NCBI GenBank assembly: GCA_017406005.1
Contig: JAFQZI010000045.1
Location: 1 to 42,340 of the forward strand
Length of the DNA: 42,340 bases
DNA from: Oscillospiraceae bacterium
GTDB taxonomy: Bacteria; Bacillota; Clostridia; Oscillospirales; Oscillospiraceae
Direction: 5' to 3'
Shown here: piece after piece, positions 1 to 42,340 of the stretch
Position numbering within the stretch: the stretch's first letter is position 1
How the letters are laid out: each line of letters opens with the position of its first letter
Program-made: the position numbers and the translations under genes
The notes under the pieces: generated by a model
The model's database searches: none
What the model was told of the DNA's origin: nothing
What the model saw: only the letters and a program-made list of their open reading frames with translations

Positions 1-30
1 AAGAATCAGCGCCGTTAGTTTGTTTTTCAT
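1..30 (-). CDS. 5' end of a secreted or membrane protein (partial)
   Basis: Only the first ten codons are in the window, reading MKNKLTALIL leftward from an ATG at 28-30. A strong ribosome binding site (GGGAGG) lies about 8 bases upstream of the ATG. A lysine-rich start followed by hydrophobic residues looks like the beginning of a signal peptide. Nothing more can be said about function because the gene runs off the left edge. Confidence 0.55.
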   Translation of the reverse strand, partial: MKNKLTALIL

Positions 31-95
31 ATTTACCCATCCTCCCTTAAACCGAAAAGCCTTGAAACGATAACATTTCAAAGCTTTTCAAAAAG

Positions 96-169
96 TGGAC
101 TTGAAGGGGATCGAACCCTCGAACCTCACGGATGCGAACCGTGCGCTCTCCCATCTGAGCTACAAGCCC
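96..169 (-). tRNA. tRNA-Ala (anticodon CGC)
   Basis: The leftward strand folds as a complete cloverleaf. The acceptor arms GGGCTTG and CAAGTCC pair and carry the G3:U70 wobble that is the identity mark of alanine tRNA. The anticodon stem CACGG/CCGTG closes the loop TTCGCAT, giving anticodon CGC (codon GCG). The T-arm contains GGTTCGATCCC-type sequence and the discriminator is A. CCA is not encoded; CTTTT follows the discriminator. Confidence 0.95.
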
Positions 170-194
170 GTATTCATTTTTTGACAGCTTGATT

Positions 195-223
195 ATTATA
201 TCATAAATTTCCAGAAAGTAAAG
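195..223 (-). promoter_or_regulatory. Promoter of the tRNA-Ala gene
   Basis: On the leftward strand a perfect -10 box TATAAT (195-200) lies about 25 bases before the tRNA 5' end. The -35 is weak (CTTTAC at 218-223, 17-base spacer). The position fits transcription starting just before the tRNA. Confidence 0.6.
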
Positions 224-250
224 AAAAAAATTGAGTTTACAATTTTATCA

Positions 251-279
251 TTGCCATTCTAGCCGGTTTGTAGTAGAAT
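251..279 (+). promoter_or_regulatory. Promoter of the SRP RNA gene
   Basis: TTGCCA (251-256) and TAGAAT (274-279) are separated by exactly 17 bases. The expected start site, about 286, coincides with the first base of the terminal helix of the SRP RNA. Confidence 0.75.
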
Positions 280-285
280 ACGCGT

Positions 286-584
286 AAGGCTTTTGACAAG
301 GCTGCACTAGTCGGGGAGCCAGCGGTGCCCTGTAACCTGCAATCCGCTACAGCAGGGATGAATTCCCGCGATGAGGGTGTGTTATGTGCTGTCAGCTGCC
401 GGTGAGCAGTGATGACGTTTCGGTCTCGCGCAACGGAAACCCGTGAACCATGTCAGGTGAGGAATCAAGCAGCATTAAGCGGTGCTTTTCGTGTGCCGCG
501 GGGTAGCCGGAGCCGAGCCAGCTGCCGGCGAGGCGGGCATACAGCATGATTCGAGCAAGGGTGTGCAGTCTTGTCAAGGGCCTT
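286..584 (+). ncRNA. ffs: Signal recognition particle RNA, large Gram-positive type
   Basis: RNA core of the signal recognition particle, which binds Ffh and targets nascent membrane and secreted proteins. The conserved apical domain is readable around 450-500: CCATGTCAGG, a GGAA tetraloop closed by TGA/TCA, then AAGCAGCATTAAGCGG and later GAGCCGAGCC. The two ends pair over about 20 bases (from AAGGC near 286-290 to GCCTT near 580-584), closing a rod of about 300 nt. That is the long form with an Alu domain seen in Bacilli and Clostridia, slightly longer than the mature B. subtilis RNA. Its position directly upstream of dnaX matches the Firmicute arrangement. Ends are inferred from pairing, so they are accurate to a few bases. 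Confidence 0.93.
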
Positions 585-610
585 ATTATATAGCGGAAAG
601 GAGAGCGGAG

Positions 611-2260
611 ATGTATCAGGCACTGTATCGCAAGTGGCGGCCGCAGACGTTTGATGACGTAATCGGCCAGAAGCATATTACCGATTCTCTCCGCAACCAG
701 ATCGCTTCCGGGCGCCTTTCACATGCCTATCTCTTCACCGGGATTCGCGGCACGGGCAAAACATCCTGCGCGCGCATTCTGGCAAAAGCCGTCAACTGCG
801 AACACCCGAAGGACGGAAACCCCTGCTGTGAATGTGCTTCCTGCCGCGCCATTGCGGAAGGCACGGTGATGGACATTGTAGAGCTCGACGCAGCCTCCAA
901 CAACGGTGTTGACAATGTACGCTCCCTTCGCGAAGAAGCGGTTTTTTCACCGGCGATGGTAAAAAAGCGCGTTTATATTATCGACGAAGTCCATATGCTC
1001 TCCACCAGCGCCTTCAATGCGCTCCTGAAGATTCTGGAAGAACCGCCCGAGCATCTGCTCTTCATCCTTGCGACGACGGAGCTTCAGAAAGTCCCGGCGA
1101 CGATTCTTTCCCGCTGCCAGAGGCACAGCTTCCGGCGCATCGAGGCGAAGGAGCTGGCTGACTACCTGCTGAAGGTCGCGGCGAAAGAGAATTTTGACCT
1201 GACTGAAGATGCAGCTTCTCTGCTGGCAGGTCTGGCCGAAGGCGGTGTCCGTGATGCACTCAGCATGCTGGACCAGTGCTCTTCCTACGGGAAGATCGGC
1301 GTGGATGAAATCTATGCGGCGGTCGGCCTGGCCGGCAACCGGCGGACGCTGGAGCTGTTTGATAAGATCTGTTCGCACGATGCTGCGGCGGCCGTAGAGC
1401 TGTTCCACAGCCTTTGGATGGAGGGGAAGGATCCCGCCTCTCTGCTGAAAGAACTCAGCAGGCTCGTGCGTGATATCCTGATGATGAAGCTTGCCCCGAT
1501 GCACGCCTCCGAGTTGGTCTACGGCGGATATGAGAAGCGTATGCTCGAAGCTTATACGGCGCGTTTTTCCGCAAGGCAGCTATCTAGTACGCTGGAAACC
1601 CTGCAGGCGTCACTCGGCAGCATGAAGGACAGGCTTGACCCGAAGATGACGGCTGAGCTCTGCCTGATCTCCCTGTGTGATGAGATCGCCGGGAATACCG
1701 TGGAAGGTCTTCGCCTGAAGGTCGCTTCCTTGGAAGAGGCTTTGAAGAACGGTGTTGTCGTCACGGCAGCAGCCCCTGCAGTGGAAAAATCTCCTGTCGT
1801 GAAAGAACAAGCGGAGGAGCAAAAAGCTCCTGAAGCGGAAGCATCTCCAGAAAAACCGGAAGTTCCTGCGGAGCCGCCGGTTTCCGATCTGCCGGCAGAA
1901 GCACCTTCCGTTCAAGAGAAGCCCGAACCAGCTGCGGCAGAACCCTCCCAGCCGGCACCTTTTGCCGGATATCTGTGGGCAGCCGTTTGCGAAAGGGCGA
2001 AAGGGCTTCTCCCCCGTGATATCGAAGCGATTCTCGCCACGGTGGACGGCGTCCGGGAAGGGGATATTCTCTTTGTCGAGACGGATCCCGGCTTCTATTT
2101 CAACCGCTTCAACCGGCCGGATGTTCTCGAAGCACTGGCAAATGCGGCATCGGAGCTGCTGTCAAGCCCGGTTGCCGTAAAGGTAAGAGAAAAACGCCCT
2201 CTGGGGAAGACGCGGAGCCTTGACGAGCTTCGGCAGTACCCGGAAGTGCGGTTTATATAA
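611..2260 (+). CDS. dnaX: DNA polymerase III subunit gamma/tau
   Basis: Clamp-loader ATPase of the replicative DNA polymerase; it loads the beta clamp and bridges core polymerases. The 549-residue product begins MYQALYRKWRPQTFDDVIGQ, the typical DnaX N-terminus. Walker A is GIRGTGKTS near residues 44-52. A zinc module uses C63, C72, C75 and C78. Walker B is IIDEVHML, and the ILSRCQRHSF sensor follows. Residues about 385-470 form a Pro/Glu/Ala-rich linker before the tau-type C-terminal domain. The ATG at 611 follows AAAGGAGAG and leaves the SRP RNA intact, so the longer reading frame from 482 is rejected. ybaB follows after 40 bases. Confidence 0.97.
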   Translation: MYQALYRKWRPQTFDDVIGQKHITDSLRNQIASGRLSHAYLFTGIRGTGKTSCARILAKAVNCEHPKDGNPCCECASCRAIAEGTVMDIVELDAASNNGVDNVRSLREEAVFSPAMVKKRVYIIDEVHMLSTSAFNALLKILEEPPEHLLFILATTELQKVPATILSRCQRHSFRRIEAKELADYLLKVAAKENFDLTEDAASLLAGLAEGGVRDALSMLDQCSSYGKIGVDEIYAAVGLAGNRRTLELFDKICSHDAAAAVELFHSLWMEGKDPASLLKELSRLVRDILMMKLAPMHASELVYGGYEKRMLEAYTARFSARQLSSTLETLQASLGSMKDRLDPKMTAELCLISLCDEIAGNTVEGLRLKVASLEEALKNGVVVTAAAPAVEKSPVVKEQAEEQKAPEAEASPEKPEVPAEPPVSDLPAEAPSVQEKPEPAAAEPSQPAPFAGYLWAAVCERAKGLLPRDIEAILATVDGVREGDILFVETDPGFYFNRFNRPDVLEALANAASELLSSPVAVKVREKRPLGKTRSLDELRQYPEVRFI

Positions 2261-2300
2261 AGTATATTCTGTATGAATTAATAAGAAAGAGGGTAATACT

Positions 2301-2645
2301 ATGGCAAAAGGTGGTTATCGCGGAGGCTTTTCCGGAGGCAGCCAGGCGAATATGATGCGTCAGGCTCAGAAGATGCAGCAGGAAATCCTGAAGATGCAGC
2401 AGGAGCTGGAAGAATCCGAGTTCGAGTTCACGGCAGGCGGCGGTGTCGTCAAGGCGACCGTCATGGGTTCCCGGCAGGTCAAATCCATTGAGATCGATCC
2501 CGAAGCGGTGGATCCCGACGATGTGGAAATGCTGCAGGATATGATCGTTGCAGCCGTGAACGGCGCTCTGAAACTCTGTGAGGAAAAGAGCAATGCCTCA
2601 ATGGCAAAGCTGCAGTCGGGCATCAGCCTTCCCGGCCTGTTCTGA
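2301..2645 (+). CDS. ybaB: YbaB/EbfC family nucleoid-associated protein
   Basis: A 114-residue DNA-binding protein of the YbaB/EbfC family, which forms dimers with a tweezer shape and coats the nucleoid. The family pattern is clear: a basic Gly/Ser-rich start, a helix rich in Gln and Met (residues about 20-40), VKATVMGSRQVKSIEIDPE, then the helical part LQDMIVAAVNGAL and the C-terminal GISLPGLF. An AGAGGG site precedes the ATG. It sits behind dnaX as in most Firmicutes and is probably cotranscribed. recR, the usual third gene, does not follow. Confidence 0.95.
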   Translation: MAKGGYRGGFSGGSQANMMRQAQKMQQEILKMQQELEESEFEFTAGGGVVKATVMGSRQVKSIEIDPEAVDPDDVEMLQDMIVAAVNGALKLCEEKSNASMAKLQSGISLPGLF

Positions 2646-2676
2646 GAGCGGATCTTTCCCGGAAAAGAAACGGAAA

Positions 2677-3192
2677 ATGAAAAGATCCCTTTCGTTTCTT
2701 CTGGCGATTCTCATCTTTGGCGGAGTTCTGTTTCCGGCGGAGGCATCTGCCGCGCAATATGAATTTACAGAACCGAAGTCGTCCTATACGACGGCATGGA
2801 TTGCCGGTGCGATGAAGATGCTCGGCATCAAGGACACTGCCGGAAACCCTGTCAGCGAAGAAGATCTGTATGAACTTGCAGGCCAGATCAAAAGCCTGCT
2901 GGATGTCGCGAAGAACCTCTCGGACGAAACATTGCGGCCTCTCATAAGCTCGGCGATGTCGAAGTTCGGCTTCACCATGGACGAAAGCCAGCTCAATACA
3001 CTCCTTTCCTTTTTCCGGTCCTCCGGAGAGGAAAAGGACAAGTCTCTCTCGTCAAAACTGCAGGACCTGCAGGAAACGGTTGGCAAAGTAACCGAAACGG
3101 CTTCAAAGGCCGCGCGTTTTTTGCGGACCGTCAGGCGGTCGTTTCAGGAAATTGTAAACTGGTTTTCCCACGTAAAGGACCTGTTCCACTGA
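2677..3192 (+). CDS. Small secreted protein of unknown function
   Basis: The 171-residue product starts with a signal peptide (MKRSLSFLLAILIFGGVLF...) with likely type I cleavage after ASA near residue 26. The rest is helical, charged and low in cysteine, with a possible coiled coil in the second half (residues about 120-155). I recognise no domain. The ATG at 2677 is preferred over 2578 because the latter lies inside ybaB and would bury the signal peptide; the ribosome site is weak (GGAAAAG). It follows ybaB after 31 bases and occupies the place usually taken by recR. A terminator follows at once, so it closes the dnaX transcription unit. Confidence 0.75.
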   Translation: MKRSLSFLLAILIFGGVLFPAEASAAQYEFTEPKSSYTTAWIAGAMKMLGIKDTAGNPVSEEDLYELAGQIKSLLDVAKNLSDETLRPLISSAMSKFGFTMDESQLNTLLSFFRSSGEEKDKSLSSKLQDLQETVGKVTETASKAARFLRTVRRSFQEIVNWFSHVKDLFH

Positions 3193-3210
3193 CAATCAGA
3201 CAGAAATACA

Positions 3211-3237
3211 AAAAACCGGGATGTTCTCCCGGTTTTT
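3211..3237. terminator. Bidirectional intrinsic terminator
   Basis: An 11-base stem (AAAAACCGGGA / TCCCGGTTTTT) with a 5-base loop has an A-run on one side and a T-run on the other. It therefore works for the dnaX unit on the plus strand and for cdsA on the minus strand, which converge here. Confidence 0.88.
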
Positions 3238-3257
3238 GTTATTCGGTTTATGAATCC

Positions 3258-4049
3258 CTATAACCCGAACAGGTACAGGCAAAGGTAGGCGGTCGGGATC
3301 GAAAACATGATGCTGTCTGTCCGGTCAAAAAATCCGCCGTGCCCGGGGATGAGGTCGGAAAAGTCCTTCACCCCGATATACCGCTTCAGGAGCGACTCGG
3401 CCAGGTCTCCGATCTGCCCTGCCGTAGAGCAGGCAAAAGCCGTTACCACGCACGGGAGAAAAGGGATCGGCTCCAAATGCTGTGAGACGAAATAGACGAG
3501 CACGCCTGCCAGAACGGAAAAGAATGCGCCGCAGAGGCAGCCTTCCACGGTTTTTTTCGGCGAAACGGCCGGGGCAATCTTATGCTTCCCGAACAGTTTT
3601 CCGCCGAAGAGCGCAAAGGTGTCGCACGTCCAGCAGGAGAGGCAGCCGAGTGCGAAGGTCGCAAGCCACCTTTCACGGATGGAGATGATCATCATCAGCG
3701 CGTAGGGAAAGCATGGATAGGAGAGCCCTGCCACGGTGTAAAGGGCACCTTTCCCGGAGACATCCCGGTGCAGCACACCGGAGAAGAGTGCAAGATAGAT
3801 TGCGATCGTGAACCATGCAATATAGGCCATAAGCCCGCTGTGCGTCAGGGTGAGGAACAGCTCCACAGCGAGATACATATAGAGCACCCAGCCGGTGCAG
3901 TGGATGTCGATTTTTTTCATGTTGCTGAGGTATTCATACGCGCAGCAGATTCCCACCGCGCCTACAAGCAGCACGCGGCTTTTTTCAAACGGAAAACACA
4001 CTGCGCAAATCGCAATCAGAACCGCTGCCGAAATGATCCGTTTTTTCAT
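3258..4049 (-). CDS. cdsA: Phosphatidate cytidylyltransferase (CDP-diacylglycerol synthase)
   Basis: Integral membrane enzyme that makes CDP-diacylglycerol from CTP and phosphatidic acid, the branch point for phosphatidylglycerol and cardiolipin. The 263-residue product has about eight hydrophobic segments. It ends with the CdsA signature: SLLKRYIGVKDFSDLIPGHG followed by GFFDRTDS (residues about 220-250), including the KD and DR.D metal and substrate residues. The ATG at 4047-4049 is chosen because GGGAGGTG lies 8 bases upstream; a GTG nine bases earlier overlaps that site. It lies downstream of a lipase-like gene on the same strand. The usual partners (uppS, dxr) are absent. Confidence 0.93.
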   Translation of the reverse strand: MKKRIISAAVLIAICAVCFPFEKSRVLLVGAVGICCAYEYLSNMKKIDIHCTGWVLYMYLAVELFLTLTHSGLMAYIAWFTIAIYLALFSGVLHRDVSGKGALYTVAGLSYPCFPYALMMIISIRERWLATFALGCLSCWTCDTFALFGGKLFGKHKIAPAVSPKKTVEGCLCGAFFSVLAGVLVYFVSQHLEPIPFLPCVVTAFACSTAGQIGDLAESLLKRYIGVKDFSDLIPGHGGFFDRTDSIMFSIPTAYLCLYLFGL

Positions 4050-4074
4050 GCTTTTCACCTCCCGTCTTGCAAGG

Positions 4075-4111
4075 CATGCCTGCTTCGCGGAAGATCTGCG
4101 TCGCAGGCATG
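4075..4111. repeat. Inverted repeat in front of cdsA
   Basis: CATGCCTGC (4075-4083) and GCAGGCATG (4103-4111) form a 9-base stem with a 19-base loop, between the hydrolase stop and the cdsA ribosome site. There is no T-run, so it is not a classical terminator. It may be an RNA processing or stability element. Confidence 0.5.
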
Positions 4112-4118
4112 GGTTGTT

Positions 4119-5051
4119 TCAGGATAATTTGCTGTTGATCCACTCCAGGATATCACGGTAAACTTCATCTTTGTTGATCTCGTTGAGCATTTCGTGGCGG
4201 CCGCCCGGATAGAGCTTCATCTTCACATCCATGCATCCCGCATTGCAGAAAGCCTTATAGGCGCGCTCAACGCCTTCCCCGTAATCTCCGACAGGGTCTT
4301 CCTTGCCCGACATGAAGTACACGGGCTTTGTCCGATCCATGCGCTCGAGATTTTTCGGGTCCATGATAAAGCGGATCCCGTGCATCATGTCACGGTAGAG
4401 GCCGTTTTTGCACACAAACCCGCAGTTTTCATCCGCCATGTAGCGGTCAACAACTGCTTCGTCGCGGCTGAGCCAGTCGCACGGCGTGCGGGGATTATCG
4501 ATGCGGTCGCAATAGGAACCGAACGCCACTTTATTGAGCGTGTCGCCCCAGGCTCCTGCCCCTTTCACCCGGCACAGCGTATCTGCCATTATGCAGCCGC
4601 CGAAAATGAGCGCCTTGCTCTGGTGGCCCGTTCCGCTGAGAATCGCCAGATCATACTTCTCCGGATAGCGGATCAGATATGTGCGGGTGAGGAAGGATCC
4701 CATCGAATGCCCGAACAGGATATACGGCACACCCGGGAATTCAGCCTGCATGATGTCATGCAGCCGTGCCATGTCGTCCACGGCATAGGTCCAGCCGTTT
4801 TTCAGGGCGAAAAGACCTTTTTCCACATTGTTTGTGGCGGTTTTGCCATGGCCGAGATGGTCATTGGCCACTGCAGCGAAGCCGTTTTCCGCCAGGAAGC
4901 CCATAAACTCTTCATAACGGCCGATGTGTTCCGCAACACCGTGGGCAATCTGCACCACACCGCGCACCTGTCCTTCCGGCACGCACTTTCTCGCGTAGAC
5001 GGTATTCTCGCCCGTGGAGGACGCAAAGGTAAAGTCAGTAAATTCCGCCAT
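4119..5051 (-). CDS. Alpha/beta hydrolase, monoacylglycerol lipase / lysophospholipase-like
   Basis: A 310-residue serine hydrolase of the Hydrolase_4 type (monoglyceride lipase and lysophospholipase family). The oxyanion region QIAHGVAEHIGRYEEF is near residue 35. The nucleophile elbow is GHSMGS near residue 114. The acid lies in GKEDPVGDYG near residue 250 and the histidine in PGGRHEMLNE near 285, so the triad is complete. There is no signal peptide, so it is cytoplasmic or membrane-peripheral. It probably releases fatty acids from monoacylglycerols or lysolipids; the substrate is inferred from the family only. It is followed by cdsA and preceded by ackA after 32 bases. Confidence 0.88.
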   Translation of the reverse strand: MAEFTDFTFASSTGENTVYARKCVPEGQVRGVVQIAHGVAEHIGRYEEFMGFLAENGFAAVANDHLGHGKTATNNVEKGLFALKNGWTYAVDDMARLHDIMQAEFPGVPYILFGHSMGSFLTRTYLIRYPEKYDLAILSGTGHQSKALIFGGCIMADTLCRVKGAGAWGDTLNKVAFGSYCDRIDNPRTPCDWLSRDEAVVDRYMADENCGFVCKNGLYRDMMHGIRFIMDPKNLERMDRTKPVYFMSGKEDPVGDYGEGVERAYKAFCNAGCMDVKMKLYPGGRHEMLNEINKDEVYRDILEWINSKLS

Positions 5052-5083
5052 AGCAGTTCAAAACCACACGGATGGCCGGCTGC

Positions 5084-6289
5084 TTATTTGCCGGATACGA
5101 TGTCACGCGTGTCACGTGCAATGACAAGCTCTTCGTTCGTCGGGATGACGTAGACCTTCACCTTGGAGTCAGGCGTGGAGATCATTACATCTTCGCCGCG
5201 CTTCTTGTTGGCTTCGGGGTCAACGGTCACGCCCAGGTAGCCGAAGTAATCGCAGATGGCTTTTCTCGTGTCTGCGCTGTTCTCGCCGACGCCTGCTGTG
5301 AAGATGATGGCGTCCACACCGTTCATGGCAGCTACGTAGGAACCGGCGATCTTTGCTACCCAATAGGCAAACATGTCAAGGGCGAGCTTTGCGCGGTCAT
5401 TGCCTTCACCAGCAGCGCTGTCGAGATCACGGAAGTCAGAGGAGACGCCGGACACACCGTCCACACCGGACTTCTTATTGAGCACGTTGAGCATCTCGTC
5501 GATGGCAAGGTGATGTTTGTTCATGATGAACTGCATGGCGCCCGGGTCGAGGTCGCCGCTGCGGGTGCCCATCGGCAGGCCGGCCAGAGGCGTGAAGCCC
5601 ATCGACGTGTCAACGCTCTTTCCGCCGTCAACCGCGCAGATGGAGGAGCCGTTGCCGAGGTGGCAGGAGACGAGCTTGAGCTCTTCAATCGGCTTGCCCA
5701 TGATTTCGGCGCAGCGGGAAGAGACATACTTGTGGCTGGTGCCGTGGAAGCCGTAACGGCGGATGCCGTCCTGCTTGTAGTAGTCGTACGGGAGGGCATA
5801 CATATAGGCCTTTTTCGGCATGGTCTGGTGGAAAGCGGTGTCAAACACGGCGACCATCGGCACATCGTCGCCCATGACCTTGCGGCAGGCAAGGATACCG
5901 GTGATGTTTGCCGGGTTGTGCAGAGGGGCAAACGGCGTGCACTGGGCAATGGCTTCCATCACGGCGTCATCGATCAGCACGGAAGAAGCAAACTTCTCAC
6001 CGCCATGCACCACGCGGTGGCCGACAGCGTCGATTTCCTTCATGGAGCCCACAACGCCGTATTCCGCGCTTGTCAGCTTGTCGATAACAGCTGCAATGGC
6101 TTCGGCATGCGTCGGGAGTTCAATGTCTTCGTTATATACAGGCTTTCCGCCGACGAGCGGTGTGTGTTTGAGATGGCCGCCGATGCCGATTCTCTCACAG
6201 AGGCCTTTCGCCATGACGGACTCCGTCTCCATATCGATGAGCTGGTACTTGAGGGAAGAGCTGCCTGCGTTGATCACAAGAATTTTCAT
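5084..6289 (-). CDS. ackA: Acetate kinase
   Basis: Converts acetyl phosphate and ADP to acetate and ATP, the energy-yielding last step of acetate fermentation. The 401-residue length is typical. Motifs are [17 protein letters not shown] at the start, [13 protein letters not shown], the [12 protein letters not shown] segment, [12 protein letters not shown] and the adenosine-binding FTAGVGENS. pta is not adjacent. An AGGAAAGGAAAAA site precedes the start. The gene is divergent from tmcAL, whose product consumes acetate. Confidence 0.98.
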
Positions 6290-6309
6290 AAATTGTTTTT
6301 CCTTTCCTA

Positions 6310-6338
6310 TTGTCTTTAGGTTGATCTTGCGCTACACT
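6310..6338 (+). promoter_or_regulatory. Promoter of tmcAL
   Basis: TTGTCT (6310-6315), a 17-base spacer and TACACT (6333-6338). The expected start near 6345 leaves a short leader with AAGGAT before the tmcAL ATG. Confidence 0.55.
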
Positions 6339-6339
6339 C

Positions 6340-6368
6340 ATTCTAATACATTTAAGGATAATGTGCAA
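6340..6368 (-). promoter_or_regulatory. Promoter of ackA
   Basis: On the minus strand, TTGCAC (6363-6368), a 17-base spacer and TAGAAT (6340-6345). The -35 box overlaps the first base of the divergent tmcAL start codon, and the box lies inside the tmcAL leader. Confidence 0.65.
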
Positions 6369-7492
6369 TGGGTAAAATCATAGGAATTGTTGCAGAATAC
6401 AATCCTTTTCACGCTGGCCATGCCTGGCAGATCGAAAAGGCGCGGGAGATGGCCGGGGAAGAGAGCACCGTGATCGTCATGATGTCGGGCGATTTCGTGC
6501 AGAGAGGCGAGTGGGCCATCCAGCCCAAGGCGATGCGCGCCGTCTCGGCCTGCCGCGGCGGTGCGGATGCCGTGTTTGAGCTGCCCCTGCCCTGGTGCCT
6601 TTCCTCGGCCGAAGGGTTTGCGCGCGGTGCAGTTTCCCTGCTGCTCTCCCTCGGGATCACGCATCTCAGCTTCGGCAGTGAATCGGCAGTTCTGGAGAAG
6701 CTCTCTGCGGCCGCTTCCCGGATCAGTGAACCCGGTTTTGAGGAAGAAGTAAAAGCCTGCCTCCGCGCCTGCCCGAATCTCACTTACCCCCAGGCACGTG
6801 CCTCTGTTCTCGGAGAGGATGCGGTAGCTTCACCCAACGATCTTCTCGCGGTGGAATACCTCATCGCCCTGCAGGGCACGGGCGTCATCCCTCTCCCGGT
6901 CAGACGGCTCGGCAGCGGGCACGACGAGGCAGGGGAGAGCGTCTGCCCCTCGGCTTCGGAGCTGCGCGCCCGCATCCTTTCCGGCAGCATATCCTGCCCG
7001 CATGCGGACCCCTCTGTCATGGAGACCGCCTGCCTTTCCCGTCTCCGCTTTCTGGACAGGGAAGACTTCCTCTCCCTGCCGGATTGTGCGGACGGCCTCG
7101 GTGCCCGCATCTGGAATGCCGTGCGGGAGGGCTCTTCCCTGCAGCAGGTTTACGACCTCGCCAAGACCCGCCGCTACACCCATTCCCGTGTGCGCCGCGC
7201 CGTGATGTGTGCCGTTCTCGGCATCCGCAGCGGGGACAATGCCGGGGCTCCGCCGTATGCCCGCCTCCTGGCCATGAACAGCCGGGGCAGGGAATTCCTC
7301 GCCTCCGTGAAAGGCCGCACAGCCGTGCCGGTTGTCACGCTCCCGAAGGAGCTGGAAGCGCGCGGCACCCTCCGCGAAAGGAAGGTGTTCGCCTCCGGCG
7401 CATCCGCCCACGACCTCTATCTGCTCGCATTTTCCGCCCTTGCAGACACAAAATGTGGGGATGATTACCGCACCGGTCCGGCAATTGTGTAA
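6368..7492 (+). CDS. tmcAL: tRNA(Met) cytidine acetate ligase (nucleotidyltransferase family)
   Basis: TmcAL activates acetate with ATP and acetylates cytidine 34 of elongator tRNA-Met. The 374-residue product starts MGKIIGIVAEYNPFHAGH, containing the HxGH-like nucleotidyltransferase motif. MMSGDFVQRGEWAIQPK and SVLGEDAVASPNDLLAVEYL follow, the last with the conserved SPN..L.VEY pattern. It is somewhat shorter than the usual 390-420 residues, mainly at the C-terminus. The third codon positions are very GC-rich compared with the neighbouring liv genes. It is divergent from ackA, a pairing seen in other Firmicutes, and both proteins deal with free acetate. Confidence 0.9.
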   Translation: MGKIIGIVAEYNPFHAGHAWQIEKAREMAGEESTVIVMMSGDFVQRGEWAIQPKAMRAVSACRGGADAVFELPLPWCLSSAEGFARGAVSLLLSLGITHLSFGSESAVLEKLSAAASRISEPGFEEEVKACLRACPNLTYPQARASVLGEDAVASPNDLLAVEYLIALQGTGVIPLPVRRLGSGHDEAGESVCPSASELRARILSGSISCPHADPSVMETACLSRLRFLDREDFLSLPDCADGLGARIWNAVREGSSLQQVYDLAKTRRYTHSRVRRAVMCAVLGIRSGDNAGAPPYARLLAMNSRGREFLASVKGRTAVPVVTLPKELEARGTLRERKVFASGASAHDLYLLAFSALADTKCGDDYRTGPAIV

Positions 7493-7543
7493 ATTCAACA
7501 AATATGCCAAATGTTCCTTTTTATTTTTATACAAAGTAGTATA

Positions 7544-7572
7544 TTGCGGTGTGTTTTAAATTAGTTTATAAT
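7544..7572 (+). promoter_or_regulatory. Promoter of the branched-chain amino-acid transporter
   Basis: TTGCGG (7544-7549), a 17-base spacer and a perfect TATAAT (7567-7572). The leader of about 70 bases before the binding-protein gene contains an imperfect stem (GTCGCC ... GGCGGAC) of unknown role. Confidence 0.7.
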
Positions 7573-7649
7573 TCCAATGTCGCCGGATGAAAACAAGTGT
7601 TTTTCTCTGGCGGACAAATGTATTTTAATTCATTCATGGAGGAAAGAAA

Positions 7650-8801
7650 ATGAAAAAGTTCCTGGCTATGATGCTTGCTCTGTGCATGGTATTTGCCCTC
7701 TGCGCAGTCGGCTATGCAGACAATGTTGTAAAAATCGGCGTGTTCGAGCCGATGTCCGGTGACAATGGTGCCGGCGGCAAGCAGGAAGTTCTCGGTATGC
7801 AGTATGCAAATGCTGTCTGCCCTGAAGTTGAAATCGGCGGCGAGACCTACAAAGTAGAGCTTGTCTATGCTGACAATGCTTCTTCCAACGACAAGGCTCC
7901 TTCCGCAGCACAGAACCTCGTTTCCAATGGTGTTTCCGTTGTTCTGGGTTCCTATGGTTCTGGCGTCTCCATCGCAGCCGGCGACACGTTTGCCAATGCT
8001 ATGGTTCCGGCCATCGGTGTCACCTGCACCAACCCGCAGGTAACTTCCGAGTGTGATGTCTACTTCCGCATCTGCTTCCTCGATCCGTTCCAGGGCACAG
8101 TCCTTGCCGGCTTCGCAAAGGATTCTCTCGGTGCAACCAAGGCATACTGCCTCTCCAAGATGGGCGATGACTACTCCGGCGGTCTCTGCAACTACTTCAT
8201 CGACGCTTTCGGCAAAGACAACTGTGTCTATGAGCAGTTCCCCGAAGGCACGCAGGACTTCTCCACCTACATCACCAACGCTCAGAATCAGGGCTGCGAC
8301 GTCTTCTTCAGCCCGGTTTCTACCGAAGCTGCTGCACAGATCATTGCCAAGGCTGACACCCAGGCTCTGGGTATGCCCATCCTCGCCGGTGACACTTGGG
8401 ACTCCAACGTCATCCTGCAGGCTGCAAAGGGCACTGACCTGAGCATCAATGTCACCACCTTCTATCAGGAAGGCGCAGATGCTGAGTTCGACGCCGGCAT
8501 CAAGGCATGGATCTCCGGTGACTCCGTCAACCTCGCCAACAACGGCGGCAACGATGAGCTGGCAGCTGTCACTGTCATGGGCTACGATGCATACTTCTTT
8601 GCACTCGAGGCTCTCAAGGCAGCAGGCTCCATCGATCCGGAAGCTGTTCTCGAAGTTGTTCCTTCCGTCACCTATGAAGGTGTCACAGGCGCTATTGCTC
8701 TTGATGATATCGGCGATGCAATCCGCGACAGCGCATTCGTTAAGAGCTGCAACACCGAGACCGGTGTTTGGGACTTCGTCACTGTTGCAAAGGCAGCCTG
8801 A
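7650..8801 (+). CDS. livJ: Branched-chain amino-acid ABC transporter, substrate-binding protein
   Basis: Extracellular binding protein of the Leu/Ile/Val ABC importer (periplasmic-binding-protein type 1 fold). The 383-residue product has a signal peptide (residues 1-23, ending GYA before DNVVK). The mature start VVKIGVFEPMSGDNGAGGKQ is typical of LivJ/BraC. Later segments such as SYGSGVSIAAGDTFANAMVP and GDDYSGGLCNYF match the family. No acceptable lipobox is visible: both signal-peptide cysteines follow LAL or FAL. Codon choice is strongly biased, as in highly expressed genes. A GGAGG site precedes the ATG. A stem-loop after the gene separates it from livH. Confidence 0.95.
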   Translation: MKKFLAMMLALCMVFALCAVGYADNVVKIGVFEPMSGDNGAGGKQEVLGMQYANAVCPEVEIGGETYKVELVYADNASSNDKAPSAAQNLVSNGVSVVLGSYGSGVSIAAGDTFANAMVPAIGVTCTNPQVTSECDVYFRICFLDPFQGTVLAGFAKDSLGATKAYCLSKMGDDYSGGLCNYFIDAFGKDNCVYEQFPEGTQDFSTYITNAQNQGCDVFFSPVSTEAAAQIIAKADTQALGMPILAGDTWDSNVILQAAKGTDLSINVTTFYQEGADAEFDAGIKAWISGDSVNLANNGGNDELAAVTVMGYDAYFFALEALKAAGSIDPEAVLEVVPSVTYEGVTGAIALDDIGDAIRDSAFVKSCNTETGVWDFVTVAKAA

Positions 8802-8827
8802 TCTCCTAATTGAATTGAAAGTATAAG

Positions 8828-8860
8828 GGGAGGGCCATGCGCCCTCCCGTCTTTCTGTTT
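8828..8860 (+). terminator. Stem-loop between livJ and livH
   Basis: GGGAGGGC and GCCCTCCC form a perfect 8-base stem with loop CATGC, followed by a T-rich but interrupted tract (GTCTTTCTGTTTTC). It probably stops or stabilises part of the transcripts, so that the binding protein is made in excess over the membrane components. Confidence 0.7.
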
Positions 8861-8907
8861 TCTTAATATTCTATATCCGACTATATCCGTATTATCTCCT
8901 CAATATT

Positions 8908-8992
8908 GCTCGCGACCGGGCACCGAAATCGAGGCATGATGTTGTCTTCGCGAGCATGAAGAAAGCACTTCTCACGAAGTGACTGAACAGTT
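8908..8992 (+). repeat. Dispersed hairpin element, copy A
   Basis: Core 8908-8955 begins GCTCGCGA and ends TCGCGAGC, with GCACCGAAATCGAGG inside. The tail 8956-8992 carries its own small stem (CACTTC/GAAGTG) and ends CTGAACAGTT. It lies in the 224-base gap between livJ and livH. The other copies are at 12781, 12882, 34373 and 39159. Confidence 0.85.
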
Positions 8993-9025
8993 TTTTTCCA
9001 CTCTATCCGAAATGAGGATTCTTGT

Positions 9026-9952
9026 ATGAATTTTTTGAAAGTCGCCCTGCCGTACGTCATTTCAGGCGTCTCTGTAGGCGGCCAGTATGCCCTGATTGCC
9101 ATCGGTTACACGATGGTTTACGGCATTCTGAGGCTGATTAACTTTGCGCATGGCGATGTGTTTATGGTGGCCGGCCTGCTCATGGTCTATCTTGCGGCGT
9201 CTTTTCCGCTCTACATAGCAGTTCCCGCAGTCATTATCCTGACGGTTCTGCTCGGCTTCACCATTGAGCGTGTGGCTTACCGCCCCCTGCGCAGCGCACC
9301 GAGAATGTCCGTCATGATCTCGGCCATCGGTGTGAGCTATCTGCTGCAGAACCTCGCCCTTTATATCACCGGCGGTCTGAACAAGAACTATCCGCCCATC
9401 CCCTGGATTTCCGACCGTATTTCCGTCTTCGGGTTGGAAACAACGCGTGTTACGGTCATCACACCGTTTCTCACCATCGTTCTGGTGGTTGCCCTTGTGC
9501 TTCTCATCAACCATACCAAGCTCGGCATGGCGATGCGTGCAGTCTCCAAAGATTTTGAGACCAGCCAGCTCATGGGCATCAAAATCAACTCCGTCATTTC
9601 CGCAACGTTTATCATCGGCACCTTCCTGGCGGCAGTCGGCTCCATGCTCTACTTCACGAACTATCCCGGCGTTGTCCCCACATCCGGAGGCATGCCCGGG
9701 CTGAAAGCGTTTGTAGCCGCTGTCTTCGGCGGGATCGGTTCGATCCCCGGTGCGGTGATCGGTGCGTTTATCATCGGCATCTGCGAAAGCCTGATCAAGG
9801 GGCTTGACACCATCCTCATCGTCAACGGTGTCATCAGCGAGCAGATCGGCCTTGCTACCTTCTCGGATGCATTCACTTTTGTGCTGCTGATCATCATTCT
9901 TGTCTTCAAGCCGACAGGCCTGTTCGGTGAGAAGCAGACGGACAAGGTTTAA
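9026..9952 (+). CDS. livH: Branched-chain amino-acid ABC transporter, permease LivH
   Basis: One of the two membrane subunits of the importer. The 308-residue product has about eight hydrophobic segments and the LivH family pattern: SGVSVGGQYALIAIGYTMVYG near the N-terminus, LRLINFAHGDVFM, and in the last third VVPTSGGMPGLKAFVAAVFGG then GSIPGAVIGAFIIG. The ATG at 9026 follows a GAGG 9 bases upstream. It overlaps nothing and is followed by livM after 13 bases. Confidence 0.96.
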   Translation: MNFLKVALPYVISGVSVGGQYALIAIGYTMVYGILRLINFAHGDVFMVAGLLMVYLAASFPLYIAVPAVIILTVLLGFTIERVAYRPLRSAPRMSVMISAIGVSYLLQNLALYITGGLNKNYPPIPWISDRISVFGLETTRVTVITPFLTIVLVVALVLLINHTKLGMAMRAVSKDFETSQLMGIKINSVISATFIIGTFLAAVGSMLYFTNYPGVVPTSGGMPGLKAFVAAVFGGIGSIPGAVIGAFIIGICESLIKGLDTILIVNGVISEQIGLATFSDAFTFVLLIIILVFKPTGLFGEKQTDKV

Positions 9953-9965
9953 GGAGGGTCGGGGC

Positions 9966-11120
9966 ATGACGAAAACAAACCATAAAAAGAACTGGCTTTC
10001 GGTCCTTATCGTTCTTCTCTTCCTTGCTCTTGTCCTTTTCCTCGATCAGAAAATCAAGCCCACCAACTCCATGTACATGTTGATGACGGTTCTGCAGAAG
10101 GGCTCCGTTTATGCGCTCGCTGCTGTTTCCATGAACCTTCTCAACGGCTATACCGGCCTCTTCTCGCTCGGCCATGCGGGCTTCATGCTCATCGGGGCTT
10201 ATTCCTATGCTATTTTCACCATTCCCGCCGCCTCGCGTGACACGGTTTATCAGTATTATGAAGCCGCGGTCCGGATCTCTTTCCCGGAGATATTCAGCGC
10301 GGCGATCGGCCCTGCAGGCACGGTGCTCGGCATTATCCTGGCGGTGCTGGTCGCGGGTCTCGCGGCGGCCATCTTCGCCTACCTGATCGGCCTGCCTGTC
10401 CTGAAACTGAAGAGTGACTATCTGGCCATTGCAACGCTCGGCTTTGCGGAGATCATCCGTGCCGTTTTCCAGTGGAGCAAGCTCGGCCCGATCACAAACG
10501 GTTCCAACATCCTCAAGAGCTTCCCGCGTACGAGCACCTTCAAATTCAAGCTGGCGGGGGAGACGATCAAACTCTCCACCTTCGTCCCTGTGCTGATCGC
10601 CACCATCTGCATTGCCCTGATCGTGCTTCTGGTCAACTCCACCTACGGCCGGTCTTTCAAAGCCATCCGCGACGATGAAATTGCTGCGGAGGCCATGGGC
10701 ATCAATCTTGCAAAGCACAAGATGATCAGCTTTGTCACAAGCTCTTTCTTCGCAGGGGTTGCAGGTGCCGTCATGGCAATGGTGCTCTCCATTGCTCAGG
10801 CAAGCAACTTCAAGAGCGCCATGACGTATGAGATCCTCCTCATGGTGGTTCTCGGCGGTATCGGCTCGATATCCGGTTCGGTCATCGGCTCGATGCTGTT
10901 TGTCGCCGCGTCTGAATGGTGGCTCCGCGGGCTCGACTCCGGTGTCTTCCTCGGCATCGAGGCCCCGAATATCTTCCGCAACGGCTTCCGTCTGGTCGTC
11001 TTCTCCATCATTATCATGATTGTCGTGCTGTTCTTCCGCAAAGGCATTATGGGTGACAGGGAGATCACCGATCTCTTCCGCAAAAAAAGCAAAACACCGG
11101 CAAAGGAGGCGGGCAAATGA
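9966..11120 (+). CDS. livM: Branched-chain amino-acid ABC transporter, permease LivM
   Basis: Second membrane subunit, 384 residues, with nine or so hydrophobic segments. The family pattern MNLLNGYTGLFSLGHAGFML (residues about 57-77) and the loop SDYLAIATLGFAEIIRAVF are present. Near the C-terminus are MAMVLSIAQASNFKSAMTYE and LGGIGSISGSVIGSMLFV. The ATG at 9966 is chosen because AAGGAGGG lies just upstream; an earlier in-frame ATG would lie inside livH. The stop overlaps the livG start by four bases (ATGA). Confidence 0.96.
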   Translation: MTKTNHKKNWLSVLIVLLFLALVLFLDQKIKPTNSMYMLMTVLQKGSVYALAAVSMNLLNGYTGLFSLGHAGFMLIGAYSYAIFTIPAASRDTVYQYYEAAVRISFPEIFSAAIGPAGTVLGIILAVLVAGLAAAIFAYLIGLPVLKLKSDYLAIATLGFAEIIRAVFQWSKLGPITNGSNILKSFPRTSTFKFKLAGETIKLSTFVPVLIATICIALIVLLVNSTYGRSFKAIRDDEIAAEAMGINLAKHKMISFVTSSFFAGVAGAVMAMVLSIAQASNFKSAMTYEILLMVVLGGIGSISGSVIGSMLFVAASEWWLRGLDSGVFLGIEAPNIFRNGFRLVVFSIIIMIVVLFFRKGIMGDREITDLFRKKSKTPAKEAGK

Positions 11121-11971
11121 GTGAACAGAAAAATGTCCTCCGGCTGGAAAACGTGACCATGCAGTTTGGCGGTGTCGTTGCCGTCAACAATCTCTCGCTG
11201 GAAGTGAACGAGGGTGAAATCGTTGCCCTCATCGGCCCCAACGGAGCGGGCAAAACCACGGCCTTCAACTGCATCACCGGTGTCTATGAGCCTACCAACG
11301 GCATCATCTCCTTTGAGGGCAAACCCATCGTTGCCAACCATCCGTCCGGCAAGATGAAGAAGGATTACCAGGGCTTCTTCGGCGACAAGTATCTCAACAT
11401 CAAACCGATCGATCCCACGCCTGACCAGATCACCAAGCTCGGCATTGCAAGAACCTTCCAGAACATCCGCCTGTGGAAGTCCATGACGGTGTTTGACAAT
11501 GTTCTTACCGCCAAGCACATGCGTTCCAAACAGAATGTCTTCTCCGCGACCTTCCGCACAAACCAGGCGGACGAGAAAAAGATGCGCGAGGAGACGCTTG
11601 CCTTCCTCGAAGAGCAGGATCTCGCCCAGTATCGTGATGATCTGGCTGTCTCCCTGCCGTACGGTCTCCAGCGCCGTCTCGAAATCGCCCGTGCCCTGGC
11701 CACCGAGCCGAAGCTCCTTCTGCTCGACGAGCCTGCAGCCGGCATGAACCCGCAGGAGACGGAAGACCTCGGCAGATTTATCGTGGACATCAAAGACCGC
11801 CATAATCTTACCATTCTGATGATCGAACATCATATGGACCTTGTTATGAAGTTCTCTGACAGGATTTACGTGATAGACTTCGGCAAGCTGATCGCCCAGG
11901 GCACGCCCGCGGAGATTCAGGCGAACCCGAAAGTAATCGAGGCATATCTGGGGGTGGCAGACGATGAGTGA
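11117..11971 (+). CDS. livG: Branched-chain amino-acid ABC transporter, ATPase LivG
   Basis: Cytoplasmic ATPase of the importer, 284 residues. Walker A GPNGAGKT is at residues 40-47, followed by the LivG-type long insertion before the Q-loop ARTFQNIRLW. The signature segment is VSLPYGLQRRLEIARALA, with the weak YGxQRR form of the C-loop that is normal for LivG. Walker B is LLLLDEPAAGMNP and the H-loop ILMIEHHMD. It overlaps livM by four bases and livF by eight, indicating translational coupling. Confidence 0.97.
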   Translation: MSEQKNVLRLENVTMQFGGVVAVNNLSLEVNEGEIVALIGPNGAGKTTAFNCITGVYEPTNGIISFEGKPIVANHPSGKMKKDYQGFFGDKYLNIKPIDPTPDQITKLGIARTFQNIRLWKSMTVFDNVLTAKHMRSKQNVFSATFRTNQADEKKMREETLAFLEEQDLAQYRDDLAVSLPYGLQRRLEIARALATEPKLLLLDEPAAGMNPQETEDLGRFIVDIKDRHNLTILMIEHHMDLVMKFSDRIYVIDFGKLIAQGTPAEIQANPKVIEAYLGVADDE

Positions 11972-12674
11972 ACCCATTCTTACTATTACCGACCTGAAGG
12001 TCAACTACGGCGGCATCGAAGCGGTCAAAGGCATCAGCTTTGAAGTCCCGGAGGGGAGCATTATTACGCTCATCGGTTCCAACGGCGCGGGCAAGAGCTC
12101 AACGCTTCGCACCATCGCCGGGCTCGTAAAACCGGTTTCCGGCAAAATTGTGTTCCGCGGGGATGACATTACCGGCCTTGATCCCACCTCAATCGTCAAA
12201 AAGGGTGTTACGCTTGTCCCGGAGGGGAGAAGGATCTTCCCGGATCTTTCCGTTGTGGAAAACCTCAAAATGGGTGCCTATCTCCGCAATGATGATATCT
12301 CCGGCGACCTCCAGTGGGTTTACGATCTCTTCCCCCGTCTGAAGGAGCGTTCCTGGCAGGCGGGAGGCACGCTATCCGGCGGCGAACAGCAGATGCTGGC
12401 TGTCGGCCGTGCCCTGATGAGCCGCCCGAAAATGATCATGATGGACGAGCCTTCTCTTGGCCTTGCTCCGATCATCGTCAAAGGCATTTTCGATATCATC
12501 CGCGAAATCAACAAGCAGGGCGTTACGGTTCTCCTCATTGAGCAGAACGCCAATATGGCTCTAAAAACAGCGGACTTTGCCTATGTTCTCGAAACCGGAA
12601 AGATTACAATGTCCGGCCCCGGAAAAGAGCTCCTCGTTAACGAAGACGTCAAAAAAGCCTACCTCGGCACATAA
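11964..12674 (+). CDS. livF: Branched-chain amino-acid ABC transporter, ATPase LivF
   Basis: Second ATPase, 236 residues, the usual LivF length. Walker A GSNGAGKS is at residues 38-45. Other motifs are VPEGRRIFPDLSVVENL, the signature LSGGEQQMLAVGRALM, Walker B MIMMDEPSLGLAP and the H-loop VLLIEQNA. It is the last gene of the transporter operon and is followed at once by a strong terminator. Confidence 0.97.
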   Translation: MSEPILTITDLKVNYGGIEAVKGISFEVPEGSIITLIGSNGAGKSSTLRTIAGLVKPVSGKIVFRGDDITGLDPTSIVKKGVTLVPEGRRIFPDLSVVENLKMGAYLRNDDISGDLQWVYDLFPRLKERSWQAGGTLSGGEQQMLAVGRALMSRPKMIMMDEPSLGLAPIIVKGIFDIIREINKQGVTVLLIEQNANMALKTADFAYVLETGKITMSGPGKELLVNEDVKKAYLGT

Positions 12675-12679
12675 AACTA

Positions 12680-12708
12680 AGCCCTCCGGTTTACCCCCGG
12701 AGGGCTTT
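12680..12708 (+). terminator. Intrinsic terminator of the liv operon
   Basis: The stem AGCCCTCCGG / CCGGAGGGCT with a short TTTACCC loop is followed by TTTTC, 6 bases after the livF stop. Confidence 0.88.
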
Positions 12709-12780
12709 TCATTAATTCGAGTAAAAAACTATTCAGTTCTGTCTATTTCATTTACAATTCCGTTTATTTCATTAAACTTA

Positions 12781-12860
12781 GCTCGCGACGGAGCACTAAA
12801 ATCGAGGTACAACGTTCCCTTCGCGAGCCTATGCAGTCACTACGAAGCGCCAGATTCACT
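12781..12860 (+). repeat. Dispersed hairpin element, copy B
   Basis: Core 12781-12828 (48 bases) has arms GCTCGCGA and TCGCGAGC, an inner stem GGAGC/GTTCC and the segment GCACTAAAATCGAGG. The tail contains CACTACGAAGCGCC. It lies downstream of the liv terminator and is followed by copy B2 with a period of about 101 bases. Confidence 0.88.
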
Positions 12861-12881
12861 ATACACTCTTTCCTCACTATA

Positions 12882-12968
12882 GTTCGCGCGACGGAGCAGT
12901 CTGTACGTGGTACCATCTTGTCTTTGCGCGAAACTTGTATGCACTCATTACGAAGCGCCTGAATAGTT
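12882..12968 (+). repeat. Dispersed hairpin element, copy B2 (diverged)
   Basis: The arms are TTCGCGC (12883-12889) and GCGCGAA (12926-12932). The start CGACGGAGCA matches copy B, but the inner part has diverged. The tail ATGCACTCATTACGAAGCGCC is close to that of copy B. It ends CTGAATAGTT, the inverse of AACTATTCAG at 12727-12736, so the B/B2 pair is bounded by a 10-base inverted repeat. Confidence 0.75.
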
Positions 12969-12969
12969 A

Positions 12970-13920
12970 TTAATTACGTCCGTTTCCTGTATCCTTTTTC
13001 TTTACCAGGTAAACCGTCGTGCATGCACCGAAGGCTGCCATCAACCCCAGTGCTGTCCACAAGGCTACATTCCCGTCGTCTCCGGTCTTAGGCCGCAGAT
13101 AGATCGATTCAAACCGGATGGTCATCACCTGGTTCTGCCCCTGCAGCATGTCATACGTCACCATAAACTGGTTGCCGTACTGCACATTCCGGTACCATCC
13201 CGCCAGGAAGATGCTGTAAACGTAATAGCCCTCATATGGCTGGAAAATGAAGTTGAAGCTCTGCCCGGGTTCCAGCTTTCCGGTCCATCCGCTCGGCACA
13301 TTCCCACCACTCAGCCGCACTGCGCCGTAACCGGAATAATTAACAGTCAGGTATAATGCGGTGGAAATCATCTCCCAGTACGGATAGAGCACCATATTGC
13401 TGCTGATCGTAACATGCTGTCCCAGTGAGAAGGCCTTCGGCCCGCCGTCATAAAAGCTCCATCCGGTTTGCGTGTGTCCCGCCCTGGTAAACCCCTGGCC
13501 GGAAATGATGGCATCTCCCGGATACCATTCCGTCGAAAAAGAAGAACCGGATACGCCTGTTCCCGGCATGTATGTGATGGTATAGCGGGGGATATAGCTT
13601 CCCCCGCTCGGCCCTGTTGAGGGATAATACCCGGAAGCCGGAGCCGTGGCAGGGTAGTACCCGGTGCTTGGGGCAGAGGGTGCATAATAACCTGCACTTG
13701 GGGCATCTATCGTATACCCGTCCAGCGATCCCGTTCCGTAACTCGGGTATCCGGACATCGAGCCGTAACCGTATCCCGGATAGCTTGAGGGTGCGCTGTA
13801 GCCGTAATCGTATCCGTATCCCGTTCCTCCGGAATACGAGTCGTAATACGACGCCCATGCCGAACCAGCTGAGCTGCCCAGCAGAACCAGGCAAAGTAAC
13901 AGAACAAATACTTTCTTCAT
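12970..13920 (-). CDS. Tyrosine-rich, InlB-repeat surface protein with LPXTG-like anchor
   Basis: The 316-residue exported protein has a signal peptide of about 23 residues (cleavage after AWA). A low-complexity Tyr/Gly/Ser/Pro region at about 25-110 holds roughly 20 tyrosines and repeats of the form TGYYP. Residues about 112-183 look like an InlB/Listeria-Bacteroides beta-grasp repeat (TITYMPGTG, FTRAGHTQTGWS, VLYPYW). A second all-beta region follows. The C-terminus is a sorting signal: RPKTGD (276-281), a membrane segment (285-305) and KKK. Sortase would therefore link it to peptidoglycan, though no sortase gene is in the window. RPKTG differs from LPXTG at the first position. A 15-base gap to the upstream gene suggests one operon. 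Confidence 0.8.
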   Translation of the reverse strand: MKKVFVLLLCLVLLGSSAGSAWASYYDSYSGGTGYGYDYGYSAPSSYPGYGYGSMSGYPSYGTGSLDGYTIDAPSAGYYAPSAPSTGYYPATAPASGYYPSTGPSGGSYIPRYTITYMPGTGVSGSSFSTEWYPGDAIISGQGFTRAGHTQTGWSFYDGGPKAFSLGQHVTISSNMVLYPYWEMISTALYLTVNYSGYGAVRLSGGNVPSGWTGKLEPGQSFNFIFQPYEGYYVYSIFLAGWYRNVQYGNQFMVTYDMLQGQNQVMTIRFESIYLRPKTGDDGNVALWTALGLMAAFGACTTVYLVKKKDTGNGRN

Positions 13921-13935
13921 GAATGTTTTCCTATT

Positions 13936-14586
13936 TTATCCACCTGTATGTGTGATTACTACACCCCAGGCAATGGCTATCGTAATAAATGCGGTTATTG
14001 CAGATAAGCCGCAAATGATTTCCAGCACTAAGATCAGCCGGGAAGGTTCTTTCCAACTCGGCGCTTCATCCTTTGGTGAAAAAGGTTTAAGCGATCCGTA
14101 ATTTTCTTTTTTCTTTTCCGGGGCTGTTTTCACAACAGCCGCACTCTTCGGCGCTTCGATTGTCTTTTCTTCAAATGGAAGAATTAGGGGAGGGGCCTCT
14201 TCCGGAGGCTGTTTCGAAAGCTCTTTCAAAGGTTCTTTCGGAAGTTCTATCGGAGCGGCGTTTTGCGCTTCGTGCTTCCCCTTGACCTGCACCGGCGTCT
14301 CCTCCGGGTTCTCTACCGGGAGCTCCGTGATCAGTGCCTCAATCCAGTCTTTTTCTGGGGATGGGGGCTCTGCTGTCGGGCTCTCTTTTATTTCTGAGGG
14401 TTTCTTTTTCCTTCTTACTGAAGGTTTCTTCTCTCTTCTTATTGCAGTTTTCCTTTTCCTGTATGCCGTTTCTTCTTTCTGCAGAGCTTCATCCGGATAA
14501 TCAGCACCTTCATCCCAGTCTTTGGTAAAAACGAAAATCAGGGAGGCCACGACAACCAGTGCAACAGCAACTAAAAATAAAAACAT
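13936..14586 (-). CDS. Bitopic membrane protein with Lys/Glu/Pro-rich linker, unknown function
   Basis: The 216-residue product has an N-terminal membrane segment (residues about 2-20) and a second one near the C-terminus (about 185-212). Between them is a long charged, proline-rich and probably disordered region with basic patches (RKRKTAIRREKKPSVRRKKK). I recognise no family. The linker probably lies in the cytoplasm or wall space. It is the first gene of a unit with the tyrosine-rich surface protein and has a strong promoter. AGGAGG lies 14 bases upstream of the ATG, slightly far. Confidence 0.7.
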   Translation of the reverse strand: MFLFLVAVALVVVASLIFVFTKDWDEGADYPDEALQKEETAYRKRKTAIRREKKPSVRRKKKPSEIKESPTAEPPSPEKDWIEALITELPVENPEETPVQVKGKHEAQNAAPIELPKEPLKELSKQPPEEAPPLILPFEEKTIEAPKSAAVVKTAPEKKKENYGSLKPFSPKDEAPSWKEPSRLILVLEIICGLSAITAFITIAIAWGVVITHTGG

Positions 14587-14630
14587 CTGAAAGGTCCTGT
14601 CCTCCTTTTCATTATTACGTAAACTAATTT

Positions 14631-14660
14631 ATTATAACAGGGGAGAGTAATAAAAGTCAA
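14631..14660 (-). promoter_or_regulatory. Promoter of the surface-protein operon
   Basis: On the minus strand, TTGACT (14655-14660), an 18-base spacer and a perfect TATAAT (14631-14636). Confidence 0.7.
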
Positions 14661-14694
14661 GCCCATAAAGAGAATAAGACTTCTCTTTATGGGC
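14661..14694 (-). terminator. Perfect 14-base inverted repeat after the macrodomain gene
   Basis: GCCCATAAAGAGAA and TTCTCTTTATGGGC pair perfectly with a 6-base loop. It lies downstream of the macrodomain gene and directly abuts the -35 box of the next promoter. The following tract (TTGACTTTTATT) is only moderately T-rich, so termination is probable rather than certain. Confidence 0.6.
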
Positions 14695-14734
14695 ATAATG
14701 TATTTTTTAAATTAGCTCTTTAGTTCTATTGCTG

Positions 14735-15268
14735 TCAGCAGAGGGAATTCATGATTTCTTTTCCCGTTGCCACTTTTTCATCATCTGTATTTACAAATAC
14801 AATCTGCAGTTCATAATCCGGATTCTCATTCATCCAGTCCCTGCAGGCACTGATTGCGACCGTCCAGGCTTCCTCAAGGGGATATCCGTAGATCCCTGCA
14901 GAGATGAGCGGGAAGCCGATGGAATGGCACCCGTATTCTTTTGCCAGCGCAAGGGATTTCTGATAACAGCTGTATAACTGTTCCGCTTCGCCCCTTCTTC
15001 CGCCGTTGTAAACAGGTCCTACCGCATGAATAATGTATTTGTTTTCTTTCATGTTAAAGGCAGGCGTGATGACGGCAGATCCCGTAGGGCATTGCCCGAT
15101 TCTGTCACAGGCAGCCTGTAGCTGTGCCGAACCGGCTGCTCTGAAAATCGCTCCGCAGACACCGCCGCCCTGCTGCAGATACTGATTGGCAGCGTTGACA
15201 ACCGCGTCTGTTTTCAGATTTGTGATTCCGTCCTTGTGAATTTCAATTGTTCCGATAGGTGTGTTCAT
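14735..15268 (-). CDS. Macrodomain protein (O-acetyl-ADP-ribose deacetylase-like)
   Basis: A single 177-residue macrodomain of the MacroD/YmdB class, which binds ADP-ribose and removes O-acetyl groups or mono-ADP-ribose. Family motifs are DAVVNAANQYLQQGGGVCGAIF (residues about 21-42), AVITPAFNMKENKYIIHAVGP (about 64-84) and the phosphate loop FPLISAGIYGYPLEEA (about 120-135). There is no signal peptide. A GATGAGG site precedes the ATG. It stands in an accessory stretch without an obvious ADP-ribosyltransferase partner. The upstream 427 bases hold a decayed gene and a promoter. Confidence 0.93.
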   Translation of the reverse strand: MNTPIGTIEIHKDGITNLKTDAVVNAANQYLQQGGGVCGAIFRAAGSAQLQAACDRIGQCPTGSAVITPAFNMKENKYIIHAVGPVYNGGRRGEAEQLYSCYQKSLALAKEYGCHSIGFPLISAGIYGYPLEEAWTVAISACRDWMNENPDYELQIVFVNTDDEKVATGKEIMNSLC

Positions 15269-15342
15269 CTCGTAACCTCATCCATAATACAGATTCCCTT
15301 GGCATTTCTTCGTTGATAGTGCAGAATCGTCAATCACTCACC

Positions 15343-15510
15343 TCATTTTTTGTCATCCCCAAGTATAATATCCAACATCTTGTACTCGACAACAAATACA
15401 GGGTCTTTTTTACCTTTTTACCTTCACACTGCATTCTGGGTATTCTTCCCAGACATCATCAAAAGCCGCATCGCATCGAGAACAGACACTCAATCATCTT
15501 ATAATCCATT
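15343..15510 (-). pseudogene. Decayed small zinc-ribbon protein gene
   Basis: The leftward strand between the macrodomain gene and the double-glycine peptide gene holds frame-broken fragments. One (15410-15493) reads CSRCDAAFDDVWEEYPEC then SVKVKR and a stop. After a shift in an A-run, a second (down to 15343) reads KDPVFVVEYKMLDIILGDDK and a stop. The first resembles a zinc ribbon of the CxxC...CPEC kind with the third cysteine changed to Tyr. A start MDYKMIEC lies in yet another frame just upstream. I infer about two frameshifts in a gene of about 55 codons. Chance resemblance cannot be excluded. The rest of 15269-15695 holds a promoter and a terminator. Confidence 0.35.
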
Positions 15511-15517
15511 ATAAAAT

Positions 15518-15545
15518 ATTATACTACAAGGTTCATAACATGCAA
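15518..15545 (-). promoter_or_regulatory. Leftward promoter upstream of the decayed gene and macrodomain gene
   Basis: TTGCAT (15540-15545), a 16-base spacer and TATAAT (15518-15523) on the minus strand. It could serve the macrodomain gene through a leader of about 240 bases. Confidence 0.55.
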
Positions 15546-15628
15546 GTATTCTTTGTGGTTAATAAATCATTAGGGGCCGAAAGGACGAAAAAAGAATCCC
15601 GACCTGCGGGCCGGAGATGAGATAATAC

Positions 15629-15678
15629 AAAAAACAGCGGCCCGAAGCAGAGTGACAAGTCATCTCGCCTCAGGCTGT
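15629..15678 (-). terminator. Intrinsic terminator of the double-glycine peptide unit
   Basis: On the minus strand a long stem begins ACAGCCTGAGGC and closes with GCTTCGG ... GCTGT around a TGAC-TT-GTCA tip, followed by six T. It starts 18 bases after the peptide stop codon. A second, weaker hairpin lies further downstream near 15590-15620. Confidence 0.8.
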
Positions 15679-15695
15679 CTATATGGTTTTTTCCA

Positions 15696-15890
15696 TCAGT
15701 TCGGATTAAAGCTGGTTTCGCAGTCGCGGCAGAAAAAATGCATCCGGGGAAACTTTACAACGATATAGTTCCGGCTGCCGCATTCCGGGCAGGTGAACTT
15801 TACCTGGTAATCTGTTGGCAGCGGCAATTCAAAACCGCCGACAACCTTTTTCAACTCTTTATCAGAGAGTCGGCAATGCTTTTTTTCCAT
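15696..15890 (-). CDS. Double-glycine-leader peptide with zinc-ribbon-like core
   Basis: The 64-residue product has a leader ending LSDKELKKVVGG (residues 8-19). This matches the consensus of leaders cut after GG by C39-peptidase ABC transporters (class II bacteriocins and related peptides). The predicted 45-residue core carries CPEC (34-37) and CRDC (54-57), a pair of CxxC knuckles 16 residues apart, as in a zinc ribbon. A zinc-binding core behind a GG leader is unusual. An AAGGAAGG site precedes the ATG. It lies 15 bases after a small secreted-protein gene and probably shares its transcript. No transporter, peptidase or immunity gene is recognisable nearby. An alternative is a plain cytoplasmic zinc ribbon whose N-terminus resembles a leader by chance. 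Confidence 0.75.
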   Translation of the reverse strand: MEKKHCRLSDKELKKVVGGFELPLPTDYQVKFTCPECGSRNYIVVKFPRMHFFCRDCETSFNPN

Positions 15891-15905
15891 GATTACAACC
15901 TTCCT

Positions 15906-16238
15906 TTAGTAAAGACGAAGCCAATGATAGCCGTTGCTTGCGGTCATGTATAGTCCGTTCGTTGCAAAAGCTGTTCCGTCCGAAGTGCAGAGGAATCCGT
16001 TCTGATTGATGAAGTAGGTATAATTGCCGCCGAGGTAAGGATTAACCGCACTGTACAGGACAGCGGTCCCGTCGCTGTAGATCTGCAGCTCTACGGTTCT
16101 GTTTTCAACGCATTCGTATGTGCCTACATAGGAATTCCTGTCCGCTTTTGCGGGAGAAGAGAATACACATGCCATGATTACCATAACCATCATTACTGCA
16201 ATTACCGTGCTTACTGTTTTGTTCATTGTGTTTTTCAT
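15906..16238 (-). CDS. Small secreted protein of unknown function
   Basis: The 110-residue product has a signal peptide (hydrophobic stretch VSTVIAVMMVMVIMACVF, cleavage likely after AKA near residue 32). The mature part is rich in Tyr, Asn, Gly and Thr and looks like a small beta-sheet domain (YVGTYECVENRTVELQIY...). Two cysteines remain after cleavage. I recognise no family. A good AAAGGAG site precedes the ATG. The double-glycine peptide gene follows after 15 bases, so the two are probably coexpressed. The upstream gene is cut off by a terminator at 16336-16366. Confidence 0.7.
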   Translation of the reverse strand: MKNTMNKTVSTVIAVMMVMVIMACVFSSPAKADRNSYVGTYECVENRTVELQIYSDGTAVLYSAVNPYLGGNYTYFINQNGFLCTSDGTAFATNGLYMTASNGYHWLRLY

Positions 16239-16335
16239 TTTTTATTTTCTCCTTTATTTTTGTTTTGTGAGCACAGCATAGCACACGGATTATCACAGAA
16301 CTGTCACATGGAAAATATTTTTTTAGGCATGATAC

Positions 16336-16366
16336 AAAAAGCCGCCAAGGGTAAACCCTCAGCGGT
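16336..16366 (-). terminator. Intrinsic terminator after the SH3-domain gene
   Basis: On the minus strand CCGCTGAGGG, loop TTTA and CCCTTGGCGG form a stem with one mismatch, followed by CTTTTTG. It isolates the SH3-domain gene from the next unit. Confidence 0.8.
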
Positions 16367-16391
16367 TATGATATAGATATGGTTCTCTGCA

Positions 16392-16892
16392 TCATTTATG
16401 AATCCATCCGGCTGCGCCGCGAAGGCTGATGACATACCAATCGCCCTCTTCTTTTAAAATGGGTAGCCGGGTGTCTATGTCAAGCAGAGCAACCTTAGGC
16501 GCGGCAGTATCGTTCCAGGCGTATACCGACGTTTCCTTTTCAGTCACATACCAGGCCGGGTTGATAATGATGTAGTCTGAGTTTATCCAGCCACAGGGTG
16601 TGTCTTCAGAATCGCCAAGAGTACAATAAACAAATCCGTTCTCTTTCTTTGCCCCTGTTGGATGGTCTGCACCTACCACTATTGGACGGTCTCCATAATT
16701 CAGGGTTTGCATTGCTTTGGAAGAAGAACTTGGCTTCTCTCGCAATGTTAGTCTTTCACACAGCACCACGGCCGGGTAACCGATTTGCTGTCCCGGGCCA
16801 TAGGGCGGTATTATTTCCGCATGAGCCACCCCGATGCATCCAAGCGATAGAATCAGTGCTGTCAAAACTGTCAGACAAACATACTTTTTCAT
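16392..16892 (-). CDS. Secreted protein with bacterial SH3-like domains
   Basis: The 166-residue product has a signal peptide ending near HAEI (residue 26). The segment LCERLTLREKPSSSSKAMQTLNYGD (about 43-68) followed by GWINSDYI has the SH3b pattern (LR..PS..S..I..L..G / GW...YL). A second half ends DTRLPILKEEGDWYVISLRG then AAGWIH, a further SH3-like unit. Such domains usually bind peptidoglycan peptides or wall polymers, so a wall location is likely. No enzymatic domain is attached. AAGGAGAAAGG precedes the ATG. Confidence 0.75.
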   Translation of the reverse strand: MKKYVCLTVLTALILSLGCIGVAHAEIIPPYGPGQQIGYPAVVLCERLTLREKPSSSSKAMQTLNYGDRPIVVGADHPTGAKKENGFVYCTLGDSEDTPCGWINSDYIIINPAWYVTEKETSVYAWNDTAAPKVALLDIDTRLPILKEEGDWYVISLRGAAGWIHK

Positions 16893-16985
16893 GTTCCTTT
16901 CTCCTTTTTTATTAATTCAACAATAAGATGATGACCATGGCAGCTGATACAGAGTCAGATATAAGAGTGTTCATGAACCTGGAAT

Positions 16986-17798
16986 TTAGAGGGCATGCCC
17001 GCCGGATACCTTTATGACCTGCCCTGTCAGCATACTCGCTTTATCGCTCGCCAGGAACAGGATCGTGTCCGCTATGTCTTCCGGTTGGATCAGTTTTCCC
17101 ATGGGAATCAGAGGAATGACTGCCTGTTCAAGCTCTTCATCAATCCATCCCGTCTGGGTCGGGCCAGGCGCAACACTGTTCACGGTGATCCCGTACTTCG
17201 CTACCTCGAGGGCAATACTGCGGGTAAGCGCTTCGAGCGTTGCCTTGCTTGCACCGTAGGTGATCTGCCCGGCAAAGGCCTGTGCAGCGTCTGTGGAAAG
17301 GTTGATGACCCTCCCGTAATCACCTCTGTGATTGACCAGTTCCCTGATCATCAGTATGCTTCCCCGAACATTGACCGCGAAGGTATTATCGATCACCTTT
17401 TGGGTAATATTCTCTATGGTATCCAATCCGTTTTCATCATCCGTTGCCGCATTATTGACCAGGATATCGACGCGTCCAAACCTGTTTATCGCCGCCGTAT
17501 AGATCTCCTTCACGGTATCTTCATCGGAAATATCACTTTCAAGGATTAAATATTCCGCTTTCATTTCCCGGAGCCTGCTCTCCACAAAATCCGCATTCCC
17601 GGCATTTGCAGCATAATATCTGTCCACTCCGTTTTTGCCGGTCTTATCTTTATCAAACGGCCGGTCAACTTTCTTATAGACCAGGACTAGTTTTACGCCT
17701 TCGTGTGCAAACGCCAAAGCAGTTGTTGCACCGATGCCCTGTGGGTTGTTCACACCCGTGATTAAGGCTACTCTTCCTTTTAATCCGTAATCAACCAT
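16986..17798 (-). CDS. Short-chain dehydrogenase/reductase (SDR)
   Basis: A 270-residue NAD(P)-dependent oxidoreductase with a Rossmann fold. The cofactor loop is GVNNPQGIGA (residues about 15-24), NNAA is near 109-112, and the catalytic serine lies in NLSTDAA. YGASK (about 186-190) holds the active Tyr and Lys. The C-terminal MGKLIQPEDIADTILFLAS and SGGHAL are typical of FabG-like SDRs. The GxxNxxGIG loop and an insertion of about 20 residues after the second strand set it slightly apart from FabG. The substrate is unknown. It has its own promoter at 17834-17863. Confidence 0.9.
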   Translation of the reverse strand: MVDYGLKGRVALITGVNNPQGIGATTALAFAHEGVKLVLVYKKVDRPFDKDKTGKNGVDRYYAANAGNADFVESRLREMKAEYLILESDISDEDTVKEIYTAAINRFGRVDILVNNAATDDENGLDTIENITQKVIDNTFAVNVRGSILMIRELVNHRGDYGRVINLSTDAAQAFAGQITYGASKATLEALTRSIALEVAKYGITVNSVAPGPTQTGWIDEELEQAVIPLIPMGKLIQPEDIADTILFLASDKASMLTGQVIKVSGGHAL

Positions 17799-17833
17799 CT
17801 GATTACCCCCACAAATACCGAATTTTCAAGTTG

Positions 17834-17863
17834 ATTATAACCCGAATAATAAAATCCTGTAAA
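17834..17863 (-). promoter_or_regulatory. Promoter of the SDR gene
   Basis: On the minus strand, TTTACA (17858-17863), an 18-base spacer and a perfect TATAAT (17834-17839), about 35 bases before the start codon. Confidence 0.7.
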
Positions 17864-17942
17864 GGGAAATATCCGTAAAAAATGGGGAGAACCTATATAA
17901 AACTGTTGACATAATTAGAAAGACGGTGTACAGTCTATATAG

Positions 17943-17967
17943 GAAAACCTCACCGGAGGTGAGGTTT
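17943..17967 (-). terminator. Intrinsic terminator after the acyltransferase gene
   Basis: A perfect 10-base stem (AAACCTCACC / GGTGAGGTTT) with a 3-base loop runs into TTTTCC on the minus strand, 37 bases after the stop. Confidence 0.75.
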
Positions 17968-18003
17968 GGTGAACAGATTCGGGAATACGTATCGGGGATA
18001 TGA

Positions 18004-18750
18004 TTACTCTTTGAGGTCACGCTCCATGATTTCCCGGATTTCTTCTCCGAGTTTCCCAGTGCGTTCCGCTTTAACGTGGTCAGCAGGCAGCACATCCAGA
18101 ATCGTGAGGAAAGCATCGGTTCTGTGCCAGGGCATATTCTTCAGGATTTTGTCGGTTCCTTTTGCAGTCATGACTACGATGGGCACATTGGCTTCCTGCG
18201 CTATTTTAAATACACTGTTGTGAAAGGGCTGCAGTTCTCCTGTCTTGCTTCGGGTACCCTCCGGATAGACGACGATCGGAGCGACGCCGTTTTTCAGCAT
18301 TTCCGCACAGTCTTTGATCGTGGTGAGAGCATTCCTCGGGTTTTCGCGGTCGATCGGGCGGAAGCAGTTAACACGTGCGAGTCTGCCGATAAACGGGATG
18401 GAGAAGTTTTCCGGTTTGGAAATAAAGATCAGTTTTTCCTTTCGCAGTGCACGCATGGTGCAGAGCGGGTCATAACCGGACAAATGGTTTGACACCAGGA
18501 GATATTTCCTGTCCCGGGGCAACTTCTCCTGTCCGGTCAGGTGGATACGGACGCGGGAAAAGACCATAATGATCAGGTCTGTCCCGTCGGCAAGAAAACG
18601 ATAATAATCGTTCGTTTCGCTGTATAAACGGTTCGGATCGACAAACAGCACGCTGACTGCCATGATCAGCAAAAAGACCAGCGTAACGGCGAGAAATGCC
18701 GCAGGGATAAGCAGAAGATAGAGCAATATTTTTGCAGACAAGGTATTCAT
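18004..18750 (-). CDS. plsC: 1-acyl-sn-glycerol-3-phosphate acyltransferase (PlsC family)
   Basis: Membrane enzyme that acylates lysophosphatidic acid to phosphatidic acid, the substrate of CdsA. An N-terminal membrane segment (residues about 8-38) precedes the acyltransferase domain. Block I is NHLSGYD, the block II region is KPENFSIPFIGRLAR with NCFRPIDRENPR, and block III is YPEGTRSKTGEL; the His and Asp are both present. The start is uncertain. The ATG at 18750 directly abuts a GGGGAGG, too close for normal initiation. A GTG at 18777 lacks a ribosome site, and a TTG three codons inside would have ideal spacing. Length from the ATG is 248 residues. It is divergent from glmM. Confidence 0.9.
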   Translation of the reverse strand: MNTLSAKILLYLLLIPAAFLAVTLVFLLIMAVSVLFVDPNRLYSETNDYYRFLADGTDLIIMVFSRVRIHLTGQEKLPRDRKYLLVSNHLSGYDPLCTMRALRKEKLIFISKPENFSIPFIGRLARVNCFRPIDRENPRNALTTIKDCAEMLKNGVAPIVVYPEGTRSKTGELQPFHNSVFKIAQEANVPIVVMTAKGTDKILKNMPWHRTDAFLTILDVLPADHVKAERTGKLGEEIREIMERDLKE

Positions 18751-18854
18751 CCTCCCCGGGATAATGCTTTTTTCCACTATATCACAACCGGGACGAAAAA
18801 ATCAATCGCCGGTATTCTTTTAGCAAAGTTTTATCTTTTCGGTGCAATTCATTC

Positions 18855-18883
18855 TTGCCAAGCGGCGAGGGATTATATATAAT
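18855..18883 (+). promoter_or_regulatory. Promoter of the glmM operon
   Basis: TTGCCA (18855-18860), a 17-base spacer and a perfect TATAAT (18878-18883), 60 bases before glmM. Confidence 0.75.
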
Positions 18884-18943
18884 ATTCGAAACAAACTTTC
18901 GGATCCTGATCCGATTTTTGAACGATTGAAAGGTTAGAAAAAT

Positions 18944-20290
18944 ATGGGTAAGTATTTCGGAACCGACGGGTTCCGCGGCGAAGCCAATAAAGGCCTGGAT
19001 TACAGCCACGCGATCAGCATCGGCCGTTTTCTGGGCTGGTATTACGGTGCCCGCCTCGGGAAAAAAGCAAAAGTTGTCATCGGGAAGGACACGAGGCGTT
19101 CTTCCTATATGTTTGAATATGCACTCTGCACCGGGCTGATGGCGTCTGGGGCGGATGCCTATATTATGCATGTCACGACGACGCCTTCTGTCTCTTATAT
19201 CGCCAGGGTGGATGATTTTGACTGCGGCATCATGATTTCGGCTTCCCATAATCCGTACTATGACAATGGCATCAAGCTGATCAACGCAAACGGTGAAAAG
19301 ATGGATGAGGAAACCATCCTGAAAATAGAAGAATATCTTGACGGAAAAATGGAAATTCCGGTTGCCGAGCGGCATGACATCGGAAGAACGGTGGACTATG
19401 TGGCAGGCCGCAACCGTTACATCGGATACCTGATTTCCATGTCCAAGTTCAGCTTCAAAGGGATCAGGGTCGGGCTTGACTGTGCAAACGGAGCTGCCTG
19501 GTCGATTGCAAAAGCCGTGTTTGATGCGCTCGGTGCGAAAACGACCGTCTTCAGTGCCGAGCCGGACGGGTATAATATCAATGCGGACTGCGGAAGCACA
19601 CACATTGAACATCTGCAGAAAGCAGTTGTGGAGAATGGGCTGGATATAGGCTTTGCCTATGACGGGGATGCCGACCGCTGCCTCTGCGTGGATGAGAAGG
19701 GCAATGTTGTCACAGGAGACCATATCCTTTATATTTACGGCCTCTACATGAAAGAACGCGGCAAGCTTCTCAACAATACGGTCGTGACGACGGTGATGTC
19801 CAACTTCGGCCTGTACAAGGCGCTGGATGCTGTCGGTATCGATTATGAGAAAACCAAAGTGGGCGACAAGTACGTCTACGAGAATATGGTTACCAACGGC
19901 CACCGTATCGGAGGAGAGCAGTCGGGCCATATCATTTTCACCAAGTATGCCACCACGGGGGACGGTATCCTTACCAGCCTGAAACTGATGGAAGTCATGC
20001 TGGCGAAAGAAAAGCCGATGAGTGAGCTGGCGGCACCTGTTGTGTTCTATCCGCAGGTGCTCAAAAATGTTCGGGTCAAGAGTAAAAGCGAAGCCCAGAA
20101 TGATCCGGATGTTCAGCATGCCGTGAAAGAAGTTGCGGAAGCATTGGGAGACCAGGGGAGAATCCTGGTCAGGGAATCCGGGACTGAGCCTGTGATCCGC
20201 GTCATGGTGGAAGCCGGCACAAAGGAACAGTGCGAAAAATATGTGGATGATGTGATTGCCGTGATCCGTGCCAAAGGCCACATCGAGTAG
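18944..20290 (+). CDS. glmM: Phosphoglucosamine mutase
   Basis: Interconverts glucosamine-6-phosphate and glucosamine-1-phosphate on the route to UDP-GlcNAc and peptidoglycan. The 448-residue product begins MGKYFGTDGFRGEAN. The phosphoserine loop is ISASHNP with the active Ser at about residue 101. The metal loop is YDGDADRC, the sugar loop GGEQSGH and the phosphate loop RESGTEPVIRVM. All four functional loops of the family are intact. It heads a likely operon with nrdR, a hexapeptide-repeat protein, a DUF4364 protein and asnA. Confidence 0.97.
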   Translation: MGKYFGTDGFRGEANKGLDYSHAISIGRFLGWYYGARLGKKAKVVIGKDTRRSSYMFEYALCTGLMASGADAYIMHVTTTPSVSYIARVDDFDCGIMISASHNPYYDNGIKLINANGEKMDEETILKIEEYLDGKMEIPVAERHDIGRTVDYVAGRNRYIGYLISMSKFSFKGIRVGLDCANGAAWSIAKAVFDALGAKTTVFSAEPDGYNINADCGSTHIEHLQKAVVENGLDIGFAYDGDADRCLCVDEKGNVVTGDHILYIYGLYMKERGKLLNNTVVTTVMSNFGLYKALDAVGIDYEKTKVGDKYVYENMVTNGHRIGGEQSGHIIFTKYATTGDGILTSLKLMEVMLAKEKPMSELAAPVVFYPQVLKNVRVKSKSEAQNDPDVQHAVKEVAEALGDQGRILVRESGTEPVIRVMVEAGTKEQCEKYVDDVIAVIRAKGHIE

Positions 20291-20345
20291 GGTATCATCT
20301 GATAATACTGTAAATTTATATACATTCGGGGAGAATTGAATCGTC

Positions 20346-20810
20346 ATGAAATGTCCGTTCTGTGGTACAAATGATTCCAAGGTTATTGATTCCAGGCCTG
20401 CAGAAGAAGGTACGACCATCCGCCGCCGGAGAGAGTGCCTTTCCTGCAAAAAACGTTTTACGACTTATGAAGTGATCGAACGGATGCCGCTTGTCGTGGT
20501 CAAACGGGACGGAAGCCGGCAGTCCTTTGACAAGGTCAAGCTGATCAACGGCATGGTGCGTGCATGCGAAAAGCGCCCGGTCACCCTTTCCCAGCTGGAA
20601 GCCATCGCCGAATCCATCGAGCAGGAGCTCCAGAGCGGTGTGGAACGTGAAATCAGCTCGGCTGACATCGGTGAGATGGTCATGGTCCGCCTGAAGGATG
20701 TGGATGAAGTCGCCTATGTCCGTTTCGCGTCTGTTTACAGAAGCTTTAAAGATATCAACTCTTTCATGGATGAGCTGAAGCAGCTGATGACGGAGCCGAG
20801 GAAGCTATGA
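20346..20810 (+). CDS. nrdR: Transcriptional repressor NrdR
   Basis: Represses ribonucleotide reductase genes; it senses ATP/dATP through an ATP-cone. The 154-residue product has a zinc ribbon with C3, C6, C31 and C34 ([10 protein letters not shown] ... [12 protein letters not shown]). The ATP-cone begins [16 protein letters not shown] and ends [15 protein letters not shown]. Length and sequence are standard. It overlaps the next gene by four bases. No NrdR box was seen in the window, so its targets lie elsewhere. Confidence 0.97.
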
Positions 20811-21478
20811 CAGAGATCCGTGATCTTTTTGATCTCTCCAAAACTATCGCATCCGGCCTCTTTGAAGGGAAGACCTATCCGTGGGAAGTTCTTTCCGAGA
20901 TCAAAGCCTATATTCTGAAACTGGGAGAAACCCTTCCGGCAGACGAATATGACCATCCGGAAGAAGGCGTCTGGATTGCAAAGGATGCGAAAGTGTTTCC
21001 TTCGGCCTATATCGGTTCCCCCTGCATTATCGATCACGGAGCGGAAGTGCGCCACTGTGCCTTTATCCGTGAAAGTGCGATCGTCGGGAAAAATGCGGTT
21101 GTCGGCAACTCGACGGAGCTGAAGAATGTTATCCTGTTTGATTCCGTTCAGGTTCCGCACTATAACTATGTCGGAGATTCCGTTCTGGGTTATAAGGCTC
21201 ATATGGGTGCAGGCTCAATCACCAGCAATGTGAAGAGTGATAAATCCCTTGTTGTAATCAAACAGCCTGACGCACCGCTGGAAACCGGACGCAAAAAAGT
21301 CGGCGCGATGCTGGGTGACTTTGCGGAAGTCGGATGCAACAGTGTTCTGAACCCGGGCACCGTGATCGGGCGAAATGCGCAGATCTATCCTGTTTCCTGT
21401 GTCCGCGGTGTGGTTCCGGCAAACAGCATTTACAAGAATAAAGACAGTATTGTGATAAAACAATTCCGAACCTTCTGA
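20807..21478 (+). CDS. Hexapeptide-repeat (left-handed beta-helix) transferase, GlmU C-terminal-like
   Basis: The 223-residue product has a helical N-terminus (about 1-50) followed by hexapeptide turns (about 55-205) such as [49 protein letters not shown] and [18 protein letters not shown]. This organisation resembles the acetyltransferase half of GlmU, and such proteins are often annotated as UDP-GlcNAc pyrophosphorylase although no nucleotidyltransferase domain is present. Given glmM two genes upstream, acetylation of glucosamine-1-phosphate is a reasonable guess but not proven. It overlaps nrdR by four bases. Confidence 0.85.
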
Positions 21479-21488
21479 GGGATAGATA

Positions 21489-22013
21489 ATGGAAAATCCA
21501 GGGCTTGTTCGGGATGAACTGGATCGCAAAATCCTCATCCTGTATGTTCTGCGCAGGCTGCCCGCTCCGATTGATTCCGAGCTGCTGTATGAAGTATGCC
21601 TGTGCGATAACGGCCTGCAGTATTTTGACTATTCGGAATCGCTGCAGGATCTGGTCAACTCCGGGAATGTAGCGGAGGAAGACGATGAATATTCCATTAC
21701 CGAAAAGGGAATCCGCAATGCGGATGCAGTTTGCACAAGCCTGCCCTTTTCGGTGAGAAACGCCGCGGATAAGCTGATTGTGCCTGCGGCTGAAATGCTC
21801 AGCCGTTTTGCGCTGATCACCGCCGACAAGATTGAGGACAGTAACGGGTGCACGATGCATCTTGCCGTTTCGGATGGAGAATGTCCGCTTCTGGATATGA
21901 AGATCTACTGCGGGGACGAAGCAAAAGCGCGTCAGATCAGAAAGAATTTCCGGCGCAGCGCCGAAAAGTATTATCAGGACTTTATAGAAGCCCTCAGCGA
22001 GAAACAAAGATAA
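21489..22013 (+). CDS. DUF4364 family protein
   Basis: The 174-residue product matches my recollection of the clostridial DUF4364 family: a winged-helix-like N-terminus (DELDRKILILYVLRRLPAPIDSELLYEV, then LVNSGNVAEEDDEYSITEKG) and a C-terminal mixed alpha/beta part. The N-terminal segment suggests DNA or RNA binding and a regulatory role; no target is known to me. It follows the hexapeptide protein after 10 bases and precedes asnA after 18, so it is within the operon. A GAGGG lies upstream of the ATG. Confidence 0.8.
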   Translation: MENPGLVRDELDRKILILYVLRRLPAPIDSELLYEVCLCDNGLQYFDYSESLQDLVNSGNVAEEDDEYSITEKGIRNADAVCTSLPFSVRNAADKLIVPAAEMLSRFALITADKIEDSNGCTMHLAVSDGECPLLDMKIYCGDEAKARQIRKNFRRSAEKYYQDFIEALSEKQR

Positions 22014-22031
22014 GGAAAAGAGGAAAAATAT

Positions 22032-23045
22032 ATGAATACGAAGATTCCGGCCGGGTACAAAAGCTGCCTCTCCATTTACGATACCCAGAAGGCGATCGGC
22101 CTTCTCAAACGCCTGTTTGAGGACAGGCTTTCGGCCCTTCTCAATTTATTCCGTGTTTCGGCACCGTTGTTTGTGGCAGAGAATTCAGGCGTGAACGATA
22201 ACCTGAACGGTTATGAGAGGCCAGTTTCTTTTGAAATCCTGCACGCGGAGACCAAAGCGGAAGTGGTGCATTCCCTTGCCAAGTGGAAGCGCCTGGCTCT
22301 CAAACGCTACGGCTTCTATCCGGGACGCGGAATCTATACAGATATGGATGCGATTCGCCGTGATGAGGACGTGCTGGACAATCTGCATTCCGTCTATGTC
22401 GACCAGTGGGACTGGGAAAAGATTATCCTGCCGGAAAACCGGAATCTGGATTATCTCAAATCCACCGTGATGGACATTGTCACAGCAATCTGTGATACCC
22501 AGGATACCATGGAATCAATTTATCCCCAGCTTCGTACCATTCCGAAACTCGAACGCCAGGTGACGTTTGTAACATCCCAGGAGCTGGAAGATCTGTATCC
22601 CGGCCTCACGCCGAAAGAGCGGGAAAATGCTTTCACGAAAGAGCATAAAACCGTGTTTATCATCGGCATCGGCGGAAAGCTGAAATCCGGAGAAAAGCAC
22701 GACGGCCGTGCTCCGGACTATGATGACTGGGATCTGAACGGAGATATTCTTTTCTGGGACGATCTTCTCGGCTGTGCCATGGAGATTTCCTCGATGGGGA
22801 TCCGCGTGGATCCGGAATCTCTCGACCGACAGCTCACCCTTGCCGGGTGTGACAGCCGCAGGGAGCTGCCCTACCACAAGGCGCTTCTTGCCGGGGAACT
22901 TCCGCTGACGATCGGAGGAGGCATCGGCCAGTCGCGCGTTTCCATGCTGCTTCTCGGCAAAGCGCATATCGGCGAGGTTCAGGCCTCTGTCTGGGATGCG
23001 GAAACCGAACAGGCCTGCGAAAAGGCAGGCATCATTCTGCTTTGA
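22032..23045 (+). CDS. asnA: Aspartate-ammonia ligase (asparagine synthetase A)
   Basis: Makes asparagine from aspartate, ammonia and ATP. The 337-residue enzyme has a class II aminoacyl-tRNA-synthetase-like fold. Family motifs are RVSAPLFV near residue 42, VNDNLNGYERPVSF (about 55-68), the segment SVYVDQWDWEK (about 119-129), WDLNGDILFWDDLLGCAMEI and the motif-3 region LTIGGGIGQSRVSMLLLG. All are as in the E. coli enzyme. AGAGG precedes the ATG. The response regulator gene follows after 16 bases and may be read through. Confidence 0.97.
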   Translation: MNTKIPAGYKSCLSIYDTQKAIGLLKRLFEDRLSALLNLFRVSAPLFVAENSGVNDNLNGYERPVSFEILHAETKAEVVHSLAKWKRLALKRYGFYPGRGIYTDMDAIRRDEDVLDNLHSVYVDQWDWEKIILPENRNLDYLKSTVMDIVTAICDTQDTMESIYPQLRTIPKLERQVTFVTSQELEDLYPGLTPKERENAFTKEHKTVFIIGIGGKLKSGEKHDGRAPDYDDWDLNGDILFWDDLLGCAMEISSMGIRVDPESLDRQLTLAGCDSRRELPYHKALLAGELPLTIGGGIGQSRVSMLLLGKAHIGEVQASVWDAETEQACEKAGIILL

Positions 23046-23061
23046 AAGGAGCAACCTGACT

Positions 23062-23745
23062 ATGAGCAAAAGAGCACTGATTGTAGAAGATGATGCCAAC
23101 ATCGCTGAGCTTCTCCGTCTCTATCTGGGAAAAGACGGCTTTGAAGTGATGATCACCGGTGACGGCGCAAAGGCGGAATCCTCCTTCGACCTGTTTTCCC
23201 CGGATGTTGTTCTGCTGGATATTATGCTTCCCGGGAAAGATGGTCTACAGATCTGCCGGGATATTCGCAAAAAGTCCGGTGTGCCAATCATTATGCTCAC
23301 GGCAAAAGGGGAGACTTCGGATAAAATCAACGGTCTTGATATCGGTGCGGACGACTATGTCACCAAACCGTTTGATGTGAAGGAACTCATTGCGAGGATC
23401 CATGCCGTGATGCGCCGTGCCGATGCAGACGGCCCGATGGAGAAAAAGCTCAGTTTTGACAAGCTTACCATCAATCTCGATTCCTATGAACTCATTGTCG
23501 ATGGGAAGAAGATTGACTGCCCTCCCAAAGAGATGGAGCTCCTCTATCATCTTGCCTCTTCACCCAACCGCGTCTTTACGCGAAACCAGCTTCTTGACGA
23601 GGTCTGGGGATTCGATTATTTCGGAGATTCCCGCACGGTTGACGTTCATGTCAAGCGCCTCAGAGAAAAACTGGAGGGTGTTTCCGATCAGTGGAGCCTC
23701 AAAACCGTCTGGGGCGTGGGATACAAGTTCGAGGTTGCCGAATAG
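23062..23745 (+). CDS. Response regulator, OmpR/PhoB family
   Basis: The 227-residue transcription factor has a receiver domain (1-120) with acidic residues E9, D10, D11, phospho-acceptor D53 (VVLLDIMLPGKDG), the T of IIMLTA and Lys of YVTKPFD. A winged-helix DNA-binding domain (about 128-227) contains LLYHLASSPNRVFTRNQLLDEVWGFDY and VDVHVKRLREKL. The ATG at 23062 has AAAGGAG 11 bases upstream. The cognate kinase is almost certainly at 26003, separated by a gene for a secreted protein. It may be cotranscribed with asnA. Confidence 0.95.
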   Translation: MSKRALIVEDDANIAELLRLYLGKDGFEVMITGDGAKAESSFDLFSPDVVLLDIMLPGKDGLQICRDIRKKSGVPIIMLTAKGETSDKINGLDIGADDYVTKPFDVKELIARIHAVMRRADADGPMEKKLSFDKLTINLDSYELIVDGKKIDCPPKEMELLYHLASSPNRVFTRNQLLDEVWGFDYFGDSRTVDVHVKRLREKLEGVSDQWSLKTVWGVGYKFEVAE

Positions 23746-23798
23746 GCAGCCTCATCTTTTTTCGAAAAACTTTTTAATTTGGTATTATTTTTGTACCG

Positions 23799-23844
23799 AA
23801 TTATGTTGACTTTGAGCGCCTGAAGATGTACAATTATGTTGACT
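23799..23844 (+). promoter_or_regulatory. Promoter with 13-base direct repeat, upstream of the CHAP protein
   Basis: TTGACT (23806-23811), a 17-base spacer and TACAAT (23829-23834) form a good promoter. AATTATGTTGACT occurs at 23799-23811 and again at 23832-23844, 33 bases apart (about three helical turns). One copy overlaps the -35, the other the -10 and start site. This is a candidate operator, possibly for the adjacent response regulator. Confidence 0.6.
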
Positions 23845-23871
23845 AAATCTGAATGATCGGAGGACACGAAG

Positions 23872-25935
23872 ATGAGTCATAAATTGTACTGTGGAACCAG
23901 GCGGGGGATTGCCCTGCTGCTTTGCATTCTCATGCTGTCATCTGTTACGGCTGCCGCGTTTGCGGAAGAAACCCATGAGCACAACTTTCAGTTAGTTGGT
24001 ACCATACCGCCTACCTGCACGGAACCGGGTGGGACGGGGTATGTCTGCACAATCTGCGGAGAACCCTATTGGGACGACATTCATGAACCGCTCGGCCATG
24101 ATTGGGGAGGTGTTATATATCAGCAGCCTACTGAGGAGACTGATGGAATCATGGTTTATCAGTGTTCCCGCTGCGGAATATATAATCCAGAATATTATGA
24201 GCTCATCCCTGCTACCGGAACTACCAAACCTCTCACGAATGACACAACGGAAGAACTTGCGGATGAGTTAGCAGATGAACCGGATGAACTGGATCTGCCG
24301 GAAAGTGATCCGACCGCCGATCTCGAAGCAGCGCCCCTATGGGAAGCTCCATTCCGCGGCCTCATGCTGACCGGCGACTGGGGAAAGGATCTTGTTACCA
24401 TCGCGTGGACGCAGAACGGTTACGAGGAGAGCGAAGATAACTTCGAGATGGTTCCGAAGCCGGGCGGCGGAACTGCCAAAAACGGTTATACGCGTTACGG
24501 TGCCTGGTACGGCTATCCGTACGGTGACTGGTGTGCCATGTTCATTTCGTTCTGTCTGAATTATGCCGGAATTCCGGAAGATGTCTTTCCCCGCGACCAT
24601 GTTGTCGAGAGCTGGCTGTATGCATTGAAAGATAAGGGATACTTACGTTATGCCGCTGCCTGCATGCCGAAACCGGGTGATCTAGTTTTCCTGAAATCTG
24701 ATCAGAGTATAGATCATGTCGGCATCGTTGTCGCGGTGGATGAAGGCGCAGACCTGGCCCTCCGTACTTTTGAAGGTAACCGAACTTCCAAAGTGGAGAT
24801 GTTTTGCTACAGCTTGAATGATCCCAGCATCGTTGCTTATGCTGTTATGCCGGATAATCCGAATCCGCAGCCGCACCCGGTGCTGCCCAACGATGAAACT
24901 GCCGCCGCACAAGAGGAGCCTGCGCAGACGGAAACTGTCGAGACCATTCTGACCGGAGAGTCTGATGCCGGAAGCTTCAGGGCAGACGAGCCTGTACCTG
25001 CGGGGACGGAGTTTCTGGCGGTCTCGGTTCCGGCAAGTGACGCCGTAGCGGCTGTCATTCGGAATGCGGTCGCAGAGGAAATGCAGGCAGATCCTGACGA
25101 GATCTTTGTTACAGCCTACCAGGTCGCTCTGAAGCAGCCGAACGGAACTGCCAGCAGCAAAGGCGCGGATGTCACTTTGAAGACGGCGTTCACTCTCCCG
25201 GTTATCACGGGCCGAACTGCTCAGGTAAAGAAAACCCTTGCCGTCTACTCTTCTGAAAGCGGCACGCTCGAAACGCTGAGTGCTCAGGCGAAAACAGAAA
25301 ACGGTGTTATCACATCGGTCTCTTTCCATGCACCCGAAGCGGCAACCTATGCAATCTGCTTTGCTTTGAGCTTTACGGAGGCAGAGCCTGAAAATCCAGC
25401 GGGGGCGGCGTCCGAAGGAACAACCAACGAAAGTGCACAGCAGGCACAGGAGCAGCCTGCGGAAGTGAATTCGATTCCTGCCGGAACTCTCGTCCAGTGC
25501 GATGCCGGCAGCTTCAAAGCAGATAAAGCCGTTCCGGAGGGGACGCAGCTGCTCGCAAAAGAATCCACACCGAACAGTGTCGTGATCTGGACGATTCAGA
25601 ACTTTATCCAGAAGTATATTGCAGCTTCCGAACCGGAAGAAATTGCTGTCACGGCCTATCAGGTTGTGCTGGTATCTCCCGACGGAAATATCTGCCCTTC
25701 CGCTGCCGAAGTCACGCTGAAGACGGCATTGCCGCTTCCCACTGTTGAGACAGCCGGCGTAATCCGGAATACACAGGTGAGGGATATTGTCGCTGTATAC
25801 GCAACGGAAGACGGCGTTCTGCATGTGTACAAAGCGAATCCTCAAACCCAGGGGAATGTTATTACTTCGGTGTCCTTCTACACTCCGGAATCTTCCGTCT
25901 ATGCTATTTGCTATACATTGAAGATAGCTGAATAA
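23872..25935 (+). CDS. Secreted CHAP-domain protein with tandem C-terminal repeats
   Basis: The 687-residue exported protein has a signal peptide of about 31 residues (cleavage after AFA). Residues about 35-112 hold two CxxC knuckles (C59/C62 and C98/C101) in a HEHNF...GHDW context seen in clostridial surface proteins. An acidic linker follows. Residues about 165-327 resemble a CHAP peptidoglycan amidase/endopeptidase: GDWCAMFISFCLNYAG with Cys221, DHVGIVV with His282 and EGN with Asn303. Two repeats of about 140 residues (about 362-503 and 547-687) share DAGSF.AD..VPEGT, VTAYQV and ADVTLKTA.LP. There is no anchor motif. The gene lies between a response regulator and a kinase gene, suggesting cell-wall remodelling under their control. 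The catalytic assignment is by motif only. Confidence 0.8.
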   Translation: MSHKLYCGTRRGIALLLCILMLSSVTAAAFAEETHEHNFQLVGTIPPTCTEPGGTGYVCTICGEPYWDDIHEPLGHDWGGVIYQQPTEETDGIMVYQCSRCGIYNPEYYELIPATGTTKPLTNDTTEELADELADEPDELDLPESDPTADLEAAPLWEAPFRGLMLTGDWGKDLVTIAWTQNGYEESEDNFEMVPKPGGGTAKNGYTRYGAWYGYPYGDWCAMFISFCLNYAGIPEDVFPRDHVVESWLYALKDKGYLRYAAACMPKPGDLVFLKSDQSIDHVGIVVAVDEGADLALRTFEGNRTSKVEMFCYSLNDPSIVAYAVMPDNPNPQPHPVLPNDETAAAQEEPAQTETVETILTGESDAGSFRADEPVPAGTEFLAVSVPASDAVAAVIRNAVAEEMQADPDEIFVTAYQVALKQPNGTASSKGADVTLKTAFTLPVITGRTAQVKKTLAVYSSESGTLETLSAQAKTENGVITSVSFHAPEAATYAICFALSFTEAEPENPAGAASEGTTNESAQQAQEQPAEVNSIPAGTLVQCDAGSFKADKAVPEGTQLLAKESTPNSVVIWTIQNFIQKYIAASEPEEIAVTAYQVVLVSPDGNICPSAAEVTLKTALPLPTVETAGVIRNTQVRDIVAVYATEDGVLHVYKANPQTQGNVITSVSFYTPESSVYAICYTLKIAE

Positions 25936-25951
25936 GTAATCATCTGGATCG

Positions 25952-25982
25952 GGAGAATTCTTTCATGGAGGGAGAATTCTCC
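25952..25982. repeat. Inverted repeat before the histidine kinase gene
   Basis: GGAGAATTCT (25952-25961) and AGAATTCTCC (25973-25982) pair over ten bases with an 11-base loop. No T-run follows. The second half extends to a perfect 12-base palindrome GGAGAATTCTCC. It could slow read-through into the kinase gene or bind a protein. Confidence 0.6.
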
Positions 25983-26002
25983 TGATTATAAAAGGTTCTC
26001 GC

Positions 26003-27424
26003 ATGAAAAGTATTTATTTACGAAATTTTATTGCCACGGCAGCAATGATTGGCCTCAGTCTCCTGCTCGTGGCTGTCTCTATTTTTCTGCTTGGCCGCAA
26101 CTACATCGTAGAGGACTATGTCTCTACCATGCGCGGCAGTGCGTATGAAGTGGCTCATCTGGCTTCCGCTGTCGCGGAAGACGATTCACTCAACAGCTGG
26201 ATGCTTGGGATGAACCTCTCTTCCATTTCCAAAGCGACCGGAAACCATATTTTTGTTGCCGACAGCAGCGGCGTGGTGGTCAGCTGCTGTGATGAACTTC
26301 CGATGTGCAGCCACCTCGGAAAATCAATCCCGGAGGACATCCTATCCGTCATTCAACAGAACGGTACTTATCAGGGGAAGACCCTGCTTTCCGGTTTTTA
26401 TCCCGAAGAGCGCATTCTGGTTGCAGTTCCTGTTGTTTCGGAAACCGGCCCGCTTGGTTATGTGGGAGTCAGTGTGCTGCAGAAAAATATTTACTCACCC
26501 TGGAAGACGTTTCTGACCATTATGATTCTGGCTTCGGCAGCCGTTTTCACTGCCATTCTGATTTTTGCCTATGTCTATTCCAAACGGATGGCAAAGCCTC
26601 TGGACAAGATCGCTGAAGCCTCACGTTCGTTTGCTAGGGGAGATTTTTCCGTCCGTGTCCCGCAGGATTCCGATACTTCCTATGAGATGGGTGCGCTGAT
26701 AGATTCGTTCAATAAAATGGCGGATTCTTTGGAGAATGCCGAGAAAAGACGCACCGAGTTCATCTCCAACATTTCACACGAACTGCGCACCCCCATGACG
26801 ACGATTTCCGGCTTTGCGGACGGGATTCTCGACGGTACGATTCCGAAGGAAGAGGAGGAAAAATATCTTCGCTCCATACGGGATGAGACCAGGCGCCTGT
26901 CACGCCTGGTGCGCAGCATGCTGGATGCATCAAAAATGAAGTCTATGGCGTCCGATCCGAAACGACGTACGACGTTTGACCTCACGGAGCTTGTCCTTCA
27001 GACGCTTCTTAGCTTTGAGACGCGTGCCACGGAAAAGAACCTGGATGTCGATCCGCAGTTCCCGGATAACCGACTGATGGTCCGCGCGGATAAGGACGCA
27101 ATTACTCAGGTGATCTACAATCTTCTGGACAACGCGGTGAAGTTTGCCCGTCCGGGCAGCTGCATCACCGTTCGCCTTTATATTGAAGACAAAAAGGCAT
27201 TCGTTTCGGTAAAGGATGAGGGAGAAACTATCCCGCCCGACGATCTGCCCTATATCTTTGACCGTTTCCACAAGTCCGATCGCTCCCGCAGCCTGGATAA
27301 AGACGGTGTCGGCCTCGGCCTTTACCTTGTCAAAACCATAATAAACAGCCATGATGAAGACATCGCCGTCAAAAGTGAAGACGGTGTGACCGAATTTGTC
27401 TTTACCCTTCCCCTAGCAGAATAG
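26003..27424 (+). CDS. Sensor histidine kinase
   Basis: The 473-residue membrane kinase has transmembrane segments at about 10-31 and 169-191 enclosing an extracellular sensor of about 135 residues (PAS-like/dCache-type, with CCDELPMC). A HAMP domain follows (about 192-245). The dimerisation domain has H259 in NISHELRTPMTT. The ATPase domain contains the N box (NLLDNAVKFA), G1 (VKDEGETIPPDDLPYIFDRF) and G2 (GVGLGLYLVKTI). G1 is altered, DEGET in place of DxGxG. It pairs with the regulator at 23062. htrA follows after 16 bases. Confidence 0.94.
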   Translation: MKSIYLRNFIATAAMIGLSLLLVAVSIFLLGRNYIVEDYVSTMRGSAYEVAHLASAVAEDDSLNSWMLGMNLSSISKATGNHIFVADSSGVVVSCCDELPMCSHLGKSIPEDILSVIQQNGTYQGKTLLSGFYPEERILVAVPVVSETGPLGYVGVSVLQKNIYSPWKTFLTIMILASAAVFTAILIFAYVYSKRMAKPLDKIAEASRSFARGDFSVRVPQDSDTSYEMGALIDSFNKMADSLENAEKRRTEFISNISHELRTPMTTISGFADGILDGTIPKEEEEKYLRSIRDETRRLSRLVRSMLDASKMKSMASDPKRRTTFDLTELVLQTLLSFETRATEKNLDVDPQFPDNRLMVRADKDAITQVIYNLLDNAVKFARPGSCITVRLYIEDKKAFVSVKDEGETIPPDDLPYIFDRFHKSDRSRSLDKDGVGLGLYLVKTIINSHDEDIAVKSEDGVTEFVFTLPLAE

Positions 27425-27440
27425 TAAAGGAACCTGATGT

Positions 27441-28742
27441 ATGAACAACTGGTATACTCCCAACAATACCGAAACATCACAATGGTATGCTCCGCTGCAT
27501 CCTGTTGCTCCCGTTTCGCAAAACGAAGAATCCTCAGTCAGTTCCCGCAGGCGCGTCAAACGAATTGTCGCTTTTATTCTGGTTATTGCCGTGATTGCTT
27601 CCGCAATCTCTTATTCGATTATTCCGCATACCGGAAAAGCCAGGCCTGTAATCGGAACGGGTGACTGGAATGAGCCCTCCGAACCGGCTGAGTTTCCGGA
27701 TGATTTCGGAGATTTCTTCAGCCAGTATTATACTGCCACCGAAAACGAGAAGATCGAAGTCCGTATCCCGGGCGGCGAAGGAAATCTTACATTTGACCTC
27801 TCTCTTGCCCCAGCAGCCGGGGAGGAACTTACGCTGCAGAAACTCTATCAGAAGTGCGCCTCCTCAATAGTCGGCATTTCCGGCTATACCGATGGAATGA
27901 CGGGCTATAACTGGGGCACAGGCGTTGTTCTCTCTTCCGATGGTCTGGTTCTCACCAACACTCATGTGATCGACAACTGCGACAGTGCGGAGGTCGTTCT
28001 GAAGGGGGTGGAGAGGTATGACGCCGTGCTGATCGGCGCGGACGCCATCAGCGATCTTGCTGTTCTGAAGATAGATGCAAACGGCCTCATCCCGGCGGAA
28101 TTCGGAGACAGCACACGTCTCTCTGTCGGCGATCAGGTCGCTGCGATCGGCAACCCGCTCGGTGACGAATTTACCCGCACTCTGACAGACGGGATAGTCT
28201 CCGCCATCGACAGGGATATCTCCTACAATGGCCGCAACATGACATTGATTCAGACCAATGCCGCTCTCAACGAGGGCAATTCCGGTGGCGCTCTTTTCAA
28301 CATGCACGGCCAGGTAGTGGGAATTACCAACATGAAAATGATGTCCTCCTTCTCCAGCATTGAGGGCATCGGCTTTGCGATCCCGTCTTCCACAGTGAAG
28401 AAGGTTGTCGCGTCTCTTGTCGAATTCGGTGAGGTAAAAGGGAGACCGTCCATCGGCATCACTGTCGGCCAGATTCCGACCAATGCCATGGAACATTACA
28501 ATATGCCGGAGGGCCTCTATGTGGCAGCCGTTTCCGAAGGCTCCGACGCTGAAAAGCAGGGGATCCGGGTCGGCGATGTCATCATTGCGGTGGACGGGCA
28601 GAACGTCACAACTACCGAAGAAGTGGTCAGCATCAAGGATGCCCACCAGGTGGGGGAAACCCTGACCTTCTCCGTTTGGCGCCCCGAGGGTTCCTTCGAA
28701 ATATCCATCACCCTGATGGACACCAACGACATCTACGGCTGA
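27441..28742 (+). CDS. htrA: HtrA/DegP-like serine protease with PDZ domain
   Basis: The 433-residue membrane-anchored protease and chaperone acts on misfolded proteins outside the membrane. A Gln/Pro-rich cytoplasmic N-terminus precedes one membrane segment (about 42-62) and an acidic linker. The trypsin-like domain has the triad H175 (LTNTHVID), D205 (SDLAVLK) and S281 (EGNSGGAL). One PDZ domain (about 330-425) includes GLYVAAVSEGSDAEKQGIRVGDVIIAVDG. It follows the kinase gene after 16 bases, as in envelope-stress systems such as CssRS-HtrA, and is probably controlled by the same phosphorelay. Confidence 0.95.
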   Translation: MNNWYTPNNTETSQWYAPLHPVAPVSQNEESSVSSRRRVKRIVAFILVIAVIASAISYSIIPHTGKARPVIGTGDWNEPSEPAEFPDDFGDFFSQYYTATENEKIEVRIPGGEGNLTFDLSLAPAAGEELTLQKLYQKCASSIVGISGYTDGMTGYNWGTGVVLSSDGLVLTNTHVIDNCDSAEVVLKGVERYDAVLIGADAISDLAVLKIDANGLIPAEFGDSTRLSVGDQVAAIGNPLGDEFTRTLTDGIVSAIDRDISYNGRNMTLIQTNAALNEGNSGGALFNMHGQVVGITNMKMMSSFSSIEGIGFAIPSSTVKKVVASLVEFGEVKGRPSIGITVGQIPTNAMEHYNMPEGLYVAAVSEGSDAEKQGIRVGDVIIAVDGQNVTTTEEVVSIKDAHQVGETLTFSVWRPEGSFEISITLMDTNDIYG

Positions 28743-28751
28743 GGATCAATC

Positions 28752-29240
28752 ATGCAGAAAAAACCGTTTATAGAAGCCGGGAAAATTATCAATACCCACG
28801 GGATCAACGGTGAAGTCAAAATAGAGTCCTGGCTTGACACACCGGAATTCCTCCGCTCATTTCGCCGTCTCTTTGTGCGCGGCAAGGAAGTAAAAGTCCT
28901 CTCGGCGCGTGTGCACAAGGGATTTGTGATTGCCCGCCTGGAGGGTATTGATGATATGAATGCCGCCATGGCGCTGAAGGAGACCGATGTTTCCATCGCC
29001 CGTGAGGATGCCCGTCTCCCGAAAGGATCCTATTTCCTCTGTGATATTATCGGCGCGCATGTGGTGGATGAGGAAGACCGTGAGATCGGCACCCTTGCCG
29101 AAATTGAAGAGACGCCGTCTGCACCGCTTTATATCGTTCGTGGCGAGCGGGAGCATCTGATCCCCGCTGTCCCGGAATTTATCCGCTCCGTGGATGTTGA
29201 AAACGGAGTAATCACGGTTCATCTGATTGAAGGGATGTGA
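28752..29240 (+). CDS. rimM: Ribosome maturation factor RimM
   Basis: Binds uS19 and assists maturation of the 30S head. The 162-residue product has the N-terminal beta-barrel (FIEAGKIINTHGINGEVKIESW, about residues 5-26) and a C-terminal PRC-barrel (GSYFLCDIIGAHVVDEEDREIG then LYIVRGEREHLIPAVPEFI). Length is standard. A GAGG lies 6 bases upstream of the ATG. It starts 9 bases after htrA and ends 9 bases before trmD, the usual rimM-trmD order; rpsP and the KH protein normally upstream are absent. Confidence 0.96.
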   Translation: MQKKPFIEAGKIINTHGINGEVKIESWLDTPEFLRSFRRLFVRGKEVKVLSARVHKGFVIARLEGIDDMNAAMALKETDVSIAREDARLPKGSYFLCDIIGAHVVDEEDREIGTLAEIEETPSAPLYIVRGEREHLIPAVPEFIRSVDVENGVITVHLIEGM

Positions 29241-29249
29241 CATTGCCTT

Positions 29250-30533
29250 TTGCGTATTGATATCTTGACGCTTTTTCCAGATACCGTCTCTGCCGTTCTC
29301 CATGAGAGTATCCTCGGCAGGGCTGTAAAAAAGGGGATCCTCCAAATCAATTGCATTCAGATCCGGGATTATACGGAGAATAAGCAGTGCCAGGTGGATG
29401 ACTATCCCTACGGCGGCGGCTGGGGCTGTGTGATGATGGCCCAGCCGCTCAAATCCTGCCTGGATGCCGTCATGGAAACTGCTCCCGGCAGAAAATCCCG
29501 CGTGATCTATCTCTCCCCGCAGGGCAAAACTTTTACCCAGGAAACGGCCAAACGTCTCCGGCAGGACTATGACCATCTCGTTCTCGTCTGCGGTCATTAT
29601 GAGGGTGTTGACGAGCGCTTTATCGAAAAATGTGTAGATGAGGAGCTCTCTCTTGGGGATTTTGTCCTGACAGGCGGAGAAATTGCCGCGATGGCGATCA
29701 CAGATTCCGTCTGCCGCCTTGTTCCGGGCGTTCTCTCCGATGAGGAGTGCTACACCGGCGAAAGCCACTGGGACGGGCTCCTGGAATATCCCCAGTATAC
29801 CCGTCCGGACGAGTGGGAGGGCCTTGAAGTGCCTGAGGTTCTGCGCGGCGGAGATCATGAAAAGATTCAACGTTGGCGCAGAAAGCAGCAGCTCCTGCGC
29901 ACAATGAAGAAACGCCCCGACCTGTTTGAGAAGCTCAGCCTTACAGAGCCTTCCGACCTTCAGCTTTTAGAAGAAATAAGAAAAGATGCGCTTCGTCCCG
30001 TGCTGGATCAGCCGCTTTCGTATCGGCAGGCAGTTCCGGAGGATCTCCCGGCACTTCTCACCATCACGGCTGATGCACGCGCCGTTTTGAAAAAACGCGG
30101 CATTGACCAGTGGCAGGGGGACTATCCCAATGCCGAAGCTTTCCTTTACGACATGGAAAGAGGGGAGTGCTGGATCGCCTTTCACGGAGAGGAGCCGGTC
30201 GGCATGTTCACGCTGACGACTGAAAACGCCCCCGGTTATGATGAAATAACCGACGGGAAATGGACGCCGGACATATCTTTTTGTGTTGTCCATCGTCTGG
30301 CTGTTTCCGCGGCTTACAGAGGAACATCCGTTTCCGCGTATCTCTTCAGGTGTGCGGATGAGGTTGCGTGTTCTCTCGGCCTGCGCAGTATCCGGGTGGA
30401 TACTCATAAAAAGAATAAATCCATGAAGCGCGCTCTCGCCGAAAACGGTTATCGTTATCGCGGGAATATTCAGGTTCTGATAGAACCCGGCCACGATCCC
30501 GCCCGCCAGGCCTTTGAAAAAATATTGAAATGA
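29250..30533 (+). CDS. trmD: tRNA (guanine37-N1)-methyltransferase fused to a GNAT acetyltransferase
   Basis: Residues 1-245 are a complete TrmD, which methylates G37 of tRNAs with S-adenosylmethionine and prevents frameshifting. Motifs are RIDILTLFP, VDDYPYGGGWG, the trefoil knot loops YLSPQGKTFTQ, VCGHYEGVDER and LSLGDFVLTGGEI, then LLEYPQYTRP. Residues about 256-427 form a GNAT domain: YRQAVPEDLPALLTI, VVHRLAVSAAYRGTSVSAYL (acetyl-CoA loop, here Y-R-G-T-S-V-S) and RVDTHKKNKSMKRALAENGY. There is no stop or frameshift between them. The start is TTG at 29250, set by family alignment; the ribosome site is weak, so coupling to rimM is likely. rsmA overlaps by four bases. Confidence 0.93.
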   Translation: MRIDILTLFPDTVSAVLHESILGRAVKKGILQINCIQIRDYTENKQCQVDDYPYGGGWGCVMMAQPLKSCLDAVMETAPGRKSRVIYLSPQGKTFTQETAKRLRQDYDHLVLVCGHYEGVDERFIEKCVDEELSLGDFVLTGGEIAAMAITDSVCRLVPGVLSDEECYTGESHWDGLLEYPQYTRPDEWEGLEVPEVLRGGDHEKIQRWRRKQQLLRTMKKRPDLFEKLSLTEPSDLQLLEEIRKDALRPVLDQPLSYRQAVPEDLPALLTITADARAVLKKRGIDQWQGDYPNAEAFLYDMERGECWIAFHGEEPVGMFTLTTENAPGYDEITDGKWTPDISFCVVHRLAVSAAYRGTSVSAYLFRCADEVACSLGLRSIRVDTHKKNKSMKRALAENGYRYRGNIQVLIEPGHDPARQAFEKILK

Positions 30534-31393
30534 ATTTAACCGATTACAATCAGATAAAAGACCTTCTTACCCGCCACGGCTTCCGTTTTTCCAAATCCAT
30601 GGGGCAGAACTTTCTCACCGCTTCCTGGGTCCCTGAGAAAATCGCGGAAAGCGCTAGACTGGATGCCTCCACGGCCGTTCTGGAGATTGGCCCGGGTATC
30701 GGCTGCCTTACGGTAGAGTTGAGCCGCCGAGCCGGCAAAGTCCTCTCCGTCGAGCTGGATCGTTCCCTCATGCCCGTCCTCTCCGAAACTCTCGCCGGGT
30801 GTGATAATACCGAAATCCTCTTTGCAGATGTCCTGAAAATCGACCTTCCGGCCATCGTACAACAGGAATTCGCACCTCTCCGCCCTGTTGTCTGTGCCAA
30901 TCTGCCGTACAATATCACCTCTCCCGTTTTGACAAAGCTGGTCACATCCGGGCTTTTTGACACCATCACCGTCATGATCCAGCGTGAAGTCGCACGCAGG
31001 ATCTGCGCTGGTCCCGGAGAGAGTGATTACAGCGCGTTCGGTATCCTGATGCAGTGGTATACCGAGCCGGAGATTCTTTTTGATGTCTCGCCCGGGTGTT
31101 TCATCCCGCAGCCGAAGGTCACCTCAAGCGTCATCCGCCTTACCCGGCGTGCTGTCCCTCCCGTGACGGTGCAGGATGAAGAGCAGATGTTCTCTCTTGT
31201 GCGCGCGGCTTTCAACCAGCGCCGGAAAACTTTGGTGAATGCTCTCGCCTCCGGCCTGCCGCGCCTTTCCAAAGAAGAAGCCGGCGCAGCAGTCCTTTCC
31301 TGCGGCTTTGATCCCCGCATCCGTGGTGAAGCCCTGTCCCTCGCTGACTTCGCCCGCCTTTCCGATAACGTTAAAAAAATCCACCCCTGTTGA
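30530..31393 (+). CDS. rsmA: 16S rRNA adenine dimethyltransferase
   Basis: Dimethylates two adjacent adenines in helix 45 of 16S rRNA late in 30S assembly. The 287-residue product carries SKSMGQNFL near residue 22, the S-adenosylmethionine loop LEIGPGIGCLT (about 51-61), ELDRSLMP, the catalytic NLPYNI (about 125-130), and the C-terminal helical region with AAFNQRRKTLVNAL. All motifs are intact. The start overlaps the trmD stop (ATGA), and a terminator follows. Confidence 0.96.
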   Translation: MNLTDYNQIKDLLTRHGFRFSKSMGQNFLTASWVPEKIAESARLDASTAVLEIGPGIGCLTVELSRRAGKVLSVELDRSLMPVLSETLAGCDNTEILFADVLKIDLPAIVQQEFAPLRPVVCANLPYNITSPVLTKLVTSGLFDTITVMIQREVARRICAGPGESDYSAFGILMQWYTEPEILFDVSPGCFIPQPKVTSSVIRLTRRAVPPVTVQDEEQMFSLVRAAFNQRRKTLVNALASGLPRLSKEEAGAAVLSCGFDPRIRGEALSLADFARLSDNVKKIHPC

Positions 31394-31445
31394 AAAAAAC
31401 TATTGCCATAACCCTCTCTTTTATGGTAAGCTAAGAAAGAGCAAA

Positions 31446-31468
31446 AAATCCTGCCTCCGGCAGGATTT
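31446..31468 (+). terminator. Stem-loop between rsmA and ppdK
   Basis: AAATCCTGCC and GGCAGGATTT pair over ten bases with a TCC loop. The T-run is only three bases long, so it may be partial. The ppdK -10 box TATAAT follows at 31491-31496. Confidence 0.65.
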
Positions 31469-31523
31469 ATGGCATTTATTCCGGTAAACCTATAATTTTT
31501 GGATAAAGAAAGGATCAGTATCA

Positions 31524-34238
31524 ATGAGCAAAAAGTATGTCTATCTGTTCTCCGAAGGCAATGCAAACATGCGTGAGCTTCTCGGCGGAAAAGGTGCAAA
31601 CCTGGCAGAGATGACCAACATCGGTCTTCCCGTTCCGCAGGGCTTCACCATCACCACCGAGGCTTGCAACCGCTACTATGAGGATGGCCGCCAGATTAAT
31701 GATGAGATCATGAGCCAGGTCATGGAGTATGTTGAGCGTATCGAGCTCCTGAATGACAAGAAGTTCGGCGATCTCGAGAATCCTCTCCTCGTCTCTGTCC
31801 GTTCCGGCGCACGCGCATCCATGCCCGGTATGATGGACACGATCCTCAACCTGGGCCTGAATGACGATGTTGTCGCAGCCATGATCAGCCGCAACCCGTC
31901 TCCCGAATTCGAGCGTTTCGTTTATGACTCTTACAGAAGATTCATCCAGATGTTCTCAGACGTTGTTATGGAAGTCGGCAAGAAGTATTTTGAAAAGCTC
32001 ATTGACGAGATGAAGGAAGCCAAGGGCGTTACCTACGATGTCGAGCTCACGGCTGAAGATCTCAAGATGCTTGCCCAGCAGTTCAAGGCCGAGTACAAAG
32101 CCCAGATCGGTGAAGACTTCCCGACCGATCCTATCATTCAGCTCAAGGAAGCCATCAAGGCTGTCTTTCGTTCCTGGGATAACCCGCGTGCCAACGTCTA
32201 CCGCCGCGATAATGACATCCCGTATTCCTGGGGCACCGCCGTTTCCGTCATGCCGATGGTCTTCGGCAACCTGAATGATAACTCCGGTACCGGCGTCGCC
32301 TTCACGCGTGACCCCGCCACCGGCGAGAAGAAGCTCATGGGTGAGTTCCTCACCAATGCCCAGGGCGAAGACGTTGTAGCCGGTATCCGCACCCCGATGC
32401 CCATATCCCAGATGGAGCAGAAGTTCCCCGAGGCATACCGCCAGTTCACCCAGGTCTGCCGCATCCTTGAAAACCACTACCATGACATGCAGGACATGGA
32501 GTTCACCGTCGAAAACGGCAAGCTCTACATGCTCCAGTGCCGCAACGGCAAGCGTACCGCCCAGGCCGCTCTGCAGATTGCCTGCGACCTCGTTGACGAG
32601 GGTATGATCGATGACAAGCAGGCCGTCCTGATGATTGACCCGCGCAACCTCGACACACTTCTCCACCCACAGTTTGACGCCGCAGCCCTCAAGCGTGCAA
32701 AGCCTCTGGGCAAGGGCCTCGGTGCCTCTCCCGGCGCAGCTTGCGGCAAGATTGTCTTCTCCGCAGAAGATGCCAAAGAGTGGGCAGCCCGCAAGGAAAA
32801 GGTCGTCCTTGTCCGTTTGGAGACCTCACCGGAAGACATCGAAGGCATGAAGGCCGCTCAGGGTATCCTGACCGTCCGCGGTGGTATGACCTCCCATGCA
32901 GCCGTTGTTGCCCGCGGTATGGGCTCCTGCTGCGTCTCCGGCTGCGGTGACATCAAGATGGATGAAGAGAACAAGAAGTTCGAACTCGGCGGAAAAGTCT
33001 TCCACGAAGGCGATTACCTCTCGATTGACGGTTCCACCGGTAACATCTACGATGGTCTCATCCCCACGGTTGACGCCACCATCGCCGGCGAATTCGGCCG
33101 TATCATGGGCTGGGCCGACAAGTATCGCCGCCTGAAGGTCCGCACCAATGCCGACACTCCGCGCGATGCCCGCAAGGCTGTCGAACTCGGCGCCGAAGGC
33201 ATCGGCCTCACGAGAACCGAGCATATGTTCTTCAATGAGGATCGTATTCCTGTATTCCGTGAAATGATCTGTGCCGACACTGTGGAAGAGCGCGTTGCCG
33301 CCCTTGCCAAGCTCGAGCCGATGCAGCAGGCTGACTTCGAGGGCATTTACGAAGCCATGCACGGCATGCCCGTCACCATCCGCTTCCTCGATCCTCCTCT
33401 CCATGAGTTCGTTCCCACCGAGGAGGAAGATATCAAGGCCCTCGCAAAGGCCCAGGGCAAGACGGTCGAGCGCATAAAAGAGATCATTGCCTCCCTCCAC
33501 GAGTTCAACCCGATGATGGGCCACCGCGGCTGCCGGCTCGCTGTCACCTATCCGGAAATCGCCGAGATGCAGACCCGTGCCGTGATCAAGGCTGCCATGG
33601 CTGTCAATGCCCGCCATCCGGAATGGAATATCGTTCCCGAAATCATGATCCCGCTGACCGGCGAAGTCAAAGAGCTAAAGTATGTCAAGGATGTTGTCGT
33701 CAGAACCGCTGACAGGCTGATCAGCCGCAACAACTCCAGCCTCCAGTACCTCGTCGGCACCATGATCGAGATCCCGCGTGCAGCTCTCACGGCAGATGAG
33801 ATGGCCACCGAAGCCGAGTTCTTCTCCTTCGGCACCAACGACCTTACCCAGATGACATTCGGCTTCTCCCGTGACGATGCCGGCAAGTTCCTTAACTCCT
33901 ACTATGACACCAAGATCTACGAGAATGACCCGTTCGCCCGTGTCGACCAGAAGGGCGTCGGCAAGCTGGTTGCCATGGCCTGCAAGCTCGGCCGTGAGAC
34001 CCGCCCGAACATCCACCTCGGTGTCTGCGGCGAGCACGGCGGCGATCCGTCCTCTGTTGAGTTCTTCCACAAGGTCGGGCTCGACTATGTTTCCTGCAGC
34101 CCGTTCCGTGTTCCCATCGCACGCCTTGCCGCAGCGCAGGCTGCCATCAAGGACGAGTCCCGCAAGGCAGAGCTCATTGAAGCCCTGAAGGACAGCGGCA
34201 AATCCTACGAAGAAATCATTGCCTTCCTCCACGGCTGA
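31524..34238 (+). CDS. ppdK: Pyruvate, phosphate dikinase
   Basis: Interconverts pyruvate, ATP and phosphate with PEP, AMP and PPi; in fermenting clostridia it can run in glycolysis to gain ATP. The 904-residue length is normal. The N-terminal ATP-grasp domain shows LLGGKGANLAEMTNIGLPVPQGFTIT in family position and VRSGARASMPGMMDTILNLG. The central swivel domain holds the phospho-histidine loop GGMTSHAAVVARGMG. The C-terminal PEP/pyruvate barrel holds GLTRTEHMFF, EFFSFGTNDLTQM and GVCGEHGGDP. AAAGGA precedes the ATG, and a TATAAT box lies at 31491. Codon use is strongly biased, as in livJ, suggesting high expression. Confidence 0.98.
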   Translation: MSKKYVYLFSEGNANMRELLGGKGANLAEMTNIGLPVPQGFTITTEACNRYYEDGRQINDEIMSQVMEYVERIELLNDKKFGDLENPLLVSVRSGARASMPGMMDTILNLGLNDDVVAAMISRNPSPEFERFVYDSYRRFIQMFSDVVMEVGKKYFEKLIDEMKEAKGVTYDVELTAEDLKMLAQQFKAEYKAQIGEDFPTDPIIQLKEAIKAVFRSWDNPRANVYRRDNDIPYSWGTAVSVMPMVFGNLNDNSGTGVAFTRDPATGEKKLMGEFLTNAQGEDVVAGIRTPMPISQMEQKFPEAYRQFTQVCRILENHYHDMQDMEFTVENGKLYMLQCRNGKRTAQAALQIACDLVDEGMIDDKQAVLMIDPRNLDTLLHPQFDAAALKRAKPLGKGLGASPGAACGKIVFSAEDAKEWAARKEKVVLVRLETSPEDIEGMKAAQGILTVRGGMTSHAAVVARGMGSCCVSGCGDIKMDEENKKFELGGKVFHEGDYLSIDGSTGNIYDGLIPTVDATIAGEFGRIMGWADKYRRLKVRTNADTPRDARKAVELGAEGIGLTRTEHMFFNEDRIPVFREMICADTVEERVAALAKLEPMQQADFEGIYEAMHGMPVTIRFLDPPLHEFVPTEEEDIKALAKAQGKTVERIKEIIASLHEFNPMMGHRGCRLAVTYPEIAEMQTRAVIKAAMAVNARHPEWNIVPEIMIPLTGEVKELKYVKDVVVRTADRLISRNNSSLQYLVGTMIEIPRAALTADEMATEAEFFSFGTNDLTQMTFGFSRDDAGKFLNSYYDTKIYENDPFARVDQKGVGKLVAMACKLGRETRPNIHLGVCGEHGGDPSSVEFFHKVGLDYVSCSPFRVPIARLAAAQAAIKDESRKAELIEALKDSGKSYEEIIAFLHG

Positions 34239-34272
34239 TACAGTTCGTTCTTCTAAAAGATTATTCATTACA

Positions 34273-34300
34273 CCCCCGGCTCCCGCCGGGGGCTTTCTTT
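34273..34300 (+). terminator. Intrinsic terminator of ppdK
   Basis: CCCCCGG and CCGGGGG pair with loop CTCCCG, followed by CTTTCTTT, 35 bases after the stop. Confidence 0.85.
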
Positions 34301-34372
34301 CCTCAACAACAAAAATGGTAAAAATTTTTTGCATATAACATTACTTTCCCTGATGTCTCTATAGATTCTATA

Positions 34373-34451
34373 GCTCGCGACGGAGCACCAAAAGGAGGAG
34401 CAGTGTTCCCTTCGCGAGCACCTGCTGTGCACTAAATTCGAGGTAATAAAC
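34373..34451 (+). repeat. Dispersed hairpin element, copy C
   Basis: Core 34373-34419 (47 bases) has arms GCTCGCGA / TCGCGAGC, inner stem GGAGC/GTTCC and GCACCAAAAGGAGG inside. The tail TGTGCACTAAATTCGAGGTA reaches into the leader of the next gene and supplies its only ribosome-site candidate (GAGG). Confidence 0.85.
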
Positions 34452-34457
34452 AAGAAA

Positions 34458-35276
34458 ATGAATGTAATTGAAATCACCGACATCAACGCTCCCGAGCTCG
34501 ATGTCTATGCCCGCCTCACCGAGCGTGAACTACGCCACCCGCAAAAAGGCACCGGTCTCTTCATCGCCGAGAGCCCGAATGTCATCGAGCGTGCCCTGGA
34601 CGCCGGTTTCATCCCCATCTCACTGCTCATGGAGAAAAAGCATATAGAAGGACAGGCTGCCAATGTCATCTCCCACTGCGGAGATATACCCGTTTTCACG
34701 GCTCCTCTCCCGGTGCTTACCCAGCTCACCGGTTTTGCGCTGACCCGCGGAGTACTTTGCGCCATGCGGCGCCGCCCGCTTCCTTCCCCTGAGTCAATCT
34801 GCGCCTCCGCCCGCCGCATCGCCGTGCTGGAAAACGTCATGAACCCCACTAACATCGGTGCCATCTTCCGCTCCGCAGCTGCCCTCGGGATGGACGCTGT
34901 ACTCCTCACGCCCGCCTGCTGCGATCCGCTTTACCGCCGATCGGTGCGCGTCAGCATGGGCACCGTCTTCCAGATCCCCTGGGCATATCTTGGGGAAACC
35001 GCTTCCGATTGGCCGGAACCTGGCCTTTCCGTCCTGCGCTCCCTCGGCTTTGCAACAGCCGCCATGGCCCTGCGGGACGATTCCGTCTCAATTTCCGACC
35101 CGTGCCTTGCCGCAGAGGAAAAGCTTGCCGTCATCCTCGGTACGGAAGGGGACGGTCTCGCCGCCTCCACCATCGCCTCCTGCAATTATACCGTCCGCAT
35201 ACCGATGTCCCACGGGGTCGATTCCCTCAATGTCGCGGCTGCCAGCGCTGTCGCCTTCTGGCAGCTTGGCAGATAA
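34458..35276 (+). CDS. SpoU/TrmH family RNA 2'-O-methyltransferase
   Basis: The 272-residue product has an N-terminal substrate-binding domain (FIAESPNVIERALDAG, about residues 35-50) and a SPOUT domain (about 115-272). Motif 1 is LENVMNPTNIGAIFRSAAALG, motif 2 LAVILGTEGDGL and motif 3 VRIPMSHGVDSLNVAAASAVAF. These are the three SpoU motifs with intact Asn, Arg and Glu. The target (rRNA or tRNA ribose) cannot be told from sequence. The start ATG at 34458 has only GAGG 14 bases upstream, inside the tail of repeat copy C. Confidence 0.93.
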   Translation: MNVIEITDINAPELDVYARLTERELRHPQKGTGLFIAESPNVIERALDAGFIPISLLMEKKHIEGQAANVISHCGDIPVFTAPLPVLTQLTGFALTRGVLCAMRRRPLPSPESICASARRIAVLENVMNPTNIGAIFRSAAALGMDAVLLTPACCDPLYRRSVRVSMGTVFQIPWAYLGETASDWPEPGLSVLRSLGFATAAMALRDDSVSISDPCLAAEEKLAVILGTEGDGLAASTIASCNYTVRIPMSHGVDSLNVAAASAVAFWQLGR

Positions 35277-35295
35277 GCAGCATCGTTTTCTCCCC

Positions 35296-35323
35296 TTGCA
35301 AAATCATGGAATTGTGATACAAT
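35296..35323 (+). promoter_or_regulatory. Promoter of potABCD
   Basis: TTGCAA (35296-35301), a 16-base spacer and TACAAT (35318-35323). An imperfect inverted repeat with outer arms TGGAAT (35307) and ATTCCA (ending 35330) and inner TTGT/ACAA overlaps the -10 box and is a candidate operator. Confidence 0.6.
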
Positions 35324-35360
35324 GATTCCAGGTTATCTTTGACAAAAGGAGAACAGGCGA

Positions 35361-36437
35361 ATGGGAGATGCGATGCTGCAGCTTAATCAGATCCGGAAGC
35401 GCTTCGGGGATAAAGAAGTCCTTTGCGGCATTGATCTCGATGTGGAACGCGGCGAGTTTATAACGCTTTTGGGATCCTCAGGATGCGGGAAGACGACGCT
35501 TCTGCGTATTATCGCAGGGCTGGACTTCTGCGACAGCGGAAGCATTCTCCTGGAAGGCCAGGACGTGACGGATTTTCCGCCGGAAAAGCGCAACGTCAAT
35601 ATGGTTTTTCAGAACTATGCGCTTTTCCCGCATATGAATGTGGCGGAAAACGTGGGATACTCTCTGCGCCTGAAGCACAGATCTCGTAAGGAAATCGAGA
35701 AAGCAGTTACGGATACACTTGCGCTTGTTCAGCTTCCCGGATATGAATCCCGCCGGCCTTCGGAACTTTCCGGCGGCCAGCGGCAGCGTATCGCCATTGC
35801 TCGTGCACTGGTCAATGAGCCGGGCGTTCTCCTGCTCGACGAGCCGCTCGGAGCACTTGATCTTCAGCTTCGCCGCCAGATGCAGATTGAGCTGAAACGT
35901 CTTCAGAAACGCCTCGGCATCACGTTTATCTACATCACGCATGACCAGGAAGAAGCCCTCAACATGTCTGACAGGATAGCTGTCATGAAAAACGGAATCT
36001 TCCAACAGATCGGCACCCCTTCAGATATTTATGACCGGCCGAAAAATGCTTATGTGGCGCACTTTGTCGGCTCTGCAAATATTCTCTCCGGCACAGTACT
36101 GGTGAAGCAGGGTGCTGTTTATCTGCAGTATGCGGGAGGCCTTGCAGCGGTAGACGCCGAAAAGAAACCGGTGAAAAACGGCGCCCCACTGACGGTTGCC
36201 GTCAGAAGTGAATATATCGACCTTCTCTCTCCCGAAGAAACCGGGATTCCCGCCGTCGTGAAGGAAAAGAGCTTTTCCGCCGGCATGCTGCGAATTGCCC
36301 TCCAGATGGAAAACGGGGACGAAGTCATTGCCAGCCGGCATGGGATTGACTATCATCTTGCCCCCGGAGATAAGGTCACCGTTCTGTTCTCACCGGAACA
36401 TGCCGTGCTCGTGGAGGCTGAAGATGAAAAGCCGTAA
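35361..36437 (+). CDS. potA: Spermidine/putrescine ABC transporter, ATPase PotA
   Basis: ATPase of the polyamine importer, 358 residues. The nucleotide-binding domain has Walker A GSSGCGKTT (about 38-46), Q-loop VFQNYALFPHM, signature LSGGQRQRIAIARAL, Walker B VLLLDEPLGALD and the H-loop TFIYITHDQEEAL. A C-terminal TOBE-type domain (about 235-355) binds regulatory ligands in this family. AAGGAG lies 10 bases upstream. The gene overlaps potB by 14 bases. Confidence 0.96.
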   Translation: MGDAMLQLNQIRKRFGDKEVLCGIDLDVERGEFITLLGSSGCGKTTLLRIIAGLDFCDSGSILLEGQDVTDFPPEKRNVNMVFQNYALFPHMNVAENVGYSLRLKHRSRKEIEKAVTDTLALVQLPGYESRRPSELSGGQRQRIAIARALVNEPGVLLLDEPLGALDLQLRRQMQIELKRLQKRLGITFIYITHDQEEALNMSDRIAVMKNGIFQQIGTPSDIYDRPKNAYVAHFVGSANILSGTVLVKQGAVYLQYAGGLAAVDAEKKPVKNGAPLTVAVRSEYIDLLSPEETGIPAVVKEKSFSAGMLRIALQMENGDEVIASRHGIDYHLAPGDKVTVLFSPEHAVLVEAEDEKP

Positions 36438-37284
36438 GAAAGAGCGGGGGAATGCGGTGTTTCTTCTTCCTATGTATCTTTTTACAGTCGTTTTCCTGAT
36501 CGGTCCTTTCGTCTACATGATTGTCCTCAGCTTCCTCACCCGTGCGGAAACCTGGGGTGTAGTGAACGAATTTACCCTCGGCAACTATGCCAAAATCCTG
36601 AAGCCACTCTATCTCAGTACGTTCGGGCGTTCCCTGAAGCTCGCTCTGGAGGTTACAGCACTGATAGCTCTCACCGGCTATCCCTTCGGTTACTTTATGG
36701 CAAAACTCCCGCCGAAGCGTCGCGCAAGGCTTCTGATGCTGGTCATGATCCCGTTTTACACCAGTTCCCTAATGCGGATGTATGGCTGGATTATCATCTT
36801 CCGTGCCAACGGCCTGCTGGACAAATTTCTCATTGCCCTCCATGTGATTGAACGTCCGCTGAAACTGCTCTATACCTATCCTGCAGTCGTGGTCGGCATG
36901 GTTTATGCCCTCCTGCCGTTCATGATGCTCTCCGTCTACACCAGTGTTGAAAAAATGGACTGGAGCCTCGTGGAAGCGGCGCGGGACATGGGAGCCTCTC
37001 CCGCAAGAGCCTTCCTTACCGTTACATTTCCGCTTACTATGCCCGGCTTGATGACCGGTGTGATTCTGAGCTTTATTCCTTCCATGGGTCTTTTCTTCGT
37101 GGCGGACATTCTCGGTGGCAACAAGATAGTACTCGTTGGTAACGTGATTCAGGAACAGCTCATGAAGGTGCATGACTGGCCGTTTGCCGCAGCACTCTCC
37201 GTGATCCTCATGCTGATGATGACGGTTATGATCTGGCTCTACCGAAAGGTTACCGGCAGCAGTGAGATGGAGGGTATGGTATGA
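36424..37284 (+). CDS. potB: Spermidine/putrescine ABC transporter, permease PotB
   Basis: Membrane subunit of the polyamine importer, 286 residues with six hydrophobic segments. The cytoplasmic EAA loop is VEAARDMGASPARAFLTVTFPL (about residues 183-204). The first segment, LPMYLFTVVFLIGPFVYMIV, is the usual start. The ATG at 36424 is chosen, just before the end of potA, because the longer frame lies wholly within potA. It overlaps potC by four bases. Confidence 0.95.
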   Translation: MKSRKKERGNAVFLLPMYLFTVVFLIGPFVYMIVLSFLTRAETWGVVNEFTLGNYAKILKPLYLSTFGRSLKLALEVTALIALTGYPFGYFMAKLPPKRRARLLMLVMIPFYTSSLMRMYGWIIIFRANGLLDKFLIALHVIERPLKLLYTYPAVVVGMVYALLPFMMLSVYTSVEKMDWSLVEAARDMGASPARAFLTVTFPLTMPGLMTGVILSFIPSMGLFFVADILGGNKIVLVGNVIQEQLMKVHDWPFAAALSVILMLMMTVMIWLYRKVTGSSEMEGMV

Positions 37285-38081
37285 AAAAACGCCCTGTATT
37301 CTCGGAAACCTATCTGATCCTGCTCACGGTTCTGATGTACCTGCCGATTATCATCGTTATGGTCTATTCCTTCAACGAAAACAAACTCAGTTCCGTCTGG
37401 TCTGGCCTCTCCCTCAAATGGTATGAGGATCTTTTTCGTGATCGTGACATTGCTTCTGCGCTGATCAACAGCCTGCTTCTCGGTGTGCTCTCCTCGCTTG
37501 CGGCAGCAGTCATCGGCACGCTCGGCGCGATCGGCTCGATGCGCACGGGCTTTCGCGGCAAAGGGGTAATGGAATACATTGCCACTCTCCCGATGATGAC
37601 GCCTGAAATCATCCTCGGCATGCTGTTTCTTGCTTTCTTCTCGCTTCTGGGCCTGCCCTTCGGGATAATGACACTCGTGATCAGCCATACGGCCTTTTGC
37701 ATTCCCTATGTGTTTATGCAGGTCAAAGCCCGTCTTGCCGGGATGGATAAAAGTTATGAGGAAGCCGCCCGGGACCTCGGCGCGAAGCCGGCAAGGGTCT
37801 TCTTTGACATTACTTTCCCGCTGATCTTTCCGGGTATCCTCTCCGGGATTCTGCTCTCCTTTGCCATGAGTTTTGACGATGTGATCATCAGCGTCTTTGT
37901 CACGGGAGCCAGGGTGAATACACTCCCGATCCTGATTTATACCCGCTTGAAAACGGGCCTTACGCCGAAAATCAATGCTCTTTGCACCCTGATGTTTCTG
38001 GCAACTCTTTTTCTCGTCCTTCTCTCTTCTGTCATCGGAAGGTTAGGAAATACTAAAAAAAGAAAGGAACCGACACCATGA
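37281..38081 (+). CDS. potC: Spermidine/putrescine ABC transporter, permease PotC
   Basis: Second membrane subunit, 266 residues with six hydrophobic segments. The N-terminus ETYLILLTVLMYLPIIIVMVYSFN and the EAA loop EEAARDLGAKPARVFFDITF (about 159-178) are typical. FAMSFDDVIISVFVTG is the PotC-type segment near the C-terminus. It overlaps potB and potD by four bases each, so all four genes are translationally coupled. Confidence 0.95.
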   Translation: MKKRPVFSETYLILLTVLMYLPIIIVMVYSFNENKLSSVWSGLSLKWYEDLFRDRDIASALINSLLLGVLSSLAAAVIGTLGAIGSMRTGFRGKGVMEYIATLPMMTPEIILGMLFLAFFSLLGLPFGIMTLVISHTAFCIPYVFMQVKARLAGMDKSYEEAARDLGAKPARVFFDITFPLIFPGILSGILLSFAMSFDDVIISVFVTGARVNTLPILIYTRLKTGLTPKINALCTLMFLATLFLVLLSSVIGRLGNTKKRKEPTP

Positions 38082-39136
38082 AAAAATCCGTTGCCCTGTT
38101 CCTCGCCCTTGTTCTCTGCTTCTCGCTTCCCGTCCTGTCGCTTTCCGCATATGCTAATGATGGCGTGGTGACGATCTATACCTGGGCGGAAATGTTCCCG
38201 CCTGAAGTACTCAATGCCTTTGAAGAAGAAACCGGATATAAGATTAATTATGTAAACTTTGACCTCGATGAAACCATGCTGGCCAAGCTGGAAGCTGCCG
38301 GCGGCGGTGATTACGATGTCATTATTGCGGATGATTATATCATCGAGCGCGCTGTCGAGCTTGGTCTTTTGCAGAAGCTGGATAAGGAAAAAATCGCAAA
38401 CTTTAGCAACATAAACCCAATTTACCAGGGCCAGTTCTATGACCCGCAGGATGAATACACGGTTCCGTACGGCGCCGGTGTCCAGACGATTACCTACAAT
38501 CCTGCCACGGTTTCCGTTCCCGTCAGCGGTTATGCTGACCTCTGGGACGAGGCGTTCCGGGATGATATTGCCCTTACCGCAAACTACCGTGTTATGATCG
38601 GCATGGCGCTGAAAATCCTTGGCTACAGCTACAACACCAATGACCTCAGTGAAATTGAAAAGGCCGGTGATCTGCTCTACTCCCTCGCTCCCAACGTCCG
38701 CATGATCAAGGATGATTTTATTCAGGACGATCTGGTCTCCGGCGAAGTGTCTGCAGCTGTCATGTATACCTCTCAGGTCACAATGGCAAAACTGGCGGAT
38801 CCTTCCATTGAAATTGTCTATCCGCAGGAAGGCATCGGGTTCGGAATCATGGGTATGTTTGTGCCCGTCAAAGCACCTAATGCGGACGGCGCTCACGCTT
38901 TTATTGATTATATTCTCCGGCCGGACATTAGTGCACAGTGCTATGAATGGATGGGTTACTACTGCACCAACAAAGCTGCAGATGATCTGATTTCAGAGGA
39001 GTTTCGGGAGTTCCTCGTTCTTCCCGAAGAATTTAAAATGGAAGACATGGAAATGATCGGCAATATCAGCCCTGAAGCCGACACTCTTATGGATGAAATC
39101 TGGACGCAGTTCAAAACTCTCTGCGGCCAGTCTTGA
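38078..39136 (+). CDS. potD: Spermidine/putrescine ABC transporter, substrate-binding protein PotD
   Basis: Extracellular polyamine-binding protein, 352 residues. The signal peptide (about 1-26) ends SAYA before NDGVV and has no convincing lipobox: the only cysteine follows LVL and lies within the hydrophobic core. The mature part matches PotD: TIYTWAEMFPPEVLNAFEEE, YDVIIADDYIIERAVELGLL, the hinge region VPYGAGVQTITYNP and PQEGIGFGIMGMFVP. It is the last gene of the operon, as usual, and is followed by repeat copy D and a hairpin. Confidence 0.95.
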   Translation: MKKSVALFLALVLCFSLPVLSLSAYANDGVVTIYTWAEMFPPEVLNAFEEETGYKINYVNFDLDETMLAKLEAAGGGDYDVIIADDYIIERAVELGLLQKLDKEKIANFSNINPIYQGQFYDPQDEYTVPYGAGVQTITYNPATVSVPVSGYADLWDEAFRDDIALTANYRVMIGMALKILGYSYNTNDLSEIEKAGDLLYSLAPNVRMIKDDFIQDDLVSGEVSAAVMYTSQVTMAKLADPSIEIVYPQEGIGFGIMGMFVPVKAPNADGAHAFIDYILRPDISAQCYEWMGYYCTNKAADDLISEEFREFLVLPEEFKMEDMEMIGNISPEADTLMDEIWTQFKTLCGQS

Positions 39137-39158
39137 ACGGGTAACAGTTTAGCAAACA

Positions 39159-39236
39159 GCTCGCGACAAAGCACTCAAATCGAGCTCTATGTCGTCTTCG
39201 CGAGCAGCTTGTTGTGTACTGATTATGGTGTAAAAC
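39159..39236 (+). repeat. Dispersed hairpin element, copy D
   Basis: Core 39159-39205 (47 bases) has the arms GCTCGCGA / TCGCGAGC and AAGCACTCAAATCGAG inside. The inner stem is lost but the outer eight pairs are kept. The tail TTGTTGTGTACTGATTATGG resembles that of copy C. Confidence 0.85.
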
Positions 39237-39245
39237 AAATAACAC

Positions 39246-39274
39246 GCACCGGCCCACAATGGCCGGTGCATTTT
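39246..39274 (+). terminator. Stem-loop after potD
   Basis: GCACCGGCC and GGCCGGTGC form a perfect 9-base stem with loop CACAAT, followed by ATTTTA. It is a probable terminator of the polyamine operon. Confidence 0.75.
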
Positions 39275-39302
39275 ACGGAATTTTCCCGGAGGCAAACATT
39301 CT

Positions 39303-40556
39303 TTGGATATTATCAAATCTAAACTTACAGAAGCAAACATTTTTTCCCGTACTTTTTTGAAATGGTTATGGATATCGGTTTTGATAGGACTTGTCGGCGG
39401 TGTGATCGGCAGTGTTTTCTATAAAAGCATTGCGGCTGTCACTACTATGCGTGAATCGAATCCCTGGCTGATCTGGCTTCTTCCTGTTGGCGGTGTTGTC
39501 ATTGCTGCTTTGTACCAATTCACCCATACAAAAGGCGAAAGTACCAATGACATTATTGATTCCATTCTGCTCGGCAGCAGGGTAGATATTCTCCTTCTCC
39601 CGGTTATCTTTCTCAGCACTGTCATCACACATCTGTTGGGCGGTAGTGCAGGACGGGAAGGAGCGGCGTTGCAGATTGGCGGGAGCCTCGGTTATAACAC
39701 GGGGCGCCTCCTGAAACTGGATGAAAAAGAGGAGCGAATAGCTATCCTCAGCGGAATGAGTGCTGTCTTCTCCGCTCTCTTCGGAACACCGATTACGGCA
39801 ACTGTGTTTGCATTGGAAGTTTGCAGTGTTGGCATTATCCATTATTCCGGACTGGTTCCTTGTGGTCTTGCTGCACTCTCTGCATACTTTGTTACAACAA
39901 TTTTCAACATTGCACCGACTCATTTCACAATCAGTCCGCTTACGGTTCATCCTGTTATGCTGATTCGTGTGTGTGTTCTTGCCGCATTATGTGCTGTGCT
40001 GAGCGTTATCTTCTGTGAACTGATGCATGCATCCAACAGGCTCGCGGAGAAAGTGGTAAAAAATGATTATCTGCGTGCTTTTCTCGGAGGCCTTTTGCTG
40101 ATTATTATGACTTTCCTCGTTGGTTCTTATGACTATAATGGCGGAGGAGTACATATTATCGCTAAGGCAATCTACGAAGGCCAGACAAAACCTTTTGCAT
40201 TTCTCTTTAAGATTCTTTTCACTGCAGTAACGCTGTCTGCTGGTTTTAAAGGTGGAGAAATTGTACCAACGTTTTTCATTGGATCAACGTTCGGCTGTTT
40301 GCTTGGTCCTCTTCTGGGGATACCGTCTGAATTTGCAGCTTGTGTCGGTCTTGTAGGTACGTTCTGTGGAGCTGTTAACTGTCCACTGGCCTCTGTAATT
40401 CTGTCTGTTGAGCTCTTTGGTTCAGAAAGTATCGTCTATTTCGCCATCGTCTGTTTTATTTGCTATATGCTGTCAGGCTATTCAGGCCTGTATTCGGAAC
40501 AGAAAATTGTTTACTCAAAACTAAAAGCAGAGTATATTAATAGAAAGACAGAGTAA
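39303..40556 (+). CDS. ClC-family chloride or fluoride channel/transporter
   Basis: The 417-residue membrane protein has ten or more hydrophobic segments. The ClC signatures are GGSAGREGAALQIGGSLG (about 112-129), with the gating glutamate in GREG, MSAVFSALFGTPITATVFALE (about 151-171) and GGEIVPTFFIGSTFGCLLG (about 320-338). The usual GSGIPE is replaced, as in branches that include the fluoride-specific ClC-F group, so anion choice is open. The start is TTG with GGAGG 11 bases upstream. Base composition is visibly more AT-rich than potABCD, which may mean recent transfer. No fluoride riboswitch was seen upstream. Confidence 0.88.
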   Translation: MDIIKSKLTEANIFSRTFLKWLWISVLIGLVGGVIGSVFYKSIAAVTTMRESNPWLIWLLPVGGVVIAALYQFTHTKGESTNDIIDSILLGSRVDILLLPVIFLSTVITHLLGGSAGREGAALQIGGSLGYNTGRLLKLDEKEERIAILSGMSAVFSALFGTPITATVFALEVCSVGIIHYSGLVPCGLAALSAYFVTTIFNIAPTHFTISPLTVHPVMLIRVCVLAALCAVLSVIFCELMHASNRLAEKVVKNDYLRAFLGGLLLIIMTFLVGSYDYNGGGVHIIAKAIYEGQTKPFAFLFKILFTAVTLSAGFKGGEIVPTFFIGSTFGCLLGPLLGIPSEFAACVGLVGTFCGAVNCPLASVILSVELFGSESIVYFAIVCFICYMLSGYSGLYSEQKIVYSKLKAEYINRKTE

Positions 40557-40810
40557 GAATACCATTTATTGTCTGATGTAGTAGAAGTATCCGGTGGAGT
40601 AAAGCGTCACAAGTTTACTTTCCCACAGCTGCAAGCGTGAATCTGTGTTTTTTCCAGAAAAAACTGTATGTAACCGCGTATGTAATTAACATTATTTTTC
40701 TTTTTTACTACTTTTTTCTCGTTTTTTTCGGTTTTAAGGGTTCTCAAATTTATCCATTTCCTTCAATTTCTGGTACTTTTTTAAGTAAAACAAGCACAAA
40801 TTTAAAAAGA
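40557..40810. other. Intergenic region without recognisable gene
   Basis: About 250 AT-rich bases between the ClC stop and the tRNA-type terminator. A weak inverted pair AGTAAA / TTTACT lies near 40600-40620. Poly-T and poly-A tracts dominate. A plus-strand open frame that begins here runs through the tRNA remnant and is not credible. I see no gene or clear signal. Confidence 0.6.
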
Positions 40811-40846
40811 AAAAGCTCCAAGATCATCAGATCTTGGAACTTTTTT
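40811..40846 (-). terminator. Terminator of the original tRNA-Pro gene (bidirectional)
   Basis: TCCAAGATC and GATCTTGGA pair over nine bases with loop ATCA. T-runs lie on both sides (ACTTTTTT on the plus strand, AGCTTTTTC on the minus strand). It lies directly downstream of the tRNA 3' half on the minus strand. Confidence 0.85.
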
Positions 40847-40849
40847 AAG

Positions 40850-40892
40850 TCCGAGTGGGGCGATTTGAACGCCCGGCCTCTTGAACCCCATT
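40850..40892 (-). other. Attachment site: 3' half of a tRNA-Pro gene (att core)
   Basis: On the minus strand the sequence reads as the 3' half of a tRNA: TGGGGT (loop with GGG anticodon), a short variable region, a perfect T-arm GGGCG-TTCAAAT-CGCCC, acceptor strand CACTCGG and discriminator A. The 5' half is missing: upstream bases do not give a D-arm or acceptor partner CCGAGTG. This is the mark left when an element integrates into the 3' end of a tRNA gene. The intact tRNA should lie at the far end of the element, beyond the right edge. Confidence 0.8.
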
Positions 40893-41033
40893 CGCGCATT
40901 TTATCACTTATTGCACGAATAAGCACTCTCTTTAACGTGTTTTTATTGCTTTTTATGTATTTTAAACGTGGTTTAACAATAAGTGTTTTAAGGAGTTATC
41001 TTCTATTCCTGTCACTGTTCCTGTCTTCTTTTA

Positions 41034-41240
41034 TTACTCTTGATTTTTCCCTTCAGCGTCCACAAGGCCTTCTCCGATGATATATGCCACAGCAGATGCA
41101 GCTGCCATGATGATTCCGGAAACAGTCTCTACGGTCTCAGCGTCTACTTTGAATGCAAGCAGCAGACCGCTCACCAAGCCGACAATGGCTACCCAGAATT
41201 TTCGGGAAGTAAGCTTCCTTACAAGATCAATCTTTTCCAT
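41034..41240 (-). CDS. Phage holin
   Basis: The 68-residue product (MEKIDLVRKLTSRKFWVAIV...) has two hydrophobic segments (about 12-28 and 37-54) joined by a short turn, and a charged C-terminus. This matches small phage holins that form holes for the endolysin. The ATG at 41240 with AAAGGA upstream is preferred over an earlier TTG. It overlaps the preceding gene by 14 bases. It is the last gene before the att site. Confidence 0.85.
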   Translation of the reverse strand: MEKIDLVRKLTSRKFWVAIVGLVSGLLLAFKVDAETVETVSGIIMAAASAVAYIIGEGLVDAEGKNQE

Positions 41241-41457
41241 TGTTTTTCCTTTCCAGGGCTTCAACCCTTTTCGTCAGCTCTTCCAGATGCACTTCGAGGA
41301 CAGGCATCCTCTGAGCAAAATTATTATGTTTCTTAACTTCATCGGTCAGATGCTTGATTTCGTTATTGATGACAGCCAGCGATTTGCTGTTTGCCAGAAT
41401 AACGCCCAGAATGGTCACTGCGCTGGAGATCAGCGCCACTACGATAGAGTTGTCCAT
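41227..41457 (-). CDS. Phage membrane protein with coiled coil, XhlA/holin-associated type
   Basis: The 76-residue product has one N-terminal membrane segment (about 4-22) followed by a coiled-coil helix (about 30-70, LAVINNEIKHLTDEVKKH ... LEVHLEELTKRVEALE). Such proteins are common next to holins in phages of Firmicutes and are thought to help lysis. Relative to classical XhlA the order of membrane segment and coil is reversed, so the family name is tentative. AAGGAG lies 7 bases before the ATG. Confidence 0.75.
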   Translation of the reverse strand: MDNSIVVALISSAVTILGVILANSKSLAVINNEIKHLTDEVKKHNNFAQRMPVLEVHLEELTKRVEALERKNNGKD

Positions 41458-41469
41458 AGTATCTCCTTT

Positions 41470-42237
41470 CTACTCAAAAAGCTTCTGCCAGACGTCCTGA
41501 TCAGCGATCCCGTCTTTCTCAAGTCCGAGTTCACCTTTCAACTCATTAAGCGCCATCAGGGTCAGCGGTCCGAAATCCCCGTCCGGTACACCGCAGGTAA
41601 AGCCCATATCGGTCAGCCCGCATTGCAGCAGGAATACGTCTCTGCCCTTTGCTCCCATGCCGAGTACCTTCACTGTGACTTCACAGCTTCCGGAATGGCA
41701 GTAGTCCTCAGATTCCGGGATAATCCCGTCATAAGCCAGTGTGGCTCCTTCTGTTGTGGCAAATGTCACATAGCAGTCCTGGGAAATCTTATACCGGTCA
41801 GAGATATTGTTTACGGCCGGCTGCTCGTATTCCTTGCAACAGTGCTCTGTTGCCTTATAGAGATCTTCTGTCCTGCAGAGGTATTCGAATAACTTCGGGT
41901 AGTCTCTCGTTAGTTCAGTCAGCAGCCAGTCGAGCTGTACGTTCTCATCGGCAACACTGGTGTTTCTGCTCTTTGCCAGATCGTAGAGGCCTGCCTTACG
42001 GCTCCAGAATGTCCACTGGGCAAGGCCGTATCCGAATGCATCCCGGATGAACTGTTCCCGCCAGATGAAGCCCTGGTCCACGTTGTAAGTATAGTCCTCA
42101 TCGGTCATGGTGCAGCGGTTTTCCACGTTGTTACACTGGAAATTGGATTCCCAGCCGAGGTTTCCCATGAGGCCGCAGGCTCCGGCAGGCGTCATGCCGT
42201 TGATCCGTAGGAACATATAAAGTTTCTGTCTGTCCAT
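41470..42237 (-). CDS. Phage endolysin: lysozyme-like domain plus peptidoglycan-binding domain
   Basis: The 255-residue wall hydrolase has an N-terminal domain (about 1-145) of the phage tail-lysozyme type: LRINGMTPAGACGLMGNLGWESNF with the catalytic Glu, then GYGLAQWTFWSRKAGLYDLA. The C-terminus (about 185-255) is a PG_binding_1-like domain: VLGMGAKGRDVFLLQCGLTD, GDFGPLTLMALNEL and GIADQDVWQKLF. The ATG at 42237 has AAGGAG 9 bases upstream, better than an ATG seven codons earlier. There is no signal peptide, so release depends on the holin encoded downstream. Confidence 0.9.
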   Translation of the reverse strand: MDRQKLYMFLRINGMTPAGACGLMGNLGWESNFQCNNVENRCTMTDEDYTYNVDQGFIWREQFIRDAFGYGLAQWTFWSRKAGLYDLAKSRNTSVADENVQLDWLLTELTRDYPKLFEYLCRTEDLYKATEHCCKEYEQPAVNNISDRYKISQDCYVTFATTEGATLAYDGIIPESEDYCHSGSCEVTVKVLGMGAKGRDVFLLQCGLTDMGFTCGVPDGDFGPLTLMALNELKGELGLEKDGIADQDVWQKLFE

Positions 42238-42260
42238 AGTATTATCTCCTTGAGACATGA

Positions 42261-42340
42261 TCAGGCGAACTGAACAATCCGTCTTCCCAGAGGTTTCATA
42301 TTGCGTTTTACCTCGACAGCTTCAAGGCATACCAGATCTT
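42261..42340 (-). CDS. C-terminal end of a phage gene (partial)
   Basis: An open leftward frame enters from the right edge and reads DLVCLEAVEVKRNMKPLGRR then IVQFA and stops at 42261-42263, just before the endolysin ribosome site. I do not recognise it. The position suggests a late structural or tail-associated protein. Confidence 0.6.
   Translation of the reverse strand, partial: DLVCLEAVEVKRNMKPLGRRIVQFA

Follow-up and report, generated by a model that had tools for sequence, protein, structure and literature searches.

Tiny, probably mobile palindromic DNA elements, apparently uncatalogued, in a few related rumen bacteria and phages

REP elements carry a conserved tetranucleotide, of the GTAG or GGAG kind, 5' of their hairpin. 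The hairpin family described here shares with REP and BIME elements its dispersed, mostly intergenic palindromes and covarying stems, and differs from them in that no RAYT was found in the genome searched, a tail box is present and a subset of copies has terminal repeats. Rickettsia palindromic elements (RPE) are described as palindromes of about 100-150 bp that lie in frame inside unrelated protein genes (PMC10969869). Palindromes read in frame in unrelated protein genes with a recurring peptide are common to both families (PMC10969869), but here the in-frame cases are seen in phage genes and most copies are intergenic; the likeness is one of behaviour. Published IS66 elements are described as having GTAA ends starting GTAAGCG and 8-bp repeats (PMC11946415). 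As in IS66-derived MITEs, a subset of our copies has ends with GTAA or ATAA and flanks that are alike over 8 bp, and the genome also holds a transposase gene bounded by these ends; unlike in those MITEs, the covarying core and tail box also occur without IS66 ends, in several species and in phages.

The window, meaning the whole stretch of 42,340 nucleotides that was analysed, is contig C17 (1-42340) of genome G000, a MAG of 3.52 Mb in 174 contigs (92.88% complete, 6.62% contaminated). The analysis carries the limits of MAGs, binning errors included, and of home-made gene calls. The five copies named in the original prediction all lie where it had placed them when the coordinates are rechecked, and four of them have the identical 8-base arms GCTCGCGA/TCGCGAGC enclosing 31-32 bases. 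The fifth, copy B2, had been taken to keep a shorter stem; its stem TTCGCGCGA/TTGCGCGAA is 9 bp long and includes one G-U pair, which makes it different rather than shorter. Bit scores are those of the covariance model R1, built from 62 copies (61 exact-arm entries and B2).

8862..8989, + strand: copy A, whole inserted stretch, absent at the same intergenic region of relative G024
8908-8915 and 8948-8955, + strand: copy A arms; R1 84.4 bits at 8903-8983
8965-8979, + strand: copy A tail box, with the right terminal repeat ACTGAACAGTT at 8982-8992; left end decayed
12781..12847, + strand: copy B, with arms at 12781-12788 and 12821-12828 and the tail box at 12833-12847; R1 81.6 bits at 12776-12851; left-repeat-like AACTATTCAGT farther left, near 12728
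12883..12955, + strand: copy B2, of the TTCGCGCGA-arm subfamily, with arms at 12883-12891 and 12924-12932 and the tail box at 12941-12955, then right-repeat-like CCTGAATAGTTA at 12958-12969; R1 67.4 bits at 12879-12959, B2 itself being among the sequences used to build R1
34373..34443, + strand: copy C, with arms at 34373-34380 and 34412-34419 and the tail box at 34429-34443; R1 74.0 bits at 34368-34447
39159..39230, + strand: copy D, with arms at 39159-39166 and 39198-39205 and a diverged tail region at 39214-39230; R1 65.4 bits at 39154-39234

In alignments, the unit runs from a pyrimidine-rich tract through TTA or TTAA, a hairpin some 48 nt long and a spacer to the tail box GCACTNATTACGARG, exceeding the 48-base core with a size of about 80-175 bp. 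The tail box is similar to the hairpin loop GCACYRAAATCGARG (pattern GCAC-N6-CGARG), and a form of it occurs in nearly all aligned copies, so that the tails, earlier divided into two subtypes, are not two unrelated kinds. The exact-arm collection holds 89 entries, one C172 place being listed in both orientations, and an extra hairpin module in the interval between hairpin and tail was seen in 17 of 89 entries by a loose text match that missed at least one more (C50:22392). Arm subfamilies include GCTCGCGA, TTCGCGCGA, GCTCGGA, GCGCGGA, GCGCGTGA and others, and the two most similar distinct G000 copies have 94% identity.

The compensatory arm changes that the original prediction had proposed to look for are abundant, with 89 double-change cells versus 14.5 in shuffles (none of 500 reaching 89) and at most 26 in slid versions of the alignment. 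The alignment behind these figures has 148 distinct rows, drawn from five genomes, and leans towards the stem, to which it was fitted; 97.1% of its arm cells are paired, and both sides have changed at six of the eight pairs. A fully paired stem of at least 7 bp is present in 113 of 117 copies (the G000 matches within fetched DNA, 117 of 147). Among the copies of relatives, 48 of 71 have such a stem and three have no stem of at least 5 bp. These counts lean upward because many G000 stretches were chosen for exact arms and the stem finder tries several offsets. The proposed extension of the hairpin by the pairs GGAGC/GTTCC is weak, as 44 of 500 shuffles reached its paired percentage and 47 of 500 its covariation score. 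An alternative structure of arms, small apical stem and tail stem was equalled overall by none or one of 500 shuffles, although its tail stem is paired in only 65% of cells.

GC-rich hairpins that are frequent at gene 3' ends might be intrinsic transcription terminators, alike by chance or common descent. However, loop and tail box are conserved, and ordinary terminator-like hairpins stand separately beside copies A, B and C, as judged by eye. The aligned copies have no T-run after the hairpin on either strand, and on this absence we rejected the terminator reading, to which we give practically no credence.

The original prediction had not recognised the family, and no Rfam family matches: in the window only SRP RNA and tRNA lie above threshold, and two element stretches searched at a permissive threshold gave a best E of 0.77 (18.3 bits, against a gathering value of 40). 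Literature searches found nothing on this hairpin family. The searches made thus returned further copies and no catalogued family. The covariance-model search suggested earlier gave at least 147 matches in the own genome at E<=0.01, a lower bound because only 150 of 856 first-look candidates were scored, as well as matches in a few sister species. Simple patterns point the same way: the self-complementary TCGCGAN{25,45}TCGCGA occurs at 98 places in the own genome versus six for the reversed control, and the stricter GCTCGCGAN{26,34}CTTCGCGA at 53 forward and 38 reverse places (91, a few palindromic places being scored on both strands) versus 0 and 0.

Within the genus, five of 102 genomes have R1 matches, namely G000, G024 (at least 32), G088 (at least 24), G020 (at least 17) and G079 (at least 1), these being minimum counts from strict filters with up to 45 candidates scored per genome. 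At one locus labelled alaS (a name that, like trmH, liv and rpiB, we presume from sequence), the best matches to G000 include G024, G088 and G020. An order-wide R1 search of 394 sampled genomes with strict filters gave the G000 matches and none in the 393 others. The loop pattern hit two records of a genome contig collection in which records near the window's own genome are perhaps absent: RUG12393, a Ruminococcaceae MAG (compare G088:C3), and RGIG4485, an Oscillospiraceae MAG from roe deer omasum (compare G024:C81). A 229-base stretch with B and B2 had no match in phage and plasmid records. On these counts the family is limited to a few sister species; it is also found in rumen phages related to phage DNA of these hosts.

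Relatives also supplied the empty sites proposed as a check, for copies A, C and others. For copy A the empty site in G024 is clean, window positions 8862-8989 being missing there, and the place in G088 holds some other bases and no hairpin. At the site of copy C the element is absent from all four relatives aligned (G024, G088, G020, G049). L245, a 20-kb G000 region with 11 matches, corresponds to syntenic G024 stretches without an R1 match at E<=0.5, and site alignments against G024 indicate absence for seven of the 11 copies, at five sites. These comparisons of aligned sequence support mobility of the element.

Six host positions are common to species pairs with both flanks matching and in the same orientation (C153:22561/L203, C52:3122/L226, C75:34713/L191, C98:1731/L193, L235/L198:4136 and L190:1535/L215), others with one flank, and the place corresponding to copy B holds a diverged copy in G020 (one-flank match). 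Since some positions are common to different species, not all copies are recent; empty and shared sites together indicate a turnover that is high, yet incomplete. Compensatory arm differences are seen, for example, at the shared sites C160:4655 versus L208:3069 and C157:8840 versus L213:1505, with L208:1562, which has a short stem, as a counter-example.

Copies also lie in phage or prophage DNA, on contigs C157, C160, C54 and C65 of the own genome and at G024 and G088 loci, where genes of phage type encode portal, major head protein, primase/helicase and DNA polymerase A. Three viral contigs whose head protein is 83-85% identical have 14 R1 matches between them (E<=0.1); every one lies on the opposite strand from the head protein gene, and these copies follow gene ends in one orientation. 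The loop pattern gave no match in viral contigs, though three such contigs, reached through a head protein, hold diverged copies, and R1 gave none at E<=0.1 in 80 other viral loci (1.08 Mb; primases some 47-53% identical).

Within phage ORFs, copies are found in the portal gene (two own contigs), the primase gene (G000, G024 and G088) and the polymerase gene (G000 and G024), and further copies in structural ORFs of L291 and L293. Since the gene finder by its design returns only open frames, the telling point is homology that continues in frame on both sides. Of ten phage ORF copies examined, eight are in the same phase and terminate in a recurring peptide (...SELN, SALK), while two weak L293 matches are one base off the common phase. 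Comparison of occupied and empty forms finds the portal insertion absent from L292 and L293, and the primase linker measures 80 residues in G000 versus 32-43 in 79 homologues; the polymerase insertion is read from the peptide, because both compared proteins carry the copy. The phage ORF copies therefore display the RPE hallmark of in-frame insertion with a recurring peptide. To our knowledge, the sequence of the family is not that of the Rickettsia elements, and how RPE come to sit in frame in genes, and spread with no obvious enzyme, has been an open question as far as we know. Coding selection on the host copies was rejected, as no frame is specially open there, the reverse frames being open in 63, 58 and 73 of 117.

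The uniform orientation noted for the five copies is true inside the window and does not extend to G000 in general, where copies with both neighbours present and no overlap have gene pairs (+,-) in 40, (-,-) in 32, (+,+) in 22 and (-,+) in 10 cases. Of the G000 copies without IS66 ends facing a converging gene, 24 of 39 overlap its stop codon or come to within 20 nt of it. Of the 67 copies in G024, G088 and G020, 53 have an upstream gene that runs in the same direction, with neighbours called by a home-made codon-usage gene finder; the background gaps come from the DNA around the elements and are thus not independent of them. This bias, the single orientation of viral-contig copies after gene ends, the positions common to species and the strong compensatory changes, also between copies at shared sites, would be expected of a structured cis-acting RNA in untranslated regions (for example, one for mRNA stability or processing) that is selected in place. 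Against it stand the empty sites, the copies inside coding sequence, the absence of the element from most of the genus, the absence of an Rfam match and the lack of a fixed orientation to genes in G000; the strong conservation of pairing holds, but a structured RNA of this kind appears unlikely.

Many copies are bounded by the ends RTAACTRTTCAG and CTGAACAGTTAC: 31 of 117 copies have both, 28 have one and 58 have neither. For 32 copies with both ends, which formed the flank test set, the outer 8-base flanks have a mean identity of 4.09/8 versus 2.37 when shuffled (maximum 3.06 in 2000). Three flank pairs are identical over 8 bp (ATTATCAG, ATCTACCG and AAAAACAG) and two more agree at 7/8, whereas identity is at most 6 in 27 of the 32 copies, and 0-3 for some with perfect ends. 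We read these flanks as traces of 8-bp target duplications, partly preserved and mostly lost, in the terminal-repeat subset.

The original prediction had suggested looking for a RAYT-type or other transposase with matching ends, and one of the latter kind was found. The own genome has two IS66 transposase matches, of which that on C159 is a 477-aa ORF with DDE_Tnp_IS66 lying between GTAACTGTTCAG and CTGAATAGTTAC, terminal inverted repeats of the IS66 type that the subset shares. No identical 8-bp repeat lies outside the ends of the C159 element, and such ends were not seen in the fetched stretch around the C35 match. The ends here read GTAACTG, compared with GTAAGCG in the published description (PMC11946415). 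Shared ends, 8-bp flank likeness and agreement with published IS66 therefore support the subset as a putative IS66-type MITE. The suggestion of a MITE-like element thus holds for this subset, through the flank likeness and the C159 ends, and fails for the whole family, in which 58 of 117 copies have neither end; no shared ends were seen in the G024 and G088 copies. A blind duplication search gave 28 shared 8-mers for the 93 copies outside the clearest terminal-repeat set (shuffled mean 13.4, maximum 83) and 19 for the 71 copies of relatives (shuffled mean 7.8, maximum 39), neither of them convincing.

This lack of a convincing target duplication outside the clearest terminal-repeat set would suit REP-like elements mobilised by a RAYT-type or IS200/IS605-type tyrosine (Y1, HUH) transposase, as would the preferred TTA or TTAA 5' of the hairpin, the one-strandedness of the 14 of 14 viral matches, and the arm covariation, which is expected if a hairpin-binding enzyme selects copies. 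Yet the own genome yielded a single Y1_Tnp match, an IS200-like TnpA of 153 aa whose flanks are unlike the element by eye, and the REP tetranucleotide was not seen 5' of the hairpin, where TTA- or TTAA-like bases stand instead (by eye). The suggested REP/BIME element with a RAYT therefore found no counterpart in the own genome, although a RAYT could be missing because the genome is a MAG, and we regard movement by such an enzyme as quite improbable.

The observations are dispersed copies, clade limits, empty sites in sister species, a terminal-repeat subset and in-frame phage copies. We favour, with a probability of roughly 0.72, small palindromic mobile DNA elements common to a host clade and its phages, one lineage of which has IS66 ends. 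The terminal-repeat subset would move by an IS66 transposase of the C159 type, and copies without IS66 ends may move, or have moved, by another route, possibly with the hairpin as single-stranded DNA. Copies would be retained where they are nearly harmless: at gene 3' ends, where the tail or terminal repeat can supply a stop codon, in intergenic DNA, and in phage protein linkers that tolerate an insert. Phages could also transport them from host to host.

The stems stay paired though the inner sequence is diverse, which a passive element would not need once inserted, and the shared sites with compensatory arm changes also speak against a purely passive element. The stem may be required for every round of copying, with copies that are young, or it may be selected in place. 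The dense one-strand phage copies, some of them in frame in essential genes, and the compensatory changes at fixed sites lie behind a further idea, to which we give a small chance: the hairpin may be a signal selected in place, common to these bacteria and their phages and read, as a folded DNA strand or as RNA, by some unknown protein. If that were true, the hairpin would not be only a parasite.

As small, probably mobile palindromes, the elements provide a case comparable to RPE in rumen bacteria, with possible phage carriers, empty sites in sister species and a candidate transposase, which makes the route of spread testable. For annotators of MAGs and phages, they are a warning that an insert of about 40 residues in a primase or portal protein can stem from such an element.

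Copies B and B2 of the element stand together in the window, where positions 12727-12970 hold left-repeat-like sequence, the two copies and then right-repeat-like sequence; bracketed in this way, B and B2 might, judging from the sequence, be a single composite IS66-type unit. The outer 8-mers flanking this pair do not match each other when compared by eye. Two species share a tandem pair of elements at matching locations, which are 59651 and 59747 on contig C151 of the source genome and 1534 and 1636 on stretch L228 of the related genome G020.

The RNA family search of the window indicated two structured RNA genes:
302-568, + strand, large bacterial SRP RNA
96-169, - strand, tRNA

The domain search of the whole source genome (G000) yielded a single Y1_Tnp match:
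L120 1429-1890 (G000:C16), IS200-like TnpA

Aligned copies show a second element subfamily in the source genome, with a GCAGTAAAATCGTAG-like loop and an (A)CGAGCGTAA-like tail:
L094 4062-4141, member
L094 1476-1556, member
L083 1478-1557, member
L102 1500-1580, member

The AATTGCGCATTGCG-like repeats surrounding elements in L196 (contig C46 of the related genome G024) are unrelated to them.

Phage DNA near elements carries GIY-YIG genes, the L243 gene being labelled by eye, with no match in the Pfam search:
L291 15499-16131, GIY-YIG gene, Pfam match
L293 11489-12397, GIY-YIG gene, Pfam match
L243 576-1496, putative GIY-YIG gene

The GIY-YIG genes might aid the transfer of adjoining DNA from phage to phage.
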